Of a DNA stretch of 64,000 nucleotides, positions 1-64,000 are shown piece after piece. The notes under the pieces are model-generated. The model was not told the DNA's origin. It did not search any database and saw only the letters and a program-made list of their open reading frames with translations. Within the stretch, counting starts at the first letter, position 1. Each line of letters starts with the position of its first letter. The translations under genes were made by a program, and so were the position numbers. Location of the stretch: contig CM065802.1 in assembly GCA_033398695.1 (NCBI GenBank), positions 210,633,096-210,697,095 of the forward strand, in the 5' to 3' direction. This DNA comes from Orobanche coerulescens. Lineage: Eukaryota; Streptophyta; Magnoliopsida; Lamiales; Orobanchaceae.

Positions 1-211
1 ATTCTTGAACTGTTTTAGCTATTAATTATCTAATTCGAATATGGATATATCGAGTTAATAATTCGTAGTATTTTCTATCGACCTTAGGAAAGGCTTTAGA
101 ATAATTTAGGAATTCCTGACTTACAATCAATTGAATAAAAGTGAATTGAATTGAATAAATATTATTCCTGACTGTTTGAGGTGAAAATCATAATCCTACG
201 CCCTTATTAGT

Positions 212-244
<33 letters not shown>

Positions 245-408
245 TATTTTCTGCAATTAGTTTAGGTATAAACTCCATATAATTGATCTTCAAATAAAAT
301 TGTGAGTTGACTATATTTTGGTACTTAGTGAAATCAGTCCTCGAGGGAACGATACTTTACTTATCACTTTATTACTTGTTGACACCGTGCACTTGCGGCA
401 TATTGTGA
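1..408 (+). repeat. Athila-type LTR remnant (3' end of 5' LTR)
   Basis: AT-rich sequence with CCTCGAGGGAACGATACT near 341 and GTGCACTTGCGG at 387-398. This wording is typical of the last part of Athila-group LTRs and resembles the 3' LTR of this element near 8141-8200. The LTR terminus, primer binding site, gag, protease and RT are all missing: integrase sequence starts within about 20 bases. A (TTA)n microsatellite lies at about 205-246. The assignment rests on the short motifs and on the position before Athila integrase. Confidence 0.5.
205..246. repeat. (TTA)n microsatellite
   Basis: About 13 trinucleotide units with two TAG interruptions, inside the LTR remnant. Confidence 0.9.
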
Positions 409-423
409 GGGATTTTCCCACAA

Positions 424-1322
424 CAGGGGAGTGGATTTTATGGGTCCCTTTCCAATTTCCCATGGTTTTGAGTATATTCTAGTTGCTGTAGACTACGTCT
501 CTAAGTGGGTGGAAGCAATTCCAACCCGAACTAACTATGCTAACGTGGTTTGAAATTTTTTTAGGGATGTGATTTTATGCAGGTTCGGGACGCCTAGAGC
601 TGTAATCAGCGACAGAGGCACGCATTTTTGCAATAACACAACTTGCAAGCTTGCTTAAGAAGTACAATTTGATGCATAAGGTCGCAACAGCATACCATCC
701 ACAAACTTCCGGGCAAGTAGAAGTAAGCAATCGGCAAATAAAGGCAGTGCTCGAAAAGACGGTGAAACCGATAAGAAAAGACTGGGCATTGAAGTTGAAT
801 GACGCTTTATGGGCATACCGCACGGCCTACAAAACTCCAATTGGGATGAGCCCGTATCGCCTAGTATTTGGGAAAGCATGTCACCTACCCATTGAGTTGG
901 AACACAAAGCGTATTGGGCAATCAAAGCGCTCAATTTAGATCAAGAAAAGGCGGGCGAGGAACGACTTTTACATTTAAGTGAGCTCGATGAGATGCGATA
1001 TGAGGCGTACGAAAACACTAAACTCTAAAAAGAACGGACGAAACGGTATCATGATAAGCGTATCGTTCGTAAATCTCTCGAACCCGGGATGGATGTTCTG
1101 TTACATAACTCCCATCTTAAGCTCATGCCCGGAAAATTGGTATCGCGATGGGGCAGACCGTTCAAAGTCGTTAAAGTATGGCCGCACGGAGCAGTAGAAC
1201 TTCTTGATCCGCGGAAAAACGAGCACTTTAAGGTAAACGGGCATAGAGTGAAGCCATATTTCGGACGAATAGAAGAAATCAATGCGTTTGAGTGCATAGA
1301 GGTGCACGATGTTGAAGCTTGA
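424..1322 (+). pseudogene. Athila-type integrase C-terminal half of pol, broken
   Basis: Remnant of the integrase that joins Ty3/gypsy cDNA to host DNA. It starts at a GVDFMGPFP motif (first catalytic Asp), followed by [12 protein letters not shown], then ISDRGTHF (second Asp) and [14 protein letters not shown] (catalytic Glu). The pattern [13 protein letters not shown] and the tail NGHRVKPYF are typical of Athila/Tat integrases. Breaks: in-frame TGA at 551-553, a two-base frameshift near 635, and TAA at 1026-1028 where the family normally has Tyr. The C-terminal part resumes at 1089 and ends at 1322. Everything upstream (gag, PR, RT, RNase H, HHCC finger) has been deleted. The family call is firm; the clade rests on wording and context. 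Confidence 0.85.
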
Positions 1323-1360
1323 GCAAAACGGGAAGAAGTCGAGCTAATGACTATAAAAAA

Positions 1361-1396
1361 GTGCTACTTGGGAGGCAACCCAACGTTTTAGTTAGT
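1361..1396 (+). other. conserved Athila post-integrase motif
   Basis: The stretch GGGAGGCAACCCAACGTTTT follows the integrase stop at 1322. From memory it is a recurrent phrase downstream of pol in Athila/Calypso-like elements, before the env-like region. Its function is unknown. Confidence 0.6.
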
Positions 1397-1509
1397 TTTT
1401 TTTTTGTCTTTTGTTTTTCGCATTTATTTTCCTTATTTGTTTTTATTCGATTCGAAACTGACCGGTTCAACTGTGGGTGTTAAAATTGCAGGAAACGAGT
1501 GCATTTTCA

Positions 1510-1860
1510 GAAACTAAAAATCTGGGCAGGTAGGACACGGCCGAGTTACCTTTGGCACGGCCGCATCTCAAAACAGGAGGGTTTTATGCTTATTTTGAAT
1601 AGAAGGACACGACCGAGTGTCAGGACACGGCCGAGTCTAAGGACAGTAAGAATTTGGTTTTCTAGAACAGTATGACACGGTCGTGTCACAGGACACGGCC
1701 GGGCCTCAATACAGTGAAAATTTGCTTTCTGACGGAGTACGACACGACCGTGTCATAGGACACAGCCGAGTCGATCGACAGTGGGTTTTGGCTTATTTAG
1801 AACAGTTCGACACGATCGTGTCATATGCGACACGGCCGTGTCAGTCAGTCTTATATAAAA
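1510..1860 (+). promoter_or_regulatory. internal promoter-like block: palindrome array plus TATA
   Basis: An array of 12-14 bp near-palindromes (GACACGGCCGTGTC and variants such as GACACGATCGTGTC), arranged as pairs in a unit of roughly 80 bp, ends nine bases before TATATAAAA at 1852-1860. A pyrimidine-rich leader follows. The same array type stands before the TATA box in this element's 3' LTR (6860-7174). Its place between pol and the env-like gene suggests a separate env promoter; that is inference. Confidence 0.6.
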
Positions 1861-2893
1861 GGGAGCGCGGCTGATTCCCCATTTTTATCTTCTCCAAATT
1901 TTATTTTTCTTCCTCCCTGCGAACCCTAGCTTCTGCACTTCTGATTTTTCTCTTCATTTTTAAAGAAATTTTGTGCAAAATCGAGGAGAGATACAAGAAT
2001 CTACTACGTAATCATCATTTTTCAACCAATTTCACTCTTCAAATGAGAAAATCGGACGAATTGGGACCGGGCTTTAATTTTTTTTCTCTCTTCAATATCT
2101 CCGAAATCAAGGTATGTTTCTCATGTTTTTGATGATTATTCTTGGTTATGAACATGCTATGATGATTTGAATCGCTAGTCCTTAATTATCTAGGGTTCTT
2201 GAATAAATTGAAGGTGATGAAATTTGGGGATTTTTGATAATTCTTCATGCTTGAAAATTCTTGTAATTAAGGGATGATTTCCATGATGAAGATGATGAAT
2301 TTAAACGATAGATTTTGCTTGGGAGTTGTTTTGATCGATAATGTTTATCTTGGGGGAATTTTATTGCTTGCTATAAGTTTGGGGGAGGAATACATTCTCA
2401 AGTCCTTGGATAATGATAGATTGAAATTTTTGCAGAAAATGGCACGAGGAAGAGGACGAGGAAATTCACAACACGGAAGGGGCAGGAATGGCGGGGAACA
2501 AGTGCAGCCGGCAAGAATGGCTATTCAAAGGGCTGTGGAAACTCCGGAGTCTTATGGAATCAATCTCCCTGAAACACAATATGAAAGGTGGGAAATGCTG
2601 GGTCAGAAAAAAATGCTCCCCACGAGGTGGCCCGATGACGAATGCATGAACGCAATGGGGATAAGGGAAGATGTGATGAAATTCCTTGAAAGAGTGCATT
2701 GGGCGTGGATGATGACTCAACAATGGCCGACTTATAGGTGTCTGACGATGGAGTTTCTCAGCACTCTCACTGTAAGAAGAGATCTGGTGACTCGAGAACC
2801 GACCGAAATGACATTCCGGATCAACAACAACGAAGAGAGACTGACTATCGTCCAGTTGGAGGAAATTTATCATGCAAGACACAACGGCCATTA
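1811..2893 (+). repeat. tandem direct duplication, copy 1
   Basis: Matches 2894-3970 at an offset of 1083 bases. By eye the first ~780 bases are the same in both copies. Copy 1 runs from the last palindrome pair through the TATA box, leader, intron and N-terminal env-like exon. It stops abruptly at CGGCCATTAC, where copy 2 begins with CACGATCGTG. Only two bases (AC) are shared at the junction. Confidence 0.9.
2112..2435 (+). other. putative leader intron of env-like gene, copy 1
   Basis: Donor AATCAAG|GTATGT at 2112 and acceptor TTTTTGCAG ending at 2435, three bases before the ATG at 2439. Both match plant splice consensus. The interior is T-rich. The repeat copy has the same sites at 3195 and 3518. 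Predicted from sequence only. Confidence 0.55.
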
Positions 2894-2957
2894 CACGATC
2901 GTGTCATATGCGACACGGCCGTGTCAGTCAGTCTTATATAAAAGGGAGCGCGGCTGA
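2439..2957 (+). pseudogene. env-like ORF, N-terminal fragment (duplication copy 1)
   Basis: The ATG at 2439 directly follows the predicted acceptor. It opens with an RG-rich stretch (MARGRGRG), then a region like the Athila ORF-1/env-like family (WPDDECMNAMG, FRINNNEERLTIVQLEEIYHARHNGHY). The frame is open to the duplication junction at 2893, then reads into promoter sequence and stops at 2957. It keeps the undamaged N-terminal reading frame but has lost the C-terminal two thirds. No signal peptide is visible. The function of these proteins is not established; an envelope role is only the historical proposal. Confidence 0.7.
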
Positions 2958-3970
2958 TTCCCCATTTTTATCTTCTCCAAATTTTATTTTTCTTCCTCCC
3001 TGCGAACCCTAGCTTCTGCACTTCTGATTTTTCTCTTCATTTTTAAAGAAATTTTGTGCAAAATCGAGGAGAGATACAAGAATCTACTACGTAATCATCA
3101 TTTTTCAACCAATTTCACTCTTCAAATGAGAAAATCGGACGAATTGGGACCGGGCTTTAATTTTTTTTCTCTCTTCAATATCTCCGAAATCAAGGTATGT
3201 TTCTCATGTTTTTGATGATTATTCTTGGTTATGAACATGCTATGATGATTTGAATCGCTAGTCCTTAATTATCTAGGGTTCTTGAATAAATTGAAGGTGA
3301 TGAAATTTGGGGATTTTTGATAATTCTTCATGCTTGAAAATTCTTGTAATTAAGGGATGATTTCCATGATGAAGATGATGAATTTAAACGATAGATTTTG
3401 CTTGGGAGTTGTTTTGATCGATAATGTTTATCTTGGGGGAATTTTATTGCTTGCTATAAGTTTGGGGGAGGAATACATTCTCAAGTCCTTGGATAATGAT
3501 AGATTGAAATTTTTGCAGAAAATGGCACGAGGAAGAGGACGAGGAAATTCACAACACGGAAGGGGCAGGAATGGCGGGGAACAAGTGCAGCCGGCAAGAA
3601 TGGCTATTCAAAGGGCTGTGGAAACTCCGGAGTCTTATGGAATCAATCTCCCTGAAACACAATATGAAAGGTGGGAAATCTTTGGAGTCGAAAAATGCTC
3701 CCACGAGGTGGCCCGATGACGAATGCATGAACGCAATGGGGATAAGGGAAGATGTGATGAAATTCCTTGAAAGAGTGCATTGGCGTGGATGATGACTCAA
3801 CAATGGCCGACTTATAGGTGTCGACGATGGAGTTTCTCGGCACTCTCCGTAAGAAGAGATCTGGTGACTCGAGAACCGACCGAAATGACATTCCGGATCA
3901 ACAACAACGAAGAGAGACTGACTATCGTCCAGTTGGAGGAAATTTATCATGCAAGACACAACGGCCATTA
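2894..3970 (+). repeat. tandem direct duplication, copy 2
   Basis: Second copy, six bases shorter than copy 1. Differences lie in the last ~300 bases and are mostly 1-3 base indels: near 3680 (AATCTTTGGAGTCG against AATGCTGGGTCAG), 3781 (TTGGCG against TTGGGCG), 3822 and 3840-3850. TATA is repeated at 2935-2943. Confidence 0.9.
3195..3518 (+). other. putative leader intron of env-like gene, copy 2
   Basis: Same donor (AAG|GTATGT) and acceptor (TTGCAG) as the intron at 2112-2435, shifted by 1083 bases. Confidence 0.5.
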
Positions 3971-4900
3971 CCCGATAAACCGGTTCGCTTGTGAGACTTA
4001 TTGTAGATCCATGGTAGAATACCCGGGGAGTGAGGCGCGATATTATATTGCAAGATTGGCTAAAGGATCGAACATTCGCAATCCCGTGCTCAGATACCTA
4101 CACAAGGTGATTGCGAATACAATATACGGCCGAAAGAAAACCGGGCCCATTTCACTTCGGGAGTTATACATCCTGACTCACATGCTCGACAACTCTATTC
4201 CAGCAACCGGGGCTATGGTAGCGAAACATTTTGAGGATGTCGCGACAAAGCCAAAGGGGGAGATATGGATAGGGGGTTTGATTACCCCTATCGCACTTCA
4301 CTTCGGTATTTCCGTAGATCAGAGGACTCCCCTTCCTGTAAATAAGCTTCTCTCGATCTCCGTGATGAAGGTGATGAACATCCTGGACTATGAACAGCGC
4401 ACAGTCTTCATGCAGACCGACAACGACCACTTCCTTCTCCCGAATCCGCCTTTGACAACCATAAATAATATTCGGGATATGGGAAATCTGCAAATGGCCA
4501 CGGAAGCACACCGACGAGCAAGGATGGCAGCTGGATTGGCTCCCCCGGGTCACAGCCCTATCGACCGAAATGTTCGACCTAGGCGCATTATGGATGAAGA
4601 TAGAGCAGAAAGGATAGAAGAGGAGGAGGATTATGAAAGAGGCCCAGATGAAGAGGAAGAAGAAGAGAGCGAAGAAGAAGAAGAAGAAGAAGAAGAAGAA
4701 GAAGAAGAAGAAAGAGAGATCGGCCCGAGACGTCAAGGCGGGCCGAAATTGGACGTGCCCCCTCGCGCCCATCATTAAGGGAGGAGTTCGTAGCCTACCG
4801 AGAGGAGGCTAGACGGGAGCGACGTGAGACATTGTCTCTTGTGAGACAAATGTACGAGTGGCATGTCCAGCAAGGCCACTTCCCTCCGCCCCACCAGTAA
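3522..4900 (+). pseudogene. Athila env-like / ORF-1-type gene, frameshifted (copy 2, full C-terminus)
   Basis: Starts at ATG 3522 (MARGRGRG). The frame breaks near 3680 and between 3781 and 3850, then runs open from about 3851. The central part (NRFACETYCRSMVEYPG, GPISLRELYILTHMLDNS, HFGISVDQRTPLPVNKL) resembles the Athila ORF-1 / plant transposon protein family. Near the C-terminus is an acidic low-complexity run coded by (GAA)n at 4660-4712, giving more than 20 Glu. One frame stops at 4776-4778. A one-base shift there would continue to TAA at 4898-4900 with a tail ending in HVQQGHFPPPHQ, probably the ancestral end. No convincing transmembrane segment is visible. Family fairly sure, function unknown. 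Confidence 0.75.
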
Positions 4901-6453
4901 ACCGGTCGTAAGTATTTCTTGACCAATGAAATTCTTTTCTTTAAATACTATACCCCCTTCGTTCGTATATTCTTTAATTCAAGTTTGGGGGGGATTGGTC
5001 AAGAAATACTTCATTACTCTTGTTTTTTTTTATTTGTTTTCGGATACTATTTTGCTTGTTTGCTTATTTTTGGTTGTTTTGAACATTTTGCACTTATTTG
5101 TGGTGTGTTTTTACTTGGTGTGTTTTTATTTTGCAAACTTGATAGAAACTTTGAAGTGTGAATTTTTTTTGGAATGCCTCGGGATTTATTTCGTTGTTTT
5201 GATATACAAATCGAGGATAATTTGTTGAGGAAAAATTATTGATAATCGAAACGGGTGTGAAATTGAATAAGTGGTTTTAATATCTTGGAGGTATGAACAA
5301 ACCTACTTGTGAGCTATTGAGCCTTCGTGCATTTTCTAAAATGCAAGTTTCATTGTCGAGTGTTTCATTCTTGATTTAAGACTCTAGAACTTGCCTTGGT
5401 ATCTTGTTTAAAACCACTGGTGTGTGCGTGCAAATTGAGTGAAAATGATTTTTGGCGCCTTTGATCTTAACCCTTCGATTTTGGCCAACCCGACATTTGA
5501 TCATTCCTTAAATAAACCCAATTGAGGTTATTGTCTATTTCATTACCACATATCGAGCTTTCCATAATTCTTCGATCCCTACTTGAGCAATTAGAAATTA
5601 TTTTTGACGAGGATACAAAAGATTGTGGTGATATTGGGTGATATACATATTGTTGGGAGTATTGAAATGGTGAAAATAATTACTCCGCTATTTTTGGGAA
5701 CTTAGTAACCGGGTGTATTCATGTGACCCATGTTTATATTCGCGTAAAACGGTTACTTTAGATATGAGTATGCTTGGAAGTAGTTGTGATCCTAGTAACC
5801 GGGTGTATTCATGTGACCCATCGTTTACATTCGCGTAAAACGGATCCTAAATCAACCCAAGCCAAAAAAAAAAATCGGAGCAATAAGGAGGGTTTGACGC
5901 TGCGTTTTTCACTTTCAAAAGTGCTTGTTGCAAGTGGTTCATAATTAAGGGGATGAAAGAAGCAAATCTCAAAAATCTTGAGCTTCTATAGCGAATATGG
6001 TGATATGGTTCTAAAAATTGCTCAAGTCAAGTCACTTTAGCCATATTTATCCCACCTCGACCCAAGCCTACATTTCAAGCTGAGTAAAGCCCTTTTTGAT
6101 TCACGAAAATTTTGCATGCACAAAACAGTGGTAGAGATTAAGACGATTGGCAAGCCTATGGGGTTCCTTATTTCATTGAATGAGTTCCGAGCGTATACTT
6201 ATCCATATCACTTTGAGAGTGAGTGAATACACTTGACCAGTGAGGTTTATATTGCCAAGTATTGACTATGATGTTAAGTAAGCACCCGAGAGGTTTGAAA
6301 AACTTTGTAGAACTCGACTTATTTTACTTGTGAGTATTGATGAAATTTTCGAAGAGGTCCTTTGAGGTATTTTAACAGTTGAGTTCCCCTTTTGTGAGTG
6401 ATTATTTTAAAATGATTTGCTCGGGACGATCAAAGTTCAAGTTTGGGGGGATT
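4901..6453 (+). other. Athila 3' non-coding region with two PPT-like tracts
   Basis: No coding region is supported. It holds a first polypurine-like tract AAGTTTGGGGGGGATT at 4981-4996, a direct repeat of about 49 bases (5704-5752 and 5794-5843, starting AGTAACCGGGTGTATTC), and the presumed functional polypurine tract AAGTTTGGGGGGATT at 6439-6453 touching the 3' LTR. Confidence 0.7.
5704..5843 (+). repeat. 49-bp direct repeat pair
   Basis: Copies at 5704-5752 and 5794-5843 share AGTAACCGGGTGTATTC, ATGTGACCCAT and CGCGTAAAACGG, separated by 41 bases. Function unknown. Confidence 0.85.
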
Positions 6454-8221
6454 TGATGAGTCGATTGTTGATCAACTCATTCTGTTCTTTCTAGTCGTGG
6501 TATTTTGTGTTTTTAATTTATAGGTAATCTAGCGAAGATTGTGGTGAAATATGCGTTCTCATAGCTAATATTGGAGTTTATGACGATCAAGAGCTAAAAC
6601 GGGGCCTAAAACGACGAAAGATTGAAGCAGTATCGGTCGAATCGTCTAAATTCCAGAATCTCAACTCCGAATTTAGATGTGTTCTCCTTTGACATAAATT
6701 CCTCGTGAAATTGGCTTCGAAACGGTATATCATATGCTAAATTCCGAGGTGTATTGATACAAGAATGAAGGATCAAGCCGAAGAAGACCAAAAACCGGAC
6801 TTGGCTGCACCAGGCGACTCGACTTGGCTGCACCAGGCGACTCGAGCCACATCAAGTAACTCGGCCGTGTCATAAGACACGGCCGGGTCTCATTCCAGCG
6901 CGAACTGCATTTTGCAGAAGAGTACGACACGGCCGTGTTAAGGGACACGGCCGAGTCACCATACAGTCGGTTTTGTGTTTCCTGTGCAGTACAACACGGC
7001 CGTGTCATGGGACACGGCTGAGTCTCAATACAGAACCCCTTTTCCTTTATCCAGTGTAGTACGACACGGCCGTGTCCCAGGACACGGGCCGTGTCACTTT
7101 TCGGTTCATGTCACTTTCCTTGACATTTTTGCACAACTATAAGCCTTTTCTTGATACTTTTGGCTATAAAAAAAGGAGGTGGTGACCCTTGAGGATATAT
7201 GCTTATCTTGTGGGAGATATTTTTGTGTGGAAAACACAAGATTAGGGAGGAAAACACCAAAAAGAGTGGAAAAAGAGAGATTTTCATCATCTTCCTTGTA
7301 TGTTCTTAGAGTGGAAAAAAATACATTTGTGAGATATAATAATTCCTTGTATCATTTTGTTGTGAATTCTTGAAAGAGGATCATCATACCTTCATCGGGA
7401 GTTCGATTTCGGGATTTACAAGGGAAGTTTCTACCATGTTTTGTTTTACAATTTCCATTATTGTTATTGAAATAATCATGTGTAGCTAATTTTTTCATAT
7501 GGGTTTTTAGATATAGCCACACACATGTTTTCGATTGTTAGTTCCTTTTGATTTTTCAGGTAAAAGTTTGGGATTTTTCCTCTTGTTCGTTCTTTGTTTA
7601 AGAACTTTTGATTTAGATCATCAAACCTATTTCTTAGTTGTTATTATTATTCAAATCGAGGATTTTTGTCGGTGTTCGCCATCAAACGACCCGATAGAAG
7701 CGATTGTGAATGTTCTAAACCTTTTTCCGTGATCTTTTAGCGAATTACCCCATCAAAGGTATTAGCTAGAGATTGTTAGTAGATATTCGTCCCCATCAAA
7801 GGAGTGTCTCTTATTTTCGTTAAGAACAATCGTGATTTTAGAATTACCGCCATCAAACGGATTTCTTTTAATCGTGAGCAATCAATAATTCCAACCTTAA
7901 TTCTTTGTGTATCGGAACTAATAATTGATTACGTGTGTGTCGGTGACTCTAAATTCCCATATCAATCTCATTATTGTTATCCCTCAATTATCCGGCAATT
8001 AATTTGGTGTTGTTATCGCTTTGTTTATTTTTATGCGTTATTAATTGTAAACTTATCAACCAATGATGTATTAATTTATTTTACTTTTGTTCATTCGACT
8101 ATTTGCCAAACATTATCGAACTTTAAACCGTTTCCAATTCCTCGAGAGATCGACCTCGGAGTTACTTGACGCTTCCTACAAAAGCGATTCGTACACTTGC
8201 GAGTATTTAATTTGTCCATCA
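6454..8221 (+). repeat. Athila-like 3' LTR
   Basis: Begins TGATGAG right after the polypurine tract and ends CATCA at 8217-8221, giving 5-bp terminal inverted repeats TGATG/CATCA and a length of 1768 bp. The possible target duplication on the right is AAGAC (8222-8226); the left partner lies outside the window. It contains the palindrome array and TATA box at 6860-7174. The last 550 bases repeat the phrase CCATCAAA six times if the terminal copy is counted. The 3' boundary is inferred from the usual CATCA end of Athila LTRs. Confidence 0.7.
6860..7174 (+). promoter_or_regulatory. Athila LTR U3 promoter: CGGCCG palindrome array and TATA box
   Basis: Four units of about 75-80 bases, each holding a pair such as GTACGACACGGCCGTGTC and GGACACGGCCGAGTC, lie at 6860-7096. 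TATAAAAAAA follows at 7165-7174. Same unit as the internal block at 1510-1860. Confidence 0.65.
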
Positions 8222-8749
8222 AAGACTCTCACGTCACTTCACTTGTGTAAGGCTTCCATACGTGAGTTTGAGATAGAGTAAGAAGGAAAAATAGTTTTTC
8301 CAAGTCTTTTACTTCTTCTTCATTTTTCTTGAATTCTCTTGGAGAAAGATCAAGACATTGATTGAGAGATATATATTATACACTTAGAGTGTAATAATAA
8401 AAAGCTTCATCACTTTATTCTAGTCGTAACCTTAGAGGTTAATTGAGTGTTGTCATTCCGGTCGTTTTTCTGGCGCGTGTCTAGTAGAGACGCGGTGCTT
8501 TCGGCGTTGGATCGTTCAAGGGCTTGGAGCGGATTGGATTCATAGAGATCAAGCAAAGCTTGGGGAATAGCTCAAGAGAAGGTTACCATTTAATCAACGG
8601 ATTTCAAGGGTTAGTTTCTTACCACTCTTGCCTTTCGTTTATATATTCGTATATACGTAGCTCGATCGATCCTCGTAGGGATTCAGATCGAATTAATTTT
8701 TATTTTACCACTTCCACTGGGCCTTCGTTTTAGGCACCGAATCCCAACA
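8222..8749 (+). repeat. 3' part of an LTR, probably Ty1/copia
   Basis: Ends in ATCCCAACA at 8741-8749, a common copia LTR end, and contains GTGTCTAGTAGAGACGCGG. Its 5' part is absent, as expected if the Athila element inserted into it. Right of 8749 the sequence changes at once to minus-strand Tekay LTR, which fits insertion of this copia into that LTR. No coding sequence. Confidence 0.45.
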
Positions 8750-9113
8750 GAAACGACAAGGAAAGTAAAATTCCCTAAACTTATAGGAAATTACAAAATG
8801 TCCCAAACATCCGAAAATCGCGATACGACGTCGGATCAATAAATCGAAACTCACAACACGAACAACTCAACCATACGAACTCGTGCAACCAAAGAAATTA
8901 CCAAATCGAACGGGTTCTATGAGAATCGAACGTCCATGCAACAATACATGACAAAAGACGGAATAATATCAAAACATCTCCGAAACTCGTCCAAATGGAG
9001 AAACTCTAAGAATAAAATAGATTCAAAATGTCGAAACAGTTACAAGCGAGTCGCTAAAAATGAAAAATACACCAAAAATGAAAATACCGGAAAAGAAAAA
9101 TGCGGATATTACA
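8750..9113 (-). repeat. Tekay element 1, 3' LTR fragment
   Basis: Matches the last 364 bases of the right LTR (24911-25274) with few changes. In element orientation it starts TGTAATATCCGC at 9113. About 2 kb of the LTR is missing beyond 8750, where the copia-type LTR end abuts. Confidence 0.85.
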
Positions 9114-9128
9114 TTCTACCCCTCTAAA
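9114..9128 (-). other. polypurine tract, Tekay element 1
   Basis: Minus-strand TTTTTAGAGGGGTAGAA ends against the LTR start TGTAATATCC. The tract primes plus-strand DNA synthesis in this class. Confidence 0.75.
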
Positions 9129-9148
9129 AATAAGTTTCGTCCCAAAAT

Positions 9149-9502
9149 TTAAGAAATAAACAACTCGGGGTACCTAGCACGCATGCTATCTACGGTTTCC
9201 CAAGTTGCCTCCTCGACACCATGCCTCGACCACTGCACTTTGACCAAAGGAATGGTCTTATGCCTCAGTCGCTTCTCACGGTGCTCCAAAATCTTCAAAG
9301 GACGCTCCTCGAAAGTAATATCCTCGGCAATATCGATCTCACCATAGTCGATGACGTGACTAGGATCCGGAACATATTTCCTCAGCTGGGAAACATGGAA
9401 AACGCTATGAACATGACTCAAGGCCGGAGGGAGTGCCAAACGGTATGCCAAATCACCGACTCGCTCGAGAATCTCAAAGGGTCCGATAAATCTCGGACTC
9501 AA
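9149..9502 (-). pseudogene. Tekay element 1: integrase C-terminus plus chromodomain-like segment
   Basis: Last part of the polyprotein. It holds SPRFIGPFEILERVGDLAYRL (integrase C-terminal fold), VFHVSQLRKYVPDPSHVI, then IPLVKVQWSRHGVEEATWE and ending RYPELF. The tail resembles the chromodomain of Tekay-type chromoviruses, thought to steer integration to chromatin. It ends at a stop at 9149, just before the PPT, so the natural C-terminus is kept. A stop plus a frame change at about 9503-9590 separates it from the integrase core. Confidence 0.8.
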
Positions 9503-9590
9503 CTTCCCCTTCTTCCCGAAGCGGAAAACTCCCCTAGTCGGCGGGCGACACCTTTAGTAAAACATGGTCTCCCACCTCGAACTCCAAAGG

Positions 9591-10214
9591 TCAACGACGG
9601 ACGTCGGCATACGACTTCTGTCGACTCTGAGCAGTCCACATCCGTTCTCGAATCAATTCCACCTTCCGCCTCGTCTCTAAAGCGATATCCGGTTCGGTCC
9701 GGACCAAATCGGATGCCTCATTCCAACAAATCGGTGATCGACAATGCCGCCCATAAAGCGCCTCATACGGTGCCATTCGGATCGACGCGTGCCAACTGTG
9801 GTTGTATGTGAATTCGATCAATGGCAAATGCTCATCCCAGTCATTGCTCCAATCGAGAGCACAAGCACGCAACATATCCTCGAACATCTGGATAGTGCGT
9901 TCCAACTGTCCATCTGACTGTGGATGAAAAAAGGTACTCAAACGCAAACGAGTACCCAACGCCTTATGCACCGCCTGCCAAAAGTGCGATATAAAACGGC
10001 CATCCCGATCCGAAACAATAAACTTCGGAGTACTGTGAAGCCTCACAATCTGCGCAATAAACACACGAGCCAACTTCTCCGGGCCCCAAATATCCTTGAT
10101 GCCCAGAAAATGTGCCGACTTGGTCAGACGATCAATAATCACCCAAACCATATTCATGCCCGACCTCGATCTCGGGAAACTCGTGATGAAGTCCATCGAA
10201 ATATCTTCCCATTT
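9591..10214 (-). pseudogene. Tekay element 1: integrase catalytic core
   Basis: Catalytic core of integrase with MDFITSFPRSR (first Asp), [16 protein letters not shown] IIDRLTKSAHFL, VSDRDGRF (second Asp), HPQSDGQLERT (catalytic Glu) and [15 protein letters not shown]. All three acidic residues are present. It is in the same frame as the upstream RNase H/zinc-binding part and separated only by an in-frame TGA at 10215-10217 that replaces Trp in the E-W-K-W motif. The 3' side breaks near 9590. Confidence 0.85.
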
Positions 10215-11078
10215 TCATTCCTGAACGGGAAGTGACTGCAATAACCCGGCCGGTCGCTGGTGCTCAATTTTGACCTGCTGACAAGTCAAACATCTCGCTA
10301 CAAACCGTGTGACCTCCTCCTTCTTATCATTCCACCAGAAATTCCTCCTCAGGTCCTTGTACATCTTACTCGATCCAGGATGAACGGAGTAAGGCGTAGC
10401 ATGGGCCTCACGCAAAATACCCTGTCTCAATTCTGAGTCGTTCGGTACACAAATACGACTCTGGAATCTCAATACCCTATCTTCATGAATCACAAACCCA
10501 GGAGACTTTCTCTTAAGAACATTCTCTCGGATTTGAATAATCATCGGATCCTCCAGCTGCTTCAGTTTAATTTCATCGATCAGAGACGACGAAATCTCTA
10601 AAGCACAAAGTTGCCCTACGGCTCCAGGCAACGAAATCTCAACACTCAACTCAATCAAATCCCGCTGAAGCTCAGATTGAGACGTAAGGATCTCAAGTGT
10701 TCGCAATGCAACCGGTTTCCGACTCAAGGCGTCGGCCACGACGTTCGCCTTGCCCGGGTGATAAAGGATTTTGAGATCATAATCCTTAATCAACTCTAAC
10801 CACCTTCTCTGCCTCATGTTCAACTCTCCCTGAGTAAATATGTACTTTAGACTTTTATGATCGATAAAAATCTGACATGCATAGCTAAAAAGATAGTGAC
10901 GCCAAATCTTGAGCGCAAAAACAACTGCCGCTAACTCCAAATCGTGAGTAGGGTAGTTAAGCTCATACAGCCTCAACTGTCTCGATGCAAACGCGATAGT
11001 CTTGCCGTGCTGCATCAACACGCACCCAAGACCCTGACCCGAAGCATCGCTATAAACGGCAAACCCTCGTTGCCACAC
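10215..11078 (-). pseudogene. Tekay element 1: RNase H and integrase zinc-binding domain
   Basis: RNase H motifs are intact: [43 protein letters not shown]. They degrade RNA in the RNA-DNA hybrid during reverse transcription. The integrase HHCC finger follows with [15 protein letters not shown] and CLTCQQVK. It is joined to RT by a one-base frameshift near 11060 and ends at a TGA (10217-10215). Confidence 0.88.
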
Positions 11079-12349
11079 GGCAACACCAAAATCGGGGCTG
11101 AAGTCAAACGTCTCTTCAGCTCCTCAAAACTCGACTGCCTCTCGTCATTCCAGATGAACTTCTCGGACTTCTGGAACAACTGTGTAAGTGGCCGAGCTAG
11201 TTTCGAGAAACCCTCGACGAACCTACGGTAGTAGCCAGCCAAGCCCAAGAAACTACGGACCTCCTTCACGTTCTTAGGCGGTGCCCAGTCCAACACAGCC
11301 TCAACATTCTGCGGGTCCACACAAACTCCCTCGACTGAAATCACGTGACCTAGAAACATCACTTCCTTCAGCCAGAACTCGCATTTCGAGAACTTTGCAT
11401 AGAGTTGCTCGGTCCTCAAAATGTCTAACACCACACGCAAATGATGGGCGTGTTCCTCCTCGCTCCTCAAATAAATAAGGATATTGTCAATGAAGACGAC
11501 GACACACTTATCCAAATACTCAATAAAAACCTTGTTCATCAACTGCATGAACACGGTCGGTGCATTAGTTAACCCGAAAGGCATAACTACAAACTCATAG
11601 TGTCCGTATCTCGTCCGAAAAGCTGTTCTCGGAACGTCGGACTCCTTCACCCGAAGCTGATAGTACCCCAATCTCAAGTCGATCTTCGAGAATACCGCAG
11701 CTCCCAGCAACTGATCGAACAAGTCATCAATCCTCGGCAGAGGATACTTGTTCTTGATGGTCACCTTGTTTAGCTTGCGATAATCGATACACAAACGCAG
11801 TGAACCATCCTTCTTCCGAACAAATAGGACCAGTGCGCCCCAAGGCGAAGCGCTCGGTCGAATATACCCCGATTCAAGAAGCTCAATCAACTGCTTCTTC
11901 AACTCGGCCATCTCTGAAGGTGCCATGCGATACGGCGCCTTCGAAATCCAAGCCGCGCCCGGCTCTAACTCTATAGCGAACTCGACCTCACGGTCTGGTG
12001 GCAACCCCGGTAACTCATCAGGAAAAACATCAGGGAACTCGCTAACGACTGGAATCGATGAAAGCTCGACTCCACCATTCTCCGCCTTCAAGGCATAGCA
12101 CCAATAACAAGTACACCCCTTTCGCAAGAGTCTCATCGCCTTCAAGGCATTAATAACGAACTTCTGGTTTCTCTTTCGCCCCGCGAAAGAGTGCTCGGTG
12201 CCATCCTCGGCTAGCATGGTGATGATCCTCATGCGGTAATTCATGATTGCACCATGCCGCTCGAGCCAATCATCCCCGATAATCAAATCCTCACCCTCAA
12301 TACCCACAACAATAAGATTAGAGAGCCAAGCCCTTTCACAAATAAACAC
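11015..12349 (-). pseudogene. Tekay element 1: protease C-terminal part and reverse transcriptase
   Basis: Contains the end of the protease/linker ([12 protein letters not shown]) and a full [76 protein letters not shown]. The catalytic box reads [10 protein letters not shown] where the family has FIDD, so one metal-binding Asp has become Asn (codon near 11480). That change alone should abolish polymerase activity. Other elements in the window keep FIDD. The thumb/connection region ([21 protein letters not shown]) is intact. Confidence 0.9.
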
Positions 12350-13360
12350 AGAACAGTCTCGGACCTCTCGATCGCCAACGATTCTATCACCGCTAGGAAT
12401 TTTAACGATGAAAGTCTCGCAAGGCGATAAAAGTCAAGACTCAAACGGCGCACACACTCCAGAGAAATGAATGAATGCGTAGCACTCGAATCAAAAAGCA
12501 CACTGACAGGATGGGAATGGATGTGAACGGTACCTGTCGCCACAATAGCCACTGTATCGTCGGCCCTCCTTATCTCATAGATACGTGGATGGGCGGAGCC
12601 GACACTGGAAGCTCCCCCTCTAGCGGGCTGACCCCGACCTCTCCCTCGGCTGGCACTCGGTGGAGACTGCGGAGCAAACGAGCCCTGGTTCACACTCGGC
12701 TCCCTAGGTGCTGGAAAAGACGCCTGTGCACCAAGAAGCTGTCCTACCCGCTCACAAAAGAAAGCCTTGTGGCCCGACTGACCACAAGTATGACAAGTCA
12801 AGGGCGGACGAGGACACTTCCGGTTCTGATGGCCCGACTTGCCACAGTTAAAGCATTTGGCCTCCCGAACGGAGGCACTGGCAGTACCTCGATAGCCCCC
12901 AGAGACTCGAGCCGAACTACCTCCAGGAATATTCACAGACTGAGATTTCTGTTGACCTCCACCCTTGTGACCCGAGAAATTTTCGACGGATTTCTGTTTC
13001 TTACTCTCCCGAACCGCTGCACTGGCCGTCACAGACATATCATTGGCAAGAGCTCGACTCTGATAATCCTTCAAGGTAGTACAGACGAGCCCACACATAT
13101 AGTCCCGAATTGACAGTTTCATCCGACTGGAAAAGTGAAAAATTTTGTCGCTCTCCTCGACAACTTGGGTCTTCACGTAGCCCAACTCCTTGTTGAAATC
13201 GGCAATAGCTTGAGAGACAGGAATATCCCGCGGTTGAGGATCATAGAAGGCATGGACTCGAGCCTGTCTAACCGGCCACGGGCAATACTCAGTCTCCATC
13301 AGGTCCTTGAATTCTTCCCACGAAGCAACGTGATCCTTAGGCCCAACGGCCTCCTACCAA
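12283..13360 (-). pseudogene. Tekay element 1: gag C-terminal part, two zinc knuckles, protease start
   Basis: Reading from the nested insertion, an in-frame TAG replaces the second Trp expected in the gag WW motif, then METEYCPWPVRQARVHAFY, HFSSRMKLSIRDYM and YQSRALA. Two knuckles follow: CFNCGKSGHQNRKC and CHTCGQSGHKAFFC, which bind nucleic acid in the particle. The aspartic protease active site reads VLFDSSATHSFIS; the Gly of the usual DSG is Ser. A frameshift near 12300 leads into the next segment. Confidence 0.88.
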
Positions 13361-13365
13361 TCAGT
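13361..13365. repeat. target site duplication TCAGT (left), nested Tekay element 2
   Basis: TCAGT here and at 22237-22241 flank the plus-strand element exactly at its LTR ends. Confidence 0.92.
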
Positions 13366-15382
13366 TGTAATATCCGTAATTTTCCCATTTTTAGCAGTTT
13401 CCATTTTTGGTGTATGTCTATTTTTATTGACTCGCTTGTAACCGTTTCGACATTTCGAATCTATTTTGTTCTTGGAGTTTTTCCATTGGGATGAGTTTTG
13501 ATGATGTTTTCACGTAATTTCGTTTTATGACATGTTTTGCCGTATGAACGTTCGATTCTTGTAAAACTCGTTCGCTGCTATTTCCGGGTTTGTACAAGTT
13601 CGTATGGTTGAGTTGGTCTTGTGGAGACTTTCGTTCGTCAGAACCGACGTCGTTTCGTGATTTTCGCACTTGGGCCATTTTTGTAATTTCCTAATAGTTT
13701 AGGGAATCTCGCTTTCGTTGTCGCATTACGGACCCTTTGGTGGTCGGAATTGTATTTTCTTTCAGCACTTAGCTCCGCTGCCTTGTATGCTTCGTGTTCA
13801 TGTTCCCGATTCGGTCTCGCCGTGTGTATCGTATCGTACTCGATGCCAGCCTTACTATCGATATGACATCGCAGATCAATCGTTGCGGTAGGTAGCGCAC
13901 GCTACCCCTGTTGCCTTGCGTGCGCTATCAAGAACAGTTAGCGTATGCTAACCCTTATTGTTAGCGTACGCTAACGAATGTGGCGATAGCCATCGGACTG
14001 CCGCGGCCCCGTTAGCGCACGCTACATATGGCGATTAGCGTGCGCTAACTTCACACTATATAAGCCCAATGCGCTTTGAGCAGTAGCTTTCATTCTTTTC
14101 CTTCGCTTTCTTCGACGTGCGCCCTCGAGGCGATTTCCATCGCCCGATCGGCGTTCTATTCACATTCCATCACCGTAGAGTTGTGCTAACATATTATCAT
14201 CAGATAATTGTCATCCATCATCCGAAATCAAGGTAATTTCGTCTAGAACCCTAACTCGTCAAATTTGGGGGGTTTTCCGGGTTTTACTAATTGGAACCGA
14301 ATTATTCCAGTATGTTAGGATATTCTTCACCGATTGTGATTGTTGAATGATTCCAAATCCAATTTCCTTGATTTTAATCCGCGAATTATCGATACGGGGA
14401 GATTTTGCGTAAACCCTCGCCCGTATCAATTGATCGTCTATTGTCGTTATTGGTAATCGGGGTTTTGGGAGTATTCCTTTCGATTATTGATGTCCGTTGG
14501 GACTGAGTTATGCTAATTCTTCGTTTAGGAACCATCGTTGTCCATTCGGATCATCCGTAGTCACTTTTCACTTCCGATTCTTCGAAGAATGTCTCAAAGG
14601 CAAGTACTTTACATTTGTTTACATGTTCTAGTATTTGAATTATGGCTGTATCGTGGTTGTTGTGGATGGTTATGTGTATGTTCACCTAGGGACGGTCCGA
14701 CGGGGCCTCTAGGGATACGTATTGCCGTGAGTGTGCGTATCGTGAACTGTGGTTAGCCACCTGTGGATGTCCGACGGGACTCTGGGTACGGTGGCCGTGA
14801 GTCTCGTGCCAACGGTTAACTTTGAATTATGATTTGTTGGAGATAATGTGTTTGTGTTTGTACATCATAAATATTCCTAATATAAAATGTTTTCTAAAAT
14901 GATTTTCGCGCATGTATTCATCCGATTAGAATGTAGTTCAAATGGATTGTACTTGCACTAGCGCTTGTCGCTAACCCTTAAATGGGGAAATACTTTTGTA
15001 TTTCGTGTATTGATCGTGGGGACAAACGAGCACTCGGGCCGTATGAGGATGATGGGCAAGCATGATATTGTCCAAGATTTGATTTTTCGATGTTATGTCC
15101 GCTTGGGTTGCTATTGATGTCCGATTTTGGGATTTATGTATTATAAAATTTGTTTAAGTACTCGAGTACTTCCTGCTTGAAATTGTTAATGTTGTGTTCC
15201 CGCTTTGGGAAATGGATTTGATGTCAAATTTTAATTGTCGGTTTGTAGTCTTTTATTTGAATTGTCGCTTTTATTAATGATAGTTAGTCGTTGTCGAATG
15301 TCTTGTTGGTATGTTAGCTCAGTGGATTCCACGGTGGGGTCCACGGCGCTGTAATATGCCCCGAACGCCTTGGGGTGTTACG
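13366..15382 (+). repeat. Tekay element 2, 5' LTR
   Basis: TGTAATATCC to GGGGTGTTACG (last base altered from A), 2017 bp. Contains the palindrome array and TATA box, a donor-like AATCAAG|GTAATT at about 14233, a GC-donor-like AAAG|GCAAGTA at 14600, and a repeated GACGGTCCGACGGGGCCTCT block near 14690-14810. Confidence 0.92.
13888..14063 (+). promoter_or_regulatory. Tekay element 2, 5' LTR promoter: palindrome array plus TATA
   Basis: Palindromes such as GTTAGCGTACGCTAAC, TTAGCGTGCGCTAAC and TAGCGCACGCTA precede TATATAA at 14057-14063. The last palindrome ends about 7 bases before it. Confidence 0.65.
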
Positions 15383-15387
15383 TAATA

Positions 15388-15399
15388 TGGTATCGGAGC
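15388..15399 (+). other. primer binding site, Tekay element 2
   Basis: TGGTATCGGAGC lies 5 bases after the 5' LTR. It is complementary to the 3' end of initiator Met-tRNA apart from one base in TGGTATCAGAGC. Confidence 0.8.
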
Positions 15400-15500
15400 T
15401 TAGGTTTATGGATACCTAGCCGCCGGTCATTTGGGTCTAGTTAAGTGTCGTTTTTGGGACAGTATCACTGCTATGCCATCATCTTAGTACGCCGGTGCTC

Positions 15501-15603
15501 GTAAGTTTTCCTAACTTGACTCGTTTCACCGTTCTGTTCTATTCCTCTCTTAGTATCTTTTGCGTTCTGCGTTTGAATTGTACTTACCCGTTGCTTCTTC
15601 AAG
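15501..15603 (+). other. putative gag leader intron, Tekay element 2
   Basis: Donor GTAAGT at 15501 (context GTGCTC|GTAAGTTTTCC, the same as element 1) and an AG at 15602-15603 just before the gag start position. Length 103 bases. The acceptor is weak here (TTCTTCAAG). Confidence 0.4.
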
Positions 15604-15604
15604 A

Positions 15605-16700
15605 ATTCCTGCTGGTAGAGGACGCGGACGCGGTCGCGGACGCGGTAGGGGACGTGGCGCAGCCAGTGGGGCGGCCATGTCCGATCACTCGGGAACTGAT
15701 TCGGCGATGCCCTCTTTGTCGAACAGTGTTCCCCCTAGTTCCGAGGTCACAGACTACCGCTAGCTCCTAATGCTCATGAGAATGTTGGAGTGGCCAACAT
15801 ATTACAGCAAGTAGCGAACTGCATGACACTACCGACTCAGCCGCTACAGTCGGCCATGCTAATGCCAACCCGGTTCCGCCTACTGGATCCTAATGATAAG
15901 CTACTTCAGACGTGATTCGTATGCGTCCTCCGCAGCTTGATGGTGCTTCGACCTTCCGTTGGGAGAATTGGTTATTCGAGTTGAGAAAGTGTTTGAGGTC
16001 GCTAATTGTTCCGAGGAGAGGAAAGTACCCATTGCTCAAGACTTCTCGCCAAGGAGGCAATGACGTGGTGGCAAGCGGTGAAACCGCGTGACCGGGCAGC
16101 TACGTGGGCGAGTTTTGAGATCCGATGGAAGATGAATACCGTCCTTGGCCGGTGAAAGAGGGGAGGATCCGAGCCTTCTTTGAGGCTAAGCCCCAAGATG
16201 TTCCTATTTCTCAAGCTATCAAGGACTACAATCAACAAATGCATTACGTGAGAAACCAAGTCCGAGATGAGCTAGATAAGATCCGCCACTTTGATATGCG
16301 GATGAAGCCGAGGGTGCGCCACTACATGTCCGGGTCCGGGGTGCACGACTTTGAAAGATTATCGAGAATAAAGCGATGGCTTACGAGATGTCGTCATGGC
16401 TGCAGAGACGGCACTCAAGGAAAGAAGCGAAGACCTCGGCCGGGCCGGAGGCAAGTCAGAGGGTATCCGAAGGCTCACCCGGTTCGCGAGTCTCGGGGCC
16501 GGGCCGCCATTAGTTGGTCGAGGGAACGGTTCTAGGTCCGCCTCCGCCGGTTCCGTTCGTGGTCCTACATGCTTCAACTGCAATCGTCCGGCCACATGAT
16601 GAGTGAGTGTGATAGGCCTCCGATTCAGTTGTCTTGCTTGTGGCCGTATGGGTCACCGTGCTAAGTTTTGTACGGATGCGGCTCGGGCTCCAAGATTACT
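15605..16700 (+). pseudogene. Tekay element 2: gag with zinc knuckles, start codon lost
   Basis: At the place where sister elements have ATG this copy reads ATT (15605-15607), followed by PAGRGRGRGRG. Later pieces are in shifting frames: a TWWQAVKPRD-like match near 16060, EDEYRPWPVKEGRIRAFFEAKPQDVPISQAI at 16128, HFDMRMKPRVRHYM at 16290, CFNCNRP at 16570 and CGRMGHRAKFC near 16640-16680. At least seven frame breaks are visible by comparison with element 1. Gag would form the particle and bind RNA; this copy cannot. Confidence 0.82.
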
Positions 16701-16839
16701 CGGATAATCGCCCACTGCAGGAGAGCCGAGTGTGAATCAGCACCGACGCTTCCTCACCGCAGCAGAGTTTTGGTAGAGGTCGAGGTCGTGGTCGGCCTTC
16801 TAGAGGGGGCTTCTAGTGCGGGGTCTGTTCCGCCCGTGT

Positions 16840-17468
16840 GTATGAGATGAGGCGAGCCGAGATCCCGACGCGACGTGGCTACAGGTACCGTCCACATCCT
16901 TGACCATCCTGTTTCCATATTGTTCGATCGTGCTACGCATTCTTTTATATCTATGGATTGCGTGCGTCTCGCATGTTGATTGCCTTGTTGCTTGTGAGCC
17001 TTTTGTTGTTAAACTTCCTAGGGATAGCATCGTGGGGACCGTGAGATTAGAGATTTTTCCGTGAGTATCGCGAGGGATTGGCTTTCTAACTGATTGCGAT
17101 AGATATTAGAGATGAGGATTTGATTCGGGTGAGGATCACCGGACCGTCATGGGGCGATCATGAATTATAGAACGAGGATCACATGATGTTAGCCTCTCGA
17201 TGGTACCGAGCATTCTTTTGGGGCGAAGCGGGTAGTCGAGATTACCGATCGCGCTTTGAGGGCGGTGAGGCTTCTTCTGGGAGGTTGCACGGCTATTGGT
17301 GTTACGCTTTGAGATCGGAAGAAGGGGAGTCGAGCTCTCGTCTATTCCGTAGTATGTGAGTATCCCGACGTTTTTCCAGATGAGTTGTCGGTTTGCCGCC
17401 GGCCGAGAGGTTGAGTTTACCGTCGATTTAGAGCCGGTGCAACACCTATCTCTAAGACGCCATACCGT
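16840..17468 (+). pseudogene. Tekay element 2: protease and RT linker remnant
   Basis: The protease active site region reads LFDRATHSFIS near 16922-16953 in place of LFDSGATHSFIS: the Ser-Gly pair has collapsed to Arg. The following linker is broken by many stops and frameshifts, though pieces such as a [15 protein letters not shown] match near 17405 remain recognisable. Confidence 0.7.
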
Positions 17469-18479
17469 ATGGCGCCCGCCGAGATGCTTGAGTTGAAGAA
17501 ACAGCTGGGAGAGTTCTCGGACATGGGATATATTCGACCGAGCGCTTCGCCTTGGGGCGCACCGGTCCTATTTGTAAAGAAGAAGGATGGGTCACTTCGT
17601 TTGTGCATCGACTACCGAGAGTTGAACAAAGTGACCATCAAAAACAAGTATCCGCTACCAAGGATTGATGATTTGTTTGATCAGTTGCAAGGGGCAACTG
17701 TGTTTTCGAAGATTGATTTGAGATCGGGGTATTATCAGCTCCGAGTGAAGGATACCGATATTCCGAAGACGGCCTTTCGGACGAGATACGGTCACTACGA
17801 GTTTGTGGTTATGCCTTTTGGGCTAACCAACGCACCAGCCGTGTTCATGCAGCTTATGAACAAAGTCTTTATCGAGTACCTCGATAAGTGTGTAGTCGTT
17901 TTTATCGATGACATCCTGATTTACTCGAGGAGCGAGGAGGAGCACGCCCGTCATTTGCATATTGTGTTAGATATTTTGAGAACTCAGCATCATTTTGCGA
18001 AGTTCTCAAAGTGCGAGTTTTGGTTACGGGAAGTTATGTTTCTCGGTCATGTGATCTCGACCGAGGGTGTTCGTGTGGACCCACATAAGGTAGAGGCAGT
18101 GTTGGATTGGGCGCTGCCCAAGAACGTGAAAGAGGTCCGTAGTTTTCTGGGATTAGCCGGGTATTACCGTAGGTTCGTCGAGGGGTTCTCTAAACTTGCT
18201 CGACCTCTGACTCAGTTGTTACGTGTCGAGAAGTTTGTGTGGACCGATGAGAGGCGTAATAGTTTTGAGGAGTTGAAGAAGCGGTTGACGACCGCTCCCG
18301 TGTCAGCTTTACCGAGTGGTAATGATGGTTTCTCTGTTTATAGTGATGCTTCGGCCAAGGGCTCGGATGCGTACTTATGCAAAGACGGAGGACGATTGCC
18401 TATGCTTCCCCGGTTGAAACCGTATGAATTGAATTACCCTACGCACGATCTTGAGTTGGCCGCATTGTGTTTGCGTTGA
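17469..18479 (+). pseudogene. Tekay element 2: reverse transcriptase, intact frame, and start of RNase H
   Basis: The only long open segment of this element, 336 codons. It covers [72 protein letters not shown] and the catalytic box [13 protein letters not shown] with both Asp residues. The connection region ([26 protein letters not shown]) leads into RNase H ([10 protein letters not shown]), which loses frame near 18360. The frame closes at 18479 after DLELAAL. It is unlikely to be translated alone because no start context is evident. Confidence 0.9.
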
Positions 18480-20187
18480 AAATCAAGGCGTCATTACTTG
18501 TATGGCTCGTCCGTGTCGATTTTCACCGATCACAAGAGCTCAAGTACATCTTCACGCAGAAGGAGCTTAATATGAGACAGAGGAGATGGTTGAACCGATT
18601 AAGGATTACGATCTTGAGATCCTCTATCATCCGGCAAGGCTAATGTGGTAGCAGATGCCTTGAGCCTAAATCGTATCGCTTCGGTGCTTGAGTTACTCAC
18701 GGCCCGGTCGGGACTTCAACGAGAGTTTATGAGGTTGGGCATTGAGATTGTACCGCCAGAGAGTTCCGGCGATGCGTACTCTTGAGATTTCTTCGTCTCA
18801 GTCGAGGACATTAAATCGGGACAGTTGGAGGACCCGATGTTTATTCACCATGGAGAGTGTAGAGAAGGGAAAGCCCTGGATTCGTTATTCATGAGGACGG
18901 CGTGTTGAGATTCCGAGGTCGGGTGTTCCGAACGACTGAATCGAGACAGAGCATTATGCGAGAGGCTCATGCGTCACCATACTCACCATCCGGCTCGAGT
19001 AAGATGTATAAAGAGCCGAGGAAGAATTTCGTGGAGCGATATGAAGAAGGAGGTAGTTCACTTTGTAGCTAAGTGTTTGACTTGTCGGCAAGTCAAGATT
19101 GAGCATCACGCCACCGGATTATTGAAACCACTTCCTGCTCCGAATGGAAATGGGAGGACATCTCTATGGATTTTGTCACGAGTTTACCGAGGACGAAGAC
19201 TGTATGAATATGGTATGGGTAATTGTAGACCGATCGACTAAGTCGGCACATTTTCCGGGCATCAAGGATACTTGGGGTCCTAAAAGTTGGCTCGTATTTT
19301 TATCACTCGATAGTGAGGCTTCATGGTACGCCGAGACCATTATTTCGCAGAGATGGCCGATTTGTATCGCATTTTTGGCAGCAAAGGCATAAGGCATTGG
19401 GGACTCACTACGCTTGAGCACTTCGCTCCATCCCTGCATCGATATCACCGAACGTACCATTCGGACGCTCGAGGATTTGTTGCGCGCTGCGTGCGTTAGA
19501 TTGAGTAGTAATCGGGAGGATCATTTGGCCTTGATTGAGTTTACTTATAATAATAGCCGCACGCGTCGATTAAGATGGCACCATATGAGGCACTTTATGG
19601 CCGACGTTGCCGATCACCGATATGTTGGGATGAGCCGTCCGATTTGGTTGGCACCGAGCCGGATCCGTATTGAGACGAGGGAGAAAGTCGAATTGATTAG
19701 AAAGAGGATGTTGCCGCTTGAGTCGACAAAAGTCTTATGCGGATGTTAGGCGTAGACCTTTGGAGTTTGAGGTGGGAGATCACGTCGTTGAGAGTATCTC
19801 CGACGAAAGGAGTTTTCCGATTCGGGAAGAAGGGGAAACTCACCCGAGATATATTGGACCTTTCGAGGTATTGAGAGAGTCGGTGAGTTAGCGTACCGCT
19901 TGGCTTTACCTCCGTCGCTTAGTCATGTACATAGCGTATTTCACGTTTCCCATTGAGGAAGTGCGTTCGGACCCGTCCCACATTATTGACTTTGGGGACG
20001 TGGAGATTGAGAAGGATGTTACGTTTGAAGAGAGACCCGTTAGAATTTTGGAGCGTCGTGATAAATGCTAAGGCACAAAACCATTCCTTTGGTTAAAGTG
20101 CAATGGTCGAGGCACGGAGTAGAAGAAGCGACGTGGGAGTTAGAGGAGGATATGCGTTCGAGATACCCCGAGCTTTTTTATTCTTAA
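18480..20187 (+). pseudogene. Tekay element 2: RNase H end, integrase and chromodomain-like tail, heavily frameshifted
   Basis: Fragments in changing frames match element 1: [17 protein letters not shown] near 18520, HHCC finger CLTCRQVKIEH at 19078-19110, MNMVWVIVDRSTKSAHFPGIKDTWGP at 19204-19280, a second-Asp motif near 19350 that has lost two bases of the Asp codon, RLSTSLHP then ERTIRTLEDLLRA near 19450, [13 protein letters not shown] near 19580, FHVS near 19940, and VEEATWELEEDMRSRYPELF ending at a TAA at 20185-20187. The natural C-terminus and spacing to the PPT are kept. Confidence 0.82.
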
Positions 20188-20205
20188 GTTTCGGACGAAA
20201 CTTTA

Positions 20206-20220
20206 TTTTAGAGGGGAGAA
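20206..20220 (+). other. polypurine tract, Tekay element 2
   Basis: TTTTAGAGGGGAGAA directly before the LTR start TGTAATATCC at 20221. Confidence 0.85.
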
Positions 20221-22236
20221 TGTAATATCCGTAATTTTCCCATTTTTAGCGCTTCCATTTTTGGTGTATGTCTATTTTTATTGACTTCGCTTGTAACCGC
20301 TTTCGACATTTCGAATCTATTTTGTTCTTGGAGTTTTTCCATTGGGATGAGTTTTGATGATGTTTTCACGTAATTTTGTTTTATGACATGTTTTGCCGTA
20401 TGAACGTTCGATTCTTGTAAAACTCGTTCGCTGTTATTTCGGGTTTGTACAAGTTCGTATGGTTGAGTTGGTCTTGTGGAGACTTTCGGTCAGTAAATCC
20501 GACGTCGTTTCGTGATTTTCGGGCACTTGGGCCATTTTTGTAATTTCCTAATAGTTTAGGGAATCTCGTTTCGTTGTCGCATTACGGACCCTTCGGTGGT
20601 CGGAATTGTATTTTCTTTCAGCACTTAGCTCCGCTGTCTTGTATGCTTCGTGTTCATATTCCCGGATTCTCGGTCTCGTCGTGTGTATCGTATCGTACTC
20701 GGCCAGCCATCGGCCGATATGACATCGCCAGCATCAATCTTTGTGGTAGGTAGCGCACGCTACCCCCGCTTTGGCGCGTGCGCTATCAAGAACAAGCTTA
20801 GCGACGCTAACCCTTATTGTTAGCGACGCTAACGAATGTGGCAAAGAGCCATCGGACTGCCGCGCCCGTTAGCGCACGCTACATATGGCGATTAGCGTGC
20901 GCTAACTTCACACTATATAAGCCCAAATGTGCGCTTTGAGCAGTTAGCCATTCTTTTCCCTTCGTTTCTTCGACGTGCGACCTCGCAGGCGATTTCCATC
21001 AGCCCGATCGGCGTTCTATTCACATTCCATCACCGTAGAGTTGTGCTAACATATTATCATCGTATAATTGTCATCCATCATCCGAAATCAAGGTAATTTC
21101 GCTCAGAACCCTAACTCGTCAAATTTGGGGGTTTTCCGGTTTTACTAATTGAACCGAATTATTCCAAAGATGTTAGGATATTCTTCACCGATTGTGATTG
21201 TTGAATGATTCCAAATCCAATTTCCTTGATTTTAATCCGCGAATTATCGATACGGGAGATTTTGCGTAAACCTCGCCCGTATCAATTGATCGTCTATTGT
21301 CGCGTTATTGGTAATCGGGTTTGGGAGTATTCCTTTCGATTATTGATGTCCGTTGGGACTGAGTTATGCTAATTCTTCGTTTAGAACCGCCGTTGTCCAT
21401 TCGGATCATCCGTAGTCACTTTTCACTTCCGATTCTTCAAGAATGTCTCAAAGGCAAGTACTTTACATTTGTTTACATGTTCTAGTATTTGAATTATGGT
21501 CAGTATCGTGGTTGTTGTGGATGGTTATGTGTATGTTCACCTAGGGACGGTCCGACGGGGCCTCTAGGGATACGTATTGCCGTGAGTGTGCGTATCGTGA
21601 ATCGTGGTTAGCCACCTGGGGATGTCCGACGACTCATGGGTACGGTGGCCGTGAGTCTCGTACAACGGTTAACTTTGAATTATGATTTGTTGGAGATAAT
21701 GTGTTTGTGTTTGTACATCATAAATATTCCTAATATAAAATGTTTTCTAAAATGATTTTTGGCGCATGTATTCATCGATTAGAATGTAGTTCAAATGGAT
21801 TGTACTTGCACTAGCGATTGTCGCTAACCCTTAAATGGGGAAATACTTTTTGTATTTCAGGTATTGATCGTGGGGACAAACGAGCACTCGGGCCGTATGA
21901 GGATGATGGGCAAGCATGATATTGTCCAGTATTTGATTTTTCGATGTTATGTCTGTCGGTTGCTATTGATGTCTGATTTTGGGATTTATGTATTATAAAA
22001 TTTGTTTAAGTACTCGAGTACTTCCTGTTTGAAATTGTTAATGTTGTGTTCCCGTTTTGGGAAATGGATTTGATGTCAAATTTTAATTGTCGGTTTGTAG
22101 TCTTTTATTTGAATTGTCGTTTTATTAATGATAGTTAGTCGTTGTCGAATGTCTTGTTGGTATGTTAGCCTGGTGGATTCCACAGTGTGGGGTCCACGGC
22201 GCTGTAATATGCCCTGAACGTCTTGGGGGTGTTACA
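20221..22236 (+). repeat. Tekay element 2, 3' LTR
   Basis: TGTAATATCC to GGGGGTGTTACA, 2016 bp. Co-linear with the 5' LTR but with many 1-2 base indels, for instance two palindromes whose centres shrank from AGCGTACGCT to AGCGACGCT (about 20799-20831). GC-donor-like AAG|GCAAGTA at 21454. Confidence 0.92.
20748..20920 (+). promoter_or_regulatory. Tekay element 2, 3' LTR promoter: palindrome array plus TATA
   Basis: Same array as in the 5' LTR, with two damaged palindrome centres, before TATATAA at 20914-20920. Confidence 0.6.
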
Positions 22237-22241
22237 TCAGT
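22237..22241. repeat. target site duplication TCAGT (right)
   Basis: Second copy of the duplication flanking element 2. Confidence 0.92.
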
Positions 22242-22655
22242 AGCGTCCCCAGTGATAAAATACTGGGCAATAGGGACCTTACGGTCCTCGGGATAGTTGG
22301 TGGCAACAAAGACTTTGGATATCTCCTTGATCCACCCTTCCCAGCCAATCGGGTCTGAGGCTCCCGTAAACTGAGGATGCATCTTGATGACATCCTGAAG
22401 CCAACGGTCAGCTCCGTCCCGAGCAGCATGGGCCGGATTCTGAACCGCTTGAGCTATCGCCGCCATTTGGTTCACCATTTGTTGCATAACAGCCGCAACA
22501 CCAAGGTTGGCGCCATCTTGAGAAGAAGCATGGCTATGTCGGTCACCGGTGCTGCTGGCTCCCGAAGAATGCGACGTGGCCGCCCCACCGGCTACCCCAC
22601 ATCCCCGGTCGCGTCCACGACCACGACCACGACCACGGCCTCTTCCAGCATCCAT
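22242..22655 (-). pseudogene. Tekay element 1: gag N-terminal part, split by element 2
   Basis: The ATG at 22655-22653 (minus) opens MDAGRGRGRGRG, an RG-rich start shared with the other Tekay gags here. This is preferred over an upstream in-frame Met at 22715 because an acceptor-like AG sits one base before it. The body has MQQMVNQMAAIAQAV, WLQDVIKMHPQFTG, IGWEGWIKEISKVF and YPEDRKVPIAQYFITGDA (gag capsid-like fold). Reading ends at the target site of element 2 and resumes at 13360. Confidence 0.85.
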
Positions 22656-22656
22656 A

Positions 22657-22773
22657 CTGGTGTTAAGAGGTAGCAAAAGCAACTCGATGATAAGTAAGAG
22701 AGGAAAAACATCCACAATTCAAGAAACGGAAATACGTTACGAGAAAACAAAGAATCGAGTAAGGAAAACTTAC
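22657..22773 (-). other. putative gag leader intron, Tekay element 1
   Basis: Minus-strand donor GTGCTC|GTAAGTTTTCC at 22773 and acceptor AACACCAG|TATG ending at 22657, one base before the gag ATG. Length 117 bases, T-rich before the acceptor. Confidence 0.5.
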
Positions 22774-22876
22774 GAGCACTGGAAGTACCGAGATGCTGGC
22801 AGCGGTGTGACAATGTGCAACACAAAACACAACTAGACTCAAATAACCGACAAGCCTAGGTATCCATAAACCTAGT

Positions 22877-22888
22877 TCTCTAATACCA
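22877..22888 (-). other. primer binding site, Tekay element 1
   Basis: Minus-strand TGGTATTAGAGA, close to the Met-tRNA complement TGGTATCAGAGC, five bases inside the 5' LTR boundary. Confidence 0.65.
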
Positions 22889-23435
22889 TTTTGTGTAACA
22901 CCCCCGAGATATTCGAGGTATATTACAGTGCCGTGGACCCCTACATGGGACCCACCAGGCTAAACACGAATTACCGCGGTAAAAACACACATCATCCAGA
23001 TGAAAATCAAATAACACGCCCGGTACAACCGGCGGAATAATCAACAACGACAAACATAAATAACTTCAACGAATACAAATCACAATCCGCAGAGAAAAGC
23101 CTAAGTACTCGCGAGTACAATCTATAAGTTTAGAAAGTAGGCAACAACCATATCGAATGGGACAATGGAAATAAAAGGACTCAAATGCACATGTCAACGA
23201 CCCTGGCCAGCATCCTCACACAGTCCCAGCGCTCGCTCGTCTGGATGATCATAACCTGAAATCCATAACAAAAATTTCCCCACAACGGGTCCCCAGAGGG
23301 GTTAACAATTACGCTAGTACAAGTAATCAAGGCAAACCATTCGCTTACACATTTCATAGTACAATGCACCAAATTCATCTCAAAACCAAAACCCAGACAT
23401 GTCTTTTCCGGAAACAAACAGTCAATCAAATTTGC

Positions 23436-23655
23436 CTAGGACCGGGACGAAGCCACAAATCCCACTCGAGGCTTCTAAGGACCCTCCCGAGCTGGCCACA
23501 ACATAAAACAAATCACGCACAGGCATTGCCTATGACCGGGACGAAGCTACAAATCCCACTCGAGGCCTCTAAGGACCCTCCCGAGTTGGCTAGCGAAACA
23601 TACTCGTGAATCCAGAGTGAAGTCATAGATTCCCTCTAGGCCCCGTCGGACCCTC
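23436..23655 (-). repeat. tandem repeats in U5-side of Tekay element 1 LTR
   Basis: Three imperfect units carrying ACCGGGACGAAGC, ATCCCACTCGAGGC and AAGGACCCTCCCGAG, about 90-100 bases apart. They match in position the GACGG...GGGGCCTCT repeats of the other Tekay LTRs. Confidence 0.75.
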
Positions 23656-24282
23656 CCGAGGTGAGCGAAGCACACACAATATACATTACCATTTCATGTT
23701 AAGCATAAAGGTTTCCAAAACTACTTGCCTTGAATAATTGACGACGCAACGAACGGAAAGGAAAATCACCGATGAACGCTAGAAACCAACGGAACCGAAC
23801 CTAACGATTCGAAGAATACAATTACAACCATTTCCAAACGAATACGGAAAAAGGACTACACCCAAAAACCCACCTACGATTCATGTATATTTGTACGAGA
23901 ACAACAACGAGGGCGGACCACAACCAAACCCCCTCGATTACGAAAATACCACAAAATATACCATGAATCCGTAGGAAAACCAAGAATACCAACAAGATTA
24001 ATCATATTCATCATGAATTAATCAACAACACGGGACGGATCGAACAATAAAACCGAAAACCCCCAATTTACTCAAAAGTAGGGTTCTTAGAAGATTTACC
24101 TTGATTCGGACGGAGGAAGACGATTACGATGATGATAAACCACACTAGGAACACAATACTTGATTCCCCAAAGATTTTCACGGGCAAAACTTGAAGAATC
24201 GCTCAAAACCTCACTTGGATCGCAGCTCTCGGTCAGAGTAGAAGAAATGAAGAAAGTGTTGAAACGAAGGTCAACTCCCGGT

Positions 24283-24755
24283 TTATAAAACCTGGGCATT
24301 CGTTACGTACGTTACTTGAGCTGGTTAACGTACGTAATGCTCATTACGTACGTTAACCCTCAAGTATTAGCGTACGTAATGGCTGGGTAGAATAGTCTGT
24401 CCCAAAACGCTGAGGTCGCTAGCGTACGCTACATCAACCAGTTAGCGTACGCTACAAGAGGCTTACGTACGTAACACCAACGTCTTTACGTACGCAAGTG
24501 TCTGTGCAAAACTGGACAGACTCACTGTCCAAAAAAGCTGGGTTCGATAGTGTACGCTACGACAGATAGTTTAGCGTACGCTACCATGGGCTTTACGTAC
24601 GTAACAGAAGATGTTAACGTACGTAATGGCTCGGACCGAACAATCTGTTCAATCTGCTGAAGGCCATAACGTACGTTAGCAATAAGCTATAACGTACGTT
24701 ATGAAGGTGCCGATAGCGCACGCAAGAAAGCATGCATAACGCACGTTATGCATGC
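24283..24755 (-). promoter_or_regulatory. Tekay element 1 LTR promoter: palindrome array plus TATA
   Basis: About fifteen palindrome-like sites (GTTACGTACGTTAC, TTAGCGTACGCTAC, TAACGTACGTTAG, TAACGCACGTTA) between 24300 and 24755, upstream in minus orientation of TTTATAAAC at 24283-24290. Confidence 0.65.
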
Positions 24756-25274
24756 AGCAGTTCAACATTGCTGAACGAAGATAGCTGCATCGGGCGGTTC
24801 GAAAACGAGATGCAACACGAGGACAGATTCCAGAAGTGTAAACACAAAATAATCACGACAATGAAGCTAAGCGCTGAAGGAAAATACAATTCGGACTACC
24901 GAGGAATCCGAGAAACGACAAGGAAAGTAAAATTCCCTAAACTTATAGGAATTACAAAACGGCTCAAACGTCCGAAAATCGCGATACGAAGTCGGATCAA
25001 TAAACCGAAACTCACAACACAAACAACTCAACCATACGAACTCGTGCAACCAAAGAAATTATCAAATCGAACGGGTTCTACGAGAATCGAACGTCCATGC
25101 AACAATACATGATAAAAGACGGAATAATATCAAAACATCTCCGAAACTCGTCCAAATGGAGAAACTCCAAGAATAAAATAGATTCAAAATGTCGAAACGG
25201 TTACAAGCGAGTCGCTAAAAATGAAAAATACACCAAAAATGAAAATACCAAAAAAGAAAAATGCAGATATTACA

Positions 25275-27084
25275 AATAAATCAATGAAACTATGGAATAA
25301 ATTAATTAGTCTATTTTAGTTTTAAATCTTATTTGATTAATATAAAATAACAAAATAAATGAAAAAACTTATATTTACTAAATTATAACTGATTTAATTT
25401 TCAAAAAGATATTTCTAAATATATAAGAAGTTAAATTTAATAATAATATACTAATCCGTAGATTCATCTTTGTACAAAGAGAATTTCAGGAAATAAAAAT
25501 TGATCGTTTTAAATGATTTTTTAGTGATTTTTTTTTAGTGTTAAAAGATTTGTTAATTTATCTACTTTTGAAATCAACTATATATTTTTGAAACTTTTGA
25601 ATTTGCTTTTGTATTTTAAATTATATCCAAACAATTAATGTAACTTTTTTTCAAATATAAGGATTGAATTATCTCATTTTGGGTCATTTAATATAAACTG
25701 GTTAATACTTAACGATTTGGAACATTTTGGCAAAAAAGGACTAAAAAGAATGTGGAACCAAAATTTCATCAAATACCATTTAACACAATCAGATATGAAT
25801 TGAGGTTTTTCTAATATGAGTTTCCGAAATTACTAAATGTGCCCAAGTATTTATGTGTTTTCTTGAATCTAAAATGTGGCAACTTTAATACTTCTATATA
25901 CTAAGTTAACTGTTTGAAAATAATATCATAAAAAAGGTGTGATTCTCTTCTATATGATTAAAGGAATTATGATATAAAGTTTCAACTGAACCAAATGTCA
26001 CTTATATTTTTTGTAATACTAGTTTCACAAATTACTAAAAATACACTAATTATTTTTCTCTTCTTTTGAATAAAAAATTTCTTGAATTTAGTACTCTTAA
26101 ATATGAAGTTCAATGCCTGAAAAGTACCCTATAACTTTTCTGGGCTCATCTTATATTACAAATAAAATTAGGCATTTTTTTTACTTTTAAAAAATGAGGA
26201 TAATTTTAATTAGGGTAGAATGTGGATGTGGTTTTCTTAATTAACCCGCGATTAGTATATTTACAACAAGCCATACAAGTAATTCACTTATATATATACT
26301 ACGATGATGCTGCTTTTTTTTTGGCAAAGTTATAAGTCATAATCTCCTTACTTTGTAATTTCAAAACCTATTTTAAAATGAATATACATATAGTTTCACT
26401 TCAACCAAATGTCGTCGAGATTTTTTTGTAATACAAGTTTGATAAATTACTAAAAGTACTTCAATTTTTTTCTATTTTTTAATGTAAATGGGTAGACTTT
26501 AATACTCTTAAATATGAAGTTAAATATTTGAAAAAATATCATATAAGCATAAATATGTTGTTTCACTTCAATCAAATCAATTGAGTTTTTTCTTTTGTAA
26601 TTTTCTAAAATTTTATGGTCGTTTATAATTATATAGGATAAGATTATGATGTATATTTTTTAACTTATCCAAGCTATTCTTATATTACAATCTAAATTGT
26701 TAAATTTCTTTATAATTTTAAGGCTAGGACTTGGATGGGTAGACTTGTTAAATTAACAGGTATATTTATAATAGTTCATTGAATTAATTAAATTATATAT
26801 ACTACTTATATTTTTTTATTGCAATTTGAGAAGTGCTTAATTTTAAGTTATAAGTCAAAATCTCTTATGTAGTTCCAAAAGCTTTTTAAATTTCAAATAT
26901 TACTAGAATTACCCTTGCCATAATTATTTAGTATAATTCTATATATGAAGTTGTACCAAAGGACAATGCATATATCGTTTATTCAAGTCTAAGCTCTTCT
27001 TCACTTTGGCATCATTGCAAACTCATAAGACTGACCAAAAATATGAGATTAATTATTGGAGAGACAATGTCATCTCACCATCTA
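25275..27084. other. AT-rich region with ~430-bp degenerate tandem repeats
   Basis: No supported gene. Two full imperfect units (about 25976-26396 and 26397-26900) plus a partial one near 25795-25930 share, in order: ACTTCAACCAAATGTC, TAATAC(A/T)AGTTT, AAATTACTAAAA, CTTAAATATGAAGTT, CTTATATTACAA, TATATATACTAC and AGTTATAAGTCA(T/A)AATCTC. They may belong to the Helitron whose 3' end is at 27999; no 5' Helitron end was recognised. Confidence 0.6.
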
Positions 27085-27850
27085 CAAGAAATTAAGGACT
27101 TCTCCGATTGAATCCTCAAAATTGTAGATGGTGAGCTGGGTGAAGAAGTCTATAGAGAAACCTTGATTGATATTCTTGATATTTAATAATCCGGAATGCC
27201 GAAGATCATATTACAGCCACTGTTGAAAGCACTATCATTCACTTATAAGTAACTTTTCATAAAGTATTTTGAATAAAGAGCAATCCCGGCGCCAACAAAC
27301 GACGTTGTGGAGATTGTAAACGATTACGTGATGTCTATAATTTCAAAGGACAATCGGATATATCTCAGTTTTGATAGTATATGCAAAATCTCCGCGACCT
27401 CTAAAAGTCAAAATCAAGTATATCCAATGCATTTTTTTGAATAGCATCAAGTGTTCTACAATTCCAAAATCACATCTTGAAATCGTAAGTTAGAGTCTCA
27501 ATTATGCTAATTCAAAATATGGATCAATCACCAGGATTATGCAATGTCACATCATTAATAATTATCCAAATTTGTACCCATATTATTGAACAAAAAAATT
27601 CGGAGAATAATTTTGAGAGTAAAGTACTTATTCCACAATTGATATTAAACCCGTTAGATAGCAGATTACCATTTAAATTTTAAATACGTCAGTTCCCACT
27701 TATTATGAGTTTTGCCATTACTATATTTAAGAGTCAAGGTCAAACGCTCTCTTATGTTGGTATATATCTTCCAAGACCCGTATTCGGTCATGGTTAGATT
27801 TATGTAGCCATATCAGGAGTGAATATCATGAAAGACTATAAATTTTTTGC
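27085..27850 (+). pseudogene. Helitron helicase (C-terminal part), degenerate
   Basis: Translation in shifting frames gives pieces in the order of the Pif1-like helicase of plant Helitrons: EIKDFSD*ILKIVDGELGEE, then APTNDVVEIVNDYVMSI-like at 27290-27340, DNRIYLSFDSICK at 27350-27385, then remnants of the LPNH-LKL, PIML and LPFK-RRQFP segments, a SRLPFKF-like piece near 27660, and LPRPVFGHG then IYVAISGV near 27768-27825. Many stops and frameshifts. The N-terminal Rep/HUH nuclease is not seen. The family call rests on several motifs in order and on the terminus just downstream. Confidence 0.7.
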
Positions 27851-27970
27851 TGCGATGAGAATGGTGTAATCATAAACAGAACAATTAGTGTAGTGTATAA
27901 AGAAATATTATGAAATTTATAATGAACGATTTACATATTATATATTTACATAATAGTTCTTTTTTGTGTT

Positions 27971-27999
27971 CCCGTGTAATTACACGGGTGTTATACTAG
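27971..27999 (+). mobile_element. Helitron 3' terminus (hairpin and CTAG)
   Basis: A perfect 18-bp palindrome CCCGTGTAATTACACGGG (27971-27988) is followed by 7 bases and CTAG (27996-27999), then T. A hairpin near a CTRR end inserted before T is the hallmark of Helitrons. Confidence 0.85.
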
Positions 28000-28000
28000 T

Positions 28001-30523
28001 TTAGTATGAAAGCAAAGAAATAATATTGGTAACTTGTTTTCAGGGTTTACCTATTTTAAGACTTTATTTTTAGTTACGTGATATTTTCTGTATTTTTTCA
28101 TATTTTAGAACTTGTTTCCTACTAATTATGTTTTCGGATTTATATTTTTAGGTTTTAGACTTTTTCGGGGTTTATTATATTTATTTATTTTGTATTTTGT
28201 GGCTATTTCTTTAGGAATTAAAATTATTTTAGAATTTATTTAATGTTTTTGAATTTATTTATTTCTATATCTTCTTTTTTATATTTTTAAATAGTGATTG
28301 TTTGTTTAAAATAATTACTGGACTTTCCATTAATTTCATTTTTTTATTTATTTCATATTTTTTGACCTTTTATGATTTTATTATTTATTTTAAAATTTTG
28401 TCTTGATTGTCGAGTTTCTTATTATTTTATATTTTATTTGTTTGTTTTCAATATTCTATGAATTCAAGGCATTTGCATGTAATGCCTCAATCTTAATGTA
28501 TGATTAATTATAATCTCACGTTCGAAATTAGGGCTTTTGCATTCCTAAATAACTAAATTTTAACTATTTGGATAAGTTCAGATTCATTTACGTGTTTTTA
28601 TTTCAGAAATCAAATATTCGATCATGTGGTCTCGTCTGAGTTTGATTTTTATTTCGATAGAAGGAATCGTGATCCCCCCAGACTTTCATATACACTTATT
28701 TTATATCGCAAATATGATTCCCCAAAGTTTACCTTTTGAGTTTTTGGATATATTCTACATCACATCGTTTTTTCGGATAATTCGCATTACGTAAATCACG
28801 TAGTTTTATTCGACTTTAAAATTTAAGTTCGACAAGACATTTTAATTATGAGACATCTATACGATACTCGAATAATTTTATCTACACATGAAGGAATCTT
28901 GTTATCCCCAATATTAAATAAGTATTCTTCCACTTACTTTATCCAAACACCCTTTAAAAGTTGACAACACACTATACCTACATCTTAAACCTAACTATAT
29001 AAGGGGACAACATCATCATCTTCCCCATATTTCCCAAGATTAGCCCCCACCCACCTACCCACACACCCAGAGAGAGAAAGAGAGGTTATCTCTCTTACTC
29101 TGCCATTGGAGTTTAAAAATAAACTTTATTTGTGTTTCAAACTTGAATCCAAGTCCATATTCGAATAAGTTAGCTAATCATCTTTAATTCCATCCAAGTA
29201 AAAATCGGTACAACTCTCTTTGAAATTTTAATTTTGTGGATGTTTGTATGTTGCTTCTAAGATAATTATAAGGTACTTAAGAGTATTTAGAACAAGTTTT
29301 ATCCATGATTTAAACTTTCTTGTTAGGGCCATAAATTTAGGGTTTTTAACCTGAGTATACGTTGATTTTCCTTGTGATTTTCTTCCACAGTAAGTTTATA
29401 CTCGATGAGACGATGCTATGGTGAATTTATTGATTTTTTGTAAAATATTTTGTATGTCGTAAGAGAGGAAGAATCAATCTTAATTCCTGGTATGTTGATT
29501 TTATGCTAAAAGTGACTTGGTAGTATTTATGTATGGAAGGAGTCATGATATATTTTTATTAGATTTTTATAAAAATATTTTGAACTTTTGTTGAAAGCAA
29601 AGGCATGAATTTGGATTTATGTATGACAATGAAGTCAAATATATGGATAGATATTGATTTTGATATAGTTGAGAAGCATGTTATTTATTGAGAATATTTG
29701 AAGCATGTTTAGGCTATTATCATGTTAGGGCCAAAACTTGTGTGACAAATAAGAGTTGTGAATTAAATGTATTGTTTGATGTTTGATGATGTTGGATAAT
29801 AGATTTGAATGATATGTAAATATGATAGTGGTTAACTTTCAAAAAGAATTATGAAATGGAGTTCGTATTGTTGAGAAACATTCTTGTATGTCGATTCCTA
29901 CATGTGTTATAAATATTACATGCAACCATTTTCGCTGGAAATTGGCAGTGCTACATATGGGTTTCTAATGATATAAGATACACTATCTACTTCTTACAGT
30001 GTTGTTCCAAAAATGCACTTTTGTCCAGTTCTTATGCAAATTCTTGTTTTTGATTTATATAAAGTGTTTAATATTGGTTCTCGAACCAAGAAATGTGTAG
30101 CAGAATCGAGTGTCAATTAATGTTTGTTAGTAGATTTATGTTGTATGTGGTCAAGTTGGGTTCTCGGTGAGACCCACAACTTTTCTGATTAAACTTAGGT
30201 TGAATGCAAAGCCCTATAGTCTAAACTTATTAATCAAGTTCGTTGTTTGTTAGACTTCGTTAAGCTCGATAGCTAAAACTTAGTTGTTTACGATGAAAGG
30301 TGGAGCAGCAGAGTGAAGCGTAAAGAAGAATCAGTAGTCAGTTTGATTTCGATATTTGATTCTTCAGGTGAGTTTTCTGTACGAAATGACTTGATCTTTG
30401 CTCTATTTAATGAAATATTTTACAAAACAAATTATGACTGAAATGATTATCATGCATTGAACTTTTATATTCTTATGAAACTATCAATGTTGGCTTTTCG
30501 ACCTATGAAAATAATCGGATCCT
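28001..30523 (+). repeat. LTR/leader-like non-coding sequence, left part, unclassified
   Basis: No ORF is supported. AT-rich up to a TATATAAGG box at 28996-29003, then a leader with ACCCACACACCCAGAGAGAG and, at 30368, a donor-like TTCAG|GTGAGT. The layout (TATA, leader, donor) resembles the Tekay LTRs in the window, but the CG-N2-CG palindromes are absent. It continues at 46796 after the copia insertion. Its LTR ends were not found. Confidence 0.4.
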
Positions 30524-30528
30524 GAGTT
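30524..30528. repeat. target site duplication GAGTT (left), plus-strand copia
   Basis: GAGTT here and GAGCT at 46791-46795 flank the copia element; one mismatch. Confidence 0.65.
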
Positions 30529-31025
30529 TGCTGGAACATTTTATTCCACACATTCAATTTAGAGGTTTTGATGATAAGTTGCTAAACAAAGAAAAACAAC
30601 AATTAATCAACAAGGAGTCGAAGACACTCGAGATGGATATAAAAGCAAAGAAGTAATCATTAGTGAAGCTAACGTAGGTTATAGCAAAGACATAACGTAC
30701 GCAATGTATCAAGACAGTGAGTACTGCTTTCTGCATCGAAGCAGATAACGCACACTAATACAAAGATTAGCGCACGCAAGAAAGATACAATAATGTACAC
30801 TACGTGGCATGGTTAACGTACGCTATGAGAAGATGAATTAGGAATTCAAATAAATCAATCCGTTGGATTGATTCTAGAAAGTCAAACGGCATGCAACGGA
30901 TACGAAGCATAACGTACGCTACGAGGTGTTCTTAACGCACGCTAAAGCATGTGATGTTATGGAGTAGGTCATCATGTCAACGGCTATCTGAGGGTGATTT
31001 AACGTACGCTACAATGAAGGATAAC
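30529..31025 (+). repeat. copia (plus) 5' LTR, first part
   Basis: Matches 45550-46046 of the 3' LTR. Starts TGCTGGAACATT and ends inside a palindrome (GGATAAC) at the insertion site of the Tekay derivative. It carries palindromes from about 30685 to 31018. Confidence 0.88.
31021..31025. repeat. target site duplication ATAAC (left)
   Basis: ATAAC here and ATAAT at 39741-39745. The uninterrupted LTR copy reads GGATAACGTACGTTATG at this place. Confidence 0.85.
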
Positions 31026-31233
31026 TGTAATACCGGAGACCTTCGTTCCGGTTTTTTTGATTTTTTTTCTCTTCGGTCGAACGGATGGTTGTCGCCCGCG
31101 TCCTTGGAATCGTGTGCTTGCACTGTGGTTCATTGAATTTCGTAGCTTGTTTGTTGTTGTTTTGAATCATAGTCGGGGCGTTTGCGTGATCGAGACGTCG
31201 TCGAGTCTCTAGCCGGGCAGTCGGAGGGCTGGC

Positions 31234-31553
31234 TGGGTCGAATTACGGCCGTAAGACACCCGCACACCCTGGCCTGGGAGGACTCGGTTACGGCCGTAAG
31301 GGTCATACGGTTACGGCCATATGGCTTCGTTACGGCCGATAGGTATTGGCCGGTTACAGCCGTAATGCATCGGCAGATTCCGGACAGTAGCCCTGGGGAC
31401 CCAATTACGACCGTAAGGCCGCATCGAGTACGGCCGTAAGGCGTACTCATTACGTACGTAAGGCAGCAGCCGTTACGTACGTAAAGGGAGTTGACCGAGT
31501 TACGGCCGTAAGGCACTACCAGTTACGGCCGTAACGCTGTCGGCCATATATAG
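31234..31553 (+). promoter_or_regulatory. Tekay derivative 5' LTR promoter: TTACGGCCGTAA array plus TATA
   Basis: About a dozen sites, mostly TTACGGCCGTAA with two TTACGTACGTAA, spaced 15-35 bases, ending 14 bases before TATATAG at 31547-31553. Confidence 0.7.
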
Positions 31554-32689
31554 GCCTGGGCTTCGACCAGACCTCATTTGTGCGCATTTTCTTTACCTGG
31601 TGGCGGCTGCGGACGGGAGTATTCGAGGAGATGAGTCCTTGGCCGGTTCTAATCAATTCCAAGACGTTTTGGAAGATCCTTTTCGATTATATCATCATCA
31701 AATCCTTATTCTTTGCTGGATCGAGGTATTTCTCCCGGAGAACCCTAGTTGTGTATTTTTTAGGGTTTCTTCGTGATTCGTTGATTTTGTACGAGATTAA
31801 TGATTTATTCTTGGTATTCTTGTTGAATTGATCATGGTCTTCGGATTTTGTAACTCATTTATCAATTTTTATCACCCGGAACTTGATTCTCGATTGTCTT
31901 GAAGAAACCCTCGGATTCTCGTTGTTTTTCGGGTTGTTTCGGATCCCGTTTAGCGTTATTGATTCATGGCGATATTATTTTCATAGTTTTCGTGGAGTTG
32001 TCAAGTTCTTGGTCGTTCTTGGAAGTTCGAAGGCTATCCGACCGTGTCCGTCGTTGTTTCGTTGGTCGTGGTATCCAGGCAAGTATCTTGCCCATACATT
32101 ACGTATTTTGTGGATATAATAGTTGATAATCGACTATATATGCTAAATGAATTGGTAATTTTTGATATGTGCTAAATTAATTCTTATAAATAACTTTCAA
32201 AAGAATCGGTATATTTACGATCACGATTTTCCTTAAAGATAACTCGTGTGTTCCGTGAATTAATGTGCTTAATTGAATATATGTGTGTTAGTGTTGAGTA
32301 TAGAAACGCCTTACTTTCGTGTGATACCATTTTATGTGATTATGTCGTCGGTAAATTTAAAGTTCTAACCTTTTGTTTAGATGTGTGCGTGGAGACGTGT
32401 GATTATCGATGATCATGTGACGTTGTGTGATAAAGGTTGTAACTCCTTCATGAGGAGGTTGTGCCATTCGGCGCGGTTGGATAGGTATTTTCTCTCGTTG
32501 CTATGTGTTTGGTGCTAGTTGCACCATTGGATTTTAGAGTTGATGGTAATGTTTCTCGGTAGTGAGTATGTCTCGGACAATATGGCCATTCTAGCAAGGT
32601 ACCTCGACTATATATTTTGTGTTTGACTTTCGAGAGTTGTGGTTTTGCAAACTATGAGTTGTGAACGCTAGTGTGCATGAGTTGTTCTT

Positions 32690-32820
32690 CCACATAGGGA
32701 TGGTTCGACGGGACCTCTGGGGGCCGATACTAATGGGTACGGCCGCGGAGGTGGTTTCCCACTCAGGGACGGTCCGACGGGGCCTCTAAGGGTCGATACT
32801 AATGGGTACGGCCACGGGTT
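32690..32820 (+). repeat. tandem block in Tekay derivative 5' LTR
   Basis: Two units carrying GGGA(T/C)GGT(T/C)CGACGGG(A/G)CCTCT and GATACTAATGGGTACGGCC. Same block at about 38680-38815 in the 3' LTR. Confidence 0.85.
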
Positions 32821-33755
32821 ACCAAGTGTGGTTTTCGTGATGTTGATGTTGATGTTTTGATGATTAATTGTGATATGTCCAGAGTATCACAATGCTTTGT
32901 GCTCGAGGTCGAGATACATTATATATCGAGTCTTGGTGTTTGGCTAGAATGGTATAAGTGTGATGTGTTGTGTGTGATTTGTCCCTGGGAGTGAATTGAT
33001 GTGGATGGTTGGCTCGTGGACCCAGTGTTTTGTGAACTGGTTTGTATTTGGGAAAACGAACCTTGGGATGTGACCCTAAGTGTTTTTTTGATAAATTGAG
33101 GATTAATAAATCTCAAATATTTTCAAAACTCCCGATATTTTAAATTGATTTCCAAAATGACCACTTGTTTCATTTATACCTTTTGATTTGAACTATTTTA
33201 TTCGAGTGAGAAATCTCGGGAAAGCTTTTGTTGTGACTGGGCCGTGGATGATTCAAGTTATTGCATTCTCTGAATGTGTTGTGTATGGCTCGTATTTGCA
33301 CTTTATACTTATACTAGCAAAACAGTGGAGTTTTTCTATCCCCCGAGTATTCGGGGGGTGGATGTGTGTATTGCGTCCAGGTACTTGCAGGTTGCTGGGG
33401 AGCAATTCACAGGATCGTTACGAAGGATGATGGAAGACGACGATACTAATCACATGAAGACCGATGTTGAGTATTTGGTGAAGTCTTGTTGTTTTGTCTT
33501 CCCGTTGTGGTATTTTCCGTTTTATGGAAATATTGATGTATTCTAACCCCTGCGTGGGTATGAGTTGTGAGGAAGAGTTATGTATGGTTGATGTGTATGT
33601 TGTGGTAAAAGACCAAATCGGTCTAATGATTTGTTATTTAGCCATGTCGGCATGTATTGTATTGTGGTGTTTTCTGTATTTAGCCTGGTAGATCCTCACG
33701 GAGAGGGTCTGCGGCGCTGTAATATTCCCGAGTGGTTTGGGGGTGTTACAGAATA

Positions 33756-33767
33756 TGGTATCAGGGC
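33756..33767 (+). other. primer binding site, Tekay derivative
   Basis: TGGTATCAGGGC five bases after the 5' LTR; one mismatch to the Met-tRNA complement. Confidence 0.82.
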
Positions 33768-35432
33768 TTAGGTTGCGGAAACCTAGGTTGTAGGGTCGAG
33801 TTGTGTGTTGTCGGGCCTTGTTTTGTCTTGTCTTGTGAGATTTTGTCTGACTAAGTCGTGTCGCGACGCGTCGGTCGTGATTAGTATCAAGGTGCAGCCA
33901 TCATCTTCATGCGATCTATGGATGTAAGTCTCCTTACTATGTTGTGTCTCGTGTTATACGAGCTTGTGTGATTTTGTGTTATTATGTGGAGTTTAAATGT
34001 GAATTGTGAATACGTAATCCATACTTATTGATTCTCGTGTTGTGCTGGAATGAAAAGTGATACCGGTGTATAAATGTGTATATATATTGTATGAATCTTT
34101 TTACTGGAGTAACTGCTTTGGTGCGATTCCGCAAGGAAAGTTTATCAATGTGATATTTCATAGTTCTAATCATTTTTGAGGAGTTACGTAAATTTTATTT
34201 CAAAACATTCTCCAAGTTTGATTTCCGTATGATGACCTCGAAACCGAAATTTTTTGAGAACTCAAACTACTTAAATTTTATTTTCATCTTGCATTGCAAG
34301 TTTTTAAAATTTAATTTTAAAAACTCAAATGAGGTCTACCAAAAGAATTTACTTGAAATGTGACTCTCGCTTTCAACTTTTTGATTTCACGATCGTCGAT
34401 TCGGAGGCATGTAGTGATGTTTGCATTATTGTTTGGGCAATAATGCTCAAAATTGTGATTAAGTTGGTGGTGTGAACGTTAAGTCGTTCTGGATGCACTT
34501 GTTGTGAGAGTCCTCATTACTGAGAGGTAGGATTTCAGTTTTAGATGTTAATTATCTTTTGACGGTTGCTTGTGTGATACTGTAATTATGTGGGCAAATG
34601 GTGTCGACGTGTGATTGGATTTGATGGTAAAGAATTGTGTTTGATGAAGTGATAAATTATGTCTGTTGTGGGTGTGTTCGAAAACGCTTTCCTGAAAATT
34701 TCATAAACTTGAGCAAGTTGTGGAAAATCGATTTTTAAAAATGTTTTGACGGTGCGATTACTCGGCGACCTCGTGTGGATTTTGAAAATCGTTTGAAATT
34801 GGCGAGCCGGCCTTGAATTTTCTAATGGAACCCCGACGGTATTGAAAGAGTTGTTTTAAAGTACCTTGAACATTTCGTAAAATGTTACCGTCGTTGATTT
34901 TTGTGTAGTGCTGGGAGAATTTTCGAAAATGATTTTTAACGTACTGTTGTATTTTCAAATAATCCGAATACATGATTTTCAAAAATCTTTCACACCATAA
35001 AAATTTTTATTTCAAAAACCAATACAATTTTTTTTTCAAAATATATATTGTGAAAAATGAAAAATCTTACTCGATTTAAACTACAAACTCGGATTTGGAA
35101 AAGTTTTTTTTTGTACTGAGCCAGTTATCGTGCGTTGATCTTGAATCACTCCAAAATGATTGATGATTGGTGAAAATATTTAGTGCTTATCCGAATGGTT
35201 TGATGAGCTTGTGTGGTTGCCTTGTTTGTTATTAACGGTGATGATGATGCGTCGTGGCATGGATAATGCCGGTTGAAAGGAAATATTGTTTTGCAAATAA
35301 TTTTAAAATGAGACGGTTAAAGTCTTTTGTTTACAAGTTTTGATAAAACAGTAGCCCGAGGCATCAAAAATATTTTCAAATTTTATTTCGGAAAAATATA
35401 TATACGAATTCCAAAGGTTTTCAAATGATATC

Positions 35433-35440
35433 ATCTAAAT
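35433..35440. repeat. 8-bp target site duplication ATCTAAAT (left of MITE)
   Basis: Identical to 35871-35878. Confidence 0.95.
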
Positions 35441-35870
35441 TAGGGGTGTTCAAAACCGGATATCCGGAATTTCGGATTCGGATATCCGAAATTTCGGATA
35501 GTAGATTTTGATATCCGATATCCGTATCCGAAAAAAATAAGAATTATATTCGGATATCCTTATATTCAAAAAAAATATTCGGATTTGGATATCGGATATC
35601 CGAATATCCGAAAAAACTTCGGATATGGATATCGGATATCCGAATATCCGAATACCTTATATTATTTAAAATATAAAAAAATAAATTTTTTAGGATTTTT
35701 CGGATATTTCGGATATCTGAATATCCGATTTTTCTGAAAAGTACTATCCGATATCCGAATCCGAAGTTCCTCCGAATTTTCGGATATCCGAATTTTCGGA
35801 TATCCGGAACTTCAGATTTTCGGATATTTCGGATCGGATATCGGATATCGGATATTTTTGAACACCCCTA
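35441..35870. mobile_element. hAT-type MITE built of GGATATCC repeats
   Basis: 430 bp with perfect 15-bp terminal inverted repeats TAGGGGTGTTCAAAA and an exact 8-bp target duplication, the hAT signature. The body is mostly repeats of CGGATATCCGAA and relatives, including long inverted stretches that could fold on themselves. No ORF. Confidence 0.93.
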
Positions 35871-35878
35871 ATCTAAAT
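35871..35878. repeat. 8-bp target site duplication ATCTAAAT (right of MITE)
   Basis: Second copy of the hAT duplication. Confidence 0.95.
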
Positions 35879-36146
35879 GGATACCTCATGGGGATTTGAG
35901 AAGAACGTTATAAATGGTTAATTATATTGGTGTATAGTTATTACGGCCGTGTTTGAACCGGTATGAGTCATAAGACTTTTGTTGATGTGATTATTTAAAT
36001 AGTTGGTTATGATAGCAAGTTCCGAGTATCGCAATTGTAAATTCTGTATTCGTGTAATTATCCAGAGTGGGCACCCTTATCGTGTTGCTATTAGATACCT
36101 TATGTTGATATGTTGTGCCATCGTATTGAGTGAGTATCCACGTAGT

Positions 36147-36303
36147 ATGCCGAAGGGCAGAGGATGCGGTCGTGACCGCCGTACAGATGGTCATGGAGAT
36201 CAGATGCGGGACCAAGAGAATATTGCCGGGAAGGTTGCTATTCTAGCACTCCGTTCTTGTTGTTTTGGTTTCGGGGACGAAACCTCTTTTAAAGGTGATA
36301 TGG
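36147..36303 (+). pseudogene. Tekay derivative: gag start remnant fused to pol-end/PPT-like sequence
   Basis: The ATG at 36147 opens MPKGRGCGRDRRTD, the RG-rich start seen in the other Tekay gags, but only some 30 residues follow before the text changes. At 36270-36303 comes TTTCGGGGACGAAAC and CTTTTAAAGGTGATA, the phrase that in full elements lies between the pol stop and the LTR. So gag start and element end are joined with all of pol deleted. Confidence 0.6.
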
Positions 36304-36976
36304 TGTAATACCCATATTTTTTTTTTCGCTTCCGTTTTGTTTGACTCTATCGATTTGTGTTCGTTGATATTTCTCGACTTGTTCTACTCTTCACTTTTTG
36401 TTGTTCGAACGAGTTGCGGTATTGTTTCGGGTTAATCTGTTTGTCGTTGTGACTCTTTCCGAATTCGGTTCCACTCCTGTGAATCTTATGTGCATATCTT
36501 GTCGTTTTCACCGAATCATATATTGTTTTGAGTCAAGCTGTGAACTACGAGGATGCTATTCGATTTTTGTTATTCGTTATGATTCGGATATGGTTGTTCA
36601 ACCGTTGTCGTCTCGATCGTTTGTTGTCCGATATTTTTTAATCTCGTATCATGATTTTTGAGCGTTCAGATCACTTCATAATTTCCTTTAAGTTCGGGAA
36701 ATTAACTTCATATTCGACCTTCTAAACCTTGGGTCGTCGGAATTTCGTATTTGTTGAACGATTAACTCGTTTTTGATTGTTGTGCTGTTCGGGTTGGTTA
36801 ACCATATTGATTTTTATTCGTTATGTTTTGTTATTGTTCTGGTGTAGCGATATGAATGGTAACAGCTACGTGCTGCATGTGAGTCGTTGCAGGTTGTCGG
36901 CAACGAATAGCGTGTGTTATCTGAGTTTGTTTTGCGTTGTTCGTTCTATGTTTTAAGTTTAGGGGACAAAACTTCT
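36304..36976 (+). repeat. extra LTR-like start inside Tekay derivative
   Basis: TGTAATACCCATATTT at 36304 follows a PPT-like tract, like an LTR start, but diverges at once from the real LTR. At 36959-36991 the phrase GGGGACAAAACTTCTTTTAAGGGGG appears in variant form again before the true 3' LTR. A remnant of an older LTR or a duplicated element end is the likely reading. No gene seen. Confidence 0.45.
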
Positions 36977-36991
36977 TTTAAGGGGGTAGAA
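36977..36991 (+). other. polypurine tract, Tekay derivative
   Basis: TTTAAGGGGGTAGAA directly before the LTR start at 36992. Confidence 0.85.
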
Positions 36992-39740
36992 TGTAATACC
37001 CGAGATCTTCGTTCCGGTATTGATGATTTTTTCTCTTCGATCGAACAGACTGTTGTCGTCCGCGTCCTTGGAATCGTGTGCTTGCACTGTGGTTCGTTGA
37101 ATTTCATAGCCTGTTCATTATCGTTTTGGATCATAGTCGGTGCGTTTGCGTGATCGAGACGTCGTCGAGTCTCTAGCCGGGCAGTCGGAGGGCTGGCTGT
37201 GTCGAGTTACGGCCGTAAGGCCTAGCCGATTACGGCCGTAAGACACCCGCACACCTTGGCCTGGGAGGACTCGGTTACGGCCGTAAGGGTCATCCGGTTA
37301 CGTCCGTAAGGCTTCGTTACGGCCGCTAGGCATTGGCCGGTTACGGCCGTAATGCGTCGGCAGATTCCGGGCAGTAGCCCTGGGGACCCAATTACGACCG
37401 TAAGGCCGCGTCGAGTACGGCCGTAAGGCGTACTCATTACGTACGTAAGGCAGCATCCGTTACGTACGTAAAGGGAGTTGACTGAGTTACGGCCGTAAGG
37501 GACTGCCGGTTACGGCCGTAATGCTGTCGGCCATATATAGGCCTGAGCTTTGGCCAGACCTCATTTGTGCGCATTTTCTTCACCTAGTGGCGGTTGCGGA
37601 CGGGAGTATTCGAGGAGAGGAGTCCTTGGCCGGTTCTAATCAATTCCAAGACGTTTTGGAAGATACTTTTCGATTATATCATCATCAAATCATTATTCTT
37701 CGCCGGATCGAGGTATTTCTCCCGGAGAACCCTAGTTGTGTATTTTTAGGGGTTTCTTCGTGATTCGTTGATTTTTTACGAGATTAATGAATTGTTTTTG
37801 GTATTCTTGTTGTATTGATCATGGTCTTCGGATTTTGTAACTCATTTATCAATTTTTATCACCCGGAACTTGATTCTCAATTGTCTTGAAGAAACCCTCG
37901 GATTCATGTTGTTTTTCAGGTTGTTTCGGATCCCGTTTAGCGTTATTGATTCGTGGCGATATTATTTTCGTAGTTTTCGTGGAGTTGTCGAGTTCTTGGT
38001 CGTTCTTGGAAGTTCGAAGGCTACCCGACCGTGTCCATTCGTTGTTCCGTTGCTCGTGGTATCGAGGCAAGTATCTTTCCCATACATTACGTATTTTGTG
38101 GATATAATAGTTGATAATAGACGATATATGCTAAATGAATTGGTAATTTATGATATGTGCTAAATGAATTCTTATAAATAACTTTCAAAATAATCGGCCG
38201 GTATATTTACGATCACGATTTTCCTTAAAGATAACTCGTGTGTTCCGTGAATTAATGTGCTTAATTGAATATGTGTGTTAGTGTTGAGTATAAAAACGCC
38301 TTATTTTCGTGTGATACCATTTTATGTGATTATGTCGTCGGTAAATTTAAAGTTCTAACCTTTTGTTAAGATGTGTGCGTGGAGATGTGTGATTATCGAT
38401 GATCATGTGACGTTGTGTGATAAAGGTTGTAACTCCTTCATGAGGAGGTTGTGCCATTCGGTGTGGTTGGGATAGGCATTCTCTCTCGTTGCAATGTGTT
38501 TGGTGCTAGTTGCACCATTGGATTCTAGAGTTGATGGTAATGTTTCTCGGTAGTGAGTATGTGTCGGACAATATGGCCATTCTAGCAAGGTACCTCGACT
38601 ATATATTTTGTGTTTGAATTTAGAGAGTTGTGGTTTTGCAAACTATGAGTTGTGAACGCTAGTGTGCGTGAGTTGTTCTTCCACCCAGGGATGGTTCGAC
38701 GGGACCTCTGGGGGAAGATACTAATGGGTATGGTCGCGGAAGTGGTTTCCCACCCACGGACGGTCCGACGGGGCCTCCGGGGGTCGATACTAATGGGTAC
38801 GACCACGGGTTACCAAGTGTGGTTTTCGTGATGTTGATGTTGATGTTTTGATGATTAATTGTGATATGTCCGGAGTATCACAATGCTTTGTGCTTGGGGT
38901 CGAGATACATTATATATCGAGTCTTGGTGTTTGGCTAGAATGCCATAAGTGTGATGTGTTGTGTGTGATTTGTCCCTGGGAGTGAATTGATGTGGATGGT
39001 TGGGTCGTGGACCCTGTGTTTTGTGAACTGATTTGTATTTGGGAAAACGAACCTTGGGCTGTGACCCTAAGTGTTTTTTTGATAAACTGAGGATTATTAA
39101 ATCCCAAATATTTTTAAAACTCCCGAGATTTTAAATTGATTTCCAAAATGACCACTTGTTTCATTTATACTTTTTTATTTGAACTATTTTATTCGAATGA
39201 GAATCTCGGGAAAGCTTTTGTTGTGATTGGGCCGTGGATGATTCAAGTTATTGTATTCTCTGAATGTGTTGTGTATGGCTCGTATTTGCACTTTATACTT
39301 GTACTAGCAAAACAGTGGAGTTTTGCTAACCCCCGAGTATTCGGGGGGTGGATGTCTGTATTGCTTCCAGGTACTTGTAGGTTGTTGGGGAGCAATTCAC
39401 AGGATCGTTACGAAGGATGATGGAAGACGACGATACTAATCACATGAAGACCGATGTTTAGTATTTGGTGAAGTCTTGTTGTTTTGTCATCCAGTTGTGG
39501 TATTTTCCGTTTTATGCAAATATTGATGTATTCTAACCCCTGCATGAGTATGAGTTGTGAGGAAGAGTTATGTATGGTTGATGTGTATGTTGTGGTAAAA
39601 GACCAAATCGGTCTAATAGTTCGTTATTTAGCCATGTTGGCATGTATTGTATTGTGGTGTTTTCTGTATTTAGCCTCGTAGATCCTCACGGAGGGGGTCT
39701 GCGGTGCTGTAATATTCCTGAGTGGTTTGGGGGTGTTACA
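36992..39740 (+). repeat. Tekay derivative, 3' LTR
   Basis: TGTAATACCCG...GGGGGTGTTACA, 2749 bp. Differs from the 5' LTR by scattered substitutions and few indels, including one extra palindrome near 37206-37235. GC donor GAG|GCAAGTA at 38067. Confidence 0.93.
37204..37540 (+). promoter_or_regulatory. Tekay derivative 3' LTR promoter: TTACGGCCGTAA array plus TATA
   Basis: Same array as in the 5' LTR before TATATAG at 37534-37540. Confidence 0.7.
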
Positions 39741-39745
39741 ATAAT
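39741..39745. repeat. target site duplication ATAAT (right)
   Basis: Partner of ATAAC at 31021-31025; one C-to-T change. Confidence 0.85.
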
Positions 39746-39916
39746 GTACGCTACGTAGGAGACAGAAGCTACTCGATTGAAATGAAAAGCAGACAAGCTA
39801 TGCCGCATGAAAGGGTTACGTACGCTAAGGGTGTTACGTACGCTACGAAGGTAGCATAACGTACGCTAAAGCTAAAAAGGGAGCAACGACTAGTTTGGCA
39901 CTCAAGCCTATAAATA
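39746..39916 (+). promoter_or_regulatory. copia (plus) 5' LTR promoter: palindromes plus TATA
   Basis: GTTACGTACGCTAAG, GTTACGTACGCTAC and TAACGTACGCTAA lie 40-85 bases upstream of TATAAATA at 39909. More sites of the same array were displaced to 30685-31018 by the insertion. Confidence 0.6.
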
Positions 39917-40189
39917 CCAAAGCATTTGGTATTATTTAATACAACAACTTCAAGCAAAGCTTATATACTTCCGATATCATTATCTTCATTATTGTTGTTG
40001 TAATCAAGCTTATTTGTTAGTGTTCGATACACTCAACCAATACATGAGAGTAAAGAAAGAATTATAGATTTGATTCGGTGTTATTAGGATCGTTGATCCG
40101 GCATTGCTAGAGTCATAACCAAGTGAGGTTTCTCTAGTACCAATTGAAATCTATATAGGTTGATTCCTTGTCTGATAGAAAAGAAAAAC

Positions 40190-40315
40190 GGTTTATCTTG
40201 GACCGACATAAAGACAAGATTGTAAAGGTTTATCTTGGACCGATAGAAGATAAGAGTGTAACGGTTTACCTCGGACCGATAGAAGACAAGGCAGAAAGGG
40301 TAATCTTAAGCCTGT
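40190..40315 (+). repeat. ~40-bp tandem repeats in copia U5
   Basis: Three to four units of GGTTTATCTTGGACCGA plus (C)ATA(A/G)A(A)GA(C/T)AAG. The same units recur at 46500-46620, and reversed in the minus-strand copia LTRs (about 40590-40690, 44255-44350, 60665-60770). Confidence 0.8.
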
Positions 40316-40478
40316 AGAAAAATATATGAAGAAATGACGTAGGCACATTGCTGAACCTCTATATATCGATGTATCATTTACATTCCGTACTTAATTGCTT
40401 CCGCAATCGCAAAAGAATTTTATATTCTTAACCGCTCTATTTAAACCCCCTTTTAGTGGCCGTACCTTACCCAACTAT

Positions 40479-40491
40479 TGGTATCGGAGCG
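40479..40491 (+). other. primer binding site, copia (plus)
   Basis: TTGGTATCGGAGC directly after the LTR end; Met-tRNA type. Confidence 0.8.
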
Positions 40492-40545
40492 GGTATCTCT
40501 TGTAGTCGGCTTAACATCCGAGGAGAAAAATATCCAGTGGCACTC
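40492..40545 (+). pseudogene. copia (plus) leader and gag start, cut off
   Basis: TCGGCTTAACATCC and the following bases match the leader of the minus-strand copia element (reverse of 44004-44035), where it runs into ATGGCGCTCC, the gag start MAL. Here the codon reads GTG at 40537 (GTGGCACTC) and after three codons the sequence switches to a reversed copia LTR. The gag start is thus both mutated and truncated. Confidence 0.6.
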
Positions 40546-41958
40546 TTGTATCTTTTTCTATAGAATAAATATCAACCTCTGCACCTCTCTTCTATCGGTC
40601 GAGGGATTACCGTTACAATATCGTCTTCTATCGGTCCGAGATAAACCGTCACACTCTTGTCTTTATGTCGGTCCAAGATAAACCGTTTTCCTTTTCTATT
40701 GGACAATGAAGCAATCTATCTAGCTTTCTATATGTACTAGACAAACCTCACTCGGATTTAGATATGATTCTAACAATGCCGGATCAACGATTCTAACAAC
40801 ACCGAATCAATCTACAATCCGTATTTTTCTTCTTGTATATGATTTAGTGTATGAACACTCAAACACTATCAATTAAGCTCGATTACAAGAACGATAATAT
40901 ATATGACAATATCAGACTTATATATCGTTTGCTCAGAGTTGTTGTATTTTGAATACCATTAGAAGTGGTATTTATAGGCTCCAAAACCTCAACTAGCCGT
41001 TAGTCCACTGCCTCTCTTTAGCGTGTGTTGTTACCCAAAATATTATCCGGAGATGATATGCTGGAATGGACGAGTAACAAACAAAATGCGAGAACACGTC
41101 CGTGGGGAAGTAAATAACACAAGATTTGCCGGGGTTGTTAGTCCCGGGCTTGAATGCTCTCGCGAGATATTATTAATACGAATACTTGAGAGTACAAATA
41201 TTAATGTTAGAGTACAATTATAATTAGTGTAAAGACTCTAGTTATCTTAGCTCTTGAGTGCTGAAGACTGCCGGAAGAACTAGAGTTGAAGCTCTGTGAG
41301 TTCTTGTTACAAAGATGAGGAGTTCTCTGTATTGTTTGTTGTGTGTAATCGTGTTAACGTTGTCACCTCTTTTTTGCTAATGCTGGAGGCCTCCTATTTA
41401 TAGGAGAAGAGGTTGCTGGGATGTCTCTATCTCCCACGGGCGATGGCCATTCGTGCATTTAAATAAGGCGGGCGATCGTCCCAGTATGTGGGACTGTTTC
41501 CTTAAAGTCCGCAGCTGCTGCTGGCAGCCAGATGTGCGAACCAATGAGGAGGAGACAGATGCCTCTTCTCGTTGTCTTGGTAGGTCCCACCTAGGACATT
41601 TCGGCGGGTCTGTCGGTAGGTGAGACCTTGTTTGAATTCATATTCAAACTCATTACGTACGTGAAACTCCTTGTGTTACGTACGTTAAGTGTTGCTCGAT
41701 ATCGTGCGCTAATCGTTGTCTGTAGGGTGCGCTAATTCATTAGCAGGTGACTTTTCTGTCTCGTCTGATCAGGTGACCTTACTGACCCGTCTGATCAGGT
41801 GACTTTACTATATGATCTGATCAGTTAGCGTTTCCCGACTGATCTGGTCAGGTGACTTTTCCCGTTCCGAGCGTCTTTGACTTCTTTGTTGTTTTGCTTT
41901 GATCGACAACACATCATCAAAATATTTTTATAATTATATGGAATTGAATATTCCAACA
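40545..41958 (-). repeat. copia A, 3' LTR, truncated and chimeric
   Basis: Matches the 5' LTR (44053-45253) from its U5 side up to about 41028 and again from 41626 to the end TTCCAACA at 41958. Between these the sequence is foreign (597 bases). The outer U5 end is cut off at 40545. Confidence 0.82.
41029..41625 (-). repeat. foreign LTR-like segment inside copia A 3' LTR
   Basis: Replaces the part of the LTR found at about 44695-44935 in the partner. In minus orientation it has a TATA-like box (CCTATAAATAGG, near 41390-41405) and a leader. It may be a promoter/leader piece from another LTR family. No ORF supported. Confidence 0.5.
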
Positions 41959-42020
41959 ATCTCCCCCGTTTTGATGATGACAAAACAACAACCTTTAATG
42001 GGATTTACCTGCAAAATAAA

Positions 42021-42021
42021 G

Positions 42022-42065
<44 letters not shown>

Positions 42066-42066
42066 A
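42021..42066. repeat. (TA)n(TG)n microsatellite
   Basis: About 12 TA units followed by about 10 TG units in the 3' region of copia A. Confidence 0.9.
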
Positions 42067-42474
42067 CACGAATCAAAGTTTTTGGCTTTGTTCGTTTCGT
42101 TAGTTTTCTTCTCCCGTCTTTTCTTTTCTCCTTTTCAACTTCGTCTCATTTTTCAACTTCTTCTTTTCCTTTTTCATTTTGTTTCGACTTTCTCCTTCGT
42201 CTTTGTCTTTTCTCCCTCTTTTCTTGATTTGTATATTTTTTTATTTTTCTCGTCATTCTTCCATGACACTCCCATTCTCCTATTCTTCTCTTCTCCCCTT
42301 TTTTGTTATCAGCAAAAAGTGCATATACGATTATAAAATCGATAATAAAATTATGACAAAATATATGCAGAAATGATAAAACTCCCTCTGACAAAAATCA
42401 CCCCTTAACAATATAAAACTCCCCCTGAGTTAAATAGTAATTTGAATAAAATCAATTTTAATTTTTGGGGATCC

Positions 42475-43997
42475 AACCGATAGTTGGTTTTTCTTTTGAA
42501 ATATGAACGATATTTGGAATAAAGGTTCCTTTTGGAATCCAAATCATTTTAGTTTTTATCGTCCGACGTGGTTTTTGCAATTCGAAATGTGATGCCAAAT
42601 TTTAAACATTTATCGCAACTCGGTATTTTCAAATTTAAGAATTCGGTTTTATTATGCGGTTTGAATCCTAACCCTTGTTTGTTTAAAGGATATTTTTGAA
42701 CGGAAAGCATTTGTTCAAATTAGTCATTTCCGCAAGAAAATTTCTTTGTTAAAACCTTGAGTTTGTCTTGAACTTTCAAAAAGTCATCTTTCAATTTATT
42801 CTCTTTTCCAATACACAAAGAATGATCAATTTCAAAGAATTTCCCTTTTTCTTTTATTTTGGAAATTTCAATTTCCAATAATTTATTTTTTGATTGGAGG
42901 GATTTAATTTCAATTAAAGCATTTTGAAAATCGGTATGCAAAGGTTCGAATGCTTCAAAAAGTTCGTCTTGAGACGATGTACTAACCTGGATTCCGACGT
43001 CGCTTTCGTCGAATGAAATCATGGCCATGAGTGCGAGGTTGTTTTAGACATATTCATCGTCATCCTCTTGGTCACTCCATGTTGCTATTAAGACTTCTTT
43101 CTTTGAAGTCGAGGCTCGGCAATTTTTAGCAAAGTGGCCTGGTTTACCACAAATTCGACAGTTGTTGTCGAATTTCTTAGATTCGCCCGATTTGATGTCC
43201 TTCCTTCTCCGGTTCAATAAGTTTTGAAACTTATTTATATTTTTGGCATAATATGCCGATTCTTCGTCATCTTCGTCCACCGGGATTTCTTCTTTTCGAG
43301 ACATCTTAGCTTTGAAAGCTATTGTTCTTCCCTTCGGCTTCGGCTTTCCGTTCCGAGATTTTAGTACAATCTTGTAATTAATTAGCGAACCCACAAGGGC
43401 GCTAAAATCAAGATTATTTAAATCTTTTGATTCCATAATCGACGTCACTGTTCCATCCAATTCCCGAGGTAGTGATCGTAGAATTTTCTTTATTTTTTCA
43501 CTACTCGAAAGGGGTTTTACGAAACAAGTCAATCCATTCGTAATGACCGAAAATCGGTCGAGCATGATGGTAATGGATTCTTCGTCTTTCATTTGGAATA
43601 GCTCGTATTCGTGGAGAAGCATGTTAATCTTCATCTCCTTGACTTGATTTGTGCCTTCGTGTGTGAATTCTAGCATTTTCCATATCTCCTTGGCACTATC
43701 ACAAGATGAGATCCGGTTGTGTTCTTCCGGATTAAAAGCACAATATAATAAGTGTGTTGCTTTGCAATTATAGTGGTCGTTCCTCCAATCTTCATCATTA
43801 TACTCTTCAAAGCTTTTGAGAGAACCGTTTGAGTTTGTGGGAATCTTCGGACCAAGGCATATGACTTTCCACAGCTCGACGTCGTAGGCTCGAATGAATA
43901 TCGACATCTTCTGTTTCCACATCATAAAATTCGATCCATCAAAGAATGGAGGTCGATTTAAAGCAAGACCTTCGACCGGGGCAAATTGGAGCGCCAT
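42475..43997 (-). pseudogene. copia A gag (SIRE-like), pol absent
   Basis: The ATG at 43997 gives MALQFAPVEGLALNRPPFFDGSNFMMWKQKM, a copia gag start that packs RNA into particles. The helical domain follows (HLLYCAFNPEEHNRISSCDSAKEIWKMLE, FSALVGSLINYKIVLKSR). The knuckle CRICGKPGHFAKNC sits around residue 280. An in-frame TAA at 43044 and another at 42720 interrupt a frame that otherwise continues through a coiled-coil region (EIKSLQSKNKLLEIEISKIKEK) and MLSVQKYPLNKQGLGF, typical of SIRE gag. Past 42650 a second knuckle-like piece (PSCDKCLKFGI) and WxPK-like text remain, then pol is missing. Confidence 0.85.
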
Positions 43998-44040
43998 AGG
44001 ATCTTCCTTGGATGTTAAGCCGATTTATATGGATACCCTC

Positions 44041-44052
44041 TCTTATACCAAT
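44041..44052 (-). other. primer binding site, copia A
   Basis: Minus-strand ATTGGTATAAGAG adjoining the 5' LTR end ACAACA; Met-tRNA type with substitutions. Confidence 0.6.
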
Positions 44053-45253
44053 TGTTGTAAAATTATCGGTACCTTCGTCGTTTGGAAATAGCGCGGAGTA
44101 TTATAGAGTTATCAAACTCTTTTGCGTTGCGGAAGCGATTTAAAGTGCAGAAAGATAAACGGCACAAGATTTATAGAGGTTCGACCAATTTTGCCTACGT
44201 CCTGTCTCTGTATCTTTTTCTATAGAATAAAGATCAACCTCTGCACCTCTCTTCTATCGGTCGAGGGATTACCGTTACAATATCGTCTTCTATCGGTCCG
44301 AGATAAACCGTCACACTCTTGTCTTTATGTCGGTCCAAGATAAACCGTTTTCCTTTTATATTGGAGATAGAGGCAACCTATCTAGCTTTCTATGGGTACT
44401 AGACAAACCTCACTCGGATTTAGATATGAATCTAACAATGTCGGATCAATGATCCTAATAACACCGAATCAATCTACAATCCGTATTTTTCTTCTTGTAT
44501 ATGATTTAGTGTATGAACACTCAAACACTATCAATTAAGATCGATTACAACAACGATAGTATATGTGACAGTATCAGACTTATATATCTTTTGCTCAGAG
44601 TTGTTGTATTTTGAATACCATTAGAAGTGGTATTTATAGGCTCCAAAACCTCAACTAGCCATTAGCCCACTGCCTCTCTTTAGCGTGCGTTATGCTTCAT
44701 CCATAGCGTACGTTATTGCCATTACGTACGTTATCACCTTCCTGTAGCGTATGTTATCTGCTTGCTGATTTAGTCCAGTGGCTTATGTCTCTTCCATTAC
44801 GTACGTTGTATCTTCCACATCGTACGTTAAATTGGTCCTGTTACGTACGTTAAGTACATCACATTACGTACGTTAACTTTAGTCAAAATATCTGTTGCAT
44901 GCTGACCTACTACATGACGTCATTTTCAACGGCTCCTTGTTGAATTCATATTCAAACTCATTACGTACGTTAAATTCCCAGTGTTACGTACGTTAAGTGT
45001 TGCTCAATAGCTTGCGCTAGCGTGCGATAATTCATCAGCAGGTGACTTTTCTGTCTCATCTGATCAGGTGACTTTACTGACCCGTTTGATCAAGTGACTT
45101 TACTGTCTAATATGATCAGTTAGCGTTTCCCGACTGATCTGGTCAGGTGACTTTTCCTGTTCCAAGCGTCTTTGACTTCTTTGTTGTTTTGCTTTGATCG
45201 ACAACACATCATCAAAATCTTTTTATAATTATTTGGAATTGAATATTCCAACA
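44053..45253 (-). repeat. copia A, 5' LTR
   Basis: In element orientation TGTTGGAATATTC...TTTTACAACA, 1201 bp, with 5-bp inverted ends TGTTG/CAACA. Confidence 0.88.
44631..45010 (-). promoter_or_regulatory. copia A 5' LTR promoter: palindrome array plus TATA
   Basis: Sites such as TTACGTACGTTAA, TAGCGTACGTTA and TTAGCGTGCGTTA between 44680 and 45010, upstream (minus) of TATAAATA at 44631-44638. Confidence 0.62.
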
Positions 45254-45549
45254 ATTTTTCAGTGAGAGTTTTACCCATTTGTTTTCAATTTAATTTTTCA
45301 TTGTGTTTAGGATTTTCATGCACTTTTTGCTAATGACAAAAAGAGGGAGAATAATGATGAGAAAAATGAAGAAAAAACATAATGAGGGAGAAGAAGATTA
45401 AAAGAGAAAAAGAGAAAGAATTATGTGAAGAAGAAAACTGACGAAATAGATAAAGCCGAAAACTTTGATCTGTATATATTTTTTGTATTTTTGCAGGTAT
45501 AAATTCCATTGAAGAATTATTGTTTTGTCATCATCAAAGAGGGAGAGAT
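45254..45549 (+). other. copia (plus) 3' untranslated region and PPT
   Basis: Purine-rich, no ORF supported. Contains CTTTTTGCTAATGACAAAAAGAGGGAGA (in pieces) and ends in TCATCATCAAAGAGGGAGAGAT, the polypurine tract before the LTR at 45550. The same arrangement, reversed, borders copia A and B. Confidence 0.7.
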
Positions 45550-46790
45550 TGTTGGAATATTTTATCCCACACATTTAATTTAGAGGTTTTGATGATAAGT
45601 TGCTAAACAAAGAAAAACAACAATTAATCAACACGGAGTTGAAGATACTCGAGATGGGACAGAAAAGCACCAAAGTAATCATTAGTGAAGCTAACGTACA
45701 CTATAGCAAAGACATAACGTACGCAATGTATCAAGACGGTGAGTACTGCCTTCTGCTCGAAGCACGTAGCACACGCTAATACAAAGATTAGCGCACGCAA
45801 GAAGGATACCATAACGTATGCTACGTGGCATGGCTAATGTACGCTATGAGAAGATGAATTATGAATTCAAATAAATCAATCCGTTGGATTGATTCTAGAA
45901 AGTCAAAAAGCATTCAATGGATATGAAGCATAACGTACGCTACGAGGTGTTCTTAACGTACGCTAAAGCATGTGACGTCATGGAGTAGGTCATCATGTCA
46001 ACGGCTATCTGAGGGTGATATAACGTACGCTGTGATGAAGGATAACGTACGTTATGTAGGAGACAGAAGCTACTGGACTGAAATGAAAAGCAGATAACGT
46101 ACGCTACAGGAAAGGGTTACGTACGCTAAGGGTGTAACGTACGCTACGAAGGAAGCATAACGTACGCTAAAGCTAAACATGGAGCAACGGCTAGTTTGGC
46201 TCTCAGGCCTATAAATACCAAAGCATTTGATATTATTTAGTACAACAACTTCAAGCAAAGCTTATATACTTCAGATATCATTATCTTCATTATTGTTGTT
46301 GTAATCGATCTTATTTGTTAGAGTTCGACTGTTCGATACACTCAATCAATACACGAGAGTAAAAAAAGGATTATAGATTTGATTCGGTGTTATTAGGATC
46401 GTTGATCCGGTATTATTAGAATCATAATCTAAATCCAAGTGAGGTTTGTCTAATATAATTGAAAGCTAGATAGGTTGATTCCTTGTCCGATAAGAAAAAA
46501 AACGGTTTATCTTGGACCGACATAAAGACAAGATTGTAACGGTTTATCTTGGACCAATAGAAGACAAGAGTGTAATGGTTTACCTCGGACCAATAGAAGA
46601 CAAGGCGGAAAAGTTTATCTTAATCCTATAGAAAAAGATACGAAGAGAGGATGTAGGCACATTGCCGAACCTCTATATATCGCTGTGTCATTTACATTCC
46701 ACACTTAATCGCTTCCGCAATCGCAAGAGAATTATATATTCTTAACCGCGCTATTTAAACCCTCTTTTAGTAGTGGTACCTAACCCAGCA
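45550..46790 (+). repeat. copia (plus) 3' LTR
   Basis: TGTTGGAATATTTTATCCC...ACCCAGCA, 1241 bp, uninterrupted. It shows the original sequence at the Tekay derivative's target (GGATAACGTACGTTATG, about 46039). Confidence 0.9.
45690..46217 (+). promoter_or_regulatory. copia (plus) 3' LTR promoter: palindrome array plus TATA
   Basis: About a dozen CG-N2-CG sites (TAACGTACGCTAC, TTAACGTACGCTAAA, TTAGCGCACGC) between 45690 and 46165, then TATAAATA at 46210-46217. Confidence 0.65.
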
Positions 46791-46795
46791 GAGCT
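46791..46795. repeat. target site duplication GAGCT (right)
   Basis: Partner of GAGTT at 30524. Confidence 0.65.
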
Positions 46796-47034
46796 AAACA
46801 AAGGTCGCTAGCCAGGGTTAGTGTAGATAGTACTTGGGATTGGGATCTCCATTCGGAGTATCCGATCTTCGGGAGTAATGTTCGCGGGAGGTAGCCACCT
46901 TCCCCTGCGTATTTATCGATATGGTGAATCTGATGAGATGTATAATGAAATAAAATGATTTAGAAAATACAGGCTTTTCCTAAAATCCCCTTATGCTACT
47001 GCTTATATGTTAGGAATATGCCTCGAATGCCCCT
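46796..47034 (+). repeat. LTR-like sequence, right part, unclassified
   Basis: Continuation of 28001-30523 after the copia insertion. GATCTCCATTCGGAGTATCC and GATCTTCGGGAG resemble the U5 tandem blocks of Tekay LTRs. It is cut by the CACTA terminus at 47035. No gene. Confidence 0.4.
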
Positions 47035-47092
47035 CACTACCAATGTTCAAAATTTAGCCGACAACAACAAGTCATCGTCTAAAGCCGTAAAC
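47035..47092 (-). repeat. CACTA terminus and first subterminal repeats
   Basis: CACTACCAATGTTCAAAATT followed by TAGCCGAC and GTCATCGTCTAAAGCCG. The last five bases TAAAC are the Tekay target duplication (47088-47092). Confidence 0.72.
47088..47092. repeat. target site duplication TAAAC (left), Tekay element 3
   Basis: Identical to 57906-57910. Confidence 0.92.
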
Positions 47093-47576
47093 TGTAACAC
47101 CCCGAGATATTCGGAATAATTACAGTGCCGTAAACCCTTTATGTAAGAATTTACAAAGCTAAATTAAAAGAAATACCGATTAATACGAATAATATCATCA
47201 ATAGTTGTGAAATTTAATAACCGGTTTAATCATCCGAAATAACCCATTTATTACAACATTCTCAAATCACCATAATAAACACACGTACTCGAGTACTTAA
47301 TACAAAACCAGAATACCAAAACAAATCAGACGGATAACATCACTATGCCCCTTCGTCATCATGCCGACACTGTGGTTGATTCCCCGCTCCTCAGCTACCT
47401 GAACATTAAACAAATGTCCACCCCGCAGGGGTTAGCAAAATGATGTTAGTACAAGTACCATAATTATACAAAAATAGATATGCAACAACAATGCATAGAA
47501 AAAACACAGAACACGAACTTCCTCTACGGGAATCCAATAATGAGAATCCACATGATTCCATCAACACAACACAGGG

Positions 47577-47760
47577 TAATCCAATGATCCAGCGCCCTCA
47601 GCATAGATCCCAAGATGATCCCATCGGACCAACATGGGGTGGAAAAATCCGTCCAATGATCCAGCGCCCTCAGCATAGATCCCAAGATGATCCCATCGGA
47701 TAAACACGATATGGACAATTGATCCAGCACCCTCAGCATAGATCACATGATCCCATTGGA
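47577..47760 (-). repeat. tandem block in Tekay element 3, 3' LTR
   Basis: Three units carrying GATCCAGC(G/A)CCCTCAGCATA and GATGATCCCATCGGA. Same block at about 56128-56310. Confidence 0.88.
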
Positions 47761-48763
47761 TCAATACAACATATACAACACCATTATGCATACATATATA
47801 TAAATCAATATGTTCATCAACATGAACAACATATGAATCAATAACATGAATGACAATATGATAAATCAACTTGGATGACCTCATGTTCAACAACATGCAT
47901 GACAATATGCATGATCAACATCATCAACATTAAACCAAGATCAGATTAAGATACTTGCCTCAGAAATGTCGACAATGATTGTTACTTCGAATAACCTTCA
48001 ACCCGCTCGAAGAACTCTCACTCGATCAATTCACAATATCCGAACCTTAATTATACAATAATACCAATATAACTCACGGTTCCAGATAATCGCTTCTAAA
48101 ACATTATATGAACATGAGAAGACATAATTTATCTAGTTATGATAATGCACTAATCTGCCCCAAGCCATATCGGTCGAATCATCACTACAATACTTATCCG
48201 AACAAAAATCTCACAGTGTTCCAATCAGGTCTAAACACATCTTTCGATTGAATTCTTCAACTATACCTCATAATAGTTCGTCTTACAAGGATCTTAACCA
48301 TACCCATCAACAATCCAATGCAACATGATTTCGTAATTATCTTGAAGAACACCATAAAACTCGTTACTAGGTTCAACATGATCATCATCTTCTTCTACAA
48401 GGAATAAACCCCAAGTTCAATCCATTTAGTTCCCCTATACGCATTGTTCGATCATATTGTACATAAGAAACTTGATAATCTCAGTAATAAACTCAACAAC
48501 TTCCATAGCATGTTCATATTCGACAACAATAACATGAAATCCAGATTGGTGAATTGCCACATACCTTATACGGAAGGAAAAGATTAAAACACTTGGTGAA
48601 CTCCACGTCGAACGCTTGAACACCAATCCCCAAAGCTCCTTGCCTTCAATGATTATGTTTAGAGGCTGGCATGAAGGGTTAAGGTCGAGGGGGCAACTCT
48701 CTAAGTCTCTAAAACCGGGTATAAGACGAAGTGTAAGCTGAGAAATGAAATGAGGTGATGTAC

Positions 48764-49206
48764 TATTTATAGAAAATGACCATTAGCGCGGGCTACTGCT
48801 CCTTTTTAGCGTGCGCTAACGGGCTCATAGCCCACTGTCTCTTTCTATTCTAGGCTTAACGTATGCTAAACAGCCTTTACATACGTTAAATACAACAGTT
48901 AGCGTATGCTACCACGCTACCATAGCATGCACTAACTGCTTTACCAAGCTCACTGACCTCACTGTAGTCGACTTAGCGTGCGCTAGCATTTCTCTCATAG
49001 CGTGCGCTAAGCACCGTTGACTCGACTTTTCCAAAAGCCGTCCAGGTTCATCCCGACATGTACTTATCCAAAATCCGTGATCCGATCTCACCTAACAACC
49101 TGTCTCAATCATGCTGACCACATATAGCGTCTGCTAAGTCTCAACTTTAGCGTGCGCTAGCTCACATATTTAGCGTGCGCTACACTTCCATGTTAGCGTG
49201 CGCTAA
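48764..49206 (-). promoter_or_regulatory. Tekay element 3, 3' LTR promoter: palindrome array plus TATA
   Basis: About a dozen sites, mostly TTAGCGTGCGCTAA, between 48783 and 49206, upstream (minus) of TATAAATA-type box CTATAAATAG at 48762-48771. Confidence 0.65.
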
Positions 49207-49357
49207 ATGTATGTAAGTACGTGAATGAATTAACATCTATGAAATCATACACTTATCAATACTGGATTATGAAATACAGATGATTATACTCAGATCAATA
49301 ATACGACATATGCAATGTCTCAAGGTTCAAATACACATCAGATATTCGGGTATTACA

Positions 49358-49375
49358 TACTATCCCTCTAAAAAG
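49358..49375 (-). other. polypurine tract, Tekay element 3
   Basis: Minus-strand CTTTTTAGAGGGATAGTA ends against the LTR start TGTAATACCC. Confidence 0.75.
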
Positions 49376-49406
49376 AAGTTTCGTCCCGAAATTTAAGATG
49401 AAAAAA

Positions 49407-49833
49407 TTACGGATATCTAGCCTTCATACCATCCTCCATCTCCCAAGTGGCCTCTTCGACTTCGTGTCACGACCATTGAACTTTAACCAGGGATATTGGT
49501 TTATTTCTCAATTGTTTGACCCGAGTCTCGAGTATCTTGATTGGCTTCTCTTCGAACGTGCCATCATTAGCTATTTCAATCTCGCCGAAATCGATGACAT
49601 GACTGGGATCTGGCACATACTTCCGTAACTGGGATACATGAAACATGGACATGACTCAGCGATGGCGGCAAGGTCAACCTGTACGCCAAATCTCCAACTC
49701 TTTGAAGAATCTCGAATGGTCTGAGATACCTCGGACTCAGCTTTCCTCTCTTCCCAAAACGATAAATTCCTCGAGTAGGAGAAACCTTCAGAAGTACGTG
49801 ATCTCCATTCTCAATTCTAACGGGCGACGGCAC
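49407..49833 (-). pseudogene. Tekay element 3: integrase C-terminus and chromodomain-like tail
   Basis: Pieces in two frames: HVLLKVSPTRGIYRFGKRGKLSPRYL, ILQRVGDLAYRLTLPPSLSHVH, then FHVSQLRKYVPDPSHVIDFGEI and ISLVKVQWS. An in-frame TGA follows QWS, then HEVEEATWEMEDGMKARYP and a premature-looking TAA at 49407-49409. A frameshift near 49640 separates the two frames. The role is the same as in element 1. Confidence 0.8.
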
Positions 49834-50586
49834 ACGTCCGCATAAGACTTCTGTCGACTCTGGGCAGTCAACAACCTTTCACGAATCAGGGCTACTTTCT
49901 CTTGAGTCTGCACTATCAATTCTGGTTCCGTCCCAATTAAATCAGACGAATCGTCCCAACATACGGGTGATCTACATCTTCTCCCGTACAACGCTTCAAA
50001 AGGTGCCATCTTAATGGAAGCATGCCAACTGTTGTTGTAAGTGAATTCAATCAACGACAGATGAACTTCCCAATCAGTTGACCAATCGAGGCACAAGCTC
50101 TCATCATATCTTCTACTGTCTGAATAGTCCTTTCGGACTATCCGTCAGTCTGAGGATGATAAGTTGTGCTAAAGTTCAGCTCGGTTGCCAAGGCTTTATG
50201 AACCGCCTTCCAAAAGTGTGACACAAAGCGACCATCCTGATCCAAAATAATGGTCTTCGGCGTACCATGCAATCGGACTATCTCCGCAATCGTGCCAACT
50301 TCTCTGGTCCCCAAGTATTCTTAATGCCCAGAAAATGAGTCGACTTGGTTAGACGATCAACTATCACCCAAATCATATTCATCCCCGTTCTGGTCTTTGG
50401 CATATTGGTGATAAAGCCCATCGATATATCTTCCCATTTCCATTCAGGAATCGGAAGTGGCTTCAACATTCCGGCAGGTCGCTGATGTTCAATCTTAACC
50501 TGTACAAGTTAAACACTTCGAGATGTATTCCGCTACGTCCTTCTTCATATTTCCCCACCAGAAATTCTGCTTTAGATCCTTATACA
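49788..50586 (-). pseudogene. Tekay element 3: integrase core, broken
   Basis: Pieces: a zinc-finger end with frameshifts near 50500-50586, then [34 protein letters not shown] at about 50330-50425 in which the first catalytic Asp (usual MDFI) is Gly, a frame break near 50280, VSHFWKAV-like pieces, and from 50096 [30 protein letters not shown]. An active enzyme is excluded by the Asp change and the frameshifts. Confidence 0.82.
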
Positions 50587-50591
50587 TCTTA

Positions 50592-51242
50592 CTAGTGTCC
50601 GGATGAATAGTGCGCACTGTGAGCTTCCTTCATGATTGTTTGTTTCAAAACATCGTCATCGGGGATGCAAAGTCGACTCTGGAATCGCAAGACTCTGTCA
50701 TCATAAATTATAAATCCTGGGGCCTTTCCCTTGTCCGCTTCATCACGTAATGGAATCATCATGGGGTCATCTAATTGCTTAGATTTGATTTCTTCAATTA
50801 ACGACGAAGTTAATTCCATCACACACAGTTGCCCTTGGACTCCTTGCAACCATACTTCAATTCCTTCGCGAATCAATTCTCGTTGAATGCTGCACTGGGA
50901 CGTAACTATTTCTAACATTCGAATAGAAACAGGTTTGCGGCTTAGTGCATCAGCTACCACGTTCGCTTTGCCTGGATGATAAAGAATTTCCAGGTCATAA
51001 TCTTTAATCAATTCCGGCAATCTCCTCTGTCTCGTGTTTAATTCCTTCTGACTGAAAATATATTTGAGACTCTTATGATCTGTGAAGATCTGACAGTGAG
51101 TACCGTACAAATAATGTCGCCAAATCTTTAGGGCAAAGACAACGGCTGCTAACTCTAAATCATGTGTCGGGTATTTAACCTCATACGGTTTCAACTGTCG
51201 AGAGGCATAGGCAATCATCCTATATTCTGCATCAACACGCAA
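50592..51242 (-). pseudogene. Tekay element 3: RNase H and start of integrase finger
   Basis: [43 protein letters not shown] and [12 protein letters not shown] carry three of the RNase H acidic positions; the first ([11 protein letters not shown]) lies in the preceding frame. It ends in [11 protein letters not shown], the first half of the HHCC finger, at a frameshift. Confidence 0.87.
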
Positions 51243-52471
51243 CCCAGACCCTGATTTGAAGCATCGCTGTAAACTACGAACCCTTCAGTTCCGTCTGGTA
51301 GTGCTAATATTGGCGCCGTTGTCTGTCTTCTCTTAAGTTCATCAAAACTAATCTGACATTTCTCGTTCCACATGAATTTCTGAGTCTTCTGAAGTAACTG
51401 AGTCAGCGGACGAGTGATTTTGGAAAATCCTTCCACAAAACGACGATAATACCCATTAAGTCCTAAGAAACTTCGGACTTCCTTCACGCTCTTAGGAGAT
51501 TCCCACTCCAGGATTGCCTCAACTTTCTTCGGGTCCACTCGAACTCCGTCGGATGATATCACGTGCCCAAGGAACGTTACTTCCTTGAGCCAGAACTCAC
51601 ATTTGGAAAGTTTTGCATAAAGTTGCCCATTCCTCAAAATATTCAAAACAATATGCAAATGTTCTGCATGCTCTTCTGGATTTTTCGAATAGATCAAGAT
51701 GTCATCAATAAAAACGACCATGAATTTATCCAAGTATTCTAAGAATACTCGATTCATCAATTGCATAAACACAGCAGGAGCATTAGTAAGACCAAATGGC
51801 ATTACTATAAACTCATAGTGCCCATACCGAGAACTTAAAGCGGACTTCGGTATATCAGATTCCTTAATCCTCAACTGATGGTATCCTGATCTCAAATCGA
51901 TCTTCGAGAAAACCATCGCTCCCTGTAATTGATCAAACAGATCCTCAATCCGAGGCAATGGATATTTATTCTTGATCATCACCTTGTTTATCTCTTTGTA
52001 ATCAATGCACAATCGGAGTGATCCGTCTTTCTTTCGAACAAAAAGAACGGGCGCACCCCAAGTAGAAACACTAGGTTGAATATAACCCCTCTGCAACAAT
52101 TCCTCAAGCTGTTTCTTTAACTCATACATCTCTGTTGGTGCCATACGGTATGGTGCTCTGGAAATAGGTGTGGCTCCTGGTTCCAATTCAATATTAAACT
52201 CTACGGCTCTACGCGGAGGTAATCCAGGTAGTTTGTTGGGGAATACATCTGAGAATTGTTTCACAACTGGAATAGATGAGAGATATACTCCTTCTTCCTT
52301 CTTCATGGCATAACACCAAAACTCGGCACAACTCTGTTTCAGCAATTTAATCGCTTTCATTGCTTTGATCACTTTCCCTGAGCTTCCTGGTCTCCATCCT
52401 TCTAATAAATGTTCAGATCCGTCATCAGCAATAATCGAGATAACTCTTTTCCGATAATTCAAAATAGCCAC
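51215..52471 (-). pseudogene. Tekay element 3: reverse transcriptase, open frame
   Basis: 418 codons open. Shows [74 protein letters not shown] and the catalytic box [13 protein letters not shown] with both Asp residues, then [18 protein letters not shown] and the RNase H start [17 protein letters not shown]. Upstream and downstream parts lie in other frames, so no functional polyprotein is made. Confidence 0.9.
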
Positions 52472-52489
52472 ATAACGATTGAGCCAATC

Positions 52490-52979
52490 GTCTCAAAGAA
52501 TTAAATCGTCACCATGGATGTCGACCACAATAATATTTGATGGCCAATTCCTCCCTCCTATCGACATAGAAAAATTCCTAGCTTCTAGATTTCCCACAAT
52601 CCTCTCTCCACTCGGCAGACCCACAACATAAGGCTCACAATCATACAAACATGAGATTTTCAAATGATTAACACAGTTCAGTGATATGAAAGAATGTGTA
52701 GCTCATGAATCGAGTAAGACACTAACTGGTTGCAAAAGAATCTGAATCGTACCTGATGCAACAGCAGTGTTCTGAACATCTGACCTCCTCATCTCATAAA
52801 GGCGCGTAGGAACGGACCCAGCACTGGATGCTTCTCTCTTTCCAGAATTTTGCTGTTGTAGACCACTCTGCTGTGTCAGGTTCACACTCGTCTCTTTTGG
52901 AAATTGTGCTGAAGTACGGGCTCCAAACGATCTAGTCACATTCCCGCAAAATGTCGCACGATGCCCTTCTTGCCCACAT
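52490..52979 (-). pseudogene. Tekay element 3: second zinc knuckle and protease, broken
   Basis: Begins at the insert junction with FECGQEGHRATFC, the second gag knuckle with its first Cys lost in the junction, and a linker ending RLYEMRRSD. The protease active site then reads VLLDS-stop-ATHSFIS: the Gly codon of DSG is TGA (about 52703-52705). The rest of the protease is in several frames up to the RT segment. Confidence 0.8.
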
Positions 52980-52980
52980 T

Positions 52981-54405
52981 CAAAAGTCTAGAGGGGGGTG
53001 AATAGACTTATTGAAACTCTTAAACTCTTTTCTTCGAAGAGTGAGTTTCTCAGCTGATAGATATGCGGAAATCAGCTGATGACGAAAAAAAAGCTAAGTA
53101 ATGGAACAGTAAAGTATGAATGCAACAGTTAAGTGTGATGCTGAAAACAGTAAAAACACGCAGGCAATGTATAGTGGTCTCAGAGGTGGGGTAATCCTCT
53201 ACTAATCCACTTTCTCCAAACCAGTTGGAGATGAATCCACTATAATTCTCAACCAGTGATAAATATTACAGTGATTCTTTTACTTAGCTACAACAACTTC
53301 CAACCAGTGGAAATCCCGTCGTTGCAACTCCTCTTTAACTGCCTAGCACCACTTTATTCTTCAAATCCTCGGATGCCTATCAGTCTCGCAACTTCAACCA
53401 GTGAAGTACCCCGAACTCAGGTTTTAAGACAAGAGTGTTTGTCTTCTCCAACTAAGAGCTTTCTTCAAATAAGAACTTCGAGTACTGCTCTTTTCATGAT
53501 GCTATATGATTGCTTTGATAACTTTGTTCGCTTGAGAGTTTTGTTCGCATCGTACTGCTCATCTTCAAATCTTCGGATATATATAAGTGTCGATCCTTGA
53601 GCATACTTCATAGCTTTTGCAAATCTTGTAACAAATCCGTCCGTTGGAGAAATAGACTTCTTTGTTTATTTTTCTGAACGTTGCAAGGCTGGATTCCCAT
53701 ATTTTAATCCATCTTTCGACCGTTGTGAAGACTTTGCATGTGAGGCGCCGAATATTTTGAATATAATAAGATTAAAGTCTTTAGTGGTAGGCCTGGATGA
53801 ATTATTTAATTCATATCCTTGCGGGAATCTCTCCAATTTGTCTCTTCACGCTTGCATGTGACTTTCCGTAAATGTTGACTATTCAACGCATGCTGACGTG
53901 GACTTGGAGTACTTGGCTGATCTCTTATAAGTCAAGTTGGCTGATGTCCAGTCATCTTCTCTACAGTTTGGACTTCTCTGTCGATGACTTCTCTGATGAC
54001 TGTTGAGACTCGCCTGATCAGATGACTTGTCTGGAGTCTTTTGTATTGATGAATTTTGACTTGTCTAATGGTTAGACTTCAGATGACTTAGTCTGCTGAT
54101 CACTTGACTGTAGTCTGGTCAAGCATCTCTGATGAATTTTATTGTTGACCAGAACTTCTCTAATTTGACTCGGCTGTACTTCTCTGATGTGCTTATCTGT
54201 ACCTTTGTACTTAGCCGATTTGAGCCTAACTTATTTGGCATATAGAAGATACTCATTTGGTTCTTCTTTACATTTTGCCAAGTATTTATCTTATCACAAA
54301 TACGGCCTATGGAAGATACTCATTTGGTTCTTCCTTACATTTTGCCAAGTAATAAACATATAATGCACTGATGACATCAGCAAAATCTAATAAGTATTCC
54401 TAACA
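52981..54405 (-). repeat. inserted LTR-like sequence (solo LTR candidate) in gag
   Basis: In minus orientation it starts TGTTAGGAATACTTATTAG at 54405, has TATATATATCC near 53577-53588, and ends in TATTCACCCCCCTCTAGAC at about 52985, a phrase common at the end of some copia-type LTRs. A 42-base direct repeat is near 54246-54345. No ORF is supported and no clear target duplication was found. It lacks the CG-N2-CG array. Confidence 0.55.
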
Positions 54406-55409
54406 GCAATCACGCCGACTATGCCCTGGTCGTCCATAGTTATAACACTTCTTCGCTTCATCTGTAACCGTCGATGCCGTTCTGAACTTCTTTCCACCAC
54501 GGGAAGGATATGGAGGCCTCTTGGATGAATGGAATGAGGATTGGCCCTTGCGGGGCCCACTACCCTTTCTCTCAGTGAAGTTGCCAGACACTCTCTGCTT
54601 ATTCGATTTCGCAAATTTCTCCACTCCTGTCTCTTTCATCTTGTAAGCTAGGGCTTTATCCTGATACTGTCGGAGAGTAGTACATTCAAATCCCGACATA
54701 TATTGTTGGATCTCCGGCTTCATCCTCATGTCGAAGTGAAAAATCTTTTCTGCCTCAGTTCTGACCAGATGTCGCACAAAGGTCAGGTGGTGATTGAAAG
54801 TCTTAATCATATCTGTCACAGATGCCTCCAGATTTTGTGTTGAGAAAAACTCTCGGACTCTAGCCTTTCTAACTGGACGAGTACAATATTGTTCTTCCAT
54901 CATTAATTTGAATTCTGTCCAGTCAGCATTATGATCCTCAGGTCGAATGGCTTCCCACCAGTCGAAAGCTTCCCCAGTCAGAAAATACGGAGCGATCGGA
55001 ACTTTTCGGTCATTGGAACAATTAATTCCCGCAAATATCTTCTCCAGTTCTTTCAGCCAGTGGTCCCATGTAGGCATCTCTGAAGAACCGTCAAATTTCG
55101 ATGGGTGTAATTTGACCACTTCTGAAAGCCACTTGTCTCCCCGATTGTCTTCGTTATGCTGTTGGCCCATCGTCATTTGCATGCGGTCAACCACCTGAGC
55201 AAATTGGGTCATCTGAGTGACCACTTGCTGAAGCACTTCAGGCATGTTAGGATTTGCATTTGCCTCCCCAGTTCGTGCTCGGCATTATTAACTGATTCCT
55301 GTTGTCCGCCAGAACTGGAATCAGCCTGATTAGCCAACGAATCTGGGGAAGACGATGAATCTTCCCATCTCGCATTACCACGTCCGCGTCCACGACCTCT
55401 TCTCAACAT
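54406..55409 (-). pseudogene. Tekay element 3: gag, N-terminal to first zinc knuckle
   Basis: The ATG at 55409-55407 gives MLRRGRGRGRG, directly after an acceptor-like TTTACAG|T. A frameshift near 55230 leads into MPEVLQQVVTQMTQFAQVV, WLSEVVKLHPSKFDG, WDHWLKELEKIF, VPIAPYFLTGEAFDWWEA (intact WW motif), HFDMRMKPEIQQYM and the knuckle CYNYGRPGHSRRDC, whose second Cys is Tyr. Reading ends at the inserted sequence right after this knuckle. Confidence 0.88.
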
Positions 55410-55410
55410 A

Positions 55411-55517
55411 CTGTAAACACAAATACTCAATACCCAAAGCAAAATATTCTAAAATTCATCAATATCCACAAAATACGCAATAATTAAAATGATAGTATCT
55501 GAGATTAGGGAACTTAC
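55411..55517 (-). other. putative gag leader intron, Tekay element 3
   Basis: Minus-strand donor GGTT|GTAAGTTCCC at 55517 and acceptor TGTGTTTACAG ending at 55411, one base before the gag ATG. Length 107 bases. This is the best splice-site pair of the four Tekay elements. Confidence 0.55.
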
Positions 55518-55631
55518 AACCACGGTTCACATGATGACGCTGGCTGTATAGTGATGTTATGCGCGGCCGACAAATCAAACGACATAAACAGACCCAACTA
55601 AACCCAAGTGCCAAGATATCCATGAATCTTA

Positions 55632-55643
55632 TCTCCGATACCA
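55632..55643 (-). other. primer binding site, Tekay element 3
   Basis: Minus-strand TGGTATCGGAGA, five bases inside the 5' LTR boundary; Met-tRNA type. Confidence 0.78.
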
Positions 55644-55648
55644 TATTC

Positions 55649-57905
55649 TATAACACCCCGAGATATTCGGAATAATTACAGCTTCGTAAACCCTTTAAGA
55701 ATTTACAAGGCTAAATTAAAAAAATACAGATTAATACGAATAATACCATGAATAGTTGTGAAATTTAATAACCGGTTTAATCATCTGAAACAACCCATTT
55801 ATTACAACATTCTCAAATCACCATAAAGAACGCACGTACTCGAGTACTTAATACAAAACAAGAATACCAAAACAAATCAGACGGATAACATCACTATGCC
55901 CCTTCGTCATCATGCCGACACTGTGGTTGCTTCCCCGCTCCTCGGCTACCTGAACATTAAACAAATGTCCACCCCGCAGGGGTTACCAAAACGATGCTAA
56001 TACAAAGTACCATAATTATACAAAATCAGATATGCAACAACAATGCATTGCAAAAACACAAGACACGGACTTCCTCTACGGGAATCCAATAATGCGAATT
56101 CACATGATTCCATCAACACACCACAGGGTATATGATCCAGCGCCCTCAGCATAGATCCTAAGATGATCCCGTCGGACCAACACGAGGTGTAAAAACCCAT
56201 CCAATGATCCAGCGCCCTCAGCATAGATCCCAAGATGATCCCGTCGGACCAACACGAGGTGGACAACTGATCCAGCGCCCTCAGCATAGATCACACGATC
56301 CCATCGGATCAATACAACATGTACAACTCCATTATGCATGCACATATGCAAATCAATATGTTCATCAACATGAACAACATATGATCAATAACATGAACGA
56401 CAATATGACAAATCAACTTGGACGACCTCATGTTCAACAACATGAATGACAATATGCATGATCAACATCATCAACATTAAACCAAAATCAGATTAAGATA
56501 CTTGCCTCAGAAATGTCGACAAGGATTGTTATTTCGAATAACCTTCAACCCGCTCAAAGAACTCTCACTCGATCAATTCACAATATCTGAACCTTAATTA
56601 TACAATAACACCAATATAACTAACAGTTCCGAATAATCGCTTCTAAAACATTATATGAACATGAAAAGACATAACCTATTCGGTTATGATAACACACTAA
56701 TCTGCCCAATCCATATCGGTCGAATCATCACTACAATACTTATCCGAACAAAAATCTCACAATGTTCCAATCAAGTCTAAGCACATCTTTCGATTGAATT
56801 CTTCAACTATACCTCATAATAGTTCGTCATACAAGGATCTTAACCATACCTATCAACAATCCAACGCGACATGATTTCGGAATTATCTTTAAGAACACCA
56901 TAAAACTCGTTACTAGGTTTAACATGATCATTATATTCTTCTACAAGGAATAAACCCTAAGTTCAATCCATTTAGTTCCCCTATACGCATTGTTTGATCA
57001 TATTGTACATAAAAAACTTGATAATGTCAGTAATAAACTCAACAACTTCCATAGCATGTTCATATTCGGCAACAAGAGCATGAAATCCAGATTGGTGAAT
57101 CGCCACATACCTTATACGGAAGGAAAAGATGAAAACACTTGGTGAACTCCACGTCGAACGCTTGAACACCAATCTCAAAGCTCATTGCCTTCAATGATTA
57201 TGTTTAGAGGCTGATATGAAGGGTTAAGGTCAAGAGGGTAACTCTCTAAGTCTCAGAAATCGGGTATAGGACGAAGTGTAAACTGAGAAATGAAATGAGG
57301 TGATGTCCTATTTATAGAAAATGACCATTAGCGCGCACTACTGCTCATTTTTAGCGTGCGCTAATAGGCTCACAGCCCACTGTCTCTTTCTATTCTAGGC
57401 TTAGCGTACGCTAAACAGCCTTTACGTACGTTAAATACAACAGTCAGCGTACGCTACCATAGCGTGCGCTAACGGCTTTACGAAGCTCACTGACCTCACT
57501 GTACTCGACTTAGCGTGCGCTAGCATTTCTCTCATATCGTGCGGTAAGCATCATTGACTCGACTTTTCCAAAAGCCATCCAGGTTCATCCCGACATGTCC
57601 CTATCCAAAATCCGTGATCCGATCTCACCTACCAACCTGTCTCAATCATCCTGACCACACATAGCGTGCTCTAAGTCTCAACTTTAGCGTGCGCTAACTC
57701 ACATATTTAGTGTGCGCTATACTTCCATGTCAGCGTGCGCTAAATGTACATAAGTACGTGAATGAATTAACATCTATGAAATCATACACTCATCAATACT
57801 GAATTATGAAATACGGAGGATTATACTCAGATCAATAATACGACATATGCAATGTCTTAAGGTTCAAATAGAGATAAAATACACATCAGATATTCGGGTA
57901 TTACA
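55649..57905 (-). repeat. Tekay element 3, 5' LTR
   Basis: 2257 bp, co-linear with 47093-49357. Its inner end reads TATAACACC instead of TGTAACACC on the plus strand. Tandem block at 56128-56310, GC-donor-like GAGGCAAG around 56501-56508. Confidence 0.92.
57309..57742 (-). promoter_or_regulatory. Tekay element 3, 5' LTR promoter: palindrome array plus TATA
   Basis: TTAGCGTGCGCTAA and TTAGCGTACGCTAA type sites at 57327-57742, upstream (minus) of the TATAAATA box at 57309-57316, about 12 bases from the nearest site. Confidence 0.65.
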
Positions 57906-57910
57906 TAAAC
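57906..57910. repeat. target site duplication TAAAC (right)
   Basis: Partner of 47088-47092. Confidence 0.92.
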
Positions 57911-58205
57911 CATCAGCTAAAGTGGCCGACCGTCGGCTAAAAGTTGATCGGCCGAGGTGGGTCGGCTAAAGTTTAGCCGACGGCAAAGACGGAAGGTCGT
58001 CGTCTAAAGTTGGAGTTATCCGCGACTAAACTATTATCGACTTAACTATATCTAGATGATATTGTCGTTTAAACTCCAGCTGTTTTAGCCAACGACTCCA
58101 TGGTTGTCAAGTAAAGTCTAATTGTTTTAGCCGACGGCCAATATGTCGGCTAAAGTACCTTTTATGTATAAAAAACAACTTTAGCCGACGATTTGTGCAA
58201 ATGTT
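57911..58205 (-). repeat. CACTA subterminal repeat array
   Basis: About a dozen copies, in both orientations, of a 10-12 base motif (TCGGCTAAAGT / ACTTTAGCCGAC). In En/Spm-like elements such repeats bind the element's own DNA-binding protein. Confidence 0.78.
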
Positions 58206-58519
58206 GTCAGCTAAAGTCTATTAACAAAATTTCAAATTTTGAGATCCCCAAACCTGTTCAGACTTAACCTGTATATTATAAATATATAGTACATCACCAT
58301 ACATCACAATCACCATACATCAATGTACGAAAAGTGTAATTTATACACCGACATTACATAAATCACACCATATCAACATATCAAGTAGCAACATCAAAAA
58401 ATCACTATAAAACACTAGCGTTAAAGACCACGAGTCTAAATAAACAAATATTTAGCATTAATATGTTTATATACCAAATGTACTACCACAACCACGACTA
58501 AAATCCACCTAAATCTGTC
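58206..58519. other. CACTA non-coding interval
   Basis: AT-rich, no ORF supported; probably the 3' untranslated region of the minus-strand gene. Confidence 0.5.
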
Positions 58520-60501
58520 AAATTCTTAAAGATAGAAGAAGGATTACTACCGTCTTGCATGTCATCATCCCAAGACTGTGAAGAAGAGGGGGTTGTTTGT
58601 AAATTGAAGAATGGAGGTGGTGGTGGTGCCTGAATTTCGATTGAGTTACAGTCTGACTCAATGACATCATATACTGTATCATGGCCTGCCGCTGAGATAT
58701 CATCTCTTGTTGAGCCTTCCTTTACTCCTCCAGGAATTTCTAAAACTGGTCTTGAGACTTTCTTTGCTCCTCAGCTCGGATCTCCCTCTCGATCTTTAAT
58801 TGCTCCCGAGTATCGCCCCTTTGATTGTGTCGAAATTCTGGAGTATCCTTCAATAATTTCTTGCCTCCAGCTCCCATCATCGGCGTCTGGTGGACTCCCT
58901 TTAGGAGGTTAACTGGTTGCCCACACCCTTGACCTAATGTAGGGATTGGCGTGATTGATCTCTTTAATAGCTAAATCGAGGCCGGTCTCGTCCAAATCCG
59001 GATGCTCCTCCCTCGCCATCTCTGTCAACATCCTCTCAGACTCCTCCATTACTCTCTCCTAATTAAGTGGGAATAATAAATAACCGAATATTAATAAAGT
59101 CCAGAGGTAAAGATTGATAGCAATATTAAAATGGTTAGGATACATTTACAATTTAAATGTCTATCCGGACAGTTCAGATATGCCTTTCGAGTCATGTAGA
59201 TAAAGGCATTCACCACATTTTCATCAGAAGTGGCCTCCTGTGAAACTCTCGCTAACGACCGTGAACCTAAGCTGTGGTGCTCCGTCAAACCCTTACGGTT
59301 AGCAATGTTGGTTGAACTGCTCGCCTACACATAAAAATATGTAATTTTCATTTAACAATGAACAAAATTACCACAAGTAAGTTTCATATACGTTACATGT
59401 CTTTAAACAATAACATTACAACATTGGTCGGTTACATACAATATAGTCTGGGTACCTAAAATGTGCGCATAGCCATCTCCACTCGTACTCCCAATAGTTG
59501 AACTCCTCGGGAGTAGCCTCACGGGAATTACCCGAAGCCGACCAAAACATGTGTAGCTCATTCTTCGAGGACTTGTACCTATAACAAACATTTGTAAATA
59601 ATAATCAATCACATAAGATTTCTCAAGTAATTAATCAACTATGTATTGTGAAAATTACTTACTTGGTCGTTTGCAGCTCATCACACCAAGTATGTAGTAG
59701 GAAAGAAGGAACATCAAACCACACACCAAGTATGTAGTAGGAAAGAAGGAACATCAAACCACACCTACAATTAACATAAACAAAATATATATTACTATAT
59801 TTATTCCGAATTTAAGTACAAAAAGTAGCCTTCGGAATTGAGGTGTAAACTTACCGACATAGCATTGTTCAATGCATCCTTCACGCACTGTGTCACATCC
59901 TTCCACTCAGCCCACAGTACCGGAACCCTATCACGTATTACAAACCCAACATTATGACAATATGCCGTACAAGCATCAGAAGCCAAAATGGGTCGTCGAT
60001 ACTTTTCATCTACTACTATCTTGTGACGACCATTTTTGTTAACGTATGTGTCAAGTGCTAGGCCCTTCCATAGGCCACGGGTCTTCTTCTTCTTTCTCAG
60101 TTCGGCTTCAGTATGACTCTCCTCCTTGTCTTTTGTAAGCTCCGCAAGCTCCGCGTACAACTTCGTCTTAGATATCCGATATGTCCGCCAAATCATTTTC
60201 TCAGGCCACGGCTCGAACACATACGCCTCAATTAGGTTAATCAATCTATATGGCCGGCGGACTTCTTTCTCATAGACTTCTGGAATTGCCGGTACCATAT
60301 GGGGCATAAATAGAGCCGACGGTGGACCGGATGGCACCTCAGATGACGTGCTTGGTGTAGCTCTGTGGCTCTTAGATGTAGAAGGAGGAGAGGGAATGTG
60401 GTGTACAGGAGGCATACGAGGTTGAGTCATCTCGGCAGTAGTAAGGGACGTCCTTGGTCTGGGAGTCTGATAATAGAAGTGCCTCACAATAGTATGTGCG
60501 T
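58520..60501 (-). pseudogene. CACTA second protein (Ptta/En-Spm plant transposase family), exons, interrupted
   Basis: Multi-exon gene for a TNPA-like protein. First exon visible 59855-60501: PRMPPVHHIPSPPSTSK (Pro/Ser-rich), RPYRLINLIEAYVFEPWPEKMIWRTYRISKTKLYAELAEL, LDTYVNKNGRHKIVVDEKYRRPILASDACTAYCHNVGFVIRD, ending at a donor TCG|GTAAGT (59854). Next exon about 59662-59765 (VWFDVPSFLLHTWC), carrying a 40-base tandem duplication that shifts frame. Then 59403-59580 (YKSSKNELHMFWSASGNSREATPEEFNYW), 59150-59330 (RKGLTEHHSLGSRSLARVSQEATSDENV), and a C-terminal region 58520-59050 with frame breaks (MEESERMLTEMAREEHPDLDETGLD). The N-terminus is cut at 60501 by copia B. Confidence 0.72.
59686..59765. 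repeat. 40-bp tandem duplication in CACTA exon
   Basis: CACCAAGTATGTAGTAGGAA and the following 20 bases occur twice head to tail, offset 40 (not a multiple of three). Confidence 0.93.
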
Positions 60502-61545
60502 TGTTGGAGCAAGATCGGAATATGCGCCGTGTTGCGGAAGCGTAAATTAAATGTGCGGAAATTAAACGACACACGGATTTATAGAGGTTCGGCTATAAAC
60601 GATCCTACGTCCTCTCTCGGTATCTTTTTCTATAGGTTCAAGATAAAAACTTCGGCACCTCTCTTCTATCGGTCGAGGGATAACCGTTACAATCACGTCT
60701 TCAATTGGTCCGTGATAAACCACTCGTACTTATCTTTATGTCGGTCCAAGTTAAACCGTTTTCCTTTTCTATCGGACAAGGAATCAACCGCTCTAGCTTT
60801 CTATCGGTACTAGATAAACCTCACTAAGATAGCAATTGCGATTCTAATAATGCCGGATCCTTGATCCTAATAACTCCGAATCCAATCGTATCTTTTCTTT
60901 TACCTCTCGTGTATATGTTGGATGTATAAACACTTAAACTAACAATATAAGCTCAATATCACAACAACAATGTAAGTATATCAATCTTTGATGAATGTAT
61001 GTTTTGCTTGAAGTTGTTGTAGTGAAACAATACCATAAGAATGGTATTTATAGGCATTGGAGCCTTACTAGTCGTTAGCACCCTTCAGACTGCATTACGT
61101 ACGCTATCTTCACTTCATTACGTACGTAAGCTTATTTACGTATGCTAATCCAACCATGTTACGTATGTTAGCTTCTCCCATATTCAGTCCAGTAACATTC
61201 GTTTCTTGTGTTACGTACGTTAGCCATTTATCCATTACGTACGTTAAGGATACGTCATTGCTGACGTCATATATCCGTTGCCGCCTTTTTGACATTGACT
61301 CTTCCCAACGTTCATCTGATTTGAACATCATTACGTACGTTAACTTCCACCTCTTACGTACGTTAATTGCATTATATTACGTATGTTATTGTTCTTCCTT
61401 TACGTACGTTAAGCATGCAAGTTCCATCTTTTTGCACTTCGTTTTCTTCGATGCTTTGCTTCGTCTTTTTGTTGTTTTGTTTTTGTGTATCAACTTAAAT
61501 CATCAAAACATTATTATAGTATGTATGGAACAAAATGTTCCAACA
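60502..61545 (-). repeat. copia B, 3' LTR
   Basis: In element orientation TGTTGGAACATTTTG...TGCTCCAACA, 1044 bp. Followed inside by the PPT, seen on the plus strand as ATCTCCCCCTTTTTGATG. Confidence 0.88.
61045..61415 (-). promoter_or_regulatory. copia B LTR promoter: palindrome array plus TATA
   Basis: About ten sites, mostly TTACGTACGTTA, at 61091-61415, upstream (minus) of TATAAATA at 61045-61052. Confidence 0.65.
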
Positions 61546-62235
61546 ATCTCCCCCTTTTTGATGATTACGAAATAACACTTCTTCAATGGGATTTACCTGC
61601 AAAAATTACAAATATATGTATATGTGTACAGACCAAAAATTTTCGACTTTGTCCATTTCGTTAGTTTCTTCTCCCATTTCTTTTTCGACTCCTTCTTTCC
61701 TTTTCTTTTTCTTTTCGAATTTTCAAAGTTTCATCATCTTTTCGACGTCTCCTCATTTTTCTTTTCAACTTCATCTTTTCGACTTTTCTTCTCCTTTTCT
61801 TCTTTCAACTTCCATTTTTCTTTTCAAATTCAACTTTTCGACTTTTCTTCGATTTTTCTCCCCCTTTCAGGGTTAATCCCATTCTCCTTTCTCCCCCTTT
61901 TTGTCTTCATCAAAAAGTGTAATAAATAACACGAGTAATAAATACCAAATTGATAAATATAACTACATGCATGAATATGGTATAAACTCCCCCTGAAAAT
62001 ATTATCTCCCTTAAAAAAATTATTACTCTCCCTGAGTAAAATATTTTGATAAAAAATCAATTTTTGGGGATCCAACCGAGAGTTGGTTTTTCATTTGAAA
62101 CATAGATGATATTTGAAATATTTGTTTCTTTAGGATCCCAAATCCTTGTAATTTTAATCGTCCGGCGTGGGCTTTTACAGTTAGAAATGTGATGCCCGAT
62201 TTTCAAATATTTTTCGCAATGGGGTATCTTTAAAT
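61546..62235 (-). other. copia B 3' region, pol deleted
   Basis: No ORF is supported; long T- and C-rich tracts on the plus strand produce spurious Phe/Ser-rich frames. Near 62040-62235 frameshifted remnants of the second gag knuckle and of a WIPK-type motif are visible, matching copia A at 42475-42650. Confidence 0.6.
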
Positions 62236-63431
62236 TTAAGGATTCAAACGAGGTGTGAATCCCAACCCCTGTTTATTTAAAGTATATTTCTGAACCGAGA
62301 GCATATTTTCAAATTTCTCATTTCCGAGAGAAAATTTCTTCGTTAAATTTTTGAGCTCGGTTTGCATTTTAACAAGATCATCCTTTAAAATATTTTCATT
62401 TTCAATGCATTTTGAATGATCGATCTCGATAAATTTCCCTTTTTCAAGAATTTTGGAAATCTCATTTTCCAATGATTTATTTTTAGATTTAAGGGATTTG
62501 ATCTCGGATAAAGTATTTTGAAAGTCGGTATACAATAATTCAAATGCTTCAAATAGCTCGTCACGAGAGGATGTACTTACTTGGCTTTCGACGTCGCTAT
62601 CGTCGAATGAACTTCGGGCCATGAGAGCGAGATTATTTTGATTGATAAAATCATCATATTCGTCTTCATCGCTCCATGTTGCAACGAGAACCTTCTTCTT
62701 GGGTTTTTATCGACAATTTTTCGCAAAGTGGTCTGATTTACCACATAATCGACAAGAGTTGTCGAATTTCTTAGATTTGCCCGAGATGTCTTTCTTTCTC
62801 CGGTTTAATAAGGTTTGAAACTTATTAATATTCTTGGCATAATATGCCGCTTCTTCATCGCTATCACCCACCGGAATTTCTTCTCTCTTTGACATCTTAG
62901 TCTTCAAGGCTATCGATCTTTCTTTCGGTTTCGGCTTTGCATTTCGAGATTTAAGGACAATCTCGTAATTTATTAGTGAACCAACGAGGGCACTAAAATC
63001 AAGATTATTGAGATCTTTCGATTCCATAATCGCCATCACCGTTCCATCCCATTCAACAGGTAGTGATCTTAAGATTTTCTTGACTTTCTCACTACTTGAT
63101 AATGGTTTTCCAAACGAAGCAAGTCCATTAGTGATGACCGGAAATCGGTCGAGCATGTTGGTGATGGACTCGTCACCCTTCGTCATGAATAACTCGTAGT
63201 TATGGAGAAGCATATTGATCTTCGTATCCTTAACTTGAGTTGTCCCTTCGTGTGTGATTTCAAGAATTTTCCATATCTCTTTAGCACTTTCACACGATGA
63301 GATTCGATTGACCTCTTCCGGATTTAAGGCACAATATAGAAGTTGAGTAGCCTTACAATTTAGATGGTCGTTCTTCCAATCCTCGTCATTATATTCTTCG
63401 AAACTTTTAAGAGATCCGTCAGATTTGATTA
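62236..63431 (-). pseudogene. copia B gag (SIRE-like), N-terminus cut, pol absent
   Basis: Starts within the N-terminal region at the LTR insertion (SDGSLKSFEEYNDEDWKNDH), then SCESAKEIWKILE, SITNMLDRFPVITNGLASFGKPLSSSEKVKKILRSLP and FSALVGSLINYEIVLKSR. The knuckle reads CRLCGKSDHFAKNC, with the usual Gly before His changed to Asp. An in-frame TAA at 62707-62709 is followed in frame by VATWSDEDEYDDF, the region LALMARSSFDDSDVESQVSTS, a coiled coil (EIKSLKSKNKSLENEISKI) and MLSVQKYTLNKQGLGF, to a stop at 62236. It aligns along its length with copia A gag. Confidence 0.85.
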
Positions 63432-64000
63432 TGTAATACCCGGATTTTCAGTATAAATTTTTCGCGTTATTTTATCTGAGATATACTGTATAGTTTGGTA
63501 TCTATACAGTGTGGATAAAATAAATTGAGAACCGAGACAGTTATACTGGTGTGATTATCGTTTTTGATTGTGGATATATTCAGGATATGTTGTATCAGGT
63601 TGAACTGATTTGGATATCAGGTATACCGTATGAGAATATTTTTGGGTTGAGTATATGTGTATTCAGTATGCCGTATGTTCGTATTTGTTACGTCAAGACG
63701 TTGGACAGGAATTGCTGTAAATGGCTAAGTATGGAAGCCATTACGTACGTTATGTGTTGAAGCTTACATACGTTAAATTGGCAGAGTTACGTACGTTATG
63801 GCCGAGACATTACGTACGTAACAGGGGAATCAGATGATCGAGTCGTGGTCGGCAGGTGGGACCCTGTGTCGGCTGCTTTCGGCGGAGGATGTGGACAGCG
63901 AGTCAACCTCGGCCATTACGTACGTTATGTATGGCATATTACGTACGTAATGTGGGTGGTACTGTAGCAAGTCAACGTATGTATTACGTACGTTATGGTA
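63432..64000 (+). repeat. Tekay-type LTR, left part, running off the window
   Basis: Starts TGTAATACCCGG, the Tekay LTR start, inserted in copia B gag. From 63738 it carries an array of TTACGTACGTTA and ATTACGTACGTAAT palindromes, as expected in U3. TATA and the rest lie outside. Confidence 0.7.
63738..63998 (+). promoter_or_regulatory. palindrome array of the right-edge LTR
   Basis: At least six sites with ACGTACGT cores plus variants (ACATACGT), spaced 10-100 bases. Confidence 0.6.

Follow-up and report, generated by a model that had tools for sequence, protein, structure and literature searches.

Similar, evenly spaced palindrome arrays upstream of TATA boxes in three retrotransposon lineages of Orobanche coerulescens

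What do arrays of short palindromes upstream of retrotransposon promoters do, and why do three distantly related kinds of element have them? In one window of Orobanche coerulescens DNA (64,000 nt; GCA_033398695.1, CM065802.1:210,633,096-210,697,095, forward strand), similar, evenly spaced arrays are common to Tekay-type and Athila elements (gypsy) and to SIRE elements (copia). Such arrays were already known for one of these lineages, SIRE/Sirevirus; among the top literature matches, judged by titles and abstract openings, we found none described for Tekay or Athila, and one two-site array pattern gave 0 matches in viral_contigs.

Palindrome arrays in gypsy and copia elements

The sites are 14 bp long and of the type NTWRCGNNCGYWAN in Tekay-type and SIRE elements and GACACGGCCGTGTC in Athila, and site patterns for the arrays were written as TWRCGNNCGYWA and GACACGNNCGTGTC. 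Arrays were found at the predicted places: a 14-mer consensus with at most 3 mismatches has 55 matches in the window, compared with a mean of 1.88 and a maximum of 6 in 100 dinucleotide shuffles. When 13 LTRs were scanned with a site matrix, each contained 4-16 sites (shuffle means 0.26-0.68; 200 shuffles) and all 13 exceeded their largest shuffle, with the narrowest margins at the disrupted SireB 3' LTR (4 vs 3) and Tekay2 (6 vs 4 and 5 vs 3). These site counts support the original prediction that one class of site lies upstream of TATA in both gypsy and copia elements.

Tekay-type elements contain gypsy-type domains; their placement in the Tekay clade is tentative, and the chromodomain (PF00385) was matched in Tekay1 only, at E 0.0035, below the family cut-off. 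On the plus strand, Tekay2 has arrays in its 5' LTR (13892-14048; 6 sites, TATA at 14057) and 3' LTR (20750-20905; 5 sites, TATA at 20914), and the Tder element in its 5' LTR (31242-31539; 9 sites, mostly CGGCCG, TATA at 31547) and 3' LTR (37206-37526; 12 sites, TATA at 37534). On the minus strand are the arrays of the Tekay1 5' LTR (24302-24749; 16 sites, TATA at 24287), the Tekay3 3' LTR (48782-49206; 11 sites, TATA at 48771) and the Tekay3 5' LTR (57351-57743; 10 sites, TATA at 57316). As predicted, the Tekay-type LTR that starts near 63432 and is cut by the window edge (Tekay4) also has an array (63740-63996, plus strand; 7 sites).

The SireA 5' LTR is interrupted by Tder, leaving an upstream part of its array, located with the site matrix, at 30670-31012 and a promoter-proximal part at 39815-39869 (TATA at 39909); its 3' LTR array spans 45692-46170 (14 sites, TATA at 46210), all on the plus strand. 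Minus-strand arrays occupy the SireB 5' LTR (44680-45030; 12 sites, TATA at 44638) and the SireC 3' LTR (61094-61412; 10 sites, TATA at 61052), and 4 sites remain upstream of an insert in the SireB 3' LTR (41652-41735). Sireviruses have been described with such palindrome arrays ahead of both TATA and ENV (Bousios 2010; PMC2829016); these repeated motifs have CGG-CCG cores except in Tnd-1 and are called Sirevirus-specific among copia elements. As in that description, many CpG-rich palindromes occupy the LTR's upper half and lie directly ahead of TATA; the four undisrupted SIRE LTRs have 12, 14, 12 and 10 of them. The published elements have more copies before ENV. The CGG-CCG core, however, is absent from the SIRE sites, 25 of 25 of which are CGTACG or CGCACG (23 with TA inside, 2 with CA), and CGGCCG is found instead in Tder and Athila. 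The arrays in this window also differ from the published motifs in occurring in two gypsy lineages and in having quantised spacing. Other Sirevirus features are present, namely the polypurine tract AGGGGGAG at the 3' LTR together with repeats and a copia gag, the latter in SireB. SireC has AGGGGGAG at the LTR and more GGGGGAG copies at 61858, 61891 and 61987, the tract of SireB is CGGGGGAG, and SireA deviates with GAGGGAGAG. The interiors of the SIRE elements are shortened in the window, and the layout with arrays upstream of ENV was seen in Athila, a gypsy element.

Athila carries the array design twice. The right array (6858-7076, plus strand; 7 sites, spacers 4,36,4,35,4,38), followed by a TATA-like sequence at 7165-7170 on the same strand, probably belongs to a 3' LTR, the single LTR of this element within the window. 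The left array (1534-1842, plus strand) contains 10 sites of type GACACGGCCGTGTC at no more than 4 mismatches, with spacers 6,38,4,36,4,35,4,36,6, and is followed by a TATA-like sequence at 1852-1858 (plus strand). The original prediction had placed the region 1510-1860 in an LTR; it is instead internal, between two integrase frames and an ORF of the ATHILA ORF-1 family, all on the plus strand. Of the two integrase frames (606-1025 and 1029-1319), the first matches foamy virus integrase (E 1.1e-5), and a Pfam search gave no family for either. The ORF consists of two frames (2271-2954 and 3771-4775) separated by a tandem duplication; their matches to PF03078 (E 4.8e-13 and 3e-17) place the element in Athila, and the ORF is probably env-like. 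Because it lies between the integrase and PF03078 frames, the internal array is probably an internal promoter. Its position ahead of the PF03078 ORF matches both the Sirevirus motifs before ENV (PMC2829016) and the promoter described for the ENV ORF in Arabidopsis Athila6A (Panda et al. 2016; PMC4977677), which is likewise inside the element ahead of an env ORF; the excerpted description of the Athila6A promoter includes no palindrome array, whereas the candidate in this window has one.

Position and spacing of the sites

Sites are confined almost entirely to the region upstream of TATA, as predicted. A TATA box is visible in 12 of the LTRs, and in these 121 site-matrix matches lie upstream of it and 1 downstream, with the upstream region making up 36% of LTR length; this count is partly circular, the matrix having been trained on upstream sites. 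A matrix-free count covered 8 elements with a single LTR apiece: upstream of TATA, CG..CG occurs within 66 of 103 TWR-6-YWA frames, and downstream within 0 of 55. The short distance from the nearest site to TATA that the original prediction called frequent (7-15 bases) holds for most gypsy arrays but not for SIRE, the Tekay3 5' LTR or the right Athila array. The distance is 8-14 bases in Tekay1, both Tekay2 LTRs, the Tekay3 3' LTR, both Tder LTRs and the internal Athila array, 34 bases in the Tekay3 5' LTR and a nearly constant 39-41 bases in four SIRE LTRs; in the right Athila array the last clean site is 88 bases away. The confinement of sites upstream of TATA and these distances, near-constant within SIRE and short in most gypsy LTRs, favor reading the arrays as upstream activating regions.

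Overlooked in the original prediction, the spacing within the arrays is quantised. In Tekay-type and SIRE arrays, 38 of 79 spacers are exactly 9 bp, where random placement gives at most 11; these spacing counts are partly non-independent, since sites within one array are partly descended from each other, visibly so for the Athila spacers. Of 8 arrays, 7 also contain a longer gap of 36-38 bp (p 1.5e-4); with Athila included, 9 of 10 contain one of 35-38 bp (p 5e-5). All three lineages have this 35-38 bp gap. In addition, Tekay1, SireA, SireB and SireC end alike, with spacers of 4 and then 9 before TATA. Lengths of 18, 23 and about 51 bp do not amount to whole numbers of helical turns, and we make no claim of helical phasing. 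An RGACAG-like second motif, seen by eye in the long spacers, was dropped after comparison with 200 shuffles, in which no 5- or 6-mer stood out as more widely shared among lineages: the best 6-mer reached 5 groups, where the shuffles reached 6, and the best 5-mer reached 7, where they reached 8.

The two half-sites (TWRCG) vary largely independently. At 4 of the 5 positions that vary, the two sides of the dyad differ freely; the exception is position -3.5, where they agree more often than expected by chance (p 0.016; p 0.018 for the positions summed). Such near independence suits a two-fold symmetric DNA-binding protein. Sites, location, spacing and half-site behavior were all read directly from the window.

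Candidate regulation by a host factor

On balance we think that the arrays are upstream activating regions, read by a shared kind of host factor and reached convergently; protein binding, activation, the identity of the factor and convergence rather than old sharing are what we infer from these sequences. Each array would activate a TATA promoter driving a retrotransposon transcript, which would be genomic RNA for the LTR arrays and, for the internal Athila array of the same design, probably a separate mRNA for the env-like PF03078 ORF. The 14-bp sites would be bound by a host transcription factor, or a family of such factors, with two-fold symmetry that reads both half-sites, with the fixed spacers (4, 9 and 35-38 bp) setting the placement of dimers relative to their neighbors and the TATA complex. 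Gypsy (Tekay-type and Athila) and copia (SIRE) elements may have reached the same site grammar through the same kind of host factor, and the CpGs in the sites would permit a methylation switch. We advance only tentatively the stricter proposal that one factor or small family reads a grammar of paired CpG palindromes, set 4 or 9 bp apart with longer gaps of 35-38 bp, which is convergent in all three lineages and used twice by Athila, for genomic RNA and for an env-like mRNA. A single factor for all lineages is not certain, given that the inner bases and flanks are family-dependent and the Athila flanks distinct. The common host factor of the original prediction thus gains from the shared spacing and loses the CpG-retention argument made for it (see below); the factor itself is inferred.

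Host-factor sites are known in plant LTRs, for example those for HSF at ONSEN and WRKY at EVADE (PMC12786077, in part). As in our proposal, a host transcription factor acting on LTR sites drives transcription; these are, however, single-family cases with a known factor, whereas here the site grammar spans three lineages and the factor is proposed from it. Two candidates were rejected. bZIP factors prefer an ACGT core, and an ACGT-core bZIP reading was dropped on account of TAGCG half-sites (40 of 138), which have no A before CG. For NAC factors, the binding model of a T[G/A]CGT core and CGT-N7-8-ACG palindromes (PMC4081100, in part) fits poorly, since at most 60 of 138 half-sites contain T[G/A]CG (TTACG 55, TTGCG 5) and CGT and ACG abut in CGTACG sites.

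Could each lineage instead be served by a separate, unrelated factor, with CG-N2-CG a loose resemblance and the spacing physical, for example from packing of DNA-bound dimers? The family-specific inner bases (TA, CA/TG or GC) and flanks, which differ between families with those of Athila apart, would be expected, as would short spacers of 4-6 in Athila against mostly 9 in other arrays, and published Sirevirus motifs vary among elements (PMC2829016, in part). This reading is nevertheless somewhat unlikely, as the half-sites, inner TA and 9-bp spacers of the gypsy elements Tekay1 and Tekay4 are also those of the copia SIREs, and the 35-38 bp gap recurs in every lineage.

It is improbable that the palindromes persist because they form hairpins, of RNA or DNA, for small-RNA production or structure-based regulation, a role proposed for Sirevirus LTR palindromes in maize. 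In all nine arrays the fold lies below the mean of the shuffles (z -1.1 to -11.4), and in Tekay1 it still does so with sites fixed and spacers shuffled (z -4.4), but 7 of 8 arrays then have no extra structure (z -1.7 to +1.2), the commonest half-site pair, TAACG/TTACG (18 of 69), is unequal, and exact spacing would have no obvious role. In maize, Sirevirus LTR palindromes are small-RNA hotspots (Bousios et al. 2016, as reported in parts of PMC5311732 and PMC10760457). They resemble the present arrays in lying in the cis-region of the LTR; the maize palindromes form stable hairpins, however, whereas most arrays here have no structure beyond the sites, as judged from sequence alone.

It is also improbable that gypsy and copia elements exchanged blocks of U3, whether through recombination or nested insertion, and that their arrays are related by descent. 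Elements in the window are nested within each other, with Tder inside a SIRE array, and 2 of 15 gypsy-copia spacer comparisons slightly exceed 12 shuffles (Tekay1-SireC 9 vs 8; SireC-Tekay4 11 vs 9), while 3 equal the shuffled maximum. The other 10 fall below it, and self-comparison matches include no gypsy-copia match of at least 150 bases at the arrays. Recent exchange between LTRs, as originally suggested, is not seen, 13 of 15 comparisons failing to exceed shuffles in a test that is weak, since the related pair SireB-SireC itself only equals the shuffled maximum (12).

CpG decay and implications for the elements

The argument that retained CpGs suggest selection did not survive comparison of paired LTRs, in which in-site CpGs decay as fast as others (24/107 vs 96/389; OR 1.13, p 0.70; 5 pairs). 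Transitions at CpG bases agree (23/201 vs 90/763, p 1.0; 4 pairs, SireB left out), and observed/expected CpG outside CGNNCG is 0.99 across the window. Non-CpG C/G transitions are more frequent inside sites (33/207) than outside (182/2403), a difference that decay of the same site in both copies, together with ragged alignment, may explain. That protection of CpGs in silent copies, as unmethylated islands, alone explains their persistence is very improbable and was rejected on this equal decay. Observed/expected CpG does reach 1.36-1.56 in several 2-kb stretches with arrays (e.g., from 20001, 24001, 30001 and 36001), but the array-free Tder interior is higher still (1.70 from 34001).

The result separates two easily confused ideas, that of arrays kept in active lineages and that of CpGs protected in silent copies, the latter unseen here. 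Its spacing rule lends itself to a check in any assembly, whatever the factor, and the internal Athila array provides a concrete candidate cis-element for the promoter of the env-like ORF. If one host factor drives unrelated LTR lineages, these would be linked in their bursts and in their silencing, and, were the single-factor reading true, the retrotransposon load of the genome would depend on one trans-acting factor.

Elements and placement of the arrays

The window is filled with LTR retrotransposons nested in one another, whose LTR pairs were taken from self-comparison and trimmed by eye at TG..CA, PBS and PPT. The gypsy elements of putative Tekay type, a label taken over from the original prediction, carry gypsy-type domains, the chromodomain match in Tekay1 being below its cut-off. 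Tekay1 (minus strand) has a 3' LTR that is cut short and lacks the array, and Tekay2 (plus) is nested within it, flanked by a TCAGT target-site repeat (13361-13365 and 22237-22241). Tekay3 lies on the minus strand, and Tekay4, at the right edge, is cut by the window end. Tder, a Tekay-like element on the plus strand, lies within an LTR of the copia element SireA (plus); at 31021-31025 and 39741-39745 it interrupts a CG palindrome of the 5' LTR array, to which position 46042 of the SireA 3' LTR corresponds. The longest open frame of the Tder interior (33751-36991) is 107 aa and, although GC is low, CpG observed/expected reaches 1.70 in a single 2-kb step; the element may be non-autonomous. Assignment of SireA and the minus-strand SireB and SireC to SIRE, as defined by polypurine tract in PMC2829016, is supported by repeated tracts, by AGGGGGAG at the LTR of SireC and by a copia gag in SireB. 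About 600 bp of the SireB 3' LTR (41030-41625) are missing from its 5' LTR, carry their own TATAAATA, contain no TWRCG-type sites and are perhaps another small element. A rearranged Athila element occupies the left part of the window, and the interval 26001-30000 is AT-rich (GC 0.28) and array-free, with CpG observed/expected of about 0.8.

The predicted arrays of CG-N2-CG palindromes are present and confined upstream of TATA. A 14-mer consensus, allowing up to 3 mismatches, matched 55 times in the window, compared with a mean of 1.88 and a maximum of 6 in 100 shuffles. A matrix built from the 104 RCGNNCGY sites upstream of TATA in 13 LTRs (or, in the case of Tekay4, before the window end) found 4-16 sites per LTR against shuffled means of 0.26-0.68, exceeding the largest shuffle in all 13. 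Because this matrix was trained on upstream sequence, sites were also counted independently of it in eight elements, each represented by a single LTR. Both CG positions were occupied in 66 of 103 upstream TWR-6 bases-YWA frames, with 15 more having CG plus TG or CA, versus 0 and 1, respectively, of 55 frames downstream of TATA (Tekay4 contributing upstream sequence only). Likewise, of the near-palindromic 12-mers, 59 of 84 upstream but none of 39 downstream were built around CG..CG.

Spacing shared by gypsy and copia arrays

At a site score cut of 6, and with one overlapping SireB site pair taken as one block, the spacer between neighbouring sites was exactly 9 bp in 38 of 79 cases and 8-10 bp in 49 of 79 across the eight Tekay-type and SIRE arrays; 20,000 random placements gave at most 11 and 20, respectively. 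Ten spacers of 36-38 bp were spread over seven of these eight arrays (null mean 1.7 arrays, p = 1.5e-4), and both Athila arrays alternate short (4-6 bp) with long (35-38 bp) spacers. Pooling all ten arrays, a 35-38 bp class, defined post hoc after inspection, accounts for 17 of 26 long spacers and occurs at least once in nine arrays (null mean 2.7, p = 5e-5), the array without one being the truncated Tekay4 array. Sites of one array are not independent, the Athila spacers being mutually related and the long spacers of Tekay1 looking so by eye, and counting three deep lineages is safer than counting single spacers. The three promoter-proximal sites show spacers of 4 then 9 in SireA (39815-39869, 46116-46170), SireB (44680-44740), SireC (61094-61160) and also the gypsy element Tekay1 (24302-24360).

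Exchange of arrays between LTRs had been proposed as one source of the likeness. In 15 gypsy-copia spacer comparisons no recent block transfer was seen, a result that concerns recent rather than old transfer: ten scored below the largest of 12 shuffles, three equalled it (among them Tekay3-SireB, 13) and two were slightly above (Tekay1-SireC, 9 versus 8; SireC-Tekay4, 11 versus 9). The related pairs SireA-SireB (21 versus 14) and SireA-SireC (14 versus 11) exceeded their shuffles, but SireB-SireC only equalled its maximum (12), and the comparison therefore has little power.

Half-sites, folding and CpG decay

Among 138 half-sites (69 sites, eight elements), TTACG (55), TAGCG (40) and TAACG (35) predominate over TTGCG (5) and others (3). 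Agreement across the dyad exceeded shuffling at one of five variable positions (-3.5, p = 0.016; sum p = 0.018), and the most frequent pair, TAACG/TTACG (18 of 69), is unequal. This largely free combination of half-sites is easier to reconcile with a protein recognising both halves of the site than with a stem obliged to pair. All nine arrays folded below the dinucleotide-shuffle mean (z -1.1 to -11.4), as expected of palindrome arrays; with sites fixed and spacers shuffled, no extra structure was found in seven of eight (z -1.7 to +1.2), Tekay1 being the exception (z -4.4). At the two central positions TA prevails in Tekay1, Tekay4 and the SIREs and GC in Tder and Athila; Tekay3 and the greater part of Tekay2 have CA or TG there.

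The proposal that selection specially retains CpGs within sites was not borne out. In five LTR pairs, 83 in-site CpGs were kept and 24 decayed, compared with 293 and 96 outside (OR 1.13, p = 0.70; other changes, 13 in-site and 32 outside, left out). Without SireB, transitions affected 23 of the 201 CpG bases within sites and 90 of the 763 CpG bases elsewhere (p = 1.0), and outside sites the odds of transition at CpG bases were 1.6 times those at other C/G (p = 5e-4). Given this equal decay, and since CpG outside CGNNCG is not depleted in the window (0.99), the intact look of the arrays probably reflects copies that are not very old and descend from array-bearing active ancestors, rather than protection of each copy.

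Athila arrays and the predicted host factor

The left Athila array (1534-1842, TATA from 1852), originally placed in an LTR, is instead internal, preceded by integrase frames and followed by an ORF of the ATHILA ORF-1 family (PF03078), as read in one copy at the rearranged left end of the window. Compared with solved structures, the frame at 606-1025 hit foamy virus integrase (E 1.1e-5), and it is 28% identical over 72 residues to the integrase-side frame of Tekay1; Pfam returned no family for this frame or that at 1029-1319. The PF03078 ORF is in two pieces (2271-2954 and 3771-4775), the second following a duplication with an offset of 1,083 bp. Through this tandem duplication (1810-3976, 98.5% identical) the TATA box and the final two palindromes of the array have been carried into the ORF. 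From its place after pol, and from what PMC11728184 says of Athila 3' additional ORFs, the ORF is probably env-like. An ENV ORF promoter is named in Athila6A in PMC4977677, and in Sireviruses 77 of 79 linker repeated motifs (RMs) lie upstream of ENV (PMC2829016, section 9). The right array (6858-7076, TATA 7165) probably belongs to the 3' LTR, which has no partner LTR within the window.

In this single 64-kb window, to which all array results refer, dyad-site arrays with fixed spacing occur twice in Athila and in every non-truncated Tekay-type and SIRE LTR. NAC, considered as the factor, fits the sites poorly. Sirevirus arrays are already published, but the core given in PMC2829016, CGG-CCG, is absent from the SIREs here. 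As far as the titles and abstract openings of the literature searched show, what is new is a spacing common to gypsy and copia elements in one genome. Given their dyad sites, fixed spacing and promoter-proximal place, the arrays are best interpreted as sites where a dimeric transcription factor of the host would bind.
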